The translations under genes and the position numbers were made by a program. A stretch of 64,000 bases of DNA from Branchiostoma lanceolatum (taxonomy: Eukaryota > Chordata > Leptocardii > Amphioxiformes > Branchiostomatidae), in the NCBI RefSeq assembly GCF_035083965.1, contig NC_089737.1, positions 16,283,529 through 16,347,528 on the forward strand, written 5' to 3'. This document shows positions 1 through 64,000 of the stretch, piece after piece (position 1 is the first letter of the stretch; each line of letters opens with the position of its first letter). Below the pieces are notes generated by a model. That model saw only the letters and a program-made list of their open reading frames with translations, was not told the origin of the DNA and did no database searches.

Positions 1-1
1 G

Positions 2-115
2 GCCGGAGCGTTCATCGTCATGGCAATCGGGATCGTGGTGCTGGTCGGCTGCGTGCGGCGGTACAAGCGGCGGGACCAGTACCTGCGGGACTGGGGCTCC
101 AGCGAGACCATCTGA
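2..115 (+). CDS. C-terminal end of a single-pass membrane protein (partial)
   Basis: The window opens inside an exon. The visible 37 residues start with a hydrophobic stretch (AGAFIVMAIGIVVLVGC), followed at once by a basic stop-transfer run (VRRYKRRDQY) and a short tail ending SSETI and TGA at 113-115. This is the usual end of a type I membrane protein with a short cytosolic tail. Codon use is strongly GC3-rich, as expected of a real exon. The family is not recognised; the ectodomain lies left of the window. The same frame stays open after the stop for another 29 codons (see the next entry), so the true C-terminus is uncertain. Confidence 0.6.
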   Translation, partial: AGAFIVMAIGIVVLVGCVRRYKRRDQYLRDWGSSETI

Positions 116-205
116 CTCATGGACATCGACCGGGACGACCTCGAGGACGTCCTGTTTGAGGCTAAACCTGCCGAGACAGACGAGTGGGAGGACTGTAGGG
201 TCTGA
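116..205 (+). other. In-frame acidic extension after the stop codon
   Basis: Directly after the TGA at 113-115 the same frame continues through 29 sense codons to a second TGA at 203-205. The encoded stretch is acidic (starts LMDIDRDDLEDVLFEAKP and ends EWEDCRV) and its codons end almost only in C or G, like the coding sequence before it. It looks like genuine cytosolic tail rather than 3' UTR. Possible explanations are stop-codon read-through (the context is TGA followed by C), a null allele or sequencing error at the TGA, or a recent stop gain. The sequence alone cannot decide. Confidence 0.4.
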
Positions 206-244
206 GGCTTCACTTGAAAGTTCATCTGTGTTGGTAGAAGTCAT

Positions 245-573
245 TCTGAATGGAGTTTAAACGTTAACTGTAAAAGCCAACACAATAGATTGGACTTACC
301 CAAATTTTCGACTGATCAGCTACAGTCTTTTTCAAGGAATGATTAAGGAGTCCATCTACATCCGGGCATTACAACCATCCCTCAACAGAGACGGGGCGCG
401 CCATAGACATTCTGCAACATATGATCCACTGCTCACCGAGTCACCGTTCTCATCTGCATAACGTGAGGTCACAGAAGCAGTGGATGGTTCATTCCTTGAA
501 AAAGACTGTAGCTGTTCAGTCGCAAATTTGGGTAAGTCCAATTTAATGTTTTACAGTTTAAACTCCATTCAGA
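245..573. mobile_element. Fold-back DNA element (MITE-like), about 330 bp
   Basis: The ends are inverted repeats of roughly 95 bp. The left arm begins TCTGAATGGAGTTTAAAC and the right arm ends GTTTAAACTCCATTCAGA. Both arms contain the complementary segment around CTACAGTCTTTTTCAAGGAATGA. The centre (about 345-485) has no open frame of interest. The right arm motif (GGTAAGT..CAATTT..TTTTACAGTT) recurs at about 21290-21335. No clear target duplication was seen at the arms themselves. A 13-bp direct repeat AGGGTCTGAGGCT occurs at 197-209 and again at 573-585. Confidence 0.6.
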
Positions 574-747
574 GGGTCTGAGGCTAGGTGGGCCAGACTT
601 AGTTAGGTTCATGTTTGACAGACCCACTAAAACTACTGTAGATGCAGAAATGTTCACAGGGATTTGATTTCGAGGTAGGGAGAAAATGGTGTGTTCGCGG
701 TGGTTTTAAGTTCGCGTTTGAAACAATAGTTTTCTGGTGGGCCGGAA

Positions 748-960
748 TAGGACTTGAAATTCGTCTTTGGCAATATAGGTGCGCTGGTGTACCTAGCCTA
801 GAAATTAAGGTGCACAGAAAAGGTTTGCAGTATCTATTATGTGAAAAATGGCTCCAATCTCAGGGTTTCCACACTGTAAAACTAAAACATCTTATTATTT
901 CTTCTGAAGAACAAAAATGCATGTCTGGTTGCGCAGAATAAATGGATGGAATCATCATTC
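748..960. mobile_element. Decayed copy of the CAGGGCTCGAAAT element
   Basis: From about 748 the sequence follows the left end of the element at 59049-59463: cttgaaattcgtctttggcaa, then ataggtgcgctggtg, and later aaggtgcacagaaaa. It is clearly diverged and its far end is not defined, so the right boundary is approximate. It is the oldest-looking of the three copies in the window. Confidence 0.45.
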
Positions 961-2220
961 AATCATGTATAAGAGATGTAGTAAAACTAAACTGTTAAGT
1001 TTGCTTGTGATTGCTAGTATTTTGTGACATTTCGGCTTAGTTGCTATGTTATATTTCTGTTGCTATGCTGTATACTGGTTGCCATGGTGATGATAGTGTC
1101 TGGCTAAGAATGGGTTCTGATTGGATACTGTTACAGAGTAAATCCATATAAGGCTTGCCATGGACTTTATTGTACTGATATTGTTCGTTCCCAGTTTTTT
1201 TTAAGTCAGGGAGGAATGTTGCACCACAATCATTGTATAAACTCAACTTCAGCCATATAATTCACATGTGCCAGAAAACTTGTTATAATTCAACACATTT
1301 AACCTTACATGGAGTCAAATATTCAGATAGATAAATACAGAAATATTCTCACAATCTTCCCTACTGCCTTAAAGGGGTAAATGATAATAATAGATTCAGA
1401 AACTAACTCAGAGACCATGCAATGCTCTAAGATATGTAAAAAAGTAGAAAATGTGAAATCCTGTGGTTTGTACATGTATAGTGCAATGATGAAGATAACA
1501 GATGTATAATATCTATATATGTATTGATGAGTATTGAATGTTTTGATGTTATGGATACCTGAATTGTTAAAACCCCTAAAGAACAAACTGGCCATAGTGT
1601 GGGGGTAAGAAGTAGACCTAAAGTTACAAAGATAATGCCCATATTTTCCATTTCTAAAAGCTCAGTGATAAAAAAATTGGTATCGTATATTAAGAACAAA
1701 GCTTGTAAAGTAGGGATTGTTTTGGATTAAAGCTTGATGTCAACATTGTGAATTATGATAGTCTGTGACAATGCTGGTGTAGGTTTGCTTTGGGCTGCTG
1801 CAGGAGCTATTTTTTAGCCTGTAGTTCAGTAAAAAGGTGCCATGCTATGACTAGAAGAGGCAAAATTTACACTGGTAGGTTTCGTGTTACATTTAGTAAC
1901 TTGAAGGGATTTTATGTGCCATATGTAGGGTCGTTGCTTGTATGTTGTTGCAAAACGGTTTTGTTAAAGATATAGAGAATACATCCATGCATTTTATCAA
2001 TGATTGGGCTGCTTCTTATCTTTAATTTTTATAATTGTTTACGGTTTTTTTACAGGTCCAGTATTTTTTTTTCAATTTGAATAAACCATGAATAAATTGA
2101 TGTGACATAAATGGACAAGAAAGTTGTCATTCTTGAAACATTTGCACGGTTTCTCCCAGATTTGAGTCTAACATGTGAGTTCGCAGAGTTCCCAGACGAC
2201 TCAACTCTTCGCTGCACTCC
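961..2220. other. Spacer with no gene seen
   Basis: This AT-rich stretch holds only short chance frames. It has a homopolymer run near 2066 and AATAAA at about 2079 (+ strand), which could serve the gene at the left edge. The part next to 2220 is probably 3' UTR of the zinc-finger gene on the minus strand. A segment near 2095-2145 (ttgatgtgacataaatggac...) is loosely repeated at 4375-4425, suggesting a small segmental copy. Confidence 0.4.
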
Positions 2221-3534
2221 TCAAACTTGTAGCGTTTCTCCCCTGTGAGTTTGCTTGTGTCTCTTCAAAGCACCCTGTTGACTGAACTGCCTGCTGCACA
2301 CCTCACACTTGTAGGGTTTCTCCCCAGTGTGAGTGCGCATGTGTTTCTTCAGATCACCCAGCTCACTGAACTGCCTGCTGCACTCCCCACACTTGTAGGG
2401 TTTCTCCCCAGTGTGAGTCCGGATGTGTTTCTTCAGGCTGCCCAGCTCACTGAACTGCTTGCTGCACTCTTCACACCTGAAGGGTTTCTCACCTGTGTGA
2501 GTGCGTGTGTGTCTCTTCAGAGTACCCAGCTGACTGAACTGCTTGCTGCACTCCTCACACTTATAAGGTTTCTCACCTGTGTGAGTCTGCATGTGAGTTT
2601 TCAGATTACCCAGCTGACTGAACTGCCTGCTGCACTCCTCACACTTGTAGGGTTTTTCACCCGTATGAGTCCGCATGTGTTCTTTCAGAGTTCCCAGACA
2701 ACTAAATTGTTTGCCACACTCCTCACACCCGTAGGGTTTTTCACCAGTGTGAGTGCGTGTGTGTCTCTTCAGACTACCCAGCTGACTGAACTGCATATTG
2801 CACTCCTCACATTTGTAGAGTTTCTCACCTGTGTGAGTTCGCATGTGTTTTTTCAGAACACTCAGCTGACTGAACTGTTTACCACACTCCCCACATTCCC
2901 AATACCCATATGGTTTCTCCCCAGTGTGCGTCCAAATGTGACTCTTCAGATTACCCAGCCTACTGAACTGTTTACTGCACTCCTCACACTTGTAGGGTTT
3001 CTCACCTGTGTGAGTATGCATGTGTGTCTTCAGAGCACTCTGCACACTGAACTGTTTACCACACTCCTCACACCTGTAGGGTTTCTCACCTGTGTGAGTG
3101 CGCATGTGGGTCTTCAGATTACATAGCTGACTGAACTGTTTGCTGCACTCCTCACACTTGTAGGGTTTCTCCCCAGTGTGAGTCCGCATGTGCACGCCCA
3201 GATTGCCCAGTTTGCTGAACTGCTTGTTGCACTCCTCACACCTGTAGGGTTTCTCGCCCGTGTGAGTCCGCATGTGCACGCTAAGATTGTCCAGTTTGCT
3301 GAACTGCTTGTTGCACTCCTCACATTCATGTACTTTCCCTCTTGTTTCGTTCCCCGTTTGTGGATCGTTAGACAATTCATTCGTCTTCTCTCCGGCGTCA
3401 GACTGCATCGGTGTCTCAATGTTGTCTGTCTCATCACTCCAGTACTGCCGGTTGTAGACGGGACGTAGTCCTAGCACGTCTGCATTTCTAACTGGCTGTT
3501 GATTGAAGACATTGAATTCCGCTTTGCTTTCCAT
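2221..3534 (-). CDS. C2H2 zinc-finger protein, 13 fingers, single exon
   Basis: An uninterrupted 437-codon frame. Residues 1-68 form an acidic, finger-free leader (MESKAEFNVFNQQPV...). Then come 13 tandem C2H2 fingers of the form CEEC-KQFS-LxxLKxHMRTH, joined by canonical TGEKPY linkers, ending HKQTHRGETLQV. Finger 6 has an enlarged entry (YGYWECGECGKQF). No KRAB, SCAN, BTB or SET domain is present. It is presumably a nuclear, sequence-specific DNA-binding protein; targets cannot be read from sequence. The fingers are very alike, indicating recent internal duplication or homogenisation. This also leaves the opposite strand open for about 290 codons, a shadow and not a gene. The ATG is the first in frame and precedes the leader directly; an upstream non-coding exon is possible. 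Confidence 0.9.
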   Translation of the reverse strand: MESKAEFNVFNQQPVRNADVLGLRPVYNRQYWSDETDNIETPMQSDAGEKTNELSNDPQTGNETRGKVHECEECNKQFSKLDNLSVHMRTHTGEKPYRCEECNKQFSKLGNLGVHMRTHTGEKPYKCEECSKQFSQLCNLKTHMRTHTGEKPYRCEECGKQFSVQSALKTHMHTHTGEKPYKCEECSKQFSRLGNLKSHIWTHTGEKPYGYWECGECGKQFSQLSVLKKHMRTHTGEKLYKCEECNMQFSQLGSLKRHTRTHTGEKPYGCEECGKQFSCLGTLKEHMRTHTGEKPYKCEECSRQFSQLGNLKTHMQTHTGEKPYKCEECSKQFSQLGTLKRHTRTHTGEKPFRCEECSKQFSELGSLKKHIRTHTGEKPYKCGECSRQFSELGDLKKHMRTHTGEKPYKCEVCSRQFSQQGALKRHKQTHRGETLQV

Positions 3535-4998
3535 GGTGGGCGAATGGCTGAGTAAGAGTAAGAAGTAAATCTGTCAAAACAAGCCGTTGTCTGAAAACAT
3601 GATTTTAAGACAAGAAAAAACACGGAAATATCGTCCCGACAAAAGACATCGAAGCAAGGACTAAAGAAACAAAGGGCGTAGGGGTGAATAACAGGGCAAA
3701 ATAAAGAGAAATTAATTTGTTCAGACAACTTTCCGCCGTTTTCTAATTCAAGACGGAAAAAAAGAAAAAAGATCGATCCCGGAAATCCTGAATATTCCTA
3801 CTAGCTGCACTTTAACCTTTACTTAGTCTACTATGAGATGCCAAATTGTTGGTTCGCTCTTTAGCTTCTTCAAGAACACAGCCCTTGAAGACGGATGCCG
3901 TGAAAGAAACGCAGTACCCATGGGCCGAAACACTACCCGATTCGCCGCAGGTAACGTTATACAGGCTATAATATCATCGCCGAACTGATCAGGAATGGCC
4001 TCTATAGAATTATATCTTTGTAATAAAATTATCAACTGAACTCACCTAAACGTCACTCTCCAGACGACGAAACTGCAAAGGCGACGTACCACCAACTCGG
4101 TCTTCAGAGCCGGAAATGACAGAGTCACGGCGATCAAGTCTTTAAATGCAGCTTCTGGAGGGGTGGTGGTAAAACCGGTTTGGTAGGTTTACGCTTTATC
4201 ATGATACAGAACAAAGTACAATGCTTGACATAATTATTTGCATAGAGAGAGATCACAATAAACTGGACCATAAGAAATGTAATAAAACTGATATGACATT
4301 GTAAAAAGCAAATCATAAGCCAAGCAAGTTAAGGAGGTTAATGACATTCTTTTAAATGTGAAGAAGCTATTGAGTTGATGTGACACAAGGTTAAGGGACA
4401 AGAAAGTCATTATTCTTGGAACTGTCTCATTGTCAGCACTAACGTTTACCCGGGAACGGTCGGCGCGGCACACACCGAGCCTCCCGTAACTGCCGGCGGG
4501 AGAAACTCCATGGCTGCCCGCAGAAAACTCCGCCAGGTCTCGGTGGTCCTTCAAACATATGGGGAAATTCTTGTTCGCCAACTCCGTTGGGGGAAAGATC
4601 CTAAAGACCCTCAAGTTACTCTTCGGGCAGATTCTGTTCGGCTGCTTCATGTTATATGATTGTGAATGTGAATTGATTACTCATTAAGTTTATATTTTGG
4701 CGTTCCTTGCTTTTTGTTTGAAGAAACTTTGAAAACAGGACCATGCAGCAGTGACATCTACCGACTGTTGTAAGAACTACATTGTACTAGAGACATTAGT
4801 ACTGCAGATAAATGTAAAATGGAATTAATAATAAATGTTACTGCATACTACCTACTCATTCGATTGAAAAATATATACCTATATACTTTTAGGTAAAACT
4901 GTATTATATTGCGCCTGAATCGTTATTTTTTCTTCGTCGTAACGGATTTTGATTATAAGGCTAACAACTTTTGCGTGTTGCTGCGGTGTTGGCAGAAA
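3535..4998. other. Promoter-side spacer between the 13-finger gene and NKIRAS
   Basis: The 13-finger gene (-) and NKIRAS (+) point away from each other across this 1.46-kb stretch, so it should hold both promoters. The part at 3590-4100 probably includes 5' UTR of the minus-strand gene. No TATA box was convincing. A possible short frame at 4510-4659 is listed separately. The remaining AT-rich DNA shows nothing recognisable. Confidence 0.4.
4510..4659 (+). CDS. Possible 49-residue small ORF
   Basis: ATG at 4510 to TGA at 4657-4659 would give a basic 49-residue peptide that starts MAARRKLRQVSVVLQTYG and ends DSVRLLHVI. It has an arginine-rich, amphipathic start that could resemble a mitochondrial presequence. 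The local base composition is more GC-rich than its surroundings. I do not recognise the protein. It could equally be the first exon of a longer gene, a decayed gene fragment, or chance. The reverse strand is also open across most of it. Confidence 0.2.
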   Translation: MAARRKLRQVSVVLQTYGEILVRQLRWGKDPKDPQVTLRADSVRLLHVI

Positions 4999-7900
4999 AT
5001 GGGGAAGACGAGCAAAGTTGTCGTCTGCGGGCAGGTTTCTAGCGGGAAAACCGCGGTTCTGGAGCAGCTGATCTACGGGACCCACACCGCGGGATCGGTA
5101 AGGACGAGCGGGGGTAGTTACGGGCGGGAAAAGGCGCGACTTTGCCGCCGAGTCAGGCAGACACGCGTGGGAATGGTGCTAACGGGGCAGGTGGGGAGGG
5201 GGGCGGACCGCCCCTGTGGAGAAAATAAACCTTGATTATTGATACCGCTTGCAGGATAAACGTTATTTACTTACTTTATTACACGATACATTTCCTCGTA
5301 CCGTCACCAACTTAGGCACAACCTCATTACTCTTTTAGGGTAACGTTACCCACTTGCCATGGCTGAGCTTCAAGGTGAATATTCAAGGAGAATAAAAAGA
5401 CGTGTGTAACAGTAGGAACTTGCAGAATAATGAAGAATGAGAAATCAACAAAGACCTGATTGGTATAAACACCAGAGCCTGTAAAACCAACTGTCAGCAG
5501 GCCTGAAATAAATGTGTGGGGAGGGGGGCGTCAATGTGAATGAACATGATGATAGATTGTAATCGTTTAACGTTACCTGACTCAGACTCACTTATTGTGC
5601 TTGGTACAGAAAGTCCTCCATTCTTAGAACATGTTACGAATACAAAGTAGATCCACAAAAGAAGTTATTTGATTTGATTTATTTCACCGTAAAAAGAAAT
5701 TATAAAAGAAGCTGTTCTCTTCAAGTTCATGATCATACTTTCTCCACTCTGAGACTAACTTAAGAGGTAACAATGAACTGTGGCACATCTTCCATGTCTT
5801 AACACGACCTGCAGTTTTCCTGATATGATTTCATGTACGTATATTAGTTTTCGTTGACAGCAACGTTAACTGTTTGCCACCATCAAGGGAATCTATGTGG
5901 CAAACATTTACGCCAAAACGACACCACTGAGACTCTAGAGGTTGAACCATTGTATGTCTAAATTATGCTACTGTAAACATGATAATGTATTTATTTGCTT
6001 TCAGCAACTGTTCGCCACCATCGAGGACATATATGTGGCGAACATCGAGACCGACCGCGGAGTCAGGGAGAAGATCAGGTTCTACGACACGGCAGGCCTG
6101 GTGGGTTAATAGTAACTTGTATAACTATTGATAAGTTAATATTAACGTGTAACATTACAACTACTGATAAGTTAATGTTAACTCATCTAACCTTGTACAA
6201 TGCTGGTGAGTTAATATCAACTTACATAACTAACTGATAAGATAATATTAACGTGTACAACTACTGATAAGTTAACATCAACTAACTGATATTATAAACT
6301 TAATGTTAAGTCATTTTACCTTGTACAACCTAACAGGTTAATCATAAAATGATTTGGATTTTTTATTTCTATTCTGTACATTCTATATATAGCTAGTATA
6401 TATATGTTACATGGGCTATATACAAAACGGCAAGTACCATGGCTATGTATAAACATGTATCAAAACGGTTTAACCTCAGACTCATCAAATCTTACTACAA
6501 AATTGCTTTACAGAGTTCGTCCAGCCCAGAGCTACCCAAGCATTACATCACTCTAGCAGATGTAAGTAATAACATGGTTTATTATCTTTGCTGGGCCTGG
6601 GCCCGTGCACTTGGTAAGAGATTTTGTTAATTAGTATTTATTACTTACAATGTGGTATCTGCTTTGTTACACTGAATGGTGGTTGTTCCGGTCGCTCAAT
6701 TTAGAGAACTGAAATCAGTCAAAAAGTCGCCATTACATTTTTATTTCACCCTTGTCAGCTAGTCTTGGGTTAAAGAAGAAGTGATATTCTATACCCTGGT
6801 AGCTATCATAAACAACAACACTCGGTATAGATAGTAAAATGGTTTGGTCCTGGCTGATCGATACAGGCCGGAAGATGATGATGAAAATGGAACATTCTGC
6901 ACTTTTGCAAACATAATTATTCTCCTTATTGCCTACAGGGTTTTGTGCTGGTGTACAGCACCACAGACAGGGAATCCTTCAAGAGAATCGACCTGCTGAA
7001 GAGAGACATCGATGCTGCCAGGGAGAAGAAAGAGGTCAGAGGTTAAGGGTCATGGGGCTCTGGGAAGGGGAATTGGGAAGCTAAGAACTATCTATTATAC
7101 TAATTTGACATATTCATGACATACTTTATACTGGATAGGTGTCATTTGTAGGTGAAACAAAGTTTATATCACATTGCATTTAGATCTAGTGAGATGATGA
7201 GAATCATTGTTTTTATCTACTGCCGTTGCCTAGGTAACAGTAGTTGCCGTGGGAACCAAGACGGACCTGAAGGATCGGAAGGTGGAACTGAGGGAGGCTC
7301 AGAACTGGGCTCAGAAGGAGAAAGGTACAAGTTACTTAGAAAGTGGAAGGAAAGCAGAATATCTAACAATGTTTTTAAGTTCATGAGAAATGTAACATTT
7401 CTACTAGAAAGCAAATACAGGTAGCATATTTTTCTCTGTCTTTTACATGAGGTCTCCTCCTTACTTTCACTACCCCAGTATGTTGATAGAGTCATCAGCC
7501 TAAGGATTTAAAGGATGTAACCCGAATCTCTGTTACTTTTTATCTGACCCTTGCCTCTTCCCTCATGACCTCGATGTAAAGCGGCCTGCTGACCGATTTG
7601 AGCTTCTCAATATAAACAAAGGTCCAAACAGTCTTTCTTTCTCCTGACATGGTCTCCTCCTTCTGTTCCCCCTCCTGACATGGTCTCCTCCTTCTGTTCC
7701 CACTCCTGACGTGCGGTCTCCTCCTTCCGTTCCCCCTCCTGACATGGTCTCCCCCTTCCGTTCCAGTGCGGCTGTTTGAGGTGTCGGTGAAGGAGAGGAA
7801 AGCCCTGATGGACCCGTTTGTAGTTAGGTCTCCTCCTTCCGTTCCCCCTCCTTACATGGTCTCCCCCTTCCGTTCCAGTGCGGCTGTTTGAGGTGTCAGT

Positions 7901-9154
7901 GAAGGAGAGGAAAGCCCTGATGGACCCGTTTGTAGTTAGGTCTCCTCCTTCCGTTCCCCCTCCTGACATGGTCTCCCCCTTCTGTTCCAGTGCGGCTGTT
8001 TGAGGTGTCGGTGAGGGAGAGGAAAGCCCTGATGGACCCGTTTGTGTTCCTGGCCAGCAAGATGACTCAGCCACAGAGTACGGCTCTCTTTACTTGTTAT
8101 TTCATTACTTTATTGTCCCTGTGGTGTAGTGGCCTGCGCCTTTGTCTCTCACCACATCTGGTTCCAATTACTTGGATCAGAAGGACTGGGGTTCAAGCCC
8201 CAGGTAGGACATCTCTGGACAAGAGGCGCATTGAGTCATACCAAAGACTTTATAAAAATGGTACATACTCCTGAAACAGTATGGAAGTTAAACACACTTC
8301 ACTGCCAGTGGACTAGCCCCCTGCTACAGTGATTGCACAACAGTGTGGCCCAGGGCTATGAAACGGAGATGGGCACCGCCCTATACATCAATAATGGTGT
8401 GGGAGGATTTTAACTTTAACTATTGTTATCTCCATGAAAAATGCAGATATAGTTTTGGGTGTGTCTGTCTGTGTTTCCGCACTACTGTAGTCAGCATAAC
8501 TCAAGAACCTTGATGATGCATTACGATATTTGATATGTGGGCGGGTGTTCTGAAGCCGAAATTCAAGGTCGATTTTGGGACCCCTGGTTTGTGACCTAAT
8601 GGTACTGCCGCAGAAGTTCCGTTTTTGTGTCTTTTCACCTGGACGTGCTATGGTCTTGATTTTTGTATGGTAGATAGCTTGTTTTATTTGTATTCTGTTA
8701 CCTGGTCATTGTCTACCTCAGAAATCTGCCATATATATTCAGCTAAAGAGACTCTACCTGAGACCTTATGATTATAGATCCTCCCGCAGCGTTGTTGCAT
8801 AGGTCGACTTGGCGGCAGACTTTCTCTCTCCAAAGGTTGCGGTCCTGTGCTGCCATTTCCTCAAGTGAATTTAATCCCAGTTTCTTGCCATCATTTTGCA
8901 GACTGAGTGTACGTCTGAGAGTTACCTTAGGCTAAAGGGACTGCTCAATGTATATCCAAGATTGCACATGAATAAAAAAGGCTCAAAGTTAACGCTATGG
9001 GTTATTGTATGGGACTGATTGTATTAAATGCAGTTGTTTTGTTAGTGAGAAATTTTGTACCTCTGATTTTTTGTTTTTTTTTACCTTTGCAGCCAAATCA
9101 AGATTCCCGGCTTTGGGGCCAAAGGTCAAACAGACATCTGTCAACGACGGCTGA
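4999..9154 (+). CDS. NKIRAS: NF-kappa-B inhibitor-interacting Ras-like protein (kappaB-Ras)
   Basis: Seven exons: 4999-5097, 6005-6100, 6514-6561, 6939-7034, 7234-7324, 7991-8077 and 9093-9154. They join in phase to exactly 192 residues, the length of human NKIRAS1. The protein begins [20 protein letters not shown], with a P-loop GQVSSGKT lacking the Gly equivalent to Ras Gly12. It has DTAGL with Leu where Ras has Gln61, TKTD in place of NKxD, and the family signatures LPKHY and LASKMTQPQ. Known kappaB-Ras proteins are small atypical GTPases that bind I-kappa-B beta and restrain NF-kappaB signalling, and also affect Ral. There is no C-terminal CAAX box, as in the family. Introns hold a decayed exon-2 copy, two truncated copies of the exon-6 start, a SINE and a LINE scrap. 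Confidence 0.93.
5858..5935 (+). pseudogene. Decayed duplicate of NKIRAS exon 2 within intron 1
   Basis: The stretch agcaacgttaactgtttgcc, then accatcaagggaatc and tatgtggcaaacatt, mirrors the real acceptor and exon 2 at 6000-6055 (agcaactgttcgccaccatc, gaggacatatatgtggcgaa). It lies about 140 bp upstream in the same orientation. The frame is broken and similarity fades after about 75 bp. It is an older instance of the splice-junction duplication seen fresh elsewhere in this gene. Confidence 0.6.
7548..7627. repeat. Dispersed 80-bp repeat, copy 1
   Basis: The segment beginning cccttgcctcttccctcatg and running through ccgatttgagcttctc to aatataaacaaaggt is nearly identical to 21347-21428. Both copies sit immediately beside a splice-junction tandem array, in NKIRAS and PSMA5 respectively, and in the same orientation. 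Its class is unknown; it may be the end of a LINE or a non-autonomous element. Confidence 0.65.
7640..7990. repeat. Tandem array spanning the NKIRAS intron 5/exon 6 acceptor
   Basis: Two truncated copies of the exon-6 start (about 7767-7826 and 7879-7938) precede the real exon at 7991 with a period of about 112 bp. Each unit carries the pyrimidine-rich intron end (ctccttccgttccccctcct, gttccag) and then the first 60 bases of the exon, from tgcggctgtttgaggtg to gacccgtttgta. The exon parts are nearly identical to the real exon, so the duplication is recent. Shorter ctcctt/ccgttcc repeats fill 7640-7760. Splicing to an upstream acceptor would run into vestigial sequence and a stop. Confidence 0.85.
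8115..8412 (+). mobile_element. tRNA-derived SINE in NKIRAS intron 6
   Basis: The head carries a pol III A box (tggtgtagtggcc, about 8120) and a B box (ggggttcaagcccc, about 8188) at tRNA-like spacing. About 210 bp of non-tRNA body follow and end near gtgggaggattttaactt. Deuterostome SINEs with a shared central domain, including one from lancelet, are known; membership could not be tested here. Confidence 0.65.
8420..8705. repeat. Dispersed intronic repeat with the tatctccatgaaaaatg start, copy 1
   Basis: It begins ttatctccatgaaaaatgca, continues gttttgggtgtgtctgtctg, agtcagcataactcaagaac, gaagccgaaattcaaggtcg and ctggacgtgctatggtcttg. It is closely matched by 27335-27690 and more loosely by stretches near 17215-17480 and 46100-46260. 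No coding capacity is seen. The family is abundant in this window and mainly intronic. Confidence 0.65.
8760..8935 (-). mobile_element. LINE C-terminal fragment
   Basis: The minus strand encodes [20 protein letters not shown] within an otherwise short frame. A pattern of Asp-Arg, Trp-Arg and a following valine-rich stretch is typical of the last residues of RTE-like and related LINE proteins. Compare the fragment at 31340-31470 (MADRVAWRER). It is truncated at both ends. Confidence 0.45.
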
Positions 9155-9272
9155 AAGGCCATTGGACAACGGTCACATGACCTCCTTCTTACTTATTTAA
9201 GAGTAAAGTATGTAGCACAGATACTGTGAAGGTTAGGGAAATGTCAAACTGGATGTAAATATTGATTTTTTT

Positions 9273-9278
9273 AATAAA
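9273..9278 (+). terminator. Poly(A) signal AATAAA of NKIRAS
   Basis: A canonical AATAAA lies about 120 bp after the NKIRAS stop codon at 9152-9154, giving a short 3' UTR. Confidence 0.6.
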
Positions 9279-9299
9279 AAAGAGAAAGACTGATGATAA

Positions 9300-10850
9300 C
9301 AATATTGCTTTGAATTCATTCTTTTTATTAATGGAGTAATTAAGAATGCAACAGAAAAGGTGATAAACATGGACAGGGGAGAAAACTGTGGTTGTGAAGA
9401 ACTTAGAAGAGTGATATTTTTCAATGACTTTAATCAGTCTAATAAAGCTGTGCATGGATGTATGTAAAGCCTCTGTCACACTTGTGCTTATATACAAGTC
9501 CGCAAGAGTTGTGTATTAACATGTTTTTGGTTTGGGTTAATTTTGCAGCCGAATAAGTGATTTCTTAGATTCGATCACTAGGTAGAAGTAGAAAACAACT
9601 TTTTCCCCGCAAACCTTACTTAAACCAAAAAAATGTTAATGTGCAACTCACGCGCACTTGAATATATGCACAAGTGTGACAGGGCCCTAACGTTTACTTT
9701 CTGTATCTATATAGCCGGTATAACCGCCATTAGGCGTAACACACCAGCTTAAGAAACAAGATACAAATATCAGGGAACCATTCTTTCTCAATTTAACAAC
9801 CTGTACTGAGTTACAATTTGAAATGCTCTGCTTTCAACGTCTTCTTAGACATTCAGGAATTTCTAAATCTGAACAGAAGTGTTGATGGTATTGTCTATTC
9901 TAGTACAACAGATAGTCTTCCGAGACTGGACTACCAAAGAAGAAGAAGTACAACATTGGTGTAACATAATGTGTAGGTGTATATCAAGCAAACTGGCAAA
10001 TCTTTTATAGTATCTACTCCGTTAAACAGCTGCAATGACCAAAGTTTGTGATAATCGATTGTGCAAACTGTTTGCTAACAGCTAATTACATTTGCATGAC
10101 TGCCTTGTGACTGAGAGTTCAAAGTACAAATACCGCTGTAGACCTAATAATGCCACTGGCCCCATTGGCCAGGACTTGAAATTTCTGCCTACCCTCACTG
10201 TTACGGGTAACATTTACCATCACCTGCACCAGATAATTCTTACCGGCACCATTCTGCTGGAAAAGTAGATTTTGTGGAATAAGTATCATTGCAAATCTTG
10301 ATTTTTGCATTTCACTGGTGGTAACAATCATTATACAGAAAAGTCCACATAGTAATTCCAAAACAGCCAAACCAATAAATAAACTGAATAGTAATTATAC
10401 ACTTACACCAGTACCTGACCATAGACTGATGCATGTTAGGTGCAGGTAGACATCAGCAATACATGTAGTACCTAGTACACAATTTTACCTGAATCAAAAG
10501 ATAACCAGCATGACTTGCGCAGGTGGTATTTCGATCCCTGCATATGTAATTAGGATGAAACCATTTTGCTACTTTAATTTACATGTAGGTCTTGTTTACT
10601 AAATCAGACTTTATCAGCAGCTCTGAATTACATGTATTAGCTGTTCGTTTTGATTCTAAATTGTAAATATAAGCATCTCGACTTTAAACACCAGTTAAAA
10701 ATGCACACCTGCACTCCTCCCCTAACAATGTACAGTTGTGGTACCGCCTAAGTAGCCAGGACAAGTTGAAGTATTTTTAGCCTGGAAAGTTTTCTTACCT
10801 CACCGTTCCTAAACTACAATGTAAAGATTCCCCTAGTTAGACTAATTAGA
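9300..10850. other. Spacer between NKIRAS and paralogue A; no gene seen
   Basis: This is AT-rich DNA with only short shadow frames. Two stretches near 9470-9510 and 9650-9690 are partly complementary (tgtcacacttgtgcttatat and its counterpart), which suggests a decayed fold-back element. Confidence 0.35.
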
Positions 10851-10859
10851 CACGCTTTT

Positions 10860-10911
10860 AAAAGGACTCCATTTGCTGCTCAACACTGACAAGATCTCAA
10901 CTGTGCTGCAG
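10860..10911 (+). other. Probable non-coding first exon (3' part) of paralogue A
   Basis: A strong splice donor (ctgctgcag followed by gtaagt) ends at 10911. A matching acceptor (tttacacag) precedes 11517, and the start codon follows at 11565 after 48 bases of leader. Paralogue B shows the same arrangement (donor after 37936, acceptor just before its ATG), so a 5' UTR exon is likely. The 5' limit is unknown. Confidence 0.4.
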
Positions 10912-11564
10912 GTAAGTCACATGGACAGACTGAATATAGTTGATGTTCTAAGTTCAATTGTTGAAATCCGTGGTGAACAATGTAACTTACATTGAACTTT
11001 GTATTTTGGGCAGTGTCCATATGGCATTATTGGTTATTATTACATTAATTTGGAACTCGAATTAGACTACTGTTTCTGCTCACCATCTTCAGCTAACCTT
11101 TCCCAACCTATGGCACTTCTTAATCACTTCAATTGGTACCTTGATTAATTGATTGATAACGGTATTGGTACCTTAATGTCATGTAAATTGAATAGAAGTC
11201 CTGTTACATTACCTCCGTGGAAATGGAGGCATTGTTTTGGATGTTCCTGTTTGTATTGCTGGATATTTGCTTGTTTGTTTAAAAACTTGTAAAGTTATAT
11301 TATATGAGGGTGATGTCAGTCTTTTCGAACGTCAGACATTATCAATATCTCATACTCCTTGACCTTTACTTTCAGACAAAAGGCAATATTCATTGATTGT
11401 TTCAACTAATCGGTTGCTTCAAATTGTCAAGAAATAACGTTCAACATGTTAATCTATCATGTATGCACAGTTACTGTTACTTTATAACATGTTCAGAAAA
11501 TTCAAAATTTACACAGGTCAGCGACATCCACCAAAAGTCTGGGCCACCTCATGTGCGTGTAACA

Positions 11565-14500
11565 ATGGCAGAAGAAACAGGTTTAGACCTCCCCACAGAC
11601 GAGGAGATGGACCAGATGAAGCCTCTTAAGCTAGCAAGGCTTCTTCAAGAGCTTGGCATGAGCGAGGATGAAACTGATGAGATGGAAAAAGATGAGGCGA
11701 GGGCAGAGCTGAAGAAGAGGACCAGGGACATACAGGCAAGAGCAGAAAAAAGGAGACGTCCCGGACAGGTAGGAAAAACAACTCCGTACTACAATGTATC
11801 TGTAACAAAATGTAACGGGTCCATGGTAAATCTAATGTAGTGATTGTAGTCATTAGTCGCTATTCCGAACAGGGTAGTTCCGATTATAGTTGTGTCATGC
11901 CGAATAAGACCGACTGTTTGAATATTGAATTACCGATCCTATTCTTGTGTTCCAATGTTTGAATGAAATCAATCGATTATAAGCATTCAACGGGTGCAGG
12001 CGCATACATCATCAACTCTATGATGGGCAAATAGTACCTGATTCCCGTCCAAAGTTTGCACCAGATCAGGTATTTTCTTATCTTCAAGGCCTACAACCAG
12101 GGTCATGGCCAGCTGAATTTTTAACCTTGTACTGCTGCCACACTTCAACTTATCAAGCGTGGCTCATTGAAGCTGTTAATTGTCACACTGAAGACAGACA
12201 GCAAAAACAATTAAAATGAAACAGTTGTGTAGATAGAATTTCAGAAATCAAGCTCCCCTATTTTTCTCCTAACACAGACTGCAGCCAAAATCCTGGACAC
12301 ACACAACTCTAAACGAAGACACATGGCAGAGTTATGCCAGGGCATTGCTGCCTACCTTGCCGGGTTGGATAAGAGTGACAAGGACAACCTGAAGATTCAG
12401 TTTGATCGTGAGGTGAAAGACATCACAAAAGATGTGCAAGGTCACTTAGACAGAGAAGAATGTCCAATTCTTGTAGCAGGTAAGCGTGTTAGAGTATAGA
12501 TTACATGTCTGCCAGCAGAGTTAAACTTAATTTTGAGGATGATATAAATTCACCGGTACAATATGTTTTACTATTTTGTCCATTAGAAATGGCATTCATT
12601 GATAGCATGACCTGCTCATCACTACTGAAGATGCACAAATAAGCGATATTTATTCAAAAGCTGTCGAATTCTTATCTTTCACCTTCAGGAGAAACATCAT
12701 CAGGAAAGAGCACTTTCCTGAACCTACTGTTGGAAGAGGACATCCTTCCTGTGGCTCACGAAAGCTCCACTTCCACCATTTGTGAGGTGAAGTACGGAGA
12801 GACCAGACAAGCCGTGGTTCATCTGCACAAGCCCACCGATCAAGGGCAATGGCAAGTAGTCATCCCACTGGATGGCACGGAGGAGCATCAAGTAGAGCTG
12901 AAAAGCTACATGCATCTGGAAGGTGCCAGACGAGACGACCGCGTCGGGTGGATTGAGATCTTTTTACCTCTTCCTCTTCTGAAAGTAATACAAAGTGCAA
13001 GATTCAAATTGTTTTAATGCTTATTTATCGTTTCGAGCTTCAACTTTTTTTACTAGTATTTGAATGACTAAATAAGTGTGAAAGGACTTAAAAGTTGTAC
13101 TGAATGTCGATACAAAACATGTAGCTAGGGGCAAAATGCATATATGAAATTCGGAACCATATGAATGATGTCATCTTAAGATCTTAAGATAATATTACAC
13201 TAGAGTTCAGGAATTTTTTGCGTAACTTGTATTTAAACTCATTTTGGCGACAGAAGTCAATCAAAAAGTAGATATTCGTTCGTGCAACGGCATGTTCTAG
13301 CTTGTGATATCATCCATACAAAAATAAGGACAAATGGCTGAATACGTCGTTTTTTTTTTTTCCTTTCAGGGAGGAATAGTCCTAGTGGACAGTCCAGGTG
13401 TGGGAGAGAGTGAGATGATGGACAAAGTTGTGGCCGACTACATCCCAAAATCCTTTGCCTTCCTCTACATCATTGACAGCTCAAGGGCAGGGGGAGTGCA
13501 AAAGGACAGGGTGAGGCCTAGCTTTTTAAAACAATTCATACTTGTACATACTAGATTATAATGTTCTGTCAACTTTATTTCTAGACAATGATTTTGAATG
13601 CCATTATATACATAGAAACTAGACTTTGGTGACCTCATACTTTCATGAAATATTTAAAGCTTTTGTGAATTTTATTCACTGTTGAAATTCACGCGTTACT
13701 AACCTACACATGTCAGAAGTATGAAGTCCCATCATTTACCAGTAATGCGTCTGGTATTTTCAAATTTATTATGCAAATTATGCCCTAATTTGCACGTTTA
13801 ATATTTGTTTATGCTCCTCCTGTCATGAATTACATGGGATACAATGAAGCCCTATTATGTAAAGTACTAAGCCCTTGAATAATAGTAAACCATATCATAC
13901 ATATACACAGTTACTATAGATACAAGTTATGTATAAGATACATAACTTGCATCTAACTGTGTACATTCCTGGCTAAACAACCTGCATGGCCAAAATGATG
14001 CGGCACATCCCCGGAAAGGATTCAGTTTCACGGTGTCTTGGGCTAGGCAGAAACGATTATACAAATTTCTGTCAAAGAGACATCAATGGCCAGAACTGCA
14101 TACATTGTTTTGGTATTTCTGTTAATTGCACCATTCCATGCTAACACCAAGTTCATTGTAACGTCTATATATGATGCATGCTTTGCTATGCCTTTACTTT
14201 GCAGTTTGGTCGACTTCTTGATCTATATGCAAAGGAGAATGCCAAGGACTTTGACCCAGAATCAGCTATGTTCATCTGCAACAAGTGGGACACTGTGTTA
14301 CCAAGGGATCAAGACAAGTTAAAAAAAAGCACACTTGAAAAGCTGTCAGAGATGTGGCCTGGCCTGAAGGAGGAGTCACAGGTGTTCTTTGCGTCCACAA
14401 GAAAGGTAAGCGGTTGCAGTTTGCACATGTGAGTCCACTGTTAACATGTTTGCTGACCATGATGTAATCACATACGGTGTGACTCTAATTTAAATTACCT

Positions 14501-17500
14501 TAATTTTATTGTGGCTAATTTCCTGTAGCAGCAAAGAAAATCCCGCTGTGCTTCTTACAGAAAATAGTTGCAGTGCGTACAAGCAACGAAATTGTAACAA
14601 AAATGTCATTTTTAACACTTTGTATTGCTTTGCTACCAATATAACTGAGATGTAGGAGATTTGAAAATACATGATGCTGCACGTTGGCCATTCTACCAAA
14701 ATTGAATTCTGTAAGCGCTATTGTATCTTCTATTGATTATCCCTCAAACTTGAGATACCTTTTTAGGGGGACCCATTACCAGCGAAGCGGATTCTCCTCA
14801 ATCTATTCTGACGAGGTCTAATTGAAGCAGGGTTGAATGTTTAATATAACCATTGTTGCTGCAGGCACTAGGGCTAGGAAGGATTCTCTCTGAAGACTTC
14901 ATCAAAGTGCTGGATGGTCTCGACTTGCTGCTGCCAAAGAGTCTGGACATCAAACTGGAAACTCAGCACAGGTATGAAGAATCATAGCATGTGCACATGT
15001 CCTCTTACTTTAAGATACTTACAGACTGTCTCTATATTGATTGATCCATAATGCTGAAATGTACAAAAAGAAGTAAGATGATGACAATTTTATCCTGGAA
15101 ATTCATAACCATAGGGATTCATGATCAGCAAGTTTACCCGAAGTTAAGAAAAACTATATTGTATCTGGGCTTATAGTTTCTCCATAATATTTCAGGTTAC
15201 TGACTCGACTTTTGAGTGCAGCTCTGACCCACATTAATGTTCAGTTAAATGTTGCCCGTCAAAACCTCACCAAGGGGGCTAAACTGAAAAGGTATCAAGA
15301 GGCAAAGGAACATCCCCAGTTATTTCAAGTCAAAGAAACCCAGGGCATGGAGGAATTGGAAATCATGTTGAGGGACAACCTGGAAAAGGCAAAGAACTTT
15401 CTTTCTAAGCTGGTAAGGTCTGGCGAACTGAAGGATATGATGACAGCAAAACGGCTACCAGTGATAGCCCAGCTGATTTCCTCGCATAGGAAGATGAGGT
15501 ATCAAGATAAGTTGGTCGAGTTGGACAAAAGAAGTACCGGTGAAGATTTCCCACAGCTGAAAGATCTCTATGAAGCCCTGCCAAACACGCTGGCTCATTG
15601 TCCCTCCTTCCAGCGTCTCATAACTTCACTGGAAAAATCCTTTGAAAGGAAATTGGAAGAGGTAGCAAAATCATTGGAGAATGTCCATCAGCAAGCAATG
15701 GCTTCCATCACAGGTGGTACCTCCTACCCAGTGCCCCACATGGAAGTCCTTGATGTTCTCCAACGCCCATTACTTGACATATTCTTCAGAGGATCAACGA
15801 TGTCATCCCTCCAAAGGCGTAAATGTAAGGCCCAAAGCAGCACAACGTCCATACTCCAACGCTGCTGGAAACAAGAACCGGCAAGCACACCATTGATAGA
15901 CATCCTGATGCAGGCACTGAAGTCAGAGGAACTGATCGCCGAGCTGGCTGACGTACAGATGCAACCACAGCGGGACTTGATGGCTCTACTAGAAGATGAC
16001 ATCACAAAGATGAGGAGCATTATGGAGCTGGAAATAGACCAGACTTTCAAAGATACCAGAAGCAATGAAGATATCGTGAAGACCTATAAGCCACAGCGTG
16101 ATAAAATCAACAGCTTCCTGGGCCAGCTGGCGCTGTTCCACCTGATCGAGATGAGAAAGTACCAGTCTGATCAAGGTCCTTGGTATGACCTGGACAGCAT
16201 CACGGGTTGGACGGACACAAGGAACAAGCTAGGAGCAGGGTCCTTTGGTGACGTGTACCGTGTTCAAGTCCAATGGAAAGGAGCAGAGACTCCTGCAGCA
16301 CTGAAGCTTGTAGTTGTACTCGTGCCAAATGCTACCACAACCTCAGACATAACGTCGAAAACTGCCTGGGAGTTCCTAAAGGAGGAAGAGAACCTACGGT
16401 AAGCAAACAACTCACTTTAGATATTGAGTCCCCATTCACTCTTATCCCATATAAACTATCTGAATTGTGAAAAGCATGTTATCGTTCTCATGAAACAGAT
16501 AAAACTGTTTTATCACCAGGGAGCTGCAGGGGGAGCACATTGTGGAGTACTATGGTACCGCCTGCAGACGGGAGGGAGACAGACTGAGGCTGGGACTGGT
16601 CATGGAGCTGTGTGTGGGCACACTGGCAGACAGGATTGTTGGCAAGACTAAGAGGTATCAATGTTTACATTGACTAAAAGGACCGTGAATCTGTATTTGT
16701 ATTGTATTGTCGTTATAATTGGCGGTGCACAACATCGATCTATTCATTTACATGTATATGCTACAAATGAAACGACCTTGGCAGTATTATCCCAGCAGTT
16801 TTATCCCTCGAAGAAGAAAAAAGAACAGGTCTGGAAAGAAATTTTATAGTCCCATCTCTCCATGAGGGATAGAAGTAAGGCAGTCTACAGCAATTGCGAT
16901 ATGAATTTTTATAGACAAGAAAAGAAGCCAACATTCCTGGGATAAACGCAGTTGTCACATTAACTGAATTGTGCACATGAAGCATCCACTGAAGTCTTAA
17001 GAGCATTTAATGCATTGCAGGAACCATAACCCAGCCTGGTGGGGTGATGCCCCAGAGAAGCTGGCAGCAGCCTTCAGCTACACCCGGAACCTGGCAGTGC
17101 AGCTGTGTGAGGGACTCAGGACCATCCATGATGCTGGGTATATGCACCGGGACCTCAAACTCATCAATATCCTGGTATGTTGTGCACCTATCTTCGCCCT
17201 TGCCTTCGTCAAGAAGGTTATGTTTTCGGTAGCATTTGTGTATGTCTGTGCGTCTGTCAACATGATAACTCGAAAATGCAGGGATGGATTGTCTTGATAT
17301 TTGGTATGTGAGTAGGTCTTGATGAGACATCGATATGATTAGATTTGGGGCTCCACAGCAGCTTTCCCTGGTACTGCAGTGGAATTCCTGGCTTGTTCTT
17401 GATTTGGTCACGATTTTTGGTTGGTAAATAGCTCTTGTGGTTGAAAAGAAGTGACAAAAGTCTGGGCTCCCTGGCAACTTTCTTTTAAACTTGCAGGGAG

Positions 17501-18635
17501 CATTTCAGTTGCAGACTTTGAAACAGAATAAGTCAAGAAGGGATGATGGATTTGTATGATGTTTGACCTGTAGGCGACTATGATAAGACCGACGTAATGG
17601 TATGTTAAGTATGCAAATTAAAATCTGTTTTGTATAATCTATGAAAAAATCTATATCACTCAGTAATTACACACATAACTTTCTTTGAGAGGAATGGATA
17701 TGAATAATGCAAAAAATGACCAAATCTGCATAATAGTTATTCATGAGAAAACCATAAAATATCTTAGTGGCAAATGGTGGTATATTCATACTAGTGACAC
17801 ATGTACATGTAGGTTAGGTAAAGGTGCATATCATCAGGCATAGATAATGCTAATTTCGACATCATATTTGCATTGTTATGAGACAATATTACTTGGAGCA
17901 CATGTAAGTATGGGGTTGTGGAACTCTTTTGTAATTCTTATGACTTCAAACAATTATTATAAAGTTATTGTGGTCATTCGTTTTAAGTCTTTGGTCTGGT
18001 TCCCTTAAGCTTGTTTTCTGCTTTACTCATTCAATAGTATATCAATAGACGTGTTGGTAGCTTATGTTCGTCAAATTCATGATCAAATGTTTGTCTCCTT
18101 TGCTTAATCTATGTAAAAGGTGACTAAGGACAACACTGTGAAGCTTGCTGATTTTGGACTGACCAAGCGAGAGGTAAACATTACTGGGACAGTAGCTGGA
18201 ACTCTCCTCTACGCAGCACCCGAGGTGAAGGAAGAAGGGAAGATGTACGACAAGAGTGCGGACATCTACAGCCTGGGGCTCATCCTGTGGGAGATGTGGT
18301 ACGGGAGAACCTTGTATGGGATCCAGGTCTGTAGATTTCTTTCAGGTTATCAAAGTAACTTTTGAAAAAGATCTGGCTGAGTGGTAAGTCACAATGCAGA
18401 AACTGTTATAACTTTAACGCGTGATTCTTTTTGTTATTGCCAGGATTCCACTTACATCAAACATATGGAAGAGGACTTGAAGAAAGGGAGGGACTTCAAA
18501 ATGCCACGATGGGAGGGTACAGTCACCCCCATCCCAGAGTGGACCAGGCTGATCCACGACTGTCTCAAGAAAGATCCCAGGGAACGACCAAAGATACAGA
18601 AGTGTCTGGACAGGATCTCAGCTATGAAGGTTTAG
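11565..18635 (+). CDS. Dynamin-like GTPase/protein kinase fusion, paralogue A
   Basis: Eleven coding exons: 11565-11768, 12278-12479, 12689-12984, 13370-13510, 14205-14405, 14865-14971, 15196-16398, 16520-16654, 17021-17174, 18120-18326 and 18444-18635. Together they encode 1013 residues. Residues 1-68 are a charged helical leader with a SAP-like look (MKPLKLARLLQELGM). The GTPase domain follows, with P-loop GETSSGKST (136-144), DSPG (241-244) and NKWD (307-310), in the dynamin/mitofusin style. A helical middle covers about 340-700. The C-terminal kinase has GAGSFGDVY (from 730), AALK, HRD (872-874), DFG (892-894) and an APE motif, so it looks catalytically competent. The plan resembles DSTYK; orthology is untested. 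No membrane segment is seen. It is probably a cytosolic signalling enzyme of unknown pathway. Confidence 0.88.
17205..17480. repeat. Diverged copy of the dispersed intronic repeat in paralogue A intron 9
   Basis: Phrases such as tgtctgtgcgtctgtcaaca, gatatttggtatgtgagtag and cttgatttggtcacgatttt align in order with the copies at 8420-8705 and 27335-27690, but with many differences. The rest of this intron (about 17480-18110) is AT-rich and shows no gene. Confidence 0.45.
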
Positions 18636-18655
18636 CAGAGCCGAAAATAGACAAA

Positions 18656-19500
18656 AGTAGTGAGTGCATTTTGTCAGAAGTAGTGAGTGCATTTTGTCAG
18701 AAGTAGTGAATACAGTTTGTCAGCAGTGAGTGCATTTTGTCAGAAGTAGTGAGTGCATTTTGTCAGAAGTAGTGAGTGCATTTTGTCAGAAGTAGTGAGT
18801 GCATTTTGTCAGAAGTAGTGAATACAGTTTGTCAGCAGTGAGTGCATTTTGTCAGAAGTAGTGAGTGCATTTTGTCAGAAGTAGTGAGTGCATTTTGTCA
18901 GAAGTAGTGAGTGCATTTTGTCAGAAGTAGTGAGTGCATTTTGTCAGAAGTAGTGAGTGCATTTTGTCAGAAGTAGTGAGTGCATTTTGTCAGAAGTAGT
19001 GAGTGCATTTTGTCAGAAGTAGTGAGTGCATTTTGTCAGAAGTAGTGAATACAGTTTGTCAGTAGAGTGCATTTTGTCAGAAGTAGTGAGTGCATTTTGT
19101 CAGCAGTGAGTGCATTTTGTCAGAAGTAGTGAGTGCATTTTGTCAGTAGTGAGTGCATTTTGTCAGTAGTGAGAGCATTTTGTTAGTAGTGAGTTCATTT
19201 TGCCAGTAGTGCGTGCATTTTGTCAGTAGTGAGAGCATTTTGTCAGTAGTGAGAGCATTTTCTTAGTAGTGAGTTCATTTTGCCAGTAGTGCGTGCATTT
19301 TGTCAGTAGTGAGTGCATTTTGTTAGTAGTGACAGCATTTTGTCAGTAGTGACAGCATTTTCTTAGTAGTGAGTTCATTTTGCCAGTAGTGCGTGCATTT
19401 TGTCAGTAGTGAGTGCATTTTGTTAGTAGTGAGAGCATTTTGTCAGTAGTGAGAGCATTTTCTTAGTAGTGAGTTCATTTTGCCAGTAGTGCGTGCAATT
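18656..19500. repeat. Minisatellite starting 20 bp after the paralogue A stop codon
   Basis: The first block (to about 19135) repeats a 23-bp unit, agtgcattttgtcagaagtagtg, with occasional variants (gaatacagtttgtcagcagtg) that recur in the same order and mark a higher-order repeat. The second block uses a 20-bp unit (agtagtgagtgcattttgtc) with recurrent variants ttagt, gccag and gacag, again in a repeating multi-unit order. The array lies in the 3' UTR, just before the poly(A) signal at 19656. Confidence 0.92.
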
Positions 19501-19655
19501 TACTTCTGATAATATCAAGGGCTGGCAACTGTGTCCCCTTTCACAGACAGAAAGACATTCTTAGCTCTTGTTAACTTTACAACCCCTTTTATAAAAGTCC
19601 ACACAATATACCAAAATCATGTTCAACCACGTTTTTATTCCTGTTCATTGGTATT

Positions 19656-19661
19656 AATAAA
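19656..19661 (+). terminator. Poly(A) signal AATAAA of paralogue A
   Basis: This AATAAA lies about 1.0 kb after the stop at 18633-18635 and just beyond the minisatellite, making it a plausible + strand 3' end. It lies only about 110 bp from the minus-strand signal of PSMA5, so the two genes converge closely. Confidence 0.5.
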
Positions 19662-19763
19662 GATTTGCAAAGTAACAAGGCATTATGGGATGTGCGGGTC
19701 AAAGTTTAACTTTTATCAAGTGAGAATGTATAAAGATTGTAACATACAGATTTCATTGACATC

Positions 19764-19769
19764 TTTATT
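19764..19769 (-). terminator. Poly(A) signal of PSMA5 (minus strand)
   Basis: tttatt on the + strand reads AATAAA on the minus strand, about 120 bp after the PSMA5 stop at 19891-19893. Confidence 0.55.
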
Positions 19770-19890
19770 GTCCCCAGAACAATTAGCGATGTGTTACTCA
19801 TAACTGTCGATTACCATCCCCCCGCCCCACTATAACAGAACTACCAACTGTGAACTAGGATATCTACAACTGCCCTTTGACCCCTGACCC

Positions 19891-23079
<3,189 letters not shown>

Positions 23080-23330
23080 TCTATTGTAGTTGTTGTTTCT
23101 TCTGCGCTGCCAAAAATAGGTGAAACCTGGACAGATATTTTTTTCTCGACAGAAAATTCAGCGAAACGTTTTTTTCAGCGTGACAAAGCACAGCGCGCCG
23201 CCTGACCTCTGACCCGCCGCGGGGCAGCCTGGGTAAGGTCGGAGGTCATCCCTGCACAAAGACTGACTGCAAAATCATAAACATTTGTGTGGCGAAAATA
23301 ACCAAAATTGGCCGCGAAAACGGCGGATTT
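23080..23330. promoter_or_regulatory. Putative shared promoter region of PSMA5 and the 15-finger gene
   Basis: This GC-rich stretch directly upstream of the PSMA5 start separates two divergently transcribed genes. It contains tgacctctgaccc at about 23208-23220, which on the minus strand is a direct repeat of two AGGTCA-like half-sites with 1-bp spacing. A further ggtcggaggtcatcc follows at about 23239. There is no obvious TATA box. The promoter role rests on position and composition only. Confidence 0.4.
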
Positions 23331-24782
23331 CATTCAGGTTTGTTGTTGATTTCTGTATTTTCTTGTAAAAGGGATATTTGGGATGAATCGTGGGTACAAC
23401 GTCATCGTTTCCAAGGTTAGTAAAACCGGTTTTCTCGCCTCGATAATTTTGACTATGGTGGTAGATACCCCAGACTCCCGAATTATTACCATATAAGGAG
23501 CGACTGTAAAACCCGTAATTGTAGCGGTGACGTAATGCTTAAGGCTGGAATGTGCGGGCTGAAGTTCAAGGTACTGTGGGTGTTTTTGTGTGATTTTATA
23601 AAATGTTTTACAGTAGAGAATTTCTTGTTGCCTCGAAAGCTCATTTGCTCATGGGTAGATTTTTTTGTTATCTGGAAATGATTGAATTAGAATTTAAATC
23701 CCACTTTGCCGTGTGTTGAATCAAACATAATCTGTGTACATGTGTAGCTAGGGTCTTCACTCTTCACAATGCCAAGTAAGAATAATGTTGATAATGCTGA
23801 CATGCATACTGGTGGCAAATGTCTGTCAAAAATAATCTTGGGAATCTGGTTCTAGCTACTAGTAGGTGTATAATGGTTTATATATTATATATAACGTTAC
23901 TATACTTAACAATTGTTAATGTTATCATTGATTATGCTATCTGTATAATGTAATAAGTTATTTTGATATCCAAGAACTAAGACCAAAAGCACTTTTTTTT
24001 TCATATTGGGTTTTTTGTCTATTGCCAACCTTTGTATCAAGTAGAGTAGAAAAACCTGGATCTTAAAACCAATCACAAACACTCCATTTTCTCCCAACCA
24101 TGAAATTAAATCCCTGTGAACATTTCCCCTTTTACAGTAAACGAATACTTTTTAGGTAGTGAATACTGTAAATGGAGAAATGTTTGTGAAGATTTTATAT
24201 TCACAGTTTTTGTGGAATTTTAACCTTTTCACCAGAAAACTTGAAACCTGTCAGCCTTCCAACTCTCCATTTTCTCCCAACTAAGAAATTAAATCCCTAT
24301 GAACATTTCCCCTTTTACAGTACACAGACCAAAATGTTTCGTTTCTTGGATTTAAGGATAGTATGCCAAACTGGAAAACATCAAAAGCTTGAGTACCCGA
24401 GGGCTACATATGTCTAGATGTCAAATTCTCAAAATGTCTAAAAAACAAGAAAATGTTGTTTATTCCGTATATACTATTTTTTTATCTCCCGCAATATATG
24501 TAAATTTTACGATTTTAAGAAGAATGAATGTAAATGTTTTTACAAACCACTGTAAAAGGCAACATACTGTTTGGGATGTTGCACTTGAAGAATAAAGTTT
24601 CAAAGTTTCTTGATGTGACGGTATTGTGACCTAAATGTACTATGAATTTATCTATATTTTGATCGCATGATGCACCCCTTTGTTTATCCAGGTGTGTGAC
24701 TGAAAGCAGTCCTACATTCGTGCACAGTTCGAATCCTCCGGTCCTTTCTATGCTGTAGAACCATCGTCTCTGGCCTGCAGTT
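23331..24782. other. 5' flank / first intron of the 15-finger gene
   Basis: There are possible donors at about 23416 (ccaaggttagt) and an acceptor-like ctgcag just before the ATG at 24783, so a non-coding first exon near 23270-23415 is plausible. The sequence at 24080-24140 (tccattttctcccaac ... ttccccttttacagt) recurs at 24263-24320, with a partly complementary copy between, a small decayed fold-back element. Confidence 0.35.
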
Positions 24783-27700
24783 ATGGAGTGGCAGGCAGAG
24801 GGCGCTGCTGCACCGGACGCGCAGCCGAAGGAGGAGGGTTCGCAGTACGACCACCTGATCGAGGTGTTCCTGCTGTACCAGTGTCGCGTCTGTCAGTTCA
24901 GCAGCGTGGAGAGCAAGAACAGCATCCTCTCGCACATCAGGTGGGTAACCAAGGTAACCAGAACAGCATCCTCTCGCACATCAGGTGGGAAAGCTGCTAC
25001 TGATGCTGGGGGGTCGGGGGTTCGAATCCCAGCTTAGGGCACACCAATTTAATTTTTTGATAAACGGATTTTTATTTCCCCCCCCCCCCCCCCCCCAAAA
25101 AATTTTAGAAAAAGAAAAATCATGAAAACAGAAGGCTGGGCCAGCCTTCTGTTTCCATGATTTTTTTTTTCCAAAATTTTTTTTTTTTGGAAAATAAAAA
25201 TCCGTTTACCAAGAAATTAAATTGGACACTAACCTTACTGAAGTGAAGGAAATCCAGTCCCTGATGGAGGATAGAGTGGAATGGAGGAAGTTTTCAAGCT
25301 TGGTTCGAGCGAGAGCTCGACCAAAGTAAAGTAAGTAGTAAATTGGTGTGGCCTTATGGAGGCCTGCCTGTCCTTTTGCATTGACCAAAATCAGCTGTTA
25401 AGATTTCATATAATTCATAGGCTGCTCAATATGACGGTAGAGAAGAATCATGGTATTCTAGGTATAGCGTACTTAGCATTTAGCATGAATCAAAGCCAGC
25501 CTGCCATTCTGATTTGGCGAAGAGTGTTGACGGTATGGAAAAGTATGATTTTAAAGTCAACAAAACACTCGAAACGTTAAGAAATTTGTTCTTTTTCCTG
25601 GAAATTTTGTTCAGCAGTTTGTCAAATATTTGGTCTCTCAGTGGTTGCTCAGCAGTCTTAGCCTCCACTCGAAAGGCAGGTCTGAGATGAATTTTCTGTT
25701 CCTCCCTCAGGACCAAACACTAAGGAGGATGGCACCCTGCAGGAGGTTGAGCTGTTCTCCATCATTATTATTCTCAAAGGGGAGAACTTTGGAAATGATT
25801 CTTCCTATGGCCAGCATAGCTTAGCTTAACAGTGTAGACTAACAGGTCTGATATGATATTTGTCCTTCCCTCCTCAGAACCAAGCACTGTAAGTCCGACG
25901 GCACCCTGCAGGAGGTTGAGCTGTTCTCGGCCTCCATCATTATGTTTGGGGAGAACTTTGGAAACAATTCTTCCTATGGCCAGCATAGTTAATAAGTTAG
26001 CCTGGTAGAGACTAGGGCAGTGTAGCTTAACAGGTCTGATATGATATTTTTCCTTCCCTCCTCAGGACCAAGCACTGTAAGTCCGACGGCACCCTGCAGG
26101 AGGTTGAGCTGTTCTCGGCCTCCATCTCCGTGTTCGGCGAGAACTTCGCCAACACGCTCAGCGGCGGCGCAAGGCCCCACACCTCCGACAGGAACTCATC
26201 AGGCAGGGAGGCGCTGAACCTAGGCAGCTCCCCCGGAAGGTTTGTCACCAAGGCAACCGTCAAGGCTGTGCGGGAGGTGATTGACACGAGCTCGTTAAAA
26301 TCTGCAAAGTCTCAGAAATCCGGGAAACACGCAGACGGGGAGGAAACTTACCGTTTCCTTGGCAACAGCGATGACGAGGAGGTGAGTGACCTTGGGAAGG
26401 ACAAAGACCCCGACTACCGACCTTCAGGCGTGCGTAGAACGATCGCTGTGTATGAAAGCGATGATGATGTCATTGATGATGTCATCGAAGACAACGATGA
26501 TGAAGGCGAGAACCACTCATATCCTCTCAAGAAAAGGGTCAGAAGGTCAAAGGTCGCTGACCCGGAAGAAGCAGAGAAAGCAGAGGATGATGGGATAGAG
26601 AAGGAGGCCGCGGGGTCGGGGGTCAGGACGCGGCGGGGCCGGGGGCGACCTCGGAAGCTGAGGATCAGGTTACAGGAGGGGGAGGGCGTGAAGCGGAAGC
26701 GTGGTCGGCCGCGGAAGGCGAAACCCGAGAAGCAGCAGAAGCGGAAGTTTCTGTGCAGCGCGGCCGGGTGCGGCTACCGACCTCTGACCCAGGAGACGCT
26801 CGAGCTGCACCAGAAATGCCACATCGAGGGCGCCGACGACTTCAGGTGCTTCCTGTGCGACCATATCACCAGCAGGTGGTCGTCCATGCACGTCCACATC
26901 AACTACTCTCACAAGAACATGTACTACTGCCAGGTGGGTAAACAAACAAACAAACAAACATGTACTACTGCCAGGTGGGTACCTAAAGTACTAGTTAACA
27001 ACAACAACCATTGTTCCATATTTAGTCTTCTTTAGATTATCAAGTGGACTTTGAAATCTGCAGAGCCATTGATTAATGTAAGGCAAAACCACGCGTTTTG
27101 ATGTTAAGATACACTATCAGAAGATGGAGAAGGCTTGTAATGTACAGTCAAACCTAGCCAACCAACCGGCTCCTGTCTTAGACTACATTAAACAGTCCCG
27201 ACTCTCAGCTAATTTATCTAATTATAACCGTTCCACTTAACCAGAACCTACTTTTTTGCAGTGTCCATACATACATACCCAAATAAACAGCTAAAATTGT
27301 AAAAACTTGCGTAATTTTGTACTCTACATGTTTTTTAAATAATTATTATCTCCATGAAAAATGGAGATATAGTTTTGGGTGTGTCTGTGGGTTTGTCTGT
27401 TTGTGTTTCCGCACCATTCCAGTCAGCATAACTCAAGAACCTCTTGATGGATTACAATGATATTTGGTATGTGGGCAGGTGTTGTGAAGCCGAAATTCAA
27501 GGTCGATTTTGGGCCCCCTGGTATGTGACCTTGGTACTGCAACAGAACTTCAATTTTTGTATCTTTTGACCTGGACGTGCTGTGGTCTTGATTTTTGGAT
27601 GGCAGATAGCTTGTGATGTAATAAAGAAGTGGTGTAGGTTTGGGCCCCCTAGCAGCTTCCTCTGGAACTGCAGGGGCGTTTTTGTGAAAATCTTCTGAGG

Positions 27701-30700
27701 AAAATGTATACTTGCAGTGTTTTCCATTATAAGACTCAAATACATGTAACATGTAGTTTATGGAAAGTGGAGCATCAACAGATTCCAATTATGCAAATAA
27801 ATTCCTAATTTGCATAATTAATGCAAAAACACTGAAATTCATACAATTGGGAAATTATACGACTGTCAATATTGCAACATGTGTAAGTAATATAAAGGTG
27901 TTGATGATTAAGCATTTATTACGATGATTAAGCATATTTTATGTAAATGTGTAAGTCATTTGCATAAATAGAATTGTTCATGGAGATATGAGGTCGCGGA
28001 ACTCTTGTTTCTTCTGTTTTGTGTGTTTGTGCAGGAGTGTGAGTACAGCACGCGCGCCCTCCCCTTCCTGAAGCGGCACATGGCAGACAAACACCTCCAC
28101 TCCGCACTATGTGAGCAGTGTGGCCGCAGCTTCCCTTCAAGCTCTTACCTAGGTTAGTTACTAGTTAGCTAGTAAGTTAGTGATATCAATAACTAGGTTA
28201 TTGAAGAGACCCATGGCAGACAAACACCTCCACTCCGTCCTGTGTGAGCAGTGCGGCCGCAGCTTCCCCTCCAGCTCTTACCTAGGTTAGTTACTAGTTA
28301 GCTGTGTTAGTAAGTGATATCAATAACTAGGTTATTGAAGCGACACATGGCCGACAAACACCTCCACTCCGTCCTGTGTGAGCAGTGCGGCCGCAGCTTC
28401 CCCTCCAGCTCTTACCTAGGTTAGTTACTAGTTGGCTGTGTTAGTTAATGATATCAATAACTAGGTTATTGAAGACATACAACTGTATGATGACAAGTAT
28501 GATCAACCCAGTAAATGAGTTATCATTTCTGATGGAAAGACCCAACTTTGATGCCCCATGATGAGTCTGTTCCCCTTGTCCACAGCCCTGCATGTGATTG
28601 AGGAGCACAAAGACAAGTCCAAAAACAAGTGTCCTCAGTGTAGCTAAGTGTTTTCCTTGCAGGTGTAGGCCTCACTGAGTCTTATATCAATAAACTCTAG
28701 CCAGAGCTCAGTGTAGCATCGTCACAGGTGTAATCCCCGTTCATGCCACATGATGACAGTCTGTCTCCCCCTCCCACAGCCCTGCATGTTATCGAGGAGC
28801 ACGGGGACAAGTCCAAGCACAAGTGTCCTCAGTGCGCCTACACGACGCCGTACGAACACGAGCTGCAGCAGCACCTGACCTGCCACCTGCCGCAGTTCAC
28901 CTGTAAGGTCTGCGGTGAGAAGTTTGCCGCCAAGATGGAGCTGGCAGGGCACATCCAGATCCTGCACCCCGGGGAGAAAATCTTCTTCTGTGACTTCTGC
29001 AGGTTAGACTCAACTTTCAACTCTGACCTCTCATGTCTTTGAACTATGACCCTTCTGCGACTACTGCAAGTTAAATTCAACTTTGAACTCTGACCTCTAA
29101 TGTCTTGGAACTTTTACCCATCTGCTGCAGGTTAGACTCAACTTTCACCTCTGACCTCTAATGCTTTGGAACTCTGACCCTTCTTTGAACTTTGAACTCT
29201 GTCCCTTCTGCGACTTGTGAACTTCTCTACTGCCTGCTGCATAATAGACTCAACTTTCAACTCTGACCTCTCAAGTCTTGGAACACTGACCCTTCTTTGA
29301 GCTTTGAACTCTGTCCCTTCTGCGACCTCTGCAGATCAGATCCTACTTTCATCTCTGACTTGTAAATCTGTTGAACTATGAACTCTCTCCCTCTGACTAC
29401 CTTGGCAGCAGGGATTTTGCACTATATAAATAGATAGGGTAAGCTGTTTTCAGTTCAAACTTATTTCTGAAACTCAGTCTCCTGCCCTGTTTTCCAGCTA
29501 CACCGCGAAGCTGAAGCACCACCTGGAGAACCACATGAACAGTCAGCACACGCCGCGCGGCGTCTTCCCCTGCCCCGACTGTGGGAAGGTCTACAAGACA
29601 CAACATCACATGGACGACCACAGGTAAGGACAGGTGTACTACAGGTGTGATACAGGTAAGGACAGGTGTACTACAGGTGTGATACAGGTAAGGACAGGTG
29701 TACTACAGGTGTGATACAGGTAAGGACAGGTGTACTACAGGTGTGATACAGGTAAGGACAGGTGTACTACAGGTGTGATACAGGTAAGGACAGGTGTACT
29801 ACAGGTGTGATACAGGTAAGGACAGGTGTACTACAGGTGTGATACAGGTAAGGACAGGTGTACTACAGGTGTGATACAGGTAAGGACAGGTGTACTACAG
29901 GTGTGATACAGGTAAGGACAGGTGTACTACAGGTGTGATACAGGTAAGGACAGGTGTACTACAGGTGTGATACAGGTAAGGACAGGTGTACTACAGGTGT
30001 GATACAGGTAAGGACAGGTGTACTACAGGTGTGATACAGGTAAGGACAGGTGTACACATGAACAGTCAGCACACGCCGCGCGGCGTCTTCCCCTGCCCAG
30101 ACTGTGGGAAGGTGTACAAGACACAACATCACATGGACGACCACAGGTACAGATGGATATGTACAGATGCATCTTTCTATAGTTTTCCTTCCAGCCCTCT
30201 TTCTTCAACTTGACCTCTTGCCATATTTTTACTTCAAGATGTCCAAGAATATCATTGGGCTACGCAGAATGAACTGGAGCGGACTCAAAGATAATGATGA
30301 ACTAGTAAAACAGCATGAAAACAGAGTCTGAGAGGAAAGTCTGTACCTTGGTACACACAGTTTAAGGGAGTCAATATAGTCAACATCAACTTTTTCTTCC
30401 AGCTCTTCTTTTTCCTCACGACCTGTCCAAGAACCAGGAAAGAAACAGACGTTTCTTTATCCCAGGCATCTACCTGCTGATCTTTCTAATGTTTCCCTCC
30501 CACACAGACACCATCTAACCACTATCTAATGTTCCCCCTTCAGGCAACGTCAGCACAAGAAGAAACAGGACAAAGCTTACCCGTGCCACTACTGCGACTT
30601 CATCTAACATCTATCTAATGTTCCCCCCCACACACAGACACTCACAGACTCCATCTAACCACTATCTATGTTGCCCTGTTGTCTCACCCCCCTATCTGTT

Positions 30701-33700
30701 CTTCCTACCTTCTCCAGACAACGGCAACACAAGAAAAAGCAGGACAAAGCTTACCCGTGCCACTACTGCGACTTCATCTCCACTTCGCTGCAGGGGATCC
30801 ACCTCCACGAGAAGCAGCGGCACACCCAGCCGACCCCGACGCTACGAATCTACAACTGTGAGCACTGCGACAAGAGCTTTCCCACCAAGAGCAAACGGAC
30901 AAGTAGGTTTTCATTCAGTCAAACCGTACTTATCTATAACTGTCAACACTGCTTCCCTACCAAGAGCAAAAGGAGAATTAACATTTCATCTAATGCTTAA
31001 GGCAACTCCAAGGCAGCTTGGTTTTCTATCTGTGATAGAAAAAATTGTAAATACAACATGTACGGGTTGCAGGATAAAAATTACTTTGTATTTTGTTGTG
31101 ACATGTGTTGTTGTTGTGACATGTGTTGTTGTTGTGTTGATGATGTTGTTGTTGTTGTTGATGTTGTTATTGTTGTTGACAGCTCACATGAAGCAGACCC
31201 ACCTGCGCAGCTACAAGTGTCCGCACTGTGAGTTCTCCTCAGGTGACAAGGCGCACCTCAGGTCCCACCTCATCAAACACCTCAGGTGAGAGTAGGGTAC
31301 TCCTTAATGTTTCAGGAGGTTACCAAACAATCATCATCATCATATCGGGCAGCTTGCCCGGACTAGGGTTGCTCTTTCCCTCCAGGCAACACGGTCCGCC
31401 ATAAGTTGGTCTAGATGTTCAGACTTCGCTCCTACATCCCCAGCAAGTTGGTCTATGTAGGTCATTGGACCAAGCAATAACACTATTGTATTATCTAAAG
31501 CACTGCTTGGCTCAACATGTTTTTCTTCCTTTTTTTGTTGTATACTTTCCCTGGGCAAAACATGTTCAATACAAAGACAGTCCAAACTGACCAACTGACT
31601 TTATCAGTCAGCCACTCAGGGACTGATAGAATCTGGTCATGTAAGCAGGTGGTCACTACAGACCGGATTCTTAATGCTTGTGTCAATGAGACAATCATCT
31701 ACGGGACCACCAAGAAGTGGTTGCAATGGCCAGGTGGTCCTTATGTAGAGGTGGTCACTTGTACAGGTTTGACTGTATATCAATGGCAAGGTGGTCCTTA
31801 TGTACAGGTTTGACTAGTACATGTATATGTATCTCTCTTTGATCCCTCCCCAGTAAGGACCCCGACGACGCGGTAAAGTGCCCCCACTGTAAGCAGGTGT
31901 TCCAGGGCAAGGACGCCGTCAGCGCTCACGTCAAGGACATCCACCCGGGCCTGCCCGTAACCTTCTGTAAGGAATGCAACTTCACTACTAAACACAAGGT
32001 GAGGAGGTCAGGGGGTAAAGGTTACTTAATGTCTGCGGGGTCAAGGGCAATGGTTACTTAACATCTGTGGGGTCAGGGGGTACAGTTTACTTAACACCTG
32101 TAGGGTCAGGGGGTGCTTCACCCTTAAACTCAATGTGAGACAGGGGTCAAGTTACTTGAACCATGGGTTCAGTGGTAATAGTAAAGGTCACTTTGCTCTT
32201 TGCTATCTGTATCCCTTTAGCCTGTATTTACCCTTTGGACTAACACAAGCTTCGTTCAAAGTAGTGGCAGCTGTCTATACACAATGTTATGTACAAGTTG
32301 GGGCATGGAGTTATCACCCTATGGAAGCACCAGGACTGTTACATCATTTGTGAGTTCCTGTTGTGTGTTCCCCTCCCCAGGGCAGTCTGTGGTTATTGAG
32401 TGACAGTTGTGTGTTCCCCTCCCCAGGGCAGTCTGTGGTTATTGAGTGACAGTTGTGTGTTCCCCTCCCCAGGGCAGTCTGTGGTTATTGAGTGACAGTT
32501 GTGTGTTCCCCTCCCCAGGGCAGTCTGTGGTTATTGAGTGACAGTTGTGTGTTCCCCTCCCCAGGGCAGTCTGTGGTTATTGATTGACAGTTGTGTGTTC
32601 TCCTCCCCAGGGCAGCCTGTGGTTAGTGAGTGACAGTTGTGTGTTCTCCTCCCCAGGGCAGTCTGTGGAAGCACCGTGACAGCGTGCACAGCGGGAAGAT
32701 CTTCATGTGCAGCCACTGCGGCAAGCAGCTGAAGACGCTCGACTGCGTGCGGACCCACGAGCGCAACCACTGCCCGGTCATCCACGAGGGCCGGCGCCAC
32801 CGCGTCGTCTACCTCTCCACTGGTCGGGCGAACAGCGCAGCGAACACTGGTACAGAGTCAAGTCAAACTTTAGTGCACAACAATTGAGTTGGGTTTTGGG
32901 GCCCTAGCTAGGCTTGCTACTGGAGCTGGGGGTGGGGGGTCTGAATCCCAGCTTCAGGGGCCCGGCCTGCATGCCCTTTTACGCAGCTGTGTTGATTCCA
33001 CATAATTCGTATCGGGACCACTCACAGAAGAGGGTCTAACCTAGGGCTGCATACAGGTACACAGTACAGGTACTGTACCATGAAAATCGATCAGGTACAG
33101 GTCAAAAATACCAGATCATGAAGTACCGGTGCAGTACCAATATAAATTTACACCAAATACATGTATATGCTTTTTTTGTGACTGATCTTCTAGCCTCATG
33201 GCCTCATACGACGCCAATCATGAACAAAGTGACGCCTACAAAATGCAGGCGCAGAATAATTAACACACAACAGATCTTTCAAGCAAGATCTTTCTTATAG
33301 AGTCAGGACACGATAAAAGTCTGTTGAATATTTGTCTACTTTTGTTGTTTTGTTGTTTCTGAAGATGTGTCGTGAGTGTGTACGGTTGGCCTGAGGTTCT
33401 CCACTACTATCTGCTCACTGTTCCAGGTAATGTTGTTTGTTGTGTACACCTTGTGTTTATTGTTGTTTTGTTGTTACAGAGGAGCGTGAGGAATCGGACC
33501 GTCCCACGGACATGACAGCGCAGACGCAGGACGGTCGGGCTGAACAGTCGAACACTCCGTCAGCCACGACACAGGGAACCACAGGAACAACAGGGAACAT
33601 CTTCTCGCAGGACAACCTGGTGTCCCCCTCCGGGGGGGTCAGCGAAACCACCCCCCTGCCCGGGACAGCAGCGCAGAGGCAGGGGGATAAAGCACGAGAC

Positions 33701-34926
33701 GGCGACGCACCCTTACCGAGACAGGAGTCTGTTGTGATGCGTACAGGGTCGCCGGTACCGGAGGGCTCCGAAGCACGACAGACGGAGTACGCCCCCATCA
33801 GCGAGGCCATGCTGCTTCGGCAGGAGGTGCCGCCGCCGCGGAGCGTTTCCGTCCCGTACACGCGACACGACCTTCCCCGGACCGACGTCCCGCTCACCAT
33901 GACCTTCATGAGGCCGGAGAACATGCTCACCGACAGGAGGTCAGAGTTCAGCGACAGGAGGTCGGAGTTCACCGACAGGAGGTCAGAGTTTGCCGACAGG
34001 AGGTCAGAGTTCACGGAGAGCACGGGAAGCGGGGAACAGCCGAGGACGTTCTCGGCGTACGAGCGACAGGAGACGCAGACCCCCCACGGAGAAAACATGG
34101 ACAGCCGGATGGGAACACTGCAGGCTCACGTGGCACCAGACGGGGTCTGTATTGTGTGTGTGAATAGTTCAGCAATCCACTAGCCTGAAGTCCAGTTAGC
34201 TTAGTTTGCTTCAAACAGTTTCATCCCTGTCAAATCTTAAAATGGCCCCTAGTCTTGTTGGTGGAGTAGCAACCATTAGAGGCAGACGAAAGCTAACAAA
34301 ACTAGACTTTATACCTCTGGTTGGCTTTTTTTAAATAAAATGTGGTGTCTTAGATAATTATTTAAGACACCACATTTTTTGCTATAAATATAATAGCACC
34401 TACATGTACATGCTTCAAATTGTTGAAAATTCATTGAGGTTGCTTTATCCCAGGCAGCTAACCACTGGACTATACAATTTCCCCTCTCCAGGCCTCGCGA
34501 CCGCTGGACCCGCTGGCGTTCGACCGTGACCACTTCGCGCACGTGTACCGGCGCGACTTCCTGCAGCAGCAGCGCGAGATGTTCGAGCGCAGCGGGGTCA
34601 ACGTCCCCACCACAACCCTCATGACCCTGGTTGAACCCGCGGTCCCAGTAAACCTGGCGCAGGACCGGGGGAATCAGGAGAGGCCGGCGGGCGGTGCACC
34701 CAGCAGGGGGTTCGCTAGGGGGAGCAACAGTCCTGCCCGGGACGCGCCACGGGAAACCCCGCCGCTGTCCTCCTTCTCACCTCTGACCCGGTTGCCATGG
34801 GAACCGCTGTCGTTCCAGAGACAGCATCCAAACGTGCAGCCGGCGCACGTGAACCGGGAGCTGAGCCGCGAGGCGGAACTCCTGCTGTCGTTCTCTCAGA
34901 CCCCCGGGGACATGAACATGCAGTAA
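24783..34926 (+). CDS. C2H2 zinc-finger/AT-hook protein, 15 fingers, ZNF335-like layout
   Basis: Eleven coding exons: 24783-24940, 26066-26933, 28035-28152, 28780-29002, 29498-29623, 30718-30902, 31183-31285, 31854-31998, 32657-32849, 33480-34144 and 34492-34926. They join in phase to 1072 residues. The order is an N-terminal finger (YQCRVCQFSSVESKN), an acidic stretch with DYRPSGVRR, and two AT-hook cores (RRGRGRPRKL, KRKRGRPRKA). Then come fourteen further C2H2 fingers of the spaced, non-TGEKPY type, including a SRWSSMHVH finger and FPCPDCGKVYKTQHH. The tail is Ser/Pro/Arg-rich and disordered, with DRRSEF repeats. The order recalls vertebrate ZNF335, a nuclear co-regulator linked to H3K4 methyltransferase complexes; this is layout similarity only. 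Many of its splice junctions carry tandem duplicate copies. Confidence 0.88.
24915..24990. repeat. Two-copy repeat of the zinc-finger gene exon 1 donor
   Basis: agaacagcatcctctcgcac, then atcaggtggg, occurs at the real exon end (to 24940) and again 44 bp downstream, with the linker ggtaaccaaggtaacc between. It is a near-perfect copy of exon end plus donor. Confidence 0.85.
25037..25353. mobile_element. Harbinger-like MITE, TTA target duplication, copy 1
   Basis: It is flanked by TTA (25034-25036 and 25354-25356). The ends are inverted: GGGCACACCAATTTAATTT at the left and AATTGGTGTGGCC at the right. An inner palindrome (aacggatttttattt ... gctgggccagc ... aaataaaaatccgttt) matches the element at 63448-63631. 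About 130 bp of extra sequence sits between the palindrome and the right end. A trinucleotide TTA/TAA duplication suggests the PIF/Harbinger group. Just left of it, gggttcgaatccc looks like a SINE B box. Confidence 0.7.
25690..26130. repeat. Three copies of the zinc-finger gene exon 2 acceptor and exon start
   Basis: Copies at about 25701-25800 and 25868-25985 precede the real junction (exon starts 26066). Each contains the ccctcctcag acceptor and the exon sequence through gcaccctgcaggaggttgag and ggagaactttgg. The period is about 170-190 bp. The first copy is most diverged and the second retains an open frame (QEVELFSASI) for a while. Confidence 0.85.
26915..26985. repeat. Two-copy repeat of the zinc-finger gene exon 2 donor
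   Basis: aacatgtactactgccaggt, then gggta, lies at the real exon end (to 26933) and again at about 26957-26980, joined by a short (aaac)n run. Confidence 0.8.
27335..27690. repeat. Dispersed intronic repeat with the tatctccatgaaaaatgg start, copy 2
   Basis: It begins with a small palindrome (tatctccatgaaaaatggagata) and follows the copy at 8420-8705 over about 270 bp. The next 250 bp contain ATGCAAAT/ATTTGCAT pairs (about 27785-27825), which also accompany other copies near 13765-13800 and 46380-47300. Confidence 0.65.
28075..28470. repeat. Three copies of the zinc-finger gene exon 3 end and donor
   Basis: The real exon end (to 28152) is followed by two further copies at about 28211-28286 and 28345-28420. 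Each carries acatggcagacaaacacctc, gagcagtgtggccgcag and ctcttacctaggttagttac, with a linker gatatcaataactaggttat. The downstream exon parts encode an intact half-finger (CEQCGRSFPSSSYL), but none has a good acceptor in front. They differ from the real exon mostly at silent sites. Confidence 0.9.
28575..28820. repeat. Two copies of the zinc-finger gene exon 4 acceptor and exon start
   Basis: A copy at about 28577-28648 (tccacagccctgcatgtgat, gaggagcacaaagacaagtc) precedes the real exon starting at 28780 by about 195 bp. The copy ends in an in-frame stop soon after tgtcctcagtgtagc. Confidence 0.85.
28985..29345. repeat. Degenerate array of the zinc-finger gene exon 4 donor
   Basis: From the real junction (tgacttctgcaggttagact, exon end 29002), units containing ctgcaggttagactcaac, tttcaactctgacctc and ttggaac recur about five times with a period near 65 bp and steadily rising divergence. 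Confidence 0.75.
29624..30147. repeat. 32-bp minisatellite at the zinc-finger gene exon 5 donor, with a partial exon copy
   Basis: The unit gtaaggacaggtgtactaca, ggtgtgatacag (32 bp) is repeated about 13 times from the donor of exon 5. It is bounded on the right by a copy of the last 90 bp of that exon (30057-30147, from catgaacagtcagcac to gaccacag), again followed by gtacag. The units are nearly identical. Each unit contains a gtaag donor and a tacag acceptor-like end. Confidence 0.92.
30510..30790. repeat. Copies of the zinc-finger gene exon 6 acceptor
   Basis: A 65-bp copy of the exon start (about 30541-30605: ggcaacgtcagcacaagaag ... gactttcatct) precedes the real exon at 30718. The stretch ccatctaaccactatctaat, gttcccc recurs around 30505, 30600 and 30650. 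A diverged copy of the exon end also follows at about 30925-30980. Confidence 0.8.
31340..31475 (-). mobile_element. LINE C-terminal fragment
   Basis: The minus strand reads TYIDQLAGDVGAKSEHLDQL followed by MADRVAWRERATLVRA and a stop. This matches the general form of LINE open reading frame ends, with Tyr-x-Asp, a spacer helix and Asp-Arg-x-x-Trp-Arg. It lies within intron 7 of the 15-finger gene in antisense orientation. Confidence 0.65.
31998..32130. repeat. Degenerate repeats following the zinc-finger gene exon 8 donor
   Basis: Units of about 46-50 bp containing ggtcagggggta, ggttacttaa and tctgtggg recur about three times immediately after the donor at 31999. Confidence 0.65.
32370..32660. 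repeat. 47-bp tandem array of the zinc-finger gene exon 9 acceptor
   Basis: Six units ahead of the real exon (start 32657) each carry ctccccag plus ggcagtctgtgg, the first 12 exon bases, then ttattgagtgacagttgtgt and gttcccctc. The last unit before the exon has drifted (ggcagcctgtggttagtg). Every unit offers a plausible AG acceptor; upstream use would add stops. Confidence 0.92.
33935..34020 (+). repeat. In-frame 21-bp coding repeat (DRRSEF)
   Basis: Within exon 10 of the 15-finger gene, the heptapeptide DRRSEF plus S, T or A is repeated four times (gacaggaggtcagagttc units). It lies in the disordered tail and keeps frame. Confidence 0.85.
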
Positions 34927-37829
34927 GGGCGCTCAAGGTCAAATGTTAAACATCTAATGTACAGCGCATACAGGAAAGATGATTTGTACAAGAAAGGTGA
35001 AATGTGCAACATCTAAATGTACATCAAATACAGGAAAGGTCATCTCAAATATCCAACATCTAAACAGACATCCATAACAGTCAGAAAAGTTTATTAGTGA
35101 GGTTGCTCAAGGTCAAATGTACTACATCTAAACCTACAGCGTATACAGGAAAGATCATCCCAAAGGTCAAATATTCATCAGCTAAACTACATTACTACTA
35201 CTACATACAGGAGAGGTCATCCCAAGGTCAAATATCTAACGTCTAAATGGACATAACATGCAGGAAAGTTTATCTCAAGGTCAAAATTCTCTCCTCTAAA
35301 TCCTCATTAACCTTTGACCTGGTTCCAACCTCTCTTGTTCCATGGAAAGTTTTTGACATTATACTTTTATAGTGGTTATTTCAAGGTGAAACATCCAGTA
35401 CATTCCTACATATAGGTGAAGAAGAACATCAGCTTATAAAATGGTGTTGAGACACCAAATTTGTCAGTAGGTAAACTTTTAGATAAGAAAGATTAAACCT
35501 GTAAACTATAACCGTGATAGTTGTTGTTGTAGGTAAATTTCAAAGTGACATCCTTTTGGATTTAGGATAAAATGATTTAATATTTGTGTATAACTGTTAG
35601 ATATTAGGTAAAAGTTGCATGAATGCACACACATGTATTGTTGATAGATACTATGTACATGTAGTTAAACTTGACAATGTCTTACTTAGGGTACTGATAT
35701 GCAGTACCCTCCATTCATACATGGGCATCCATGGCAAACTTGGGGACATCTCAAATGTCAGTAGATTGTTACCATCATGTTGCCATGGCAATGTGATGGT
35801 TGACACTTAGATGCTTACATGGTTGGTGCTATTTTAGATCTGAGGATCGAATTTCATGATGCAATGATGTCATTGCAGTTGTAAATGAACTTACTGTTAG
35901 ACACTAACATTTCCTTAAGAATGTTTGGGTTAGTAAGGGCTATTCTAGATAAGAAATAGCAGAATTTGAATGTCAAATTGTTGTTAACTATAACTGTTAC
36001 ATGCACTGTATATATACACTTATTAGATACGTTAGAATGTATTTTACACAGTATTAAAGCTAATCATATTTGCTATGAAACTTTATTGTTTTGCGATGCT
36101 TTGTAATCTGTACTTTCAGTATTACATCCAACATAGAACAGTGTACTGAAAGGCTTCTTATTAATGCAATATTTTATTTATAGCTTTGCAGTGCAAAAGA
36201 GAAACAGTAGAATTTTTTTTTGTTTTTTTTTTTCATTTTTTTTTCATATTTCTATATATATATATATATTTTTTTTTTTAGAAACAGTAGAATTGATGAA
36301 ACTAGTCAAGGATGTTTTATTTGCTGTAGGCTGTTTGTAAATAACATCAAAGGCACCATGCTGGTTGGTTGGTTGGTTGGTTGGTTGAACCCTGAAGAGT
36401 CAATAGATGAATTTGCATATATAAAATGCAATAATTATGTGACTGTGGTAATTGCTGAAAACTGGTGATATTGTATTGTTTTGTTTTAATTTGGAGTAAA
36501 AAAACACAGGACTCAGGGTTAAAACTAGCCTAGGTTATACTGTGTACATGTAGTTACCATGGGAACCTGACGTTAATGTGTTCTTTTTTTATTATTATGG
36601 ATTTATCATTATTGATGCATTGCTATATTTTACTTTGCTTTTGAGTAGAGAATCCTGTATCTATGTTGTGGGGTAAGACCAGGCACGATCAGTGGAGTGA
36701 GAAAATTGATGACAAAACTAGGGGGAACAGAACTGATAATTACTGAATCTAGGAGGAAATAGAAATGATTTTTTACAAAAACGAAATACAAAAAAAAGGT
36801 TAATGCGCACGTGTTTGTCACATGCATCTCACCTATTTTCATCCCTCCCAGAAGTTCTCCCCTTGTGTTATACATGCAGGAACAGATAGTATAACTGTAG
36901 TAACTGTATAGATGTTTTATTGTACAATGTTACAACATTATTACTGTGTATATAATTTCCAAGCTATTAACCTTTTAGTTTAGAAATGAAATATGCCAGT
37001 GGAGAAGCCTGTGTAGGAATAGGTGACAAATTTGCACAACGTAAAAAAGAATTCTAGTATACACTTGCTTGGTAATGTTTATTCTGTGTACTGTATTAGA
37101 TATGACCTTCACGTAGTGCCAGTTGCAATATGTGCCCAGCAGCAGCAGATTATGACAGCACGCTAAGGTGGAGCTTGGTGCTGCTTGTTGGTTTAAGAAG
37201 ACTATTAAAGTATTCTAACAGCAAGAATAATGTCAGTGGTTCCCGTTATTTACGGCTTCATTGAAACGTGAGTGTAGTTATTTTATGATTTAACAGTAAC
37301 TGTTATCTCAAGGCTGGTCTTTTTACGGTTATACTATGCTTTTAAAACGTGAACACCGTTCACTATTACTTCAGCCTAACCGTGGTGATGCCCGTAAGGG
37401 CAACATAATAAGACTGCAAGCAAGAAAAACCAGGCAACAGTGAGACACCACGGTTAACGTCAGCCCAAATGTCACTCGTGTTTACCTGCACTGAATGTTC
37501 ACGTCGAAATGAGGTTATAAACTGTTGTAATGTTTGTGTACACATGACGTGGCTGGATCCGGAGTAAATGCTGTTTCTATATATCTTTACGTTATTTTGT
37601 TCTGACTTGCTAAAAATCAATGAGCACATTGCTGTCCGTCCTAAAATCGACTTTGACATGGTGGATGGAAGGCAACAAATTCCTAGATACCGGGCTGTTG
37701 TTGCGTCACCTGTGATTGGCAGATAGCCAGGTGTCCGTGAAGTTGAAAGGTCATGTATGAGTCATCCGAAGTTCCCCCAACCTAGTCCCCAGACGGCGGG
37801 CTACCGAAACAAACAAGAAACAATTTTCG
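34927..37829. other. 3' UTR of the 15-finger gene and spacer; no gene seen
   Basis: Loose repeats of caggaaaggtcatctcaa, aggtcaaat and catctaaa occupy 34935-35290. An ATTAAA near 36052 may end the transcript. Low-complexity T-rich and (TA)n sequence lies at 36205-36285 and a (ttgg)n run at 36363-36387. The remainder has only short chance frames. Confidence 0.4.
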
Positions 37830-37936
37830 ATAAAACTTGTCCGCGTGTTTGATACCTGATTATCCACAGGACAACTGGTCCGAATCTCGCTCTTCGCACT
37901 GTGCCGACAGCCTCGTTCTACAATCCCAACAAACAG
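37830..37936 (+). other. Probable non-coding first exon of paralogue B
   Basis: A strong donor (caaacag followed by gtaagt) ends at 37936. The acceptor cctctcag lies directly before the ATG at 38978. The 5' boundary is unknown; this is inferred from the pair of splice signals and the parallel arrangement in paralogue A. Confidence 0.35.
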
Positions 37937-38168
37937 GTAAGTTATCACAAACAGGTGATTACAATAGTGCTTTTACAGGTACGCTTAAGGTAGGCCGCCA
38001 TCTTGTGGTCTTTGTTCTGAGCTCGATATCGACAAAAACGTAACTTAAGCTGCCCACCAATGCTACAAGACAACCGAACCCTATACCGGTGGCAGAATTA
38101 AAGTGCAAAATCAACTGTGACTGTTTAATGAGTGACTAAAGCACAAAATCTACACAGTACCGTATGAT

Positions 38169-38350
38169 GTGTTTGGTTTCACTTCCTCTTGCATTGTTCC
38201 GTGTATGGCTAACGTGAACCCAATAGAACTGCCAGAGGCCATAGAACTTTTTTTTTACCGAGGAACGTCACTCTGGAACACCCTCTCCACTGACACTCGC
38301 GATGCCACCACGACTGCCTCCTTCAAAAGGAAACTCTGGGACTATTTGGA
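38169..38350 (+). mobile_element. LINE C-terminal fragment
   Basis: The + strand reads GTSLWNTLSTDTRDATTTAS then FKRKLWDYL. The pattern of SLWNxL, a short acidic spacer and SFKRxL is the usual end of CR1/L2-like LINE reverse-transcriptase proteins. It is immediately followed by SINE-like sequence. Confidence 0.6.
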
Positions 38351-38429
38351 TTTGGATTTATTAGTATTGCAACAATGCAATACACGTGGGACACAGGCAG
38401 CTATTGCTGATGTCGTGACCCACACACAT

Positions 38430-38582
38430 TTGTACCCGATTTTTACACTTGTGTGGAGTGGGGAAAATCGTGTTAAGTACCATTTTTCCCAAAGGCACAA
38501 GATCGGTGGCAGCAGGGGATTCGAACCCGGAATCCTTTGGTTCTGAGTCGGAAATCCTGCCGTTACGCCACACGATCCATAC
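38430..38582 (-). mobile_element. tRNA-derived SINE (minus strand)
   Basis: Read on the minus strand from about 38580: ggatcgtgtggcgtaacggc (A box) and, about 50 bp on, gggttcgaatcccctgc (B box), at tRNA spacing, then a non-tRNA body to about 38430. The fold is too imperfect and the context too repeat-like for a functional tRNA gene. Confidence 0.55.
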
Positions 38583-38977
38583 ATGTATACGCACTGTGTA
38601 GACACCATGATACACGTTATAGTAGATAATTTTCATACAATAGTTTTTATGTACATGTACTTTGATTTACATTGTAATCATCGGACTGCTCTTTGTAATA
38701 GCCACAGGCTAGTGCTTGTCGAACAGCCACTGAACCAATAAATAGAATACATAGAAATAGACTAAGGCTAGATTGACTCTCCGGACGTACTTCTTTTACG
38801 TTTGTGTTTGCATAAAGGTGACAACCATATTTGCGTGTGTCTCAAAAGAAGGCTATCATGTTGATAGATTTTTAGGGATGAATACGTCTTGTATCAGGGA
38901 TTAGAGTACGTACTGGTTTAATATAATAAATAAGTTTGTGATAATCAAGGCGCAATCCGTGTTCCCTTCCTCTCAGC

Positions 38978-41900
38978 ATGGCTGAGAAAGAAGCCCTCAC
39001 GGAAGCGGAAATAGACGCCATGAAGCCGGGGAAGGTGTACAGAACTCTCAGCGACTACGGCGTAGACGGCGACGATCTCCGCCCAGCAGAGGCAAAAACC
39101 GCCCTCAAACAGAAGATCCGGGAGTTGACAGAAGAAGCGGAAAAAGCAAAAAGTCCCGAACAGGTTAGTCCGCGTATGGGTTTATGGTTTAGGTCATAGG
39201 TATAATTAATCTTTTTGAGTTGGTGGTCCAGATTCGAGTTCGTGAGTCTTTTTCATTGCAATTTATGCTAGCCCTATAGCAGCTAATGTCTTTAAAATGC
39301 AGATTTCACTAATGTGTATTCCATGTAAGAAAATACTAGCATCCGGCCAGAGAAAGAGGGGGCCCACTACTTGCTTTCCAAGACAGCATAATCATGAGTA
39401 TAGCTCCACGACCACATACCTTTGCCGAATGATGTTAAACTTGGTAACTGACGTATTCTCTATGTTCCTCGTTGATTATGCAAATAAGATCATCATTTGC
39501 ATATATCATCTCAAGTTAGTTAATAATCTTCAATACCTAAATAACACAAGTTGTCCAAGTTGTACCAAAGCATGTCCAGAACACGAAATATCAAAACAAG
39601 AAGTCCTGCTGAAGTATCATGGCAAGCCGCTAGGGGGCCCATAATCTATTCATTGATTTATTCTAACAACACCTATCAACATACTAAATATCATAAAGAT
39701 CTATTGGTTTGGTTGGTTTGGTTTATTTGCACATATTAAAATCAATTTTACATAATAGAGCAAACAAAAAACATGTGCTGGGGGAAGAAAAAAAGCCATA
39801 GTGGCTTATACAAGGTCTTCCCCCATCTAAATTAACAAAAATAACATAAATCTAACAATTCATAATATAATCATAGTAGTAAATAATAACAATAACTTAT
39901 CAGACAATAATAATACTAACAAAATACTAACAGAATAGTAATTGGTTGTATATAACAAAATTATATGTCAAATCATAGCATAATTCGATAACGAAATGAT
40001 AGAGATTACAGAGTCCATCGCAGTTAGCAAAATAACAATTTTCTATTCAAAATCTATTCAAAATTTCTGGAGCTATGCTGCTATCAAACAAACGGACACA
40101 CAGCCCCGAAAACATATTATTCTCCACGTGTATATTGTGTTGGCTTCTGTTTAATAGGTTGCCGAAATCATGGCGTTAGCAGCCGAGTCTTACCGAGCCC
40201 GTCGGGAGCTCCTGCTGAAGTGCTGCCGTGACGTCATAGCCTACCTGCCCACCCTGGACCAGACCGACAGGGAGAAGCTGAAGATACGCTTTAGACGTGA
40301 CGTCATGGAAATCTTGCAGGAAGTCCAAGAACACCTGAGCAAGGACGACTGCCCGATACTGGTAGCAGGTGAGTTTCCCCTAAGACGTTAAATCACCTGT
40401 CGTTCGCTTCCAACAGGGTACATTAACTGTTGTGCAGCTAGAATTCGATAATCATAAGTATCATCGTTATCATTGCTATCATTGGATACTCCAGGTGAAA
40501 GTTCAGCCGGTAAGAGCACCTTCCTGAACCTGCTGCTAGGAGACAACATCCTTCCCGTTGCCCACCTGAGCAGCACTTCCACCATCTGTGAGCTGAAGCA
40601 CGGGGAGACTCGGCGAGCAGTGGTTCATCTCAGAGAGGCAGACCCTGTAGCAGAATCCCATGAGATCCCGCTCACTCTGAGCAGTGACCCAGAGGAGTGT
40701 CGCCGGCAGCTGGCATCTTACATTCATCTGAAGGCAACACAAAGGGAGACCCTCCCGCCGGCCTCCAAGATTGAGATCTTTTGGCCACTTGCCTTTCTTA
40801 AGGTATTGGAGGGTACCTTAACTTCGAACGTAAATTCATGAGTTCGACGTCATAGTGCACAAGTGTCAACTGTCTGAAGCTAGGATATTTGGAGTTTCTT
40901 TTAACACAACCAGGTTATCTCACCTGCTGACGTTTCGGTGTCTGTCAGACACCTTCTTCAGAGCTTCTGACTGGAGTACTGCTTCTCACCGCTATAAGTA
41001 GCCGATGTAGGTGGCGCTTTTGCGGCGAGAACGTAATCCCAAACGTAGCGGTGAGAAGCAGTACTCCAGTCAGAAGCTCTGAAGGCTAGGTGTCTGACAG
41101 ACACCGAAACGTCAGCAGGTGAGATTACCTGGTTGTGTTAAAAGAAACTCCAAATATCCTATGTTCTACCAACCTGATGAAATTATTTTCGGATGTCTGG
41201 AGCTAGCTGCATGTTAATGAATGGTAATTGGGTATCATGGTGTCTGAAAAATTTTCGCTGTTGAGATGATTTTACATCGTCCATGCGCAATTTTGATTAT
41301 TGATCTGCGCATTGGCTTGCCGCTTGGGTCCATTAAGCACTGTGGATGAATGCAAACATGGCTCACTTTTGCATAATGAGACAATTGATCCTTCCAAATT
41401 TAGGAGTATGCCAATGTTAGGAGACCAGACGTTAATTCTGCAACTGTACTTGGAAGAAGATCTACATTTACCGTTAGGTACTTGGTCTTTGGACTCTTAT
41501 TTCAATCTTTACTACAAACTATGGTCAGAGAGTAGGTGGCAAGGTTTAGAGAGCACAATGATAAGAAACTGTACGTGATACGACGGGCTTGATGGTAGAA
41601 GACTTTTATCATGCAGTGCTGGCATTTCCCTTTGTTCCCAGGGAGGCGTGACGATCGTGGACAGCCCGGGAGTCGGCGAGAGCGAGATGATGGATGACGT
41701 CATAGCGAAATACATCCCATCAGCCTTTGCGTTCATCTACATCATCGACAGCTCAAGGGCAGGGGGAGTTCAGCAAGACAGGGTGAGGCGGAGACTAAGA
41801 GAATCGCGCCTTGGTTGAGCCTAGTAAAAAGCTCTCACAATAGCAGTTTCTTTCACCCATCGGCGATGTTTGTGGCATCATGGAAAACCGTTCTTGCAAA

Positions 41901-44900
41901 AACATTCGTAGACAATGTTTACTGTTTCGGGTTCAAGCCACTATTACTAGAGATTAACTGCAAGATTCCATGTGACCACATGGCGGGAATTGCCCTTACA
42001 GTTCCGACGTAACTGGTCAAAATTGATCGCATTTTGTGACGATTGAAGCATTTTTTTTTATTTTTCCTGGGAAGTTTAATTTTCGCGGTACAGCCCTGCC
42101 CAAGTAAGCGGCCTCTCAGTCGCGGCCTGGAGGTGTCAGCCCGGCATGGCGCCGCACGCCCGTGCGGACAGAGAGTAATAAACTCACTTACAGAAGCACA
42201 GTTTGATTAGGTAACAATTAGATGTTAATAGCCTTTGTTCAGACCGACTTGTTCCAGACCTTAGATTGCACTATAAGCTCCTTCTTCCAGTTGGATACGG
42301 TCTTTGCAATCTATTGAGTCTGGTTGGAGACTGGGATTCTCTCACGGTATTGCTTAGCCTCAGTTGCAGACTCCTTCCGGCTGTTTGTTTTTTCAAGTTG
42401 CAGTTTTACTATTACATTTTTTTTCTTATTGCTAAAGGAGTCTGCAACGGTGGCTTGTATTGCTGCGATGGAGAATAATTCAAAGCCCCTACGTGAGAAA
42501 CATGTGTCACTATCATGGCATTCTCATCATTTAAGATTAACATATTGACAGGTTGACATACTCTTTCAATTATCAGATCGGTATATGATACATGCACAAG
42601 GCAGGTTGTGGCTATCTTCACATCTTCTTCATGCCTTTCATTTGAAGTATACTTTTGTGCGTTCGACAATATGCAGTTGGGCCGCCTTCTGTGGAAGTGT
42701 AAGGACCAGGGTGCGCGGTCTGACCTGGAGCAGTTCGACCCGAGGAAAGCCATCTTCGTCCTCAACAAGTGGGACCAGGTACCGACCAAAGAGAGAGAGG
42801 AGGTAAAGGTAGAAACCATCCGGAAGCTGGGGATGATGTGGGGGGGACTGACCGAGTCTCAGGTCTTCACCCATTCAAACACGGCAAGTACTTATCACAC
42901 GTGCACTTTAGAGTTTGGACTTACTTGGGGATTGTCTTATGCATGCAGTAGGTCGTCAACCTAAATCCACTGCAAATCGCTAGAATGGCCATTGCTAAAG
43001 GACAAGGTGTTTGCCTATTTTGGATTTTATTGGAATTGCAACAGAGCAACAGTGTAGGTGTTTGCCTGCACTATTTACTTTGCAAAAGTATGGCCCCAAT
43101 CTATATGCAAAATAAAAAAAGAGAGACAAAAACAATATCGGTACGAAACCGAGCTGCTGGCACTTAGATATGAAGAAGTTGGGTGTGATGGGTCGCTCGG
43201 AGAGATGTAACTAGCCACGGACGTATGACTGAAGCTGGCGTAATACGACAGGGGGTCACCGTCAGGTTATTTTTATGTTTATATTGTTTTTGCTATGTTT
43301 CTTCTTCTTACTCCTCTTCCCCAAACGAATAAGGTGAATGACCTGGATTAGACGACTGTCACCATGGTAACTGGTAATGTAGCAGACCCCCTGTAGTGTT
43401 TGATTACATAATGCTGCATGACGAAGCTGGAGGGGCTGGTCACCATATGTAGGAATGTCTTTGAGTAAGAATAAACAGAACAGTTACTGTATTTTCTTAC
43501 ACTAGACCATGTCAAGTCAAGTGAAGGTAAACATTATGTTTTCTGCTTGTAAATGCTACCTCTCTAGTTTTTTAATGAATATTTTGGGTGGTCCCTTCGG
43601 TTAACTTGGTAAAATAGATGAATAAATAAACTGATTTCTAAGGGAGCCCTTATAAAATCATAAACAATCAGGATACAAAAGAGTATTATTTAACATAGGA
43701 TGAATGAATGATAAACTCACAATGGTATAACATAGAGTATTAACCATTAAACATTGGTGTAACAAATCATAAAAACAACTCAGGATAACTCAAAACAATA
43801 ACTTAGAATCATATGAAGGTCATTCAATGGTCTTTGAGGGTCAGAGATCAGATTGGTCATTCTTTCAGAGCCTGTTTGAAGGGTGAATGCTTGTTTCATC
43901 TCAGGTTTTAGTGAGTTATATATTTCAGCTGCTTTAGCCTCCATTAACTTTAATCCGCCGGGTTACGTAAATCCGCCACTCTGAAAACCAGTGTGTTTGA
44001 GAGATCTCTAGTGCAGCATCCCCCAGGTATGTACAGTTTAGATATACAGGAGTGCCTTATACTGGGGGATGTTGGGTTGGAGATCTGTTTGGACGTATAT
44101 TTTTAGGGTGGTGGAATTATGTTAGTAGATATTATATGGAAATGTGCGTTGACCTGCTCTTGAGGTGTAGTTAGGATTGTGCAGTAGGTGTGATTGTCTG
44201 GTGTTGTAACTGTGTAAAGTGTGTTGAGTAAATAGACGAGGGCTTAGCCATGAAGTTACTTGTACACCATGATACAGATTTCGGCAAATTGCAAGTTCTT
44301 CTTGTAGTTGACTCCAACCCAGTGCCTGGTGCAGTTCCTAATCATTTGACCTCGGCTCACATCTGAGGATGATTCTTGAAAGCCCTGCAGAGGACGTGGA
44401 GACGCTGCTTGTTGGCTGCGCTGCAATTTTCCCATACCACATTGTAATATTCAAGATGTGGCAAAGCAAGGGTTTTATACAACAAGTTTGCTACATTAGT
44501 GCAGAGATGCGGCCTTAGACGTCTTAGTAGTCCTATGCGCTGCGGCGTCTTACTGCACACGACGTCCAATGTTATACTGGCTATACAATACAAATAAAGA
44601 GTACGTGGGAAAATCCCATTTTCACAGGAAGCTGTTAAAGGCGGCTTCCGGTCGGCAGACTTCAACAAAGTGCTGGACGGCATCTATGAGCTGCTGCCAC
44701 AGACTCTTAACCACAAGCTGTCTGTTCAGTACAGGTTTATGAGAGTTTTTACTTGTCCATTTGATTGTCCTTTTTTTCTATCTGAATATGTCTCCCAGGT
44801 GCATGTGTAACTTATTTTGTTGTATTCAATTGGTGGGTAAGATAGGTAAATGGTAAGTTTGATTACGCGGACATTTTTTCATTAAGTTTTCAAAATTGTC

Positions 44901-47900
44901 TGTCCAATATAGGCGGATGGCTAACATTCTGGAAGAATCGCTCACATTCGTCAGACTGAAGCTGAATGACGCGTTCCGTAACCTCGACGCAGGAGAACGG
45001 CGCAGAGAGTATAGGGAAGCTCGATCCGCGCTGTCACGGTTTAACGAGTTTTCAGCTCATTGCGTTAAAGAAGTAAAGGATTTCCTTGAAGATGAAATAG
45101 AATCCGCGGTGACGAGCTTGCCTAGTGTCTTGCATGGAGAAGAACTGAAGGAACATCTCTCCGCGGTTGCCATCGATGCTGAAACTGATCAGGACGCTAT
45201 ACAAAAGCTGTGTTCGGAGATAGAGTACTATCTGTTGCTGAAACACCAGCCGTTCCAAAACCGCATAAAAGCCATCAATGAACAGTTTCTGGACAAATTC
45301 ATAGCAATGATCACCAGGGTGAGCGATGATTATGACGAAAAAATCAGACCAGTGATAGGACTACGGTTCAAAATGAACGCAATGTTTCACAAGACGCCCT
45401 CAAACTTGTCAGCATTGGTCGAATCTATGATTGTCCTTGCTTCCTTTGTTTACAGCGGCATGATCATCACACCATTTATGCCCTTCACGTTCCCTTTCGC
45501 CCTCATACCCGCCGTGCCTGTTTCCTTAGCAATAGTGCTTGGTGTCACTGCACTGGTTATGTCATCTCGTGAGAACAAGGATCGATCGCGATTATCCGAT
45601 CGATCTCGCCGCTTAGCTGAAGAGGCTACTACAGCCATGGCTGAAAGGTTGAAGTCAATAGCCGAAAAGGGGCTGGAGAGGTCACTTTGGTGGCTAAGCG
45701 AATTCGAATCACATCTACAGGCAAAGAAGGACTTGGACCGGTGCTTTGTGGAGGATCGTTTTGCTGAGACAAGGGGCCAGATGCAGCTTGTCAGCATATA
45801 CGAGACGCAGGAATCCGACACCAACCTCCGTCTGGGCCAACTGGCTATGGTAGAGCTGACGGAGATGAGGGAGTACGAGTTCGACTTGGACAGCATCGTC
45901 GGCTGGCCAGACCCGCAGAACAGGATCGGCGGCGGGTCCTACGGGGAGGTGTACCGGGTGCAGGTCGAGCGAGGCGAGTCACTCGTCCCTGCAGCACTGA
46001 AGGTCGGTGTCCTGCTGTACGAGATCACCACGGAGCAGAACGCCTGGGAATTCCTCACAGAAGAGAGCAACTTGAGGTAAAACACAACATCTGCGATGTT
46101 TTTGGCAGCGTTTGTGTGTCTGTCGGTCTGTTGGTCACCAAGATAACTTAAGAACGGCTGGATGGATTGGTTTTATATTTGGTGTGTTGGTAGGTTGACA
46201 AAAGTTAAAAATCATTTCGATCTTGGGCCACCTGTCGGCTTTTCTAGGTTCTGCAGCGGAACTTCTGCTTTTGATAAGTTGCATAAGTTATATCAATTGA
46301 TCATCTTTTGCACCCAAATAGGAGAAGTATGACAGTGCTATCTGAACAAAGAAGGCTATTCTAGGATTTTCTGGTCAATTATGCAAATTAGGCCCTCATC
46401 TGCATAATTTACATTCAACCATGTTGACCTTCACATAACTTCCAAATGCCACACGTATGACATTCCAGTCATTTACCAATATTGAATTACAGTATTTTCT
46501 CTTCAATTATGAAAATTAGCTCTTCACTTGCCTAACTTTTATCCATCAATGTCCGTCAATTCATCAGTTACATATGATGCATTTTTTGGTAGTCTTATCA
46601 TTGAATGGAGTGGGTTTATAAAATTTCTCAAATAATTATGCAAATTAGATTTTGATTTGCATGAATACCATTTCATAATATCAAGCATCACCTAAACTAT
46701 CCACATATCAAAAACAAGTATACAGGTTTGGTTGTATCGTTATATCCCTTTGTGTTATGAACACAAGCTAGGGACAGGCCTGACAGCAGGGAAATATATA
46801 TTTGCTCCAGTTTGGCAACTGACGCGTGTTAGGTGGTACCGACTGTATAGGAGTCTTTATCATGCTATATAGCAGATTTTAAAACTTTTTTCATTAATTG
46901 TGCAAATTAGGTGACCCAAAATCTAATCATTTTGAGATTTTATACATACCAACAGACATACCAAATATGAAGACAATCCATTAACAAGCATTCTCGACCT
47001 ACAGACACGCAGAGACACGCTCGGTAAAATATATAACCTTCTTGGGGAAGGTAATTATACAAATAAGGGTCTAATTCGTATAAGTATGAAGAAATTGTAT
47101 AAATTCATTGCGCTCCATGTGGGACTACTCTAACGTGTGACAAATGTATTTGAGAAAGATCATCAATATATATGGATTATGCAAAATAAATAAGAAAATA
47201 CTACAATTCCATAGTGGTGAATGACGGGGATTTCATACCTGCGGCACTTGGACGATAAATGAGGATGAACATCATTAAACATAAATTATGCAGATCAGGA
47301 CCTAATTTGCATAACTGACTTTAAAATGCTAGGATATTCTACTCTGCTAAAACAAGATTGTTATACTTTGGAAAACTTCTGTTATTTGTGTGGAGTAGAT
47401 GATCAACTGATATAATTTATGCAAATGGGGAACATGCTTGCAAAATCAATGAGAAGCATTTATCATACGTCAGTGAAAAAGGTTAACATCATTTGGCGAA
47501 GGTATGGGGTCGTGGTGATCTAGTTTTTTTTAGTTAGACCATGTTGATTTGATCCTATAGATGACATCCGCGCGCGCATCAACTTCCGTCCGTCTGCAAA
47601 GAAAAAAAAAACGTTTTCGGCCATACTGTGAGAAAATATATGCTGTCAATTGCACCAAAAAAATCCTAAAACGGATACTGATGTCGGAGAATGCCAAAGT
47701 GAATTCCAAAGTCAAAAAAGAAGATATGAAAGAACAAAAATTAAGAATACATCATTCGGTTCACCACATACTCTGTGTGTTTAGTTTTGTTCATTCTTCC
47801 TGACCACGTAGATTTGACAATGAAGGCATTTTTTTGCCAAACCCCAGAGGATGTCATCCATATAATCAAATCAATATGGCTTTATGAGTTAACCAGCAAG

Positions 47901-50248
47901 CAATTAAGACTGATCAGTTTAAAGACAAGGTGCTTTTCTATCATATTTCTTATTTCAGATTATTGTTTCTTCCCACAGGGATTTGAGGGGAGAGCACATT
48001 GTGGAGTACTACGGTACAGCCTGTAAGAGGATGAAGACAGAAGGACAACCTGACAGCCTGAAACTGGGGCTGGTCATGGAGCTGTGTGACGGCACACTGG
48101 AGGACAGGATTGTTGGGCAGAGGTAGGCATGCCGTGTTCGTTTACGACATAGATTATTGTGTTTTTATCTATTTATTTATTTATTCATTTATTCATTTAT
48201 TGAATTTTCAGACATCTGGATGGCCCATTCAATTTTGGCAAATTGAGTTTCAACTACAAAACAGTAAAATCGTCAGTATAGCAAAGAAAAATAACTTATG
48301 ACAAAATTGTAACATAAGTAACAGAGGATTGTTAAGACATAAGTTGCCACTGTCTCGGCACTCCGCAGCTTTCCCACACTGTAGTTTAGCCTTGTCAGGG
48401 CATGTAGGAATATGTTAACACTGTAAAGCACTGGATCTGATAGCAAAAGCAAGCATATATCGCAATAATGGCCATGGTTCAATTATGTCAGAGATACTGC
48501 TGCTGAATCCACGTTATGATTTCTTCCCATGTAGAGAACACAACCCAACTTGGTGGGGGCATGACCCTGTGATGAAGCAGCGAGCCTTCAGCTACACCCA
48601 GAACCTGGCAGTGCAGCTGTGTGAGGGACTCAGGACCATCCATGATGCAGGCTACATCCACAGGGACCTCAAGCTCATCAATGTTCTGGTCAGTCCTCTA
48701 TACATGTACATCTATACATCTAACGCCTGGTTTGTGAAGTAGGGAATCAACTACACTGAAAAGTTGCATGTAGTTTCCTCACAACGTAGCATGGATTCAC
48801 GATTCTGCTGCAGGCTGGCTTGACAATTAGTTAGTTGTTCTTCTATCGTTGCTAGAGTTGAGTGAGATATGCGTTGAATTCAGAACAGTCATCAGGATTC
48901 TGAATACAAGTTGGGTTGATTATAGGTTTTTTGTAGACTAGTTTCCCATGCTGTAAGAGAAAAGAAACTTAGCACATGCCTTAGGTCTTAGTCATAAAAT
49001 TTCAGCTCCTACATGAATTGGAAGTGGGTCAGGGGAACTGATCTTTGCTTCTGATTGACTTGCAAGCGGTCGGCCATCTTGAAATCAACTCATTCGTTCA
49101 TATAGATATGTATCGAATATACAATTTGAGCAGCTAAATCAGATATTTAAGGAAGGTATGTGCCTTTACCTTTGTGCCAAATTTCAACTCATTCCGCAGA
49201 AAAAATGAACCTGCTATGATAGAAATGGAATTAACTTTTGATCCCCGCTCGTATGTTACTGCATTCAATTTCAGACTGCAGTTTTGGACTGTAACATGTT
49301 TTTCGCAGTGGCAGTATAGTATACGGCTCTATAGGAATTACGATGTCCTCCTTGGCGTCCACAGGTTACTGCAGGTGACGTTGTGAAACTTGCTGACGTC
49401 GGTGTGACGAAGAGAGAAGTGGACGTGACGGGCACCATCATAGGCACAGTCATCTACGCAGCACCTGAGGTGATGGGACGGAAAATGTACAACAAGAGTG
49501 CAGACATCTACAGCCTGGGGCTCATCCTGTGGGAGATGTGGTATGGACGGACCATTTGGCAAGCTATGGTAAACATGAACAATATCATGTTATCAATGCA
49601 AACAATACATGGTACGTTGAAATTGCCAGGGTAGTTGGGAGAATGCGTAGTATGTTATAGGTCAAACGCGAATGAACGAGTGCATAATCGTCCAAGTAGC
49701 TGAAAGGCGTATGTATGACTGTGATTTTCCTTTCTCGTTAGCAATAACTATTCTAGGCTTATCCTAATGGATTGCAACACGAACTACTGTAACATCTCTT
49801 TAAATTGTGGGAATAACGCATTGCCAAGCTCTTACCAAACACAATCGAAAGGGTCTGGAATTGGAAAAAGCAAAAACATGGTTTTAGTTTTCTGAAACCC
49901 AGCCATAGTAGCTTCACCTGTTAAACCCCAACTGCTCGCCAGCGCTACTTAAACTGCTAACTTGACAATCAGGACGGATACACAATTTGTGTCAGTCTGA
50001 CAATGAATCCGTCCTGCTATTAACCACAGGATGATCGCGGCCTGAGGAGTCTGACAGAAGGCGAGTCCATGATGATGCCACATTCTCCTGACTCCGTCCG
50101 CCCCATCCCGGAGTGGGAAACTCTGGTGCGAGACTGTGTGAGTCCAGACGCCAGCAGGCGGCCCAGCGCGCTGCAGTGTCTGCAGAGGATCAGGGACATG
50201 ACGATGGAGGACAGCTCCGAACTTTCCCTGCCAACATCATGTGTCTGA
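38978..50248 (+). CDS. Dynamin-like GTPase/protein kinase fusion with membrane hairpin, paralogue B
   Basis: Eleven coding exons: 38978-39163, 40158-40368, 40495-40802, 41642-41782, 42677-42883, 44628-44734, 44913-46076, 47979-48122, 48535-48688, 49365-49568 and 50030-50248. They encode 1014 residues. The order follows paralogue A: SAP-like charged leader, P-loop GESSAGKST, DSPG, NKWD, helical middle, kinase. The 141-, 107- and 154-base exons equal those of A and all intron phases agree. B alone has two adjacent hydrophobic segments (residues about 553-604, within LASFVYSGMIITPF and SLAIVLGVTALVM), a possible membrane hairpin as in mitofusin-type proteins. The kinase keeps GGGSYGEVY, AALK and HRD (865-867) but reads DVG (885-887) instead of DFG. 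Intron 5 begins with GC instead of GT. Function is unknown. Confidence 0.87.
39705..39860 (-). mobile_element. LINE 3'-end fragment
   Basis: On the minus strand the sequence runs ggaagaccttgtataagcca, ctatggcttttttctt and ends in tgcaaataaaccaaaccaac, a short tail of accaa repeats. Ending in a short microsatellite after AATAAA is typical of CR1/L2-like LINE 3' ends. It lies in intron 1 of paralogue B. Confidence 0.5.
40881..41161. mobile_element. Fold-back MITE with TA ends in paralogue B intron 3
   Basis: Inverted arms of about 110 bp run from TAGGATATTTGGAGTTTC to the complementary GAAACTCCAAATATCCTA. They share cgtttcggtgtctgtcagac, caccttcttcagagcttctg and cagtactgcttctcaccgct. About 55 bp separate them. 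The outermost TA on each side fits a Tc1/mariner-type TA duplication. The arms are nearly perfect, so the insertion is young. Confidence 0.85.
43950..44125. repeat. Weak fold-back element in paralogue B intron 5
   Basis: agatctctagtgcagcatcc, cccag at about 44005 faces ctgggggatgttgggttgga, gatct at about 44060-44085, with weaker complementarity outward. It is probably an old MITE. Confidence 0.4.
44345..44580 (-). mobile_element. LINE reverse-transcriptase C-terminal fragment
   Basis: The minus strand reads RIGLLRRLRPHLCTNVANLL, YKTLALPHLEYYNVVWENCS and AANKQRLHVL. This is the familiar thumb region of CR1/L2/Jockey-type LINEs (RIGLLRR...LxxSLxLPHLxYxxxVW). It is truncated at both ends and lies antisense in paralogue B, immediately upstream of exon 6. 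Confidence 0.8.
46085..47520. repeat. Intron 7 of paralogue B: dispersed repeat with ATGCAAAT pairs
   Basis: 46090-46265 loosely matches the dispersed intronic repeat (gtgtgtctgtcggtctgttg, aacttaagaacggctggatg). 46375-47300 contains at least four aattatgcaaattag / taatttgcataa pairs. A reversed copy of the head (ataccaacagacataccaaa, cagacacgcagagacacg) lies at about 46950-47020. No gene is seen. Confidence 0.5.
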
Positions 50249-53200
50249 ATGTTTGTGAGGAACGTACAAATCGTTATGTGTCACATAATGTTATATGCGA
50301 AGTTAGGATCATACACATGAGCGTTGAGGAAAGTCCCTACCATTCTTTCTGGGTCGTTTTAAACTATTTTCTAGATGAAGGTGAATGTGGTGCACAATAT
50401 GCTTGTGTCTGTTATCGTTACAATAACCAGATGTTTTGGTGTTTAACTTTAAATGTTTTAAAGATGTTCCTTGAAATTCAGCTGTTTTAATGGAAGCCAG
50501 TCACCATCTGTTTCAAATGTTTATACACAAACCTCTAGCATAAGTTTCTTCGATTGGGACACTTACGGTACATGTATGATCAAGTATCCACTGGTAAATG
50601 TAGAATCCTCTAGAGACAGATTACAATTTTTAGTGGTCCACACTCAGCTTTGAGGAAATGTCTCTGCTTGTTTGTGACTGAACTTTTAGCTCATCGTACT
50701 AATCATCCAAATCTAAGAGGGATTCGTGACGTCCATTATGTAAATAGAACAGGACAAATATGACAAGCTGTTTGATACTAAGGCTAAGATAATTAACTAC
50801 TAGTATATACTGACATGTGGTAAACCTGTGTTGTAGACATAGGACAATCAAAGACTGTACTAAAATACAATGTCTTACCACCAATTGATGGAATTTCATA
50901 ACATTAACAAACAAACAAACAAACAAACAATCAGTTGCAAACAATATTCTTGTTCTTTAATCAAGACTAGCAGGTGTCACCAATAAAATCAGGTCAGTGT
51001 TGCATAATACGATGGAATTTTGTGGGAAGTATGGAATGCTGCAGTACCAATGCTATCCGCTCAGTATGACGTATGACAGTATGAGTATGACGTCACAGCA
51101 TGCCGCAGACGACAAAGTGTTGTGCTGTGTTCGTGTCATTCTCAACAACAAGAGGGCGTTTCTCCCTTCGTCGTGTGGACAGGGAACCTGTTGGTGTAGC
51201 CAAAACGTGAGTAGGGAACTCCTGGACTGACTACCGAAATGTGTCATGGCAAATTGTCTTATAAATCTGTCAGATTCTTGGAAATGTTCGCGAAGTAGAT
51301 CGTACACAGTGGGTACAGGACCACGTTGAGTTGTTGAAGTTTGTAAAGTAACGGTACCTCAAATGTAAAATTAAACACGCTCACGTTTCTTATGTTATGA
51401 TAGAAAGAGTAATTCTGTGGTTCGGCTCAGTTTTCTACTAAGTGTTTGAAAGTAATCACTTGACGTTTCGAGCAATATTTGACAAGGATTTTTAAAATCT
51501 TACAATGTTCGAAAATTGTGGCCATAGTCCCAAAATGGTCCAAAATGGCAGACGGAATTGGGTAGTAGTTTTCTAACATTTTAAAAAATAATGACAGAAA
51601 CTTCGGACTTTTTACCGAAAGACTGCAACTTTAAGTCTTTGTGAACACATTCTGTGCTAGAATAGAGCAGTTCTTGGCGAACTTGGTGAATTTTGGCGGG
51701 TTTGCGAAGTTGAGTGTGACGCTAAAACAGAGTTTCACCAGTCGTGACGTCACACCACAGTTGCCGTCACGGCAAAGTTAATGGTTAAAATTGCATGATT
51801 ATTAAACAATATTTGGGATCTTTAGACATTCTTTATGACATAATGTGAAGAATTTTTGGTTCCTTTTCAAATCAGACCTCATGTTGAAGAGCATTGTGTG
51901 TTGGAATTGTGTGTGTGTCTGTGTATGTATATCAAGTTGCAATTATTGCAACACAGATCATTTATTGTTTAAAGTTTATCCTGTTTCTCTAGGGTGTTAA
52001 ACTAACTGCATGATGAAGTCTGTTAATACCTGGTGCTTCAAGGTGGATATACAACATGTACATGACTTCTTTGTTAATACGTTGTGTGCTTTAGATTTGT
52101 GAATTAATTTTATTAATGCAATTGCTGTAACAATACTGTTTGGGAAAAATTCACAAGCTAACAGTAACATTTCAAAACACTAACTGAATATTTACTTACA
52201 AACCTTGACTTAACTACTAATTAGATAGAAAGGTAAGACTATAAAATGAAACATCATCTTTTATTATTTGAATGCATATACTGTAACACCATGGCAAGCA
52301 AAGTATGCCTATTGATAAGATACTTTAAACATGTTTGATCTTCAAGTTTTCCTAATGGGTTTTGCCACCAAAATGTTCCAGCATTCAGTAGCAACATTTG
52401 TGAGTGTAAAACCTAGTCTGACTTGTAGACTTTCTAGATAAAATTTCTTGTACTTTTGTAGACAAGTGTGGAATGCTAGTGAGTGAGTGACATAGGCCGG
52501 ATCACTAGATGTTATACATGCACATGTATATAACAGTGTTACAACTTTATTTGATTATTTTTTCATTATGTAATTTACCAACCCAGATGAACTTTCATGC
52601 TGGTGTTACAACCAGACTCTAATTTACATAATCATCAGTGTTGAAAGGTGTCCACAATATGGATCCTGTCTGGTAGCCTATTGCGGACTTACATTTCAAA
52701 GCTATCTCTACAGTTTTATGTCCACTATCAAGGTTCAGATTTATTTAGCAAATACATATGTATCTGTAATCACTTGATGAATATTCATGACATACACGTA
52801 ACTGTAGCAGTTTAGTCACTAATGGAAGTTTGGTAACTGGCTTAGCTCTAGTCTGGAATGTTTCAAAATGACATGTTCATTATAGTTTCAAAACAAAACT
52901 CATTATGAAATAAATCATAATTGCTGTTCAGCACAGCGTGTTCTAACATTTTACTACCTGAATTTCCAGTTTTAGAAGACCATCTAGTTAATAGTAAGCT
53001 CTTAGCTGTGTCTACATTTGAGGATATAGGAACTTTGCTTGTGCACACACCTAATTTGCATTTTTTTTGTCTACAGCCTTTGTATACCAAGATATACCTA
53101 CACACTGTATCTACTATAACTTCATGAACTGTGTCTAAAATTACATAATCCCATTACAACTGATTGAAGAAAATATAATATATAATGTCCCACCATCTTT

Positions 53201-53380
53201 TGAGTCATCAAAACTACATTTTGTACATAGTAACCACATACGTTGTTGTGCACTGATGTCACTTAGCTTGGTGATTTGGTTTAGAAAGACACCAAAATAT
53301 TTTTGAAAGAACTATAATTACAGACCTCTCAGCTTATATCTTACTCATGAGATCATTGGTTGATGTGTTGGAGAGATGGT
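50249..53380. other. Spacer downstream of paralogue B; no gene seen
   Basis: Only short frames occur. At 51060-51110 there are two CRE-like sites (tatgacgtatgac and tatgacgtcacagc) in a slightly GC-richer patch, possibly regulatory. An (aaac)n run is at 50910-50930. The rest is AT-rich with no recognisable repeat boundary. Confidence 0.4.
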
Positions 53381-54283
53381 CTACTGTTGGATCTTCACAA
53401 AATTATCTGGGAAGAGGCCAAATTGTCCATGACACTCTCCGCACCACCATCCCAGGTCGTCACAATTCTGAAAAAAGGAAAAAGAAACTGAAAGATCAAT
53501 AAGAAAAGTACCTTTAAGTTATCATAAATTCATGCTTGTCAATGATGATCTTGCTATAATTGTTCCACCTGCTAGTCTCTCTATATATTATGTAAACGAT
53601 GTTGATACATATTTATCTGCTGTCGTCCATGGAAAAAAAGATAGAAACAAAATCTTAAAAAATAGATAATGTCACGCAGTCTTACCATGTCAATGTTGGT
53701 GATGACGTCCCCAGGGTGAAACGATATCTCATCCTCCGCCGCTGTACAAAAGGAAACCCAGAGTTAACTCCTTGTTGCCAATTCGATTGACACTTCTATA
53801 GATTTAAATTTCCCATTACCAGCAAATCTGCAAGAAGAGACAGCAAGGGGATGGCCAAAGAAATATTTGAAAAGCATCCATTGGTCACATTCCTCAAAAT
53901 CAATGATTTTTTTTTGTCATAGTATTTTCAGCATGTGACCATCAAGGATCAGTACCATTTGCTGAATTTTGTTTGATACTTTCATGACTGTCCCAACAAA
54001 ATGAATGAAATGTGCCCTACACCCCAGGTTTATTTCATCCACATGGCCAAGTGACAGGGTTGTGCGTCCGCTTGAGCCACGGGAACTCAAATTGCAGTCT
54101 CAAAGCTTTTGTGGGATAAATATCATTGGGCGAGGCTGTAATTTTGGGAGGTCAGGAGAGGGAAAACTTACCGGCCTGGTATGGTCACAGGGCAATGGCA
54201 GTGATTTCTTTACTGACACTCCCTAAGTCACTGTAGGTCTCCCCATCTGCACCCGGAGAAGCCTCATAGTCATTATCATCATC
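53381..54283 (-). pseudogene. SH3-coding terminal exons of a cortactin/DBNL-like gene, with an in-frame TGA
   Basis: Three exons on the minus strand, 54172-54283, 53686-53741 and 53381-53467, join in phase. They encode an acidic linker (DDDNDYEASPG), then an SH3 domain with AAEDEISFHPGDVITNI, DDLGWWCGECHGQFGLFPDN and FVKIQQ before the stop. The pattern fits the C-terminal SH3 of cortactin, HS1 or DBNL, actin-regulating proteins. Where those have ALYDYQ, this copy reads AL, TGA, PYQ, so the core Tyr-Asp is lost and translation would end there. A possible further exon end lies at about 54487 (EYSSPNLDKQ, then GTGTG). No actin-binding exons are visible. It is probably a partial duplicate or a broken allele; a sequencing error is possible. 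Confidence 0.6.
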
Positions 54284-54876
54284 CTGGTACAGGTGAATCA
54301 TGAGAACATAAGTTAAGTTTGAAAATGTATTTTGTCGCATACTGTATTCTGGCTCATAGATCTATAGAGAAATACCAAAAATCAGTCAATAGATCAATTT
54401 ATTTACAAATCTACAAGTCATATTCCATCACTGTTGTATATGACATTGTACAGGTAAAGGTACGATAGCCCTGCATTTTGACACACCTGTTTGTCCAAGT
54501 TCGGACTGGAATATTCTTGAGGTGTCTGGATCTGACTCAGGCTCAGCCTCATATACCGTTTAGCGTGGTTATATAAACCAGATTCATCGTCACTCCAAAT
54601 CAACATGAAATCAATAGTTTTGAAGCAGAACATGCTAGATTGTTTAAAAGGTCGGTTGGGAGGCCTCATATGATTTAACGTAATTTGTAATCAGCTCTCA
54701 GAATTTAACGTAATTCGTAATCGGCGGCGAAACTTTTTCGTAATTCGTAATCACTACCCCCCCATGCAGGCCCTCTTTGCTGTGGGAGCAAAACTGGGGC
54801 AGTTGTCTTGAAAAAAAACATGGTATGATCTTTCCTCCCTACATTTGCTTGGAGATTTAGGCCTGGTTTCCTGTTT

Positions 54877-57800
54877 CTACTCAACCTTCATAGCTGAGAT
54901 CCTGTCCAGACACTCCTGTATCTTTGGTCGTCTCTTTGGATCCTTCTTGAGACAGTCGTGGATCAGACTGGTCCACTCAGGGATGGGGGGGACTGTACCT
55001 TCCCATCGTGGCATTCGGATGTCTCTTCCTCTCTTCAAATCCTCCTCAAGCCTTTTTGAGTAGATGTCGTCCTGGCAAAGACAAATTAAAACAGTTCGCT
55101 TTCAGAGGCATTGTTGTCTTCACCTGTAGCATTCCAACAAGTAAAGCCTGTTCCTCTATTGTAACAAATGTGCATGGTAATTGCTATTCTCACACCTGTA
55201 CAATATAGTTACAAGCTTAAGACTTAAGTCTTAAAGCTATCAGTTTTTTGACCAAACTTAAGTATTTGCTATACCGTAAAATTCCTATTTACGTACGCAC
55301 CCCTCCTAAAGTACGCACCCCTGATTTGGGAACAATTGCAGGCCTGACTCAGTGTGTTGAAACATTCAGGGGGAAAACACTCCTAACCTACGCACCCCCT
55401 CTCCAGCATTTCGGTGGATAGTCAAGAGGTTGACATGATCATCCTTCCAATGATGTTTACCGGCTTAAAGGGTTACTGAGAAAATGTTTCTGGGTAGGAA
55501 ATGTCAAACAATTTAAATATATGTTTTATTTATTCTTTATTACTGATTGATTGTGTGGTAGCCTTTCACACTTCATATCCACACTTCATTTGCATGAAGA
55601 TGTACCGTACTCTCAAGCTGACATGCGATTTTCACGAGGAAGAACCCCTCCTAACATACGCACCCCGACTTTGGCGTCGGCCTGGAGCACCTGCTTGCAA
55701 CTTGAAAACTTTAAAAAGTGCGTACGTAAATAGGGATTTTACGGTATTGTTAAAAGCAATATTACATCACTTATACAGATTGTTTATGTTTGTAAGTAAA
55801 GAACTTCCTTTATATATATAGTGCTTTTTACCAACTGACTTATGAGTACATAAAAGATCACAGAACACATGATCATGATCAGCACTCCATAAGGTTACTA
55901 ATTAGTGATGCATATATATACTAATATAGAGAGGTAATTAAACCAGTCCTGCATAAGGTACTACCCAGTGCTGCACTTTCATTCAACAAGGAAAAGCTTA
56001 AAAGCTGCTAGTAAGTCAGACTGACCTTGTGCCCATAGAGGGTTTTCCCATACCACATCTCCCACAGAATGAGGCCCAGGCTGTAGATGTCTGCACTCTT
56101 GTCGTACTTCTTCTTTTCTTTCACCTCAGGTGCTGCGTAGGTGGCAGTTCCAGCTATTGTCCCTGTTATTCTCACCTCTTGCTTGGTCTGTCCAACATCA
56201 GCAAGCTTCACAACATCATCTCGAGTCACCTTCATACATAATATAATCAAGATCTCATGAACATGAGGTACGGACAGACGTTAAACAATCTGCTGGACAA
56301 GTATATCCTTTGAGATGAATCAGAACCGGATGGTACCATAATCCAATTGGTATCTATAAGAGTGTTGGTATCAGATTTGAAAAAAAAAAAAAAAAATTGA
56401 ATAGAAGATGCTCCTGTATGTAGGTTTTTCCAGCCTCAAGGTTTTGACTATTCAGTCATCTTAGCAATAGAGTGCTCACCTGGCATGGTTTGACACATTT
56501 CTAGATCCTTTTACATGAGATGCGTCAGTTTGTTTTGTCTTTGAATATCATGGACTAGCCATAAGACATGCTTTTAGGTCTCGGTTTGGAGTTGTTTTTT
56601 TACGATTCGGAACGGCAATAGCGCTTTTCCAAACATCATTTTCGGGACAATTTAATGTTTTCGATGGATTGTGGTGCCTTGCCACTGACCGACAGACGCT
56701 TTTCATATTCTCTGGAAAACGTCATTTTTCGTGAAAACTGTCATAAAGCAATTTTCACCACCAAAAACAGCTATTTTGGGGGCATTCCTTCAAAGCCCCT
56801 GGAAGGAAAATAAGAGTTTTCCTAGGACAATGACTGATGGCAATAAAGGTCATCAATCTCTGTGTGTAATGAAAAATGGAAAAAAACTGAGGATACGTTT
56901 TCCGCAATCCCTGATGGCGCGAAACCATGCAAAACGCTTGTAGAACGCAAAATTTTGGTAAGGCCTAGGAAAAAAAATGTTGTCTCCTGTTACGGTCCCG
57001 AAAAAATTAGGGTCGGTAGGTAGGGATTCACTTTTTTTTCAGATCTTTTCTTTTTTTTACTGGTGACATCAAATGCTCTGACTGTTGGCCTCACAGTACA
57101 GTGCTTGGGCCAACCTCCTAACCATTGCACTCAATTCTCATGTGGTTAAACATGCGCTGCCCAGAGGGGGGTGAACAAAATCTAATAAAACTAGATTAAA
57201 AGTAACCCCCGGAATAAAATTACCAATTGGAAAAGTGGCAGATGAATTATCAAGAATATACATGTATAATAATCACTAAATACAATAATCTATGTCATTG
57301 TCCAGTTGCTTTCTCACCGTCAGTGTCATAACATTTTAACAACTTTCTTTGTTTAATTTTCTAAAATAATTGTTCCAAAGTTCAGAATTTTATTAAAATC
57401 CAAGCTTAGTAAAGGGACTCATTCACTACTTGTGCAATCTCAATGTTGCCAACAAAAAAATTCAGCACTAGTATACTAGCAACACTTCGCCCCATAGAAA
57501 TAAACAGCAACTCAAACACTGCCCTCTACCGGTAGTAGCCGGTACTGCAGGTTTACGTCATTACTCTCACGCATTCTCGCGACATTTAGCGTTAGTTGGT
57601 AAATTCAAGATGGCGGCTGAAAAATATCGTCTCTCGACCGGGAGCCGAGCTCTCTTTGCAGACGGATTTTTGCGTTTCAGGCAGTATAAAACAAGTTGAC
57701 TATGGATACAAACGAATGAAAAAGTATCGGTAACTTTATATATAACTTGTTTGGTTCGGGGTCGATGTCTGTGTTTTGGTTGAAAATTTACAAAAGTGAG

Positions 57801-60800
57801 AGAGTGTGTGTGTGCACGTGTCTGACGCAGAGTGGTAGAATATTAGAGTTTTCTTGGTCCAAATTTTCTACTTAGTGCAAATAATTAACGCAAATCGAGT
57901 TCTCAGGCCCGAAATTTAGGTAGTGCACTGCGTAATCTGGGTTTGAAAATAACTTGCACCAATCAAAACATTGTTGCGCTGCACAACTGCGCAAGCGGTT
58001 TTTTCGCGCACAGTTTTTCATCACTCGAGTTCAGAAATTATTTTTCCCAGTGACCGATACCCCCAAAAAAGGCTAGGGTCGGGGGGTTTGCTAGGGTCGG
58101 GGGGTTTGCTAGGGTCGGGAGGTTTGCTAGGGTCGGGAGGTTTGCTAGGGTCGGGGGGTTTGCTAGGGTCGGGAGGTTTGCTAGGGTCGGGAGGTTTGCT
58201 AGGGTCGGGAGGTTTGCTAGGGTCGGGAGGTTTGCTAGGGTCGGGGGGTTTGCTAGGGTCGGGGGGTTTGCTAGGGTCGGGGGGTTTGCTAGGGTCGGGG
58301 GGTTTGCTAGGGTCGGGGGGTTTGCTAGGGTCGGGGGGTTTGCTAGGGTCGGGAGGTTTGCTAGGGTCGGGAGGTTTGCTAGGGTCGGGGGGTTTGCTAG
58401 GGTCGGGGGGTTTGCTAGGGTCGGGGGGTTTGCTAGGGTCGGGGGGTTTGCTAGGGTCGGGGGGTTTGCTAGGGTCGGGAGGTTTGCTAGGGTCGGGGGG
58501 TTTGCTAGGGTCGGGAGGTTTGCTAGGGTCGGGGGGTTTGCTAGGGTCGGGGGGTTTGCTAGGGTCGGGGGGTTTGCTAGGGTCGGGAGGTTTGCTAGGG
58601 TCGGGGGGTTTGCTAGGGTCGGGGGGTTTGCTAGGGTCGGGAGGTTTGCTAGGGTCGGGGGGTTTGCTAGGGTCGGGAGGTTTGCTAGGGTCGGGAGGTT
58701 TGCTAGGGTCGGGGGGTTTTGCTAGGGTCAGTCGGGTAACCGGAAACACAACATTTTTTTTCCTATGCCTTATAAGGCTACAAGACCGCGTTACTGTAAC
58801 AGTTATGGCGCGCTAATACCAGGAAGTCTTCGCGGACGACCAAAACTCGGAAATAAACCATAAAACGCCACGAAGATCAGACTTTTCAGGAAATATATAA
58901 AAGATTGCACATTGCGAAAGCGATCGCCGAAAAATCTGTACCAAAACTATACCAAGAAAACCTATGATTTGCATCTTGTCTTAGGGACTCTTTAGGTGTA
59001 CGGTCAATTGAAATTCCGAACCGGAACCTTAAGACACCAAATACATGTCAGGGCTCGAAATTCATCTTTGGGAATAGGTGCACTGGTGCACCCAACTCAA
59101 AAAATTGGGTGCACAGAAAGAATTTTGGGTGCACCATATAAAATAAAGTTGAATGTTCTTCAGAACAAAATTACAAAGTTTGACGCTGCTGCCTTTCTTA
59201 AGAACTTCAATCTGTAATTCTATAGCTAACTTCAAAATTTCAAACAAATAATACATTAAATAAAGTACAGCAAAAAGTTATCATGCTGTTTTTTATACTT
59301 ACATTTCAAGAATATTCTGTATACTGATGTACAATAGTACCTTAACCCTATAGGCTACAAAAATATATAGGTGCACCAGTACTGCACCCAGAGTCAAAAA
59401 TTAGGTGCACATCTCCAATTTTGGGTGCACTGGGTGCACATGCACCCACTATTTCGAGCCCTGCATGTATTTAAAGGTAAATGAAATGCCTTTGCAAATA
59501 TTAGACTGTCACTGTGAGTGAGTTTAATGATATTACAAAGGAACATACAGTACCAGAATGTTGATGAGCTTAATGTCTCTGTGGATGTAGCCAGCATCGT
59601 GGATGGTCCTGAGTCCCTCACACAGCTGCACTGCCAGGTTCTGGGTGTAGCTGAAGGCTGCTGCCAGCTTCTCTGGGTTAGAACCCCACCAGGCTGGGTT
59701 AAGGTTCCTATAAAAACATAATTGGTCAATGCACTTCAGCACAGCACTGAGCTTGAGCTCAGAATGCAGGTTTCCCTGGGACAGCATCCACCAGCTAGCT
59801 AGGCTGGATCCCTGAAAAATATAATTATGATATTTACTGGACATAGTAGAAGTAGACTGGTAGATGTTATTCTGTTGGTGCATTGTCTCTCCATAGCTGT
59901 GCAGGTAAAGTTGCTGCTAAGTCTATGCTCAGGGTCAACACCCTGCCTGGAATAGCATGTTACTATATAATTGTAGTTTGTTGTAAACAAACAAACTGCA
60001 GTTTAATCTTAGGGTCTTTCTGTAGGAACAGTTCTAGAACAAAGTTGTAAATTTTTTACACTATCTCACCTGTTGCCAACAATCCTGTCCTCCAGTGTGC
60101 CCTCACACAGCTCTGTGACCAGCCCCAGCCTCAGGCCACCCTTCACCCTCTTGCAGGCTGTACCATAGTACTCCACAATGTGTCGAGTGTTCATCCGTTG
60201 ATCCGGAGTACTAGTGTCCATAGATTCCTTCAGTTTCCTATACAGAGTAAAACACTTTGTAAATTATGTGTGATACCTATGTTGTTTAGTATCAGCACCA
60301 GGGGGGTAATGATACCATCCCATGATTCCTCAATACACATCCAGCAATACACACCCACAGATCTAGATGGCTGACTGTGGGCAAGAAGCATATAGTTTTG
60401 TCATGTTGCCTTTGATATTGCAAGAACTGGTACAATTTAGCCATTAGATTTTCTTCTCTTGAATTGTCAAAAGACTTATTATATAAGTAGTCCATGAGAC
60501 TGTCTGACCTTTGCAATTTGTGCACAACTTTCTAAATTGTGTCATAAACACTTGCAGACCATTGTACAAATATTCACCACAAAGTCTGTGTCCAAACTTG
60601 ACCAAACTACTATAATTTTCTTTACTTTCCCACGGGTGCTATTGGGTGCATTTGTTTTTTTCTGATTCACATTAGTCAAGTAGTATGATATCACCAATCA
60701 ACAGTGTTTACAGTGTTTTCAGAAAAACACTGTAACAGTTACAGTGTTTTCAGAAAAACAGTGTTACAGTGTTTTTCTGAAAACACTGTAAACACTGTTG

Positions 60801-63800
60801 ATTGGTGATATCATACTGCTTGTGCATCAGAAAAAAAAATGCATCCAATAGCACCCGTGGGAAAGTAAAGAAAATTATGTTTGTTTACAATTATTACAAA
60901 ACAATATCAAATATGATTTTCTTTACTTTCCCACAGGTGCTTTTTGGTGCATTTGGGTTTTTCTGATGCACAAGTAGTATGATATCACCAATCAACAATT
61001 TAGAAAGTTGTACACAAATTACAAAGGTCAGACAGTCTCATGGACTACTCATTCTTTTGACAATTCAAGAGAAGAAAATCTTAATGATCAAATTGTACCA
61101 GTTGCTGCAATATCAAAGGCAACATGACAAATCAATATGCTTCTTGCCCACAGTCAGCCATCTGTGGGTGTGTATTGCTAGATGTGTATTGAGGAATCAT
61201 GGGATGGTATCATATCTCCTCCTGTATCAGCACATTCTGTGCAAATCGACATTGCTCACTTTCGGTGACCCTTGATCACTCTAATCTACATACCTTTACC
61301 CTGATTGATACTTGCTCACCCTGACTGACCCACTGTCATTGTCACTTGCTCAGCAAGATTGATCTTGCTCACCTTAATTTATCCTTAGCCTTCTTATATC
61401 CCTTACTCACCCTGATCTTCTGCTGTTTACCTTGATTCACACCTGTTGTGTCAGATACAACTCTCTCTAAAGTCTGTGATAGTTTAATGTGTGCACTGTT
61501 GATGGAAATGTCTAACCTTAAGTTGTCTTCCTCTATCAGGAATTCCGTAGCATTTTTTTCTTCTGTGGTCAGGTCACAGGGGTAGACACCAATCTTCAAT
61601 GCAGCTGGAGTCTCTTTTCCCTTATACACAACTAGAACCTTGAAGACCTCTGCGAAAGATCCGCCTCCCAGCCTGTTTCTTGTGTCTGTCCATCCTCGAA
61701 TGTTGTCCAGCTCATATTCATACTTCCTGATTTGTGTCAGATAGAACATCGCAAGTTGGCGGAGGAGGATATATGTCTGCTGACACACTGGAGCATATGC
61801 TTTAGTGATCTCAGCATCGGTTCTTGGGTCATCGAAGATGTCTTCTATTGTCTTATACACAATGCCCTTCATCTTTTCTACATCACTTTTGAATGTTACC
61901 AAGACATCAAGCTGTGGCTGTACTTGCTTTTCAGCAATCGCACGCAGCAGATCATCCGAAGATAGCACTTTCTTCAGAATGTCCACCAAGGGTGTGTTGA
62001 TAGGGGCTCTTTGGAGTTGTTCATCGATTCCAGGGGCTGTTATATGGAACTTTGTATTCCGTTCAATCAAGTCAAATGCTGAATGTGTTAAGCTAATGTA
62101 GCTTTGTACTGCAGAATTCATCCATGCTTGCTGCTCGTACTTAATACCATTAACTTCCATGTCAGCTGGTGTTGAAACATCCCCCAAAGTGACCATCATG
62201 TCTCTTTGTGCACTCCTCATTGTTGCAAGTGTCTTGGACATGATCTTCCGATGATTTGCATTCATTGAAGCAATGTGGCCCCTGTATGATGAAGAGCATC
62301 TGCAGTTGCTGTAGATGTGACGTACTGTGCATTCGCAAAGAGCTTGCAAACTAGACAGATCAGAACGACTGGAGCGAGTTTTTTTCTTTTGTGTCAACGT
62401 GGCCAGTGGCTCCTCCTTTATGTCAGTCAGAAAATGCCACAGGTCTCCAACTGCTACAACCGCATGTAGGGAAGCCAGTGTTTCTGCCTTACTGTACTTC
62501 ACAATGCTTTCTAATTCCTTGATGTCCTTGTCCATTGGTTCTTGCAATGGTTTTATTTCGCTTAATATTGCATCCTTGATGTCTTCATCTCGACTGGTAG
62601 TAAAGTTTAGCCACAGGTCAATGTGGTTTAAAGCCTTGTTCAAAAGTGCACTCAGGTGCCTACAAAATATTTGAAAGGTACAAAATGAATCTTGAAAAGT
62701 CCAATGCCCAGCTTGCAAACATGTAAAAAGTAAGAAGTTATATTGTACTCAGGGCTCGAAATAGCTATAGTGGGTGCATGTGCACCCAGTGCACCCAAAA
62801 TTGGAGCTGTGCACCTAATTTTTGACTGTGGGTGCACTGGTGCACCTATATATTTTTGTAGCCTATAGGCTTAAGGTACTATTGTACACTAGTATACAGA
62901 ATATTCTTGAAATGTAAGTATAAAAAGCAGCATGATAACTTTTTGCTGTACTTTATTTAATGTATTATTTGTTTGAAATTTTGAAGTTAGCTATAGAATT
63001 ACAGATTGAAGTTCTTAAGAAAGGCAGCAGCGTTAAACTTTGTAATTATGTTCAGAAGAACATTCAACTTTATTTTATCTGGTGCACCCAAAATTCTTTC
63101 TGTGCACCCAATTTTTTTAGTTGGGTGCACCAGTGCACCTATTCCCAAATATGAATTTCGAGCCCTGGTACTAGTTCTTCTGGTTGTAGGCTTCATGCAT
63201 GTGACAGTTCGAGGTTCAACAACCTAGAATTTTCATGAACTTTGAAGTTCAAGAAAAAAATTCCAGATTCCACTCAGAAAGATCATGTCTGTGCTTCTTT
63301 CAAAAACCTAAAAAATTAATGATAACAAAGTTGAACTTTAAGCTTTTTTTTGTGATAAGCATAAACCATTTTTAAATGTCAATTGTTCTAGTCACACATA
63401 CAAAAGGACGACACTGAAACAACAGTGCCACCTCTAGAACTTCTTTAGGCCACACCAATTTAATTTCTTGGTTAACGGATTTTTATTTTCAAAAAATAAA
63501 AAATTTTCGAAAAAAAAATCATGAAAACGGTACGCTGGGCCAGCCTTCTGTTTTCATGAATTTTTTTTTTTCTAAAATTTTTTTTTTTTAAATAAAAATC
63601 CGTTAACCAAGAAATTAAAATTGGTGTGGCCTTAAGGAAAAAAACCCCAGTAAGAACAAACTGCTCATATTCATTGTGCGAAGTTTACAGTGCCACACGA
63701 TGTAAATAGCAAAATGGTGGGCAACGTTGATATATTGATGCAATACCTGTACTGAGCCTTCAAGTTTATGTTGAAACTCTGAGCCAGCAGCAAGTCAATG

Positions 63801-63853
63801 CCATTCAGTGCTTCAGCTAAGTCTTCAGGGAGAATTCCTCCAAGCTGGCCAGC
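54877..63853 (-). CDS. Dynamin-like GTPase/protein kinase fusion, paralogue C (5' part outside window)
   Basis: Six exons on the minus strand: 63747-63853, 61517-62659, 60070-60237, 59554-59707, 56026-56229 and 54877-55071. The phases match exons 6-11 of A and B, and the 107- and 154-base exons are identical in length. The frame begins with the post-GTPase helix (AGQLGGILPEDLAEALNGI); the P-loop exons lie beyond 64000. A helical middle without a membrane segment leads to the kinase: GGGSFAEVFKV, AALK, RHIVEYYGTACKR, HRDIKLINIL, then DVG rather than DFG, AAPEV and a C-terminus ISAMKVE. C resembles A more than B in the middle but shares the DVG change with B. It is inverted relative to A and B. 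Several MITEs and a large fold-back lie in its introns. Confidence 0.85.
55272..55747. mobile_element. Non-autonomous DNA element with TA ends, about 475 bp
   Basis: Terminal inverted repeats TACCGTAAAATTCCTATTTA / TAAATAGGGATTTTACGGTA, extending inward as cgtacgcacccc. Internal subrepeats (ctcctaa, tacgcacccc) recur at 55310, 55385 and 55650. It lies in the last intron of paralogue C. The outer TA may be the target duplication. Confidence 0.7.
56590..57050. repeat. Copy of the repeat family that carries the 18-bp motif
   Basis: taaggcctaggaaaaaaaat, gttgt, then gttacggtcccgaaaaaatt, agggtcggtaggtaggg (56965-57030) matches, in reverse orientation, the flank and motif of the minisatellite at 58072-58729. 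It is a single-motif version of the same element. The upstream part (56590-56960) shows no gene. Confidence 0.5.
57535..57745 (+). promoter_or_regulatory. Promoter-like patch with TCTCGCGA-type and YY1-type motifs
   Basis: Within an intron of paralogue C there are attctcgcgac (about 57583) and, 30 bp on, ttcaagatggcggctga (57605-57621). These are the TCTCGCGA and YY1 motifs common at TATA-less metazoan start sites, the latter overlapping an ATG. The ATG (57610) opens a 29-codon frame (MAAEKYRLSTGSRALFADGF...), ending in TGA. This could be a first exon of an unseen transcript antisense to C, or a relic. Confidence 0.3.
58072..58729. repeat. 18-bp G-rich minisatellite, 36 units
   Basis: The unit gctagggtcggggggttt (variant ggaggttt) is repeated 36 times with almost no other variation and a single extra T near the right end. 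As 18 is a multiple of 3, both strands stay open (GLLGSG and PSKPPD repeats), which mimics a gene. Three G-runs per unit make the + strand rich in potential G-quadruplexes. It lies in intron 4 to 5 of the visible part of paralogue C. Confidence 0.95.
59049..59463. mobile_element. hAT-like MITE, 415 bp, 5-bp target duplication, copy 1
   Basis: Ends CAGGGCTCGAAAT / ATTTCGAGCCCTG, with subterminal ggtgcac / gtgcacc repeats. It is flanked by catgt on both sides (59044-59048 and 59464-59468). There is no transposase. The CAGGG start recalls hAT; a 5-bp duplication is unusual for the main hAT group (8 bp) but is seen in some subgroups and in other superfamilies. Confidence 0.8.
60290..61240. repeat. 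Large fold-back with about 240-bp arms in paralogue C
   Basis: The left arm (60290-60540; tgataccatcccatgattcc ... tgcacaactttctaaattgt) is complementary to the right arm (61005-61235; aatttagaaagttgtacaca ... ggaatcatgggatggtatca) with modest divergence. The space between them holds a second fold-back. It lies between two coding exons, so an intact transcript would form a very long hairpin. Confidence 0.85.
60620..60885. mobile_element. Nested fold-back MITE inside the larger inverted repeat
   Basis: The arms begin ttttctttactttcccacgg (60618) and end ccgtgggaaagtaaagaaaa (60885). Inner parts atgatatcaccaatcaacag and cagtgttttcagaaaaacac are mirrored about a centre near 60740. A third, single-arm copy follows at about 60916-61000 (ttttctttactttcccacag ... 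atgatatcaccaatcaacaa). Confidence 0.8.
62750..63167. mobile_element. hAT-like MITE, 418 bp, 5-bp target duplication, copy 2
   Basis: It is the same family as 59049-59463 in opposite orientation, with the same CAGGGCTCGAAAT / ATTTCGAGCCCTG ends and flanking gtact on both sides (62745-62749 and 63168-63172). The two copies bracket three coding exons of paralogue C as an inverted pair about 3.3 kb apart. Confidence 0.85.
63448..63631. mobile_element. Harbinger-like MITE, TTA target duplication, copy 2
   Basis: It is a near-perfect palindrome of 184 bp: GGCCACACCAATTTAATTTC ... GAAATTAAAATTGGTGTGGCC, flanked by TTA at 63445-63447 and 63632-63634. The centre is gctgggccagc, with A/T runs on each side. 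It is the compact form of the element at 25037-25353. Confidence 0.8.
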
Positions 63854-64000
63854 CTAGAAGAAATCATAACAGCCAGGTACATGAATATGTGATTATGTCT
63901 GACCTGGGAGAAAGATAACCTGGGCCATAATAACTTTCAATACGGGTGTCATGGACCGGTCTGTATTTTGCAGTATCCCGCTGACTTCTAAGTTCTAGTT

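Follow-up and report, generated by a model that had tools for sequence, protein, structure and literature searches.

The pairing of a GTPase with a protein kinase in one polypeptide is otherwise known mainly from the LRRK proteins, where the GTPase belongs to another class. In LRRK1 and LRRK2 (ROCO proteins) it is a Ras-type Roc domain with COR and not a dynamin-type domain with a helical stalk, and their likeness to the genes described here is one of analogy only. A second comparison is with the vertebrate kinase DSTYK, which acts in vacuole fusion in zebrafish and at late endosomes in human cells. DSTYK is reported to phosphorylate STING at late endosomes (PMC11933320), and the Roc/COR-kinase order of LRRK is described in PMC9573974. 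On the GTPase side, the most similar described systems by sequence score are bacterial dynamin-like proteins and mitofusins. In BDLP1 of Nostoc punctiforme (PDB 2j68), residues 576-583 are reported as lipid-binding and the C-terminal GED as touching the neck (residues 1-68), next to the G domain (PMC2862293), and mitofusins are described as a GTPase followed by helices and a membrane-attached tip (PMC6104087).

The window analysed here, a whole stretch of 64,000 nucleotides of Branchiostoma lanceolatum DNA, holds three genes, A, B and C. Compared with BDLP1, the Campylobacter dynamin-like protein (DLP), IniA and LeoA, the A and B proteins add a C-terminal kinase and an extra N-terminal helical region, and their genes are intron-rich. 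The three genes are clustered copies, whereas vertebrate DSTYK is reported as a single gene (PMC2100071). No description of a dynamin-kinase fusion in an invertebrate was found in the literature searched.

Three clustered genes of one family

The rebuilt, splice-consistent gene models are as follows.

11565-18635, plus strand: gene A, 11 exons, 1013 aa, introns GT-AG in 10 of 10
11565-11768, 12278-12479, 12689-12984, 13370-13510, 14205-14405, 14865-14971, plus strand: gene A, exons 1-6
15196-16398, 16520-16654, 17021-17174, 18120-18326, 18444-18635, plus strand: gene A, exons 7-11
38978-50248, plus strand: gene B, 11 exons, 1014 aa, GC donor at exon 5
38978-39163, 40158-40368, 40495-40802, 41642-41782, 42677-42883, 44628-44734, plus strand: gene B, exons 1-6
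44913-46076, 47979-48122, 48535-48688, 49365-49568, 50030-50248, plus strand: gene B, exons 7-11
63853 down to 54877, minus strand: gene C, last six exons only, 656 aa, cut by the window end
63747-63853, 61517-62659, 60070-60237, 59554-59707, 56026-56229, 54877-55071, minus strand: gene C exons, 5' to 3'

An initial annotation had placed three homologous copies at these positions, and an ORF-versus-ORF comparison run before any gene model bore this out, with the copies scoring far above chance (E-values of 7e-41 for A/C exon 7, 1e-29 for A/B exon 3 and 1e-38 for A/C exon 11). Gene C lies on the minus strand, a point absent from that annotation. In these models A and B each have 10 complete introns and C has 5. 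All 25 have an AG acceptor and 24 a GT donor; the one GC donor follows exon 5 of B. As had been claimed, intron phases in the gene models are identical at all junctions common to the copies, and exons agree in length modulo 3 in 11 of 11 cases between A and B and in 6 of 6 between A and C. Because the choice of exons was guided by homology, this agreement in phase and modulo 3 is a consistency check and carries no independent probability. The 107- and 154-base exons of all three genes and the 141-base exon of A and B, described earlier as identical, are equal in length but differ in sequence.

The joined reading frames of A, B and C have no internal stop. The single plan attributed to the family holds for A and B over their whole length and for C starting at exon 6, which directly precedes the stalk exon; the GTPase exons of C, if present, lie beyond position 64000. 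No further copy of the family was found in the window, where tblastn at E<=1 gave 68 pieces, two of them outside the exons (E 0.025 and 0.26), nor was any Rfam family at its gathering score or any tRNA. Among the copies dN/dS is 0.32-0.44 over aligned codons, which argues that they are maintained as proteins. As first proposed, the three genes are paralogues that encode one type of protein.

GTPase domain, stalk and hairpin

The following features carry the comparison with dynamin-like proteins; motif positions, here and in the kinase, were derived by hand from the exon table.

12479-14291, plus strand: GTPase core of A, with G1 GETSSGKST split between 12479 and 12689-12714, G3 DSPG at 13388-13399 and G4 NKWD at 14280-14291
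40368-42775, plus strand: GTPase core of B, with G1 GESSAGKST split between 40368 and 40495-40520, G3 DSPG at 41660-41671 and G4 NKWD at 42764-42775
15196-16398, plus strand: exon 7 of A, with putative helical stalk and kinase N-lobe (glycine loop, Lys, alpha-C Glu) unbroken
45412-45558, plus strand: hydrophobic hairpin of B, residues 554-602, a candidate membrane paddle or transmembrane hairpin

Pfam Dynamin_N was matched by A (residues 132-273, 8e-19, 68.7 bits) and B (129-275, 4.9e-20, 72.7 bits), both above the cut-off of 27 bits, and full G1, G3 and G4 motifs were read in both translated models, as the initial annotation had stated. The best PDB match, at E 1e-14 to 1e-16, was BDLP1, found by the N-terminal half of B with 9.8e-15 and by a profile of A and B with 1.1e-16. 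Matches at E<=1e-3 were BDLP, Campylobacter DLP, IniA and mitofusin-1/2, the mitofusin matches (E 6e-5 to 1.2e-3) being weaker than those of BDLP; Slr0869 (0.0012-0.3) and EHD2 (0.5) were weaker hits. No classical dynamin stood among the PDB matches at E<=1 (15 for the N-terminal half of B, 21 for the A+B profile). Judged by sequence scores and not by a tree, the GTPase of A and B is closer to BDLP and mitofusin than to other dynamins, so that the earlier term 'dynamin-like' holds for the superfamily but is better replaced by BDLP/mitofusin-like.

LeoA is a bacterial dynamin-like protein, and its PADLOC model matched B with E 3.1e-11 across residues 236-654, a span that begins in the G3 region and takes in the stalk; it matched A with E 2.9e-9, best over 92-171. 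NCBIfam returned for A and B only matches far below cut-off (DynA-type dynamin, Era, Der), and no phage family matched the N-terminal half of B. Contig scans, each with two short peptide patterns, gave 51 pattern stretches in viral contigs for the A/B/C alignment, and in genome contigs 242 for the full alignment and 35 for the GTPase alignment, with 0 confirmed relatives throughout. Because the collections were of viruses, bacteria and archaea, these failed scans say little about an animal gene.

In A, B and C alike, the stalk and the kinase N-lobe lie within one exon of 1.14-1.2 kb, and the joint between them is therefore no gene-model error. PDB matches of the A+B profile end at the G domain. 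Pfam does not significantly match the stalk of A or of B (best E 0.053), and the sole match of the C stalk is PADLOC PDC-S06 (E 0.001). The B hairpin has Kyte-Doolittle 19-residue maxima of 1.91 (residues 554-572) and 2.39 (584-602); by hydropathy there is no equivalent in A, nor in the windowed part of C, and in this A and C differ from bacterial dynamin-like proteins. It starts 421 and ends 469 residues past the first Gly of G1, with its end about 120 residues ahead of the Pfam kinase start. The lipid-binding residues of BDLP lie 500-507 past the equivalent Gly (position 76 by alignment) and roughly 112 ahead of the chain end at 695; the hairpin of B is thus 30-80 residues closer to G1 than the BDLP paddle and agrees with it in rough position. 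Likeness to the mitofusin tip is confined to B, through its predicted hairpin, and unlike mitofusin B runs on into a kinase.

A hydrophobic hairpin roughly at the membrane-binding site of BDLP and mitofusin, a feature that the initial annotation did not mention, points to membrane work for B, and not merely to a scaffold. This membrane reading depends on B, as no obvious anchor is seen in A or C. AlphaFold models were judged unusable, too poor to confirm stalk or hairpin: mean pLDDT was 37.6 for B (3 sequences; 933 of 1014 residues below 50, long helices drawn) and 43.8 for the GTPase (2 sequences). The N-terminal 70-odd residues of B are helical in the model, at pLDDT near 60-70. A SAP-like reading of the N-terminal ~70 residues, made by eye, was rejected, as Pfam returned no such domain (best E 0.19-0.23).

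Kinase domain and its possible relation to DSTYK

16220-18635, plus strand: kinase domain of A, with HRD at 17145-17153 and DFG at 18150-18158
45919-50248, plus strand: kinase domain of B, with HRD at 48659-48667 and DVG in place of DFG at 49395-49403
from about 61677 down, minus strand: kinase domain of C, with DVG in place of DFG

Pfam Pkinase was matched by A (726-1006, 1.3e-41), B (723-994, 9e-37) and C (364-648, 7e-36); profile searches thus place both domains in A and B, and the kinase in C. The kinase of A has glycine loop, Lys, alpha-C Glu, HRD, DFG and APE. All three copies keep Lys, alpha-C Glu, HRD, the Asn of HRDxKxxN, the Asp of DxG and APE, alpha-C Glu being assigned by eye with the spacing of B-Raf as a guide. 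In C the glycine loop, GGGSFAEV, has its third Gly replaced by Ala. Overall the catalytic residues are largely intact.

Kinase exons 8-11 exceed the earlier exons in third-position identity at fourfold sites: 47/58 versus 16/37 for A/C (Fisher p=0.0003), 31/49 versus 9/29 for B/C (p=0.0095) and 25/48 versus 28/92 for A/B (p=0.017), with 14/22 versus 39/118 for exons 8-9 of A/B against the rest (p=0.009), the p-values being those of four uncorrected tests. The pattern suggests gene conversion among the kinase exons. Exon 7 aligns poorly (28-34% identity), which could contribute to the contrast, and in exons 10-11 of A/B and B/C dS is not low (0.94-1.74); for these two reasons we do not press the suggestion.

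Kinase affinity was judged by bit scores in both directions and not by a tree, against PDB sequences that form no balanced set. On affinity to the TKL group the matches were mixed: the best 60 of 2605 PDB matches of the A kinase included B-Raf and CTR1 alongside a Src-Abl ancestor, GCN2 and NEK7. Among the best 60 of 1647 for the A/B/C kinase profile, NEK7 stood ahead of STK4, and STK4 ahead of IRAK4. In all comparisons human DSTYK was represented by a provisional, unverified sequence, whose kinase found no near-identical chain in the PDB (best 78.2 bits). Like A, B and C, DSTYK has a C-terminal kinase behind a long N-terminal region and the signature HRD[LI]KLxN (DSTYK letters provisional), and single-sequence kinase comparisons gave 62-80 bits both ways. 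With the A kinase alone, the provisional DSTYK scored 71.4 versus 70.3 bits for the best PDB chain, and in the reverse search A scored 79.6 versus 78.2 bits for BMX. The A/B/C profile gave DSTYK no preference: the provisional sequence reached 71.9 bits, and in the PDB (best 60 of 1647) NEK7 reached 84.4, an EGFR-labelled chain 82.3, STK4 73.4, GCN2 72.8 and IRAK4 70.1. Margins of this size are too small to decide, and the DSTYK label given to the group, favoured by about 1 bit in two comparisons but not by the profile, is plausible but unproven on these scores.

Around the P-loop, A and B align with residues 114-150 of the provisional DSTYK across 37 columns, 43% of them identical (hhalign P=0.003, at a probability of only 10.5%), the best of 20 shuffles giving P=0.085; by HMMER the region scores 2.5-9.4 bits, below significance. 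At the G1 position the provisional DSTYK reads GQDCNVKC, without the GK[S/T] that A and B keep along with DSPG and NKWD, and a degenerate GTPase in vertebrate DSTYK, as suggested earlier, is therefore plausible and a lead. The initial annotation also took as known that DSTYK joins a dynamin-like region to its kinase; no paper that pairs the two in title or abstract was found in the literature searched.

What the fused proteins may do

The anatomy of these GTPase-kinase proteins is well supported. The mechanism that we infer from it is that of a GTP-driven membrane tether or remodeller that carries a kinase, to which we give a probability of about 45%. The plan would run from a short helical N-terminal region through a GTPase of the BDLP/mitofusin branch (shown in A and B) and a long helical stalk to the C-terminal kinase. 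Binding and hydrolysis of GTP would pair the G domains and open the stalk, in the fashion of BDLP and mitofusin, and B would be inserted in the membrane through the hairpin at its stalk tip. Anchored/soluble or heterotypic dynamin-like pairs exist, and A and C, having no hairpin, may be soluble partners that join B in mixed assemblies. Assembly on or between membranes would crowd the C-terminal kinases, which BDLP geometry would put near the G domain, and the kinases would then be gated by mutual activation and report the membrane event.

A rather unlikely alternative, the view of the initial annotation, is a lineage-expanded DSTYK-like group in which the GTPase, a soluble scaffold or nucleotide switch, gates the kinase without membrane work. 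The hairpin-free stalks of A and C fit it, as do the scores of A in both directions with the provisional DSTYK and the short P-loop match, whereas the A/B/C profile puts NEK7, the EGFR-labelled chain, STK4 and GCN2 above that DSTYK sequence, and membranes are indicated by the hairpin of B and the likeness to BDLP and mitofusin.

Guanylate-binding proteins form coats on invading or damaged membranes, and a role in cell-autonomous defence, with a GTP-driven coat of this kind, a signalling kinase and copies expanded in an arms race, would be quite improbable here. The paralogues are clustered and unevenly diverged, and DSTYK, a possible relative, is reported to act on STING (PMC11933320). Against this, dN/dS is below 1 over aligned codons, with no positive selection seen at that scale, and in sequence the GTPase is not GBP- or IRG-like, the IRG-type T-cell-specific GTP-binding protein 2 matching the A+B profile only at E 0.69.

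We give equally little credence to partial decay, in which C and perhaps B would be pseudokinase partners and only A catalytically complete; DVG in B and C and the altered loop of C agree with it, but the residues kept in all three copies and the open frames do not. That the fusion is an artefact of gene models running a dynamin-like gene together with an adjacent kinase gene is very improbable and already largely refuted: fusion errors are reported among lancelet gene predictions (PMC4967905), but one exon spans stalk and kinase N-lobe in all three copies, exons 5, 6 and 7 of A and B are joined in frame with matching phases, and in C as well exon 7 follows exon 6.

For a GTP-driven tether or remodeller carrying a kinase, the mitofusin/bacterial-dynamin-like front of A and B, the kinase back and a likely anchor in B alone suggest a machine that couples membrane work to signalling. 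If both halves work, a single polypeptide would be a mechanical membrane GTPase and a protein kinase. An unlikely extension is that an animal kinase family arose from a membrane-fusing dynamin of bacterial/mitofusin type, that anchored B with soluble A and C tethers membranes with GTP and switches on its own kinases, and that vertebrate DSTYK is a descendant with a dead GTPase. If that descent is true, an ancestral membrane-fusion module would give a concrete reason for DSTYK acting on membranes.

Three gene copies and their exon structure

Prior to any gene model, ORFs from all six reading frames of the window were compared all against all, and three stretches, A and B (plus strand) and C (minus strand), matched in a common order. 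Exon limits were then set by splice signals, giving these models:

11565-18635, plus strand: gene A, 11 exons, 1013 aa
38978-50248, plus strand: gene B, 11 exons, 1014 aa
63853 down to 54877, minus strand: gene C, six exons, 656 aa, truncated at the edge of the window

An AG acceptor was present in 25/25 complete introns and a GT donor in 24/25; the sole non-GT donor is an apparent GC donor, GCAAGT, in the intron after exon 5 of B (intron 5; 42883-42889). The initial annotation had proposed that the copies share one gene structure, and intron phases were indeed identical at every shared junction, with exon lengths equal modulo 3 in 11/11 exons (A/B) and 6/6 exons (A/C), although exon choice was guided by homology and this phase agreement is thus a consistency check rather than an independent probability. 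Exons of 107 and 154 bases, said to be identical, recur in all three copies and one of 141 bases in two, the equality being one of length. Searched with the A, B and C proteins, the window yielded no fourth copy.

Exon 7 (1203, 1164 and 1143 bases in A, B and C) runs without an intron across most of the stalk, the long, probably helical part between the GTPase and the C-terminal kinase, and the kinase N-lobe in all three copies. This single-exon joint matters because some reported lancelet domain fusions proved to be prediction errors (PMC4967905). The GTPase-stalk joint spans introns, with an identical exon 5/6/7 layout in A and B. In B, KLSVQYR is read twice within 44628-44925, at the exon 6 end and just before and across the exon 7 start; one copy is exonic and the other mostly intronic, making this a small splice-junction duplication.

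Over aligned codons, dN/dS was 0.32 for A/B (949 codons), 0.44 for A/C (629) and 0.36 for B/C (595), as expected for maintained proteins, although synonymous sites approach saturation in A/B and B/C. In exon 7, dS was saturated or 1.6, whereas kinase exons 8-9 had diverged much less at synonymous sites (dS 0.31-0.71); exons 10-11 gave a low value in A/C only (0.41). Fourfold-site agreement was likewise commoner in the kinase exons than upstream (A/C, 47/58 vs 16/37). A likely explanation for the lower synonymous divergence of the kinase halves is gene conversion between them; misalignment in exon 7 may account for part of the contrast.

Several other features lie in the window. The introns of C hold an inverted repeat (arms 59049-59380 and 62836-63167, separated by 3.5 kb and 97% complementary) together with a nested palindrome made of many short arms (60309-61213), which look like foldback or MITE-type elements, as well as an 18-base minisatellite (58072-58729, 36.5 copies, 97% matches) that leaves several frames of both strands open and yields spurious ORFs of 220-290 aa. 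From about 20 bases past the A stop codon, some 40 copies of a 20-23-base repeat occupy 18655-19501, and a 32-base repeat at 29620-30055 (13.6 copies, 100% matches) is probably a very recent expansion. A minus-strand gene at 2184-3573 encodes some 12-13 C2H2 zinc fingers with an 84-base repeat unit. Plus-strand pieces at 4897-8274 resemble NKIRAS (kappaB-Ras); the first had sub-threshold Pfam GTPase matches only, and the last coding part includes a piece apparently inside a 112-base, three-copy tandem repeat (7715-8045). Minus-strand pieces at 19891-21970 resemble proteasome subunit alpha-5 (PSMA5), the one piece tested having no Pfam match.

Kinship of the GTPase and kinase halves

Pfam profiles bore out the proposed fusion of a dynamin-like GTPase to a protein kinase in A and B. 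Dynamin_N lies at 132-273 in A and 129-275 in B, scoring well over the curated threshold, and the Pkinase domain spans 726-1006 in A, 723-994 in B and 364-648 in C. The G1, G3 and G4 motifs are full in A and B (GETSSGKST and GESSAGKST, respectively, then DSPG and NKWD).

Among solved-structure sequences, the best match to B residues 1-715 was the Nostoc bacterial dynamin-like protein (BDLP, PDB 2j68; E 9.8e-15), followed by Campylobacter DLP, IniA and mitofusin-1/2, in an alignment that begins upstream of the P-loop and extends beyond G3. Classical dynamin was absent from the 15 solved-structure matches at E<=1 and from the 21 obtained with an A+B profile. The PADLOC model of LeoA, a dynamin family member (PMC6104087), matched B at 236-654 with E 3.1e-11, a span reaching from the G3 region across most of the stalk, and A with a best stretch at 92-171 (2.9e-9). 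Because of these solved-structure and LeoA matches, the N-terminal half is, by sequence score rather than by tree, of the BDLP/mitofusin kind.

The kinase is harder to place. The initial annotation had called the family DSTYK-like, and our comparison sequence was a provisional human DSTYK; it carries Lys 681 and Asp 777, in agreement with the kinase-dead mutants K681A and D777A (PMC11933320), its other letters being unconfirmed. Against a profile of the A/B/C kinases the provisional DSTYK scored 71.9 bits, below NEK7 (84.4), an EGFR-labelled chain (82.3), STK4 (73.4) and GCN2 (72.8) and near IRAK4 (70.1), the PDB scores being among the best 60 of 1647 matches. Single kinases scored it at 71.4 (A), 62.4 (B) and 67.5 bits (C), A alone giving its best PDB chain 70.3; in the reverse search, the provisional DSTYK kinase found A at 79.6, C at 72.2 and B at 67.8 bits, vs 78.2 for its best PDB chain, BMX. 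The profile scores count against DSTYK kinship and the A-alone and reverse scores for it; the overall result is no more than compatible with kinship.

Between the N-terminal half of A/B and the provisional DSTYK, HMMER found nothing significant. With hhalign, the A/B P-loop region aligned to DSTYK 114-150 (43% identity over 37 columns, P=0.003, probability 10.5%; best P among 20 shuffles, 0.085), where the provisional sequence has no GK[S/T]. Published placements of DSTYK conflict: its neighbours are IRAK1-3 and RAF-type kinases when the tree is built on full-length proteins, but RIPK6 and RIPK7 when it is built on the kinase domain (PMC9573974). Because of the mixed scores and these conflicting placements we do not file A, B and C as DSTYK; they are possibly related to it, with the GTPase intact in A and B.

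A candidate membrane hairpin and the proposed working

In the stalk of B, two strongly hydrophobic stretches, 554-572 and 584-602 (19-residue Kyte-Doolittle means 1.91 and 2.39), form a candidate membrane paddle or transmembrane hairpin. By the same scale no comparable segments were found in A or in-window C, whose best windows reached 1.63 (A, within the GTPase) and 1.19 (C). In BDLP, paddle residues around 576-583 bind lipid, and the C-terminal GED touches the neck, which adjoins the G domain (PMC2862293). The B hairpin lies 421-469 residues past the first G1 Gly and about 120 ahead of the kinase, whereas the BDLP lipid-binding residues lie 500-507 past theirs (Gly 76 by alignment) and its paddle about 112 ahead of the chain end, positions that appear roughly similar. 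AlphaFold mean pLDDT (37.6 for B, 43.8 for the GTPase) was too low to bear on stalk, hairpin or geometry.

The most likely reading, to which we give a probability of roughly 45%, is a GTP-driven tether or remodeller of membranes that would cluster its kinases as it assembles. The chief alternative, which we consider rather unlikely, is a soluble version of the nucleotide-gated scaffold of the initial annotation; the lack of a hairpin in A and in-window C speaks for it, the hairpin of B against it. A role in defence is less probable still. Kinase decay in B or C is about as improbable: DFG has become DVG in both, and the third Gly of the C glycine loop is Ala, but DVG alone does not settle it, and all three kinases retain the invariant Lys, HRD, the HRDxKxxN Asn, the DxG Asp and APE, as well as an alpha-C Glu assigned by eye.

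In the membrane-tether reading, GTP would drive tethering or remodelling by the protein, and assembly would draw the kinases together. By BDLP geometry, the kinase would be placed at the neck/G-domain end, distant from B's membrane. OPA1, mitofusins and bacterial pairs are dynamin-like proteins that mix anchored and soluble forms or two isoforms (PMC6104087), and on that model A, B and C may act together.
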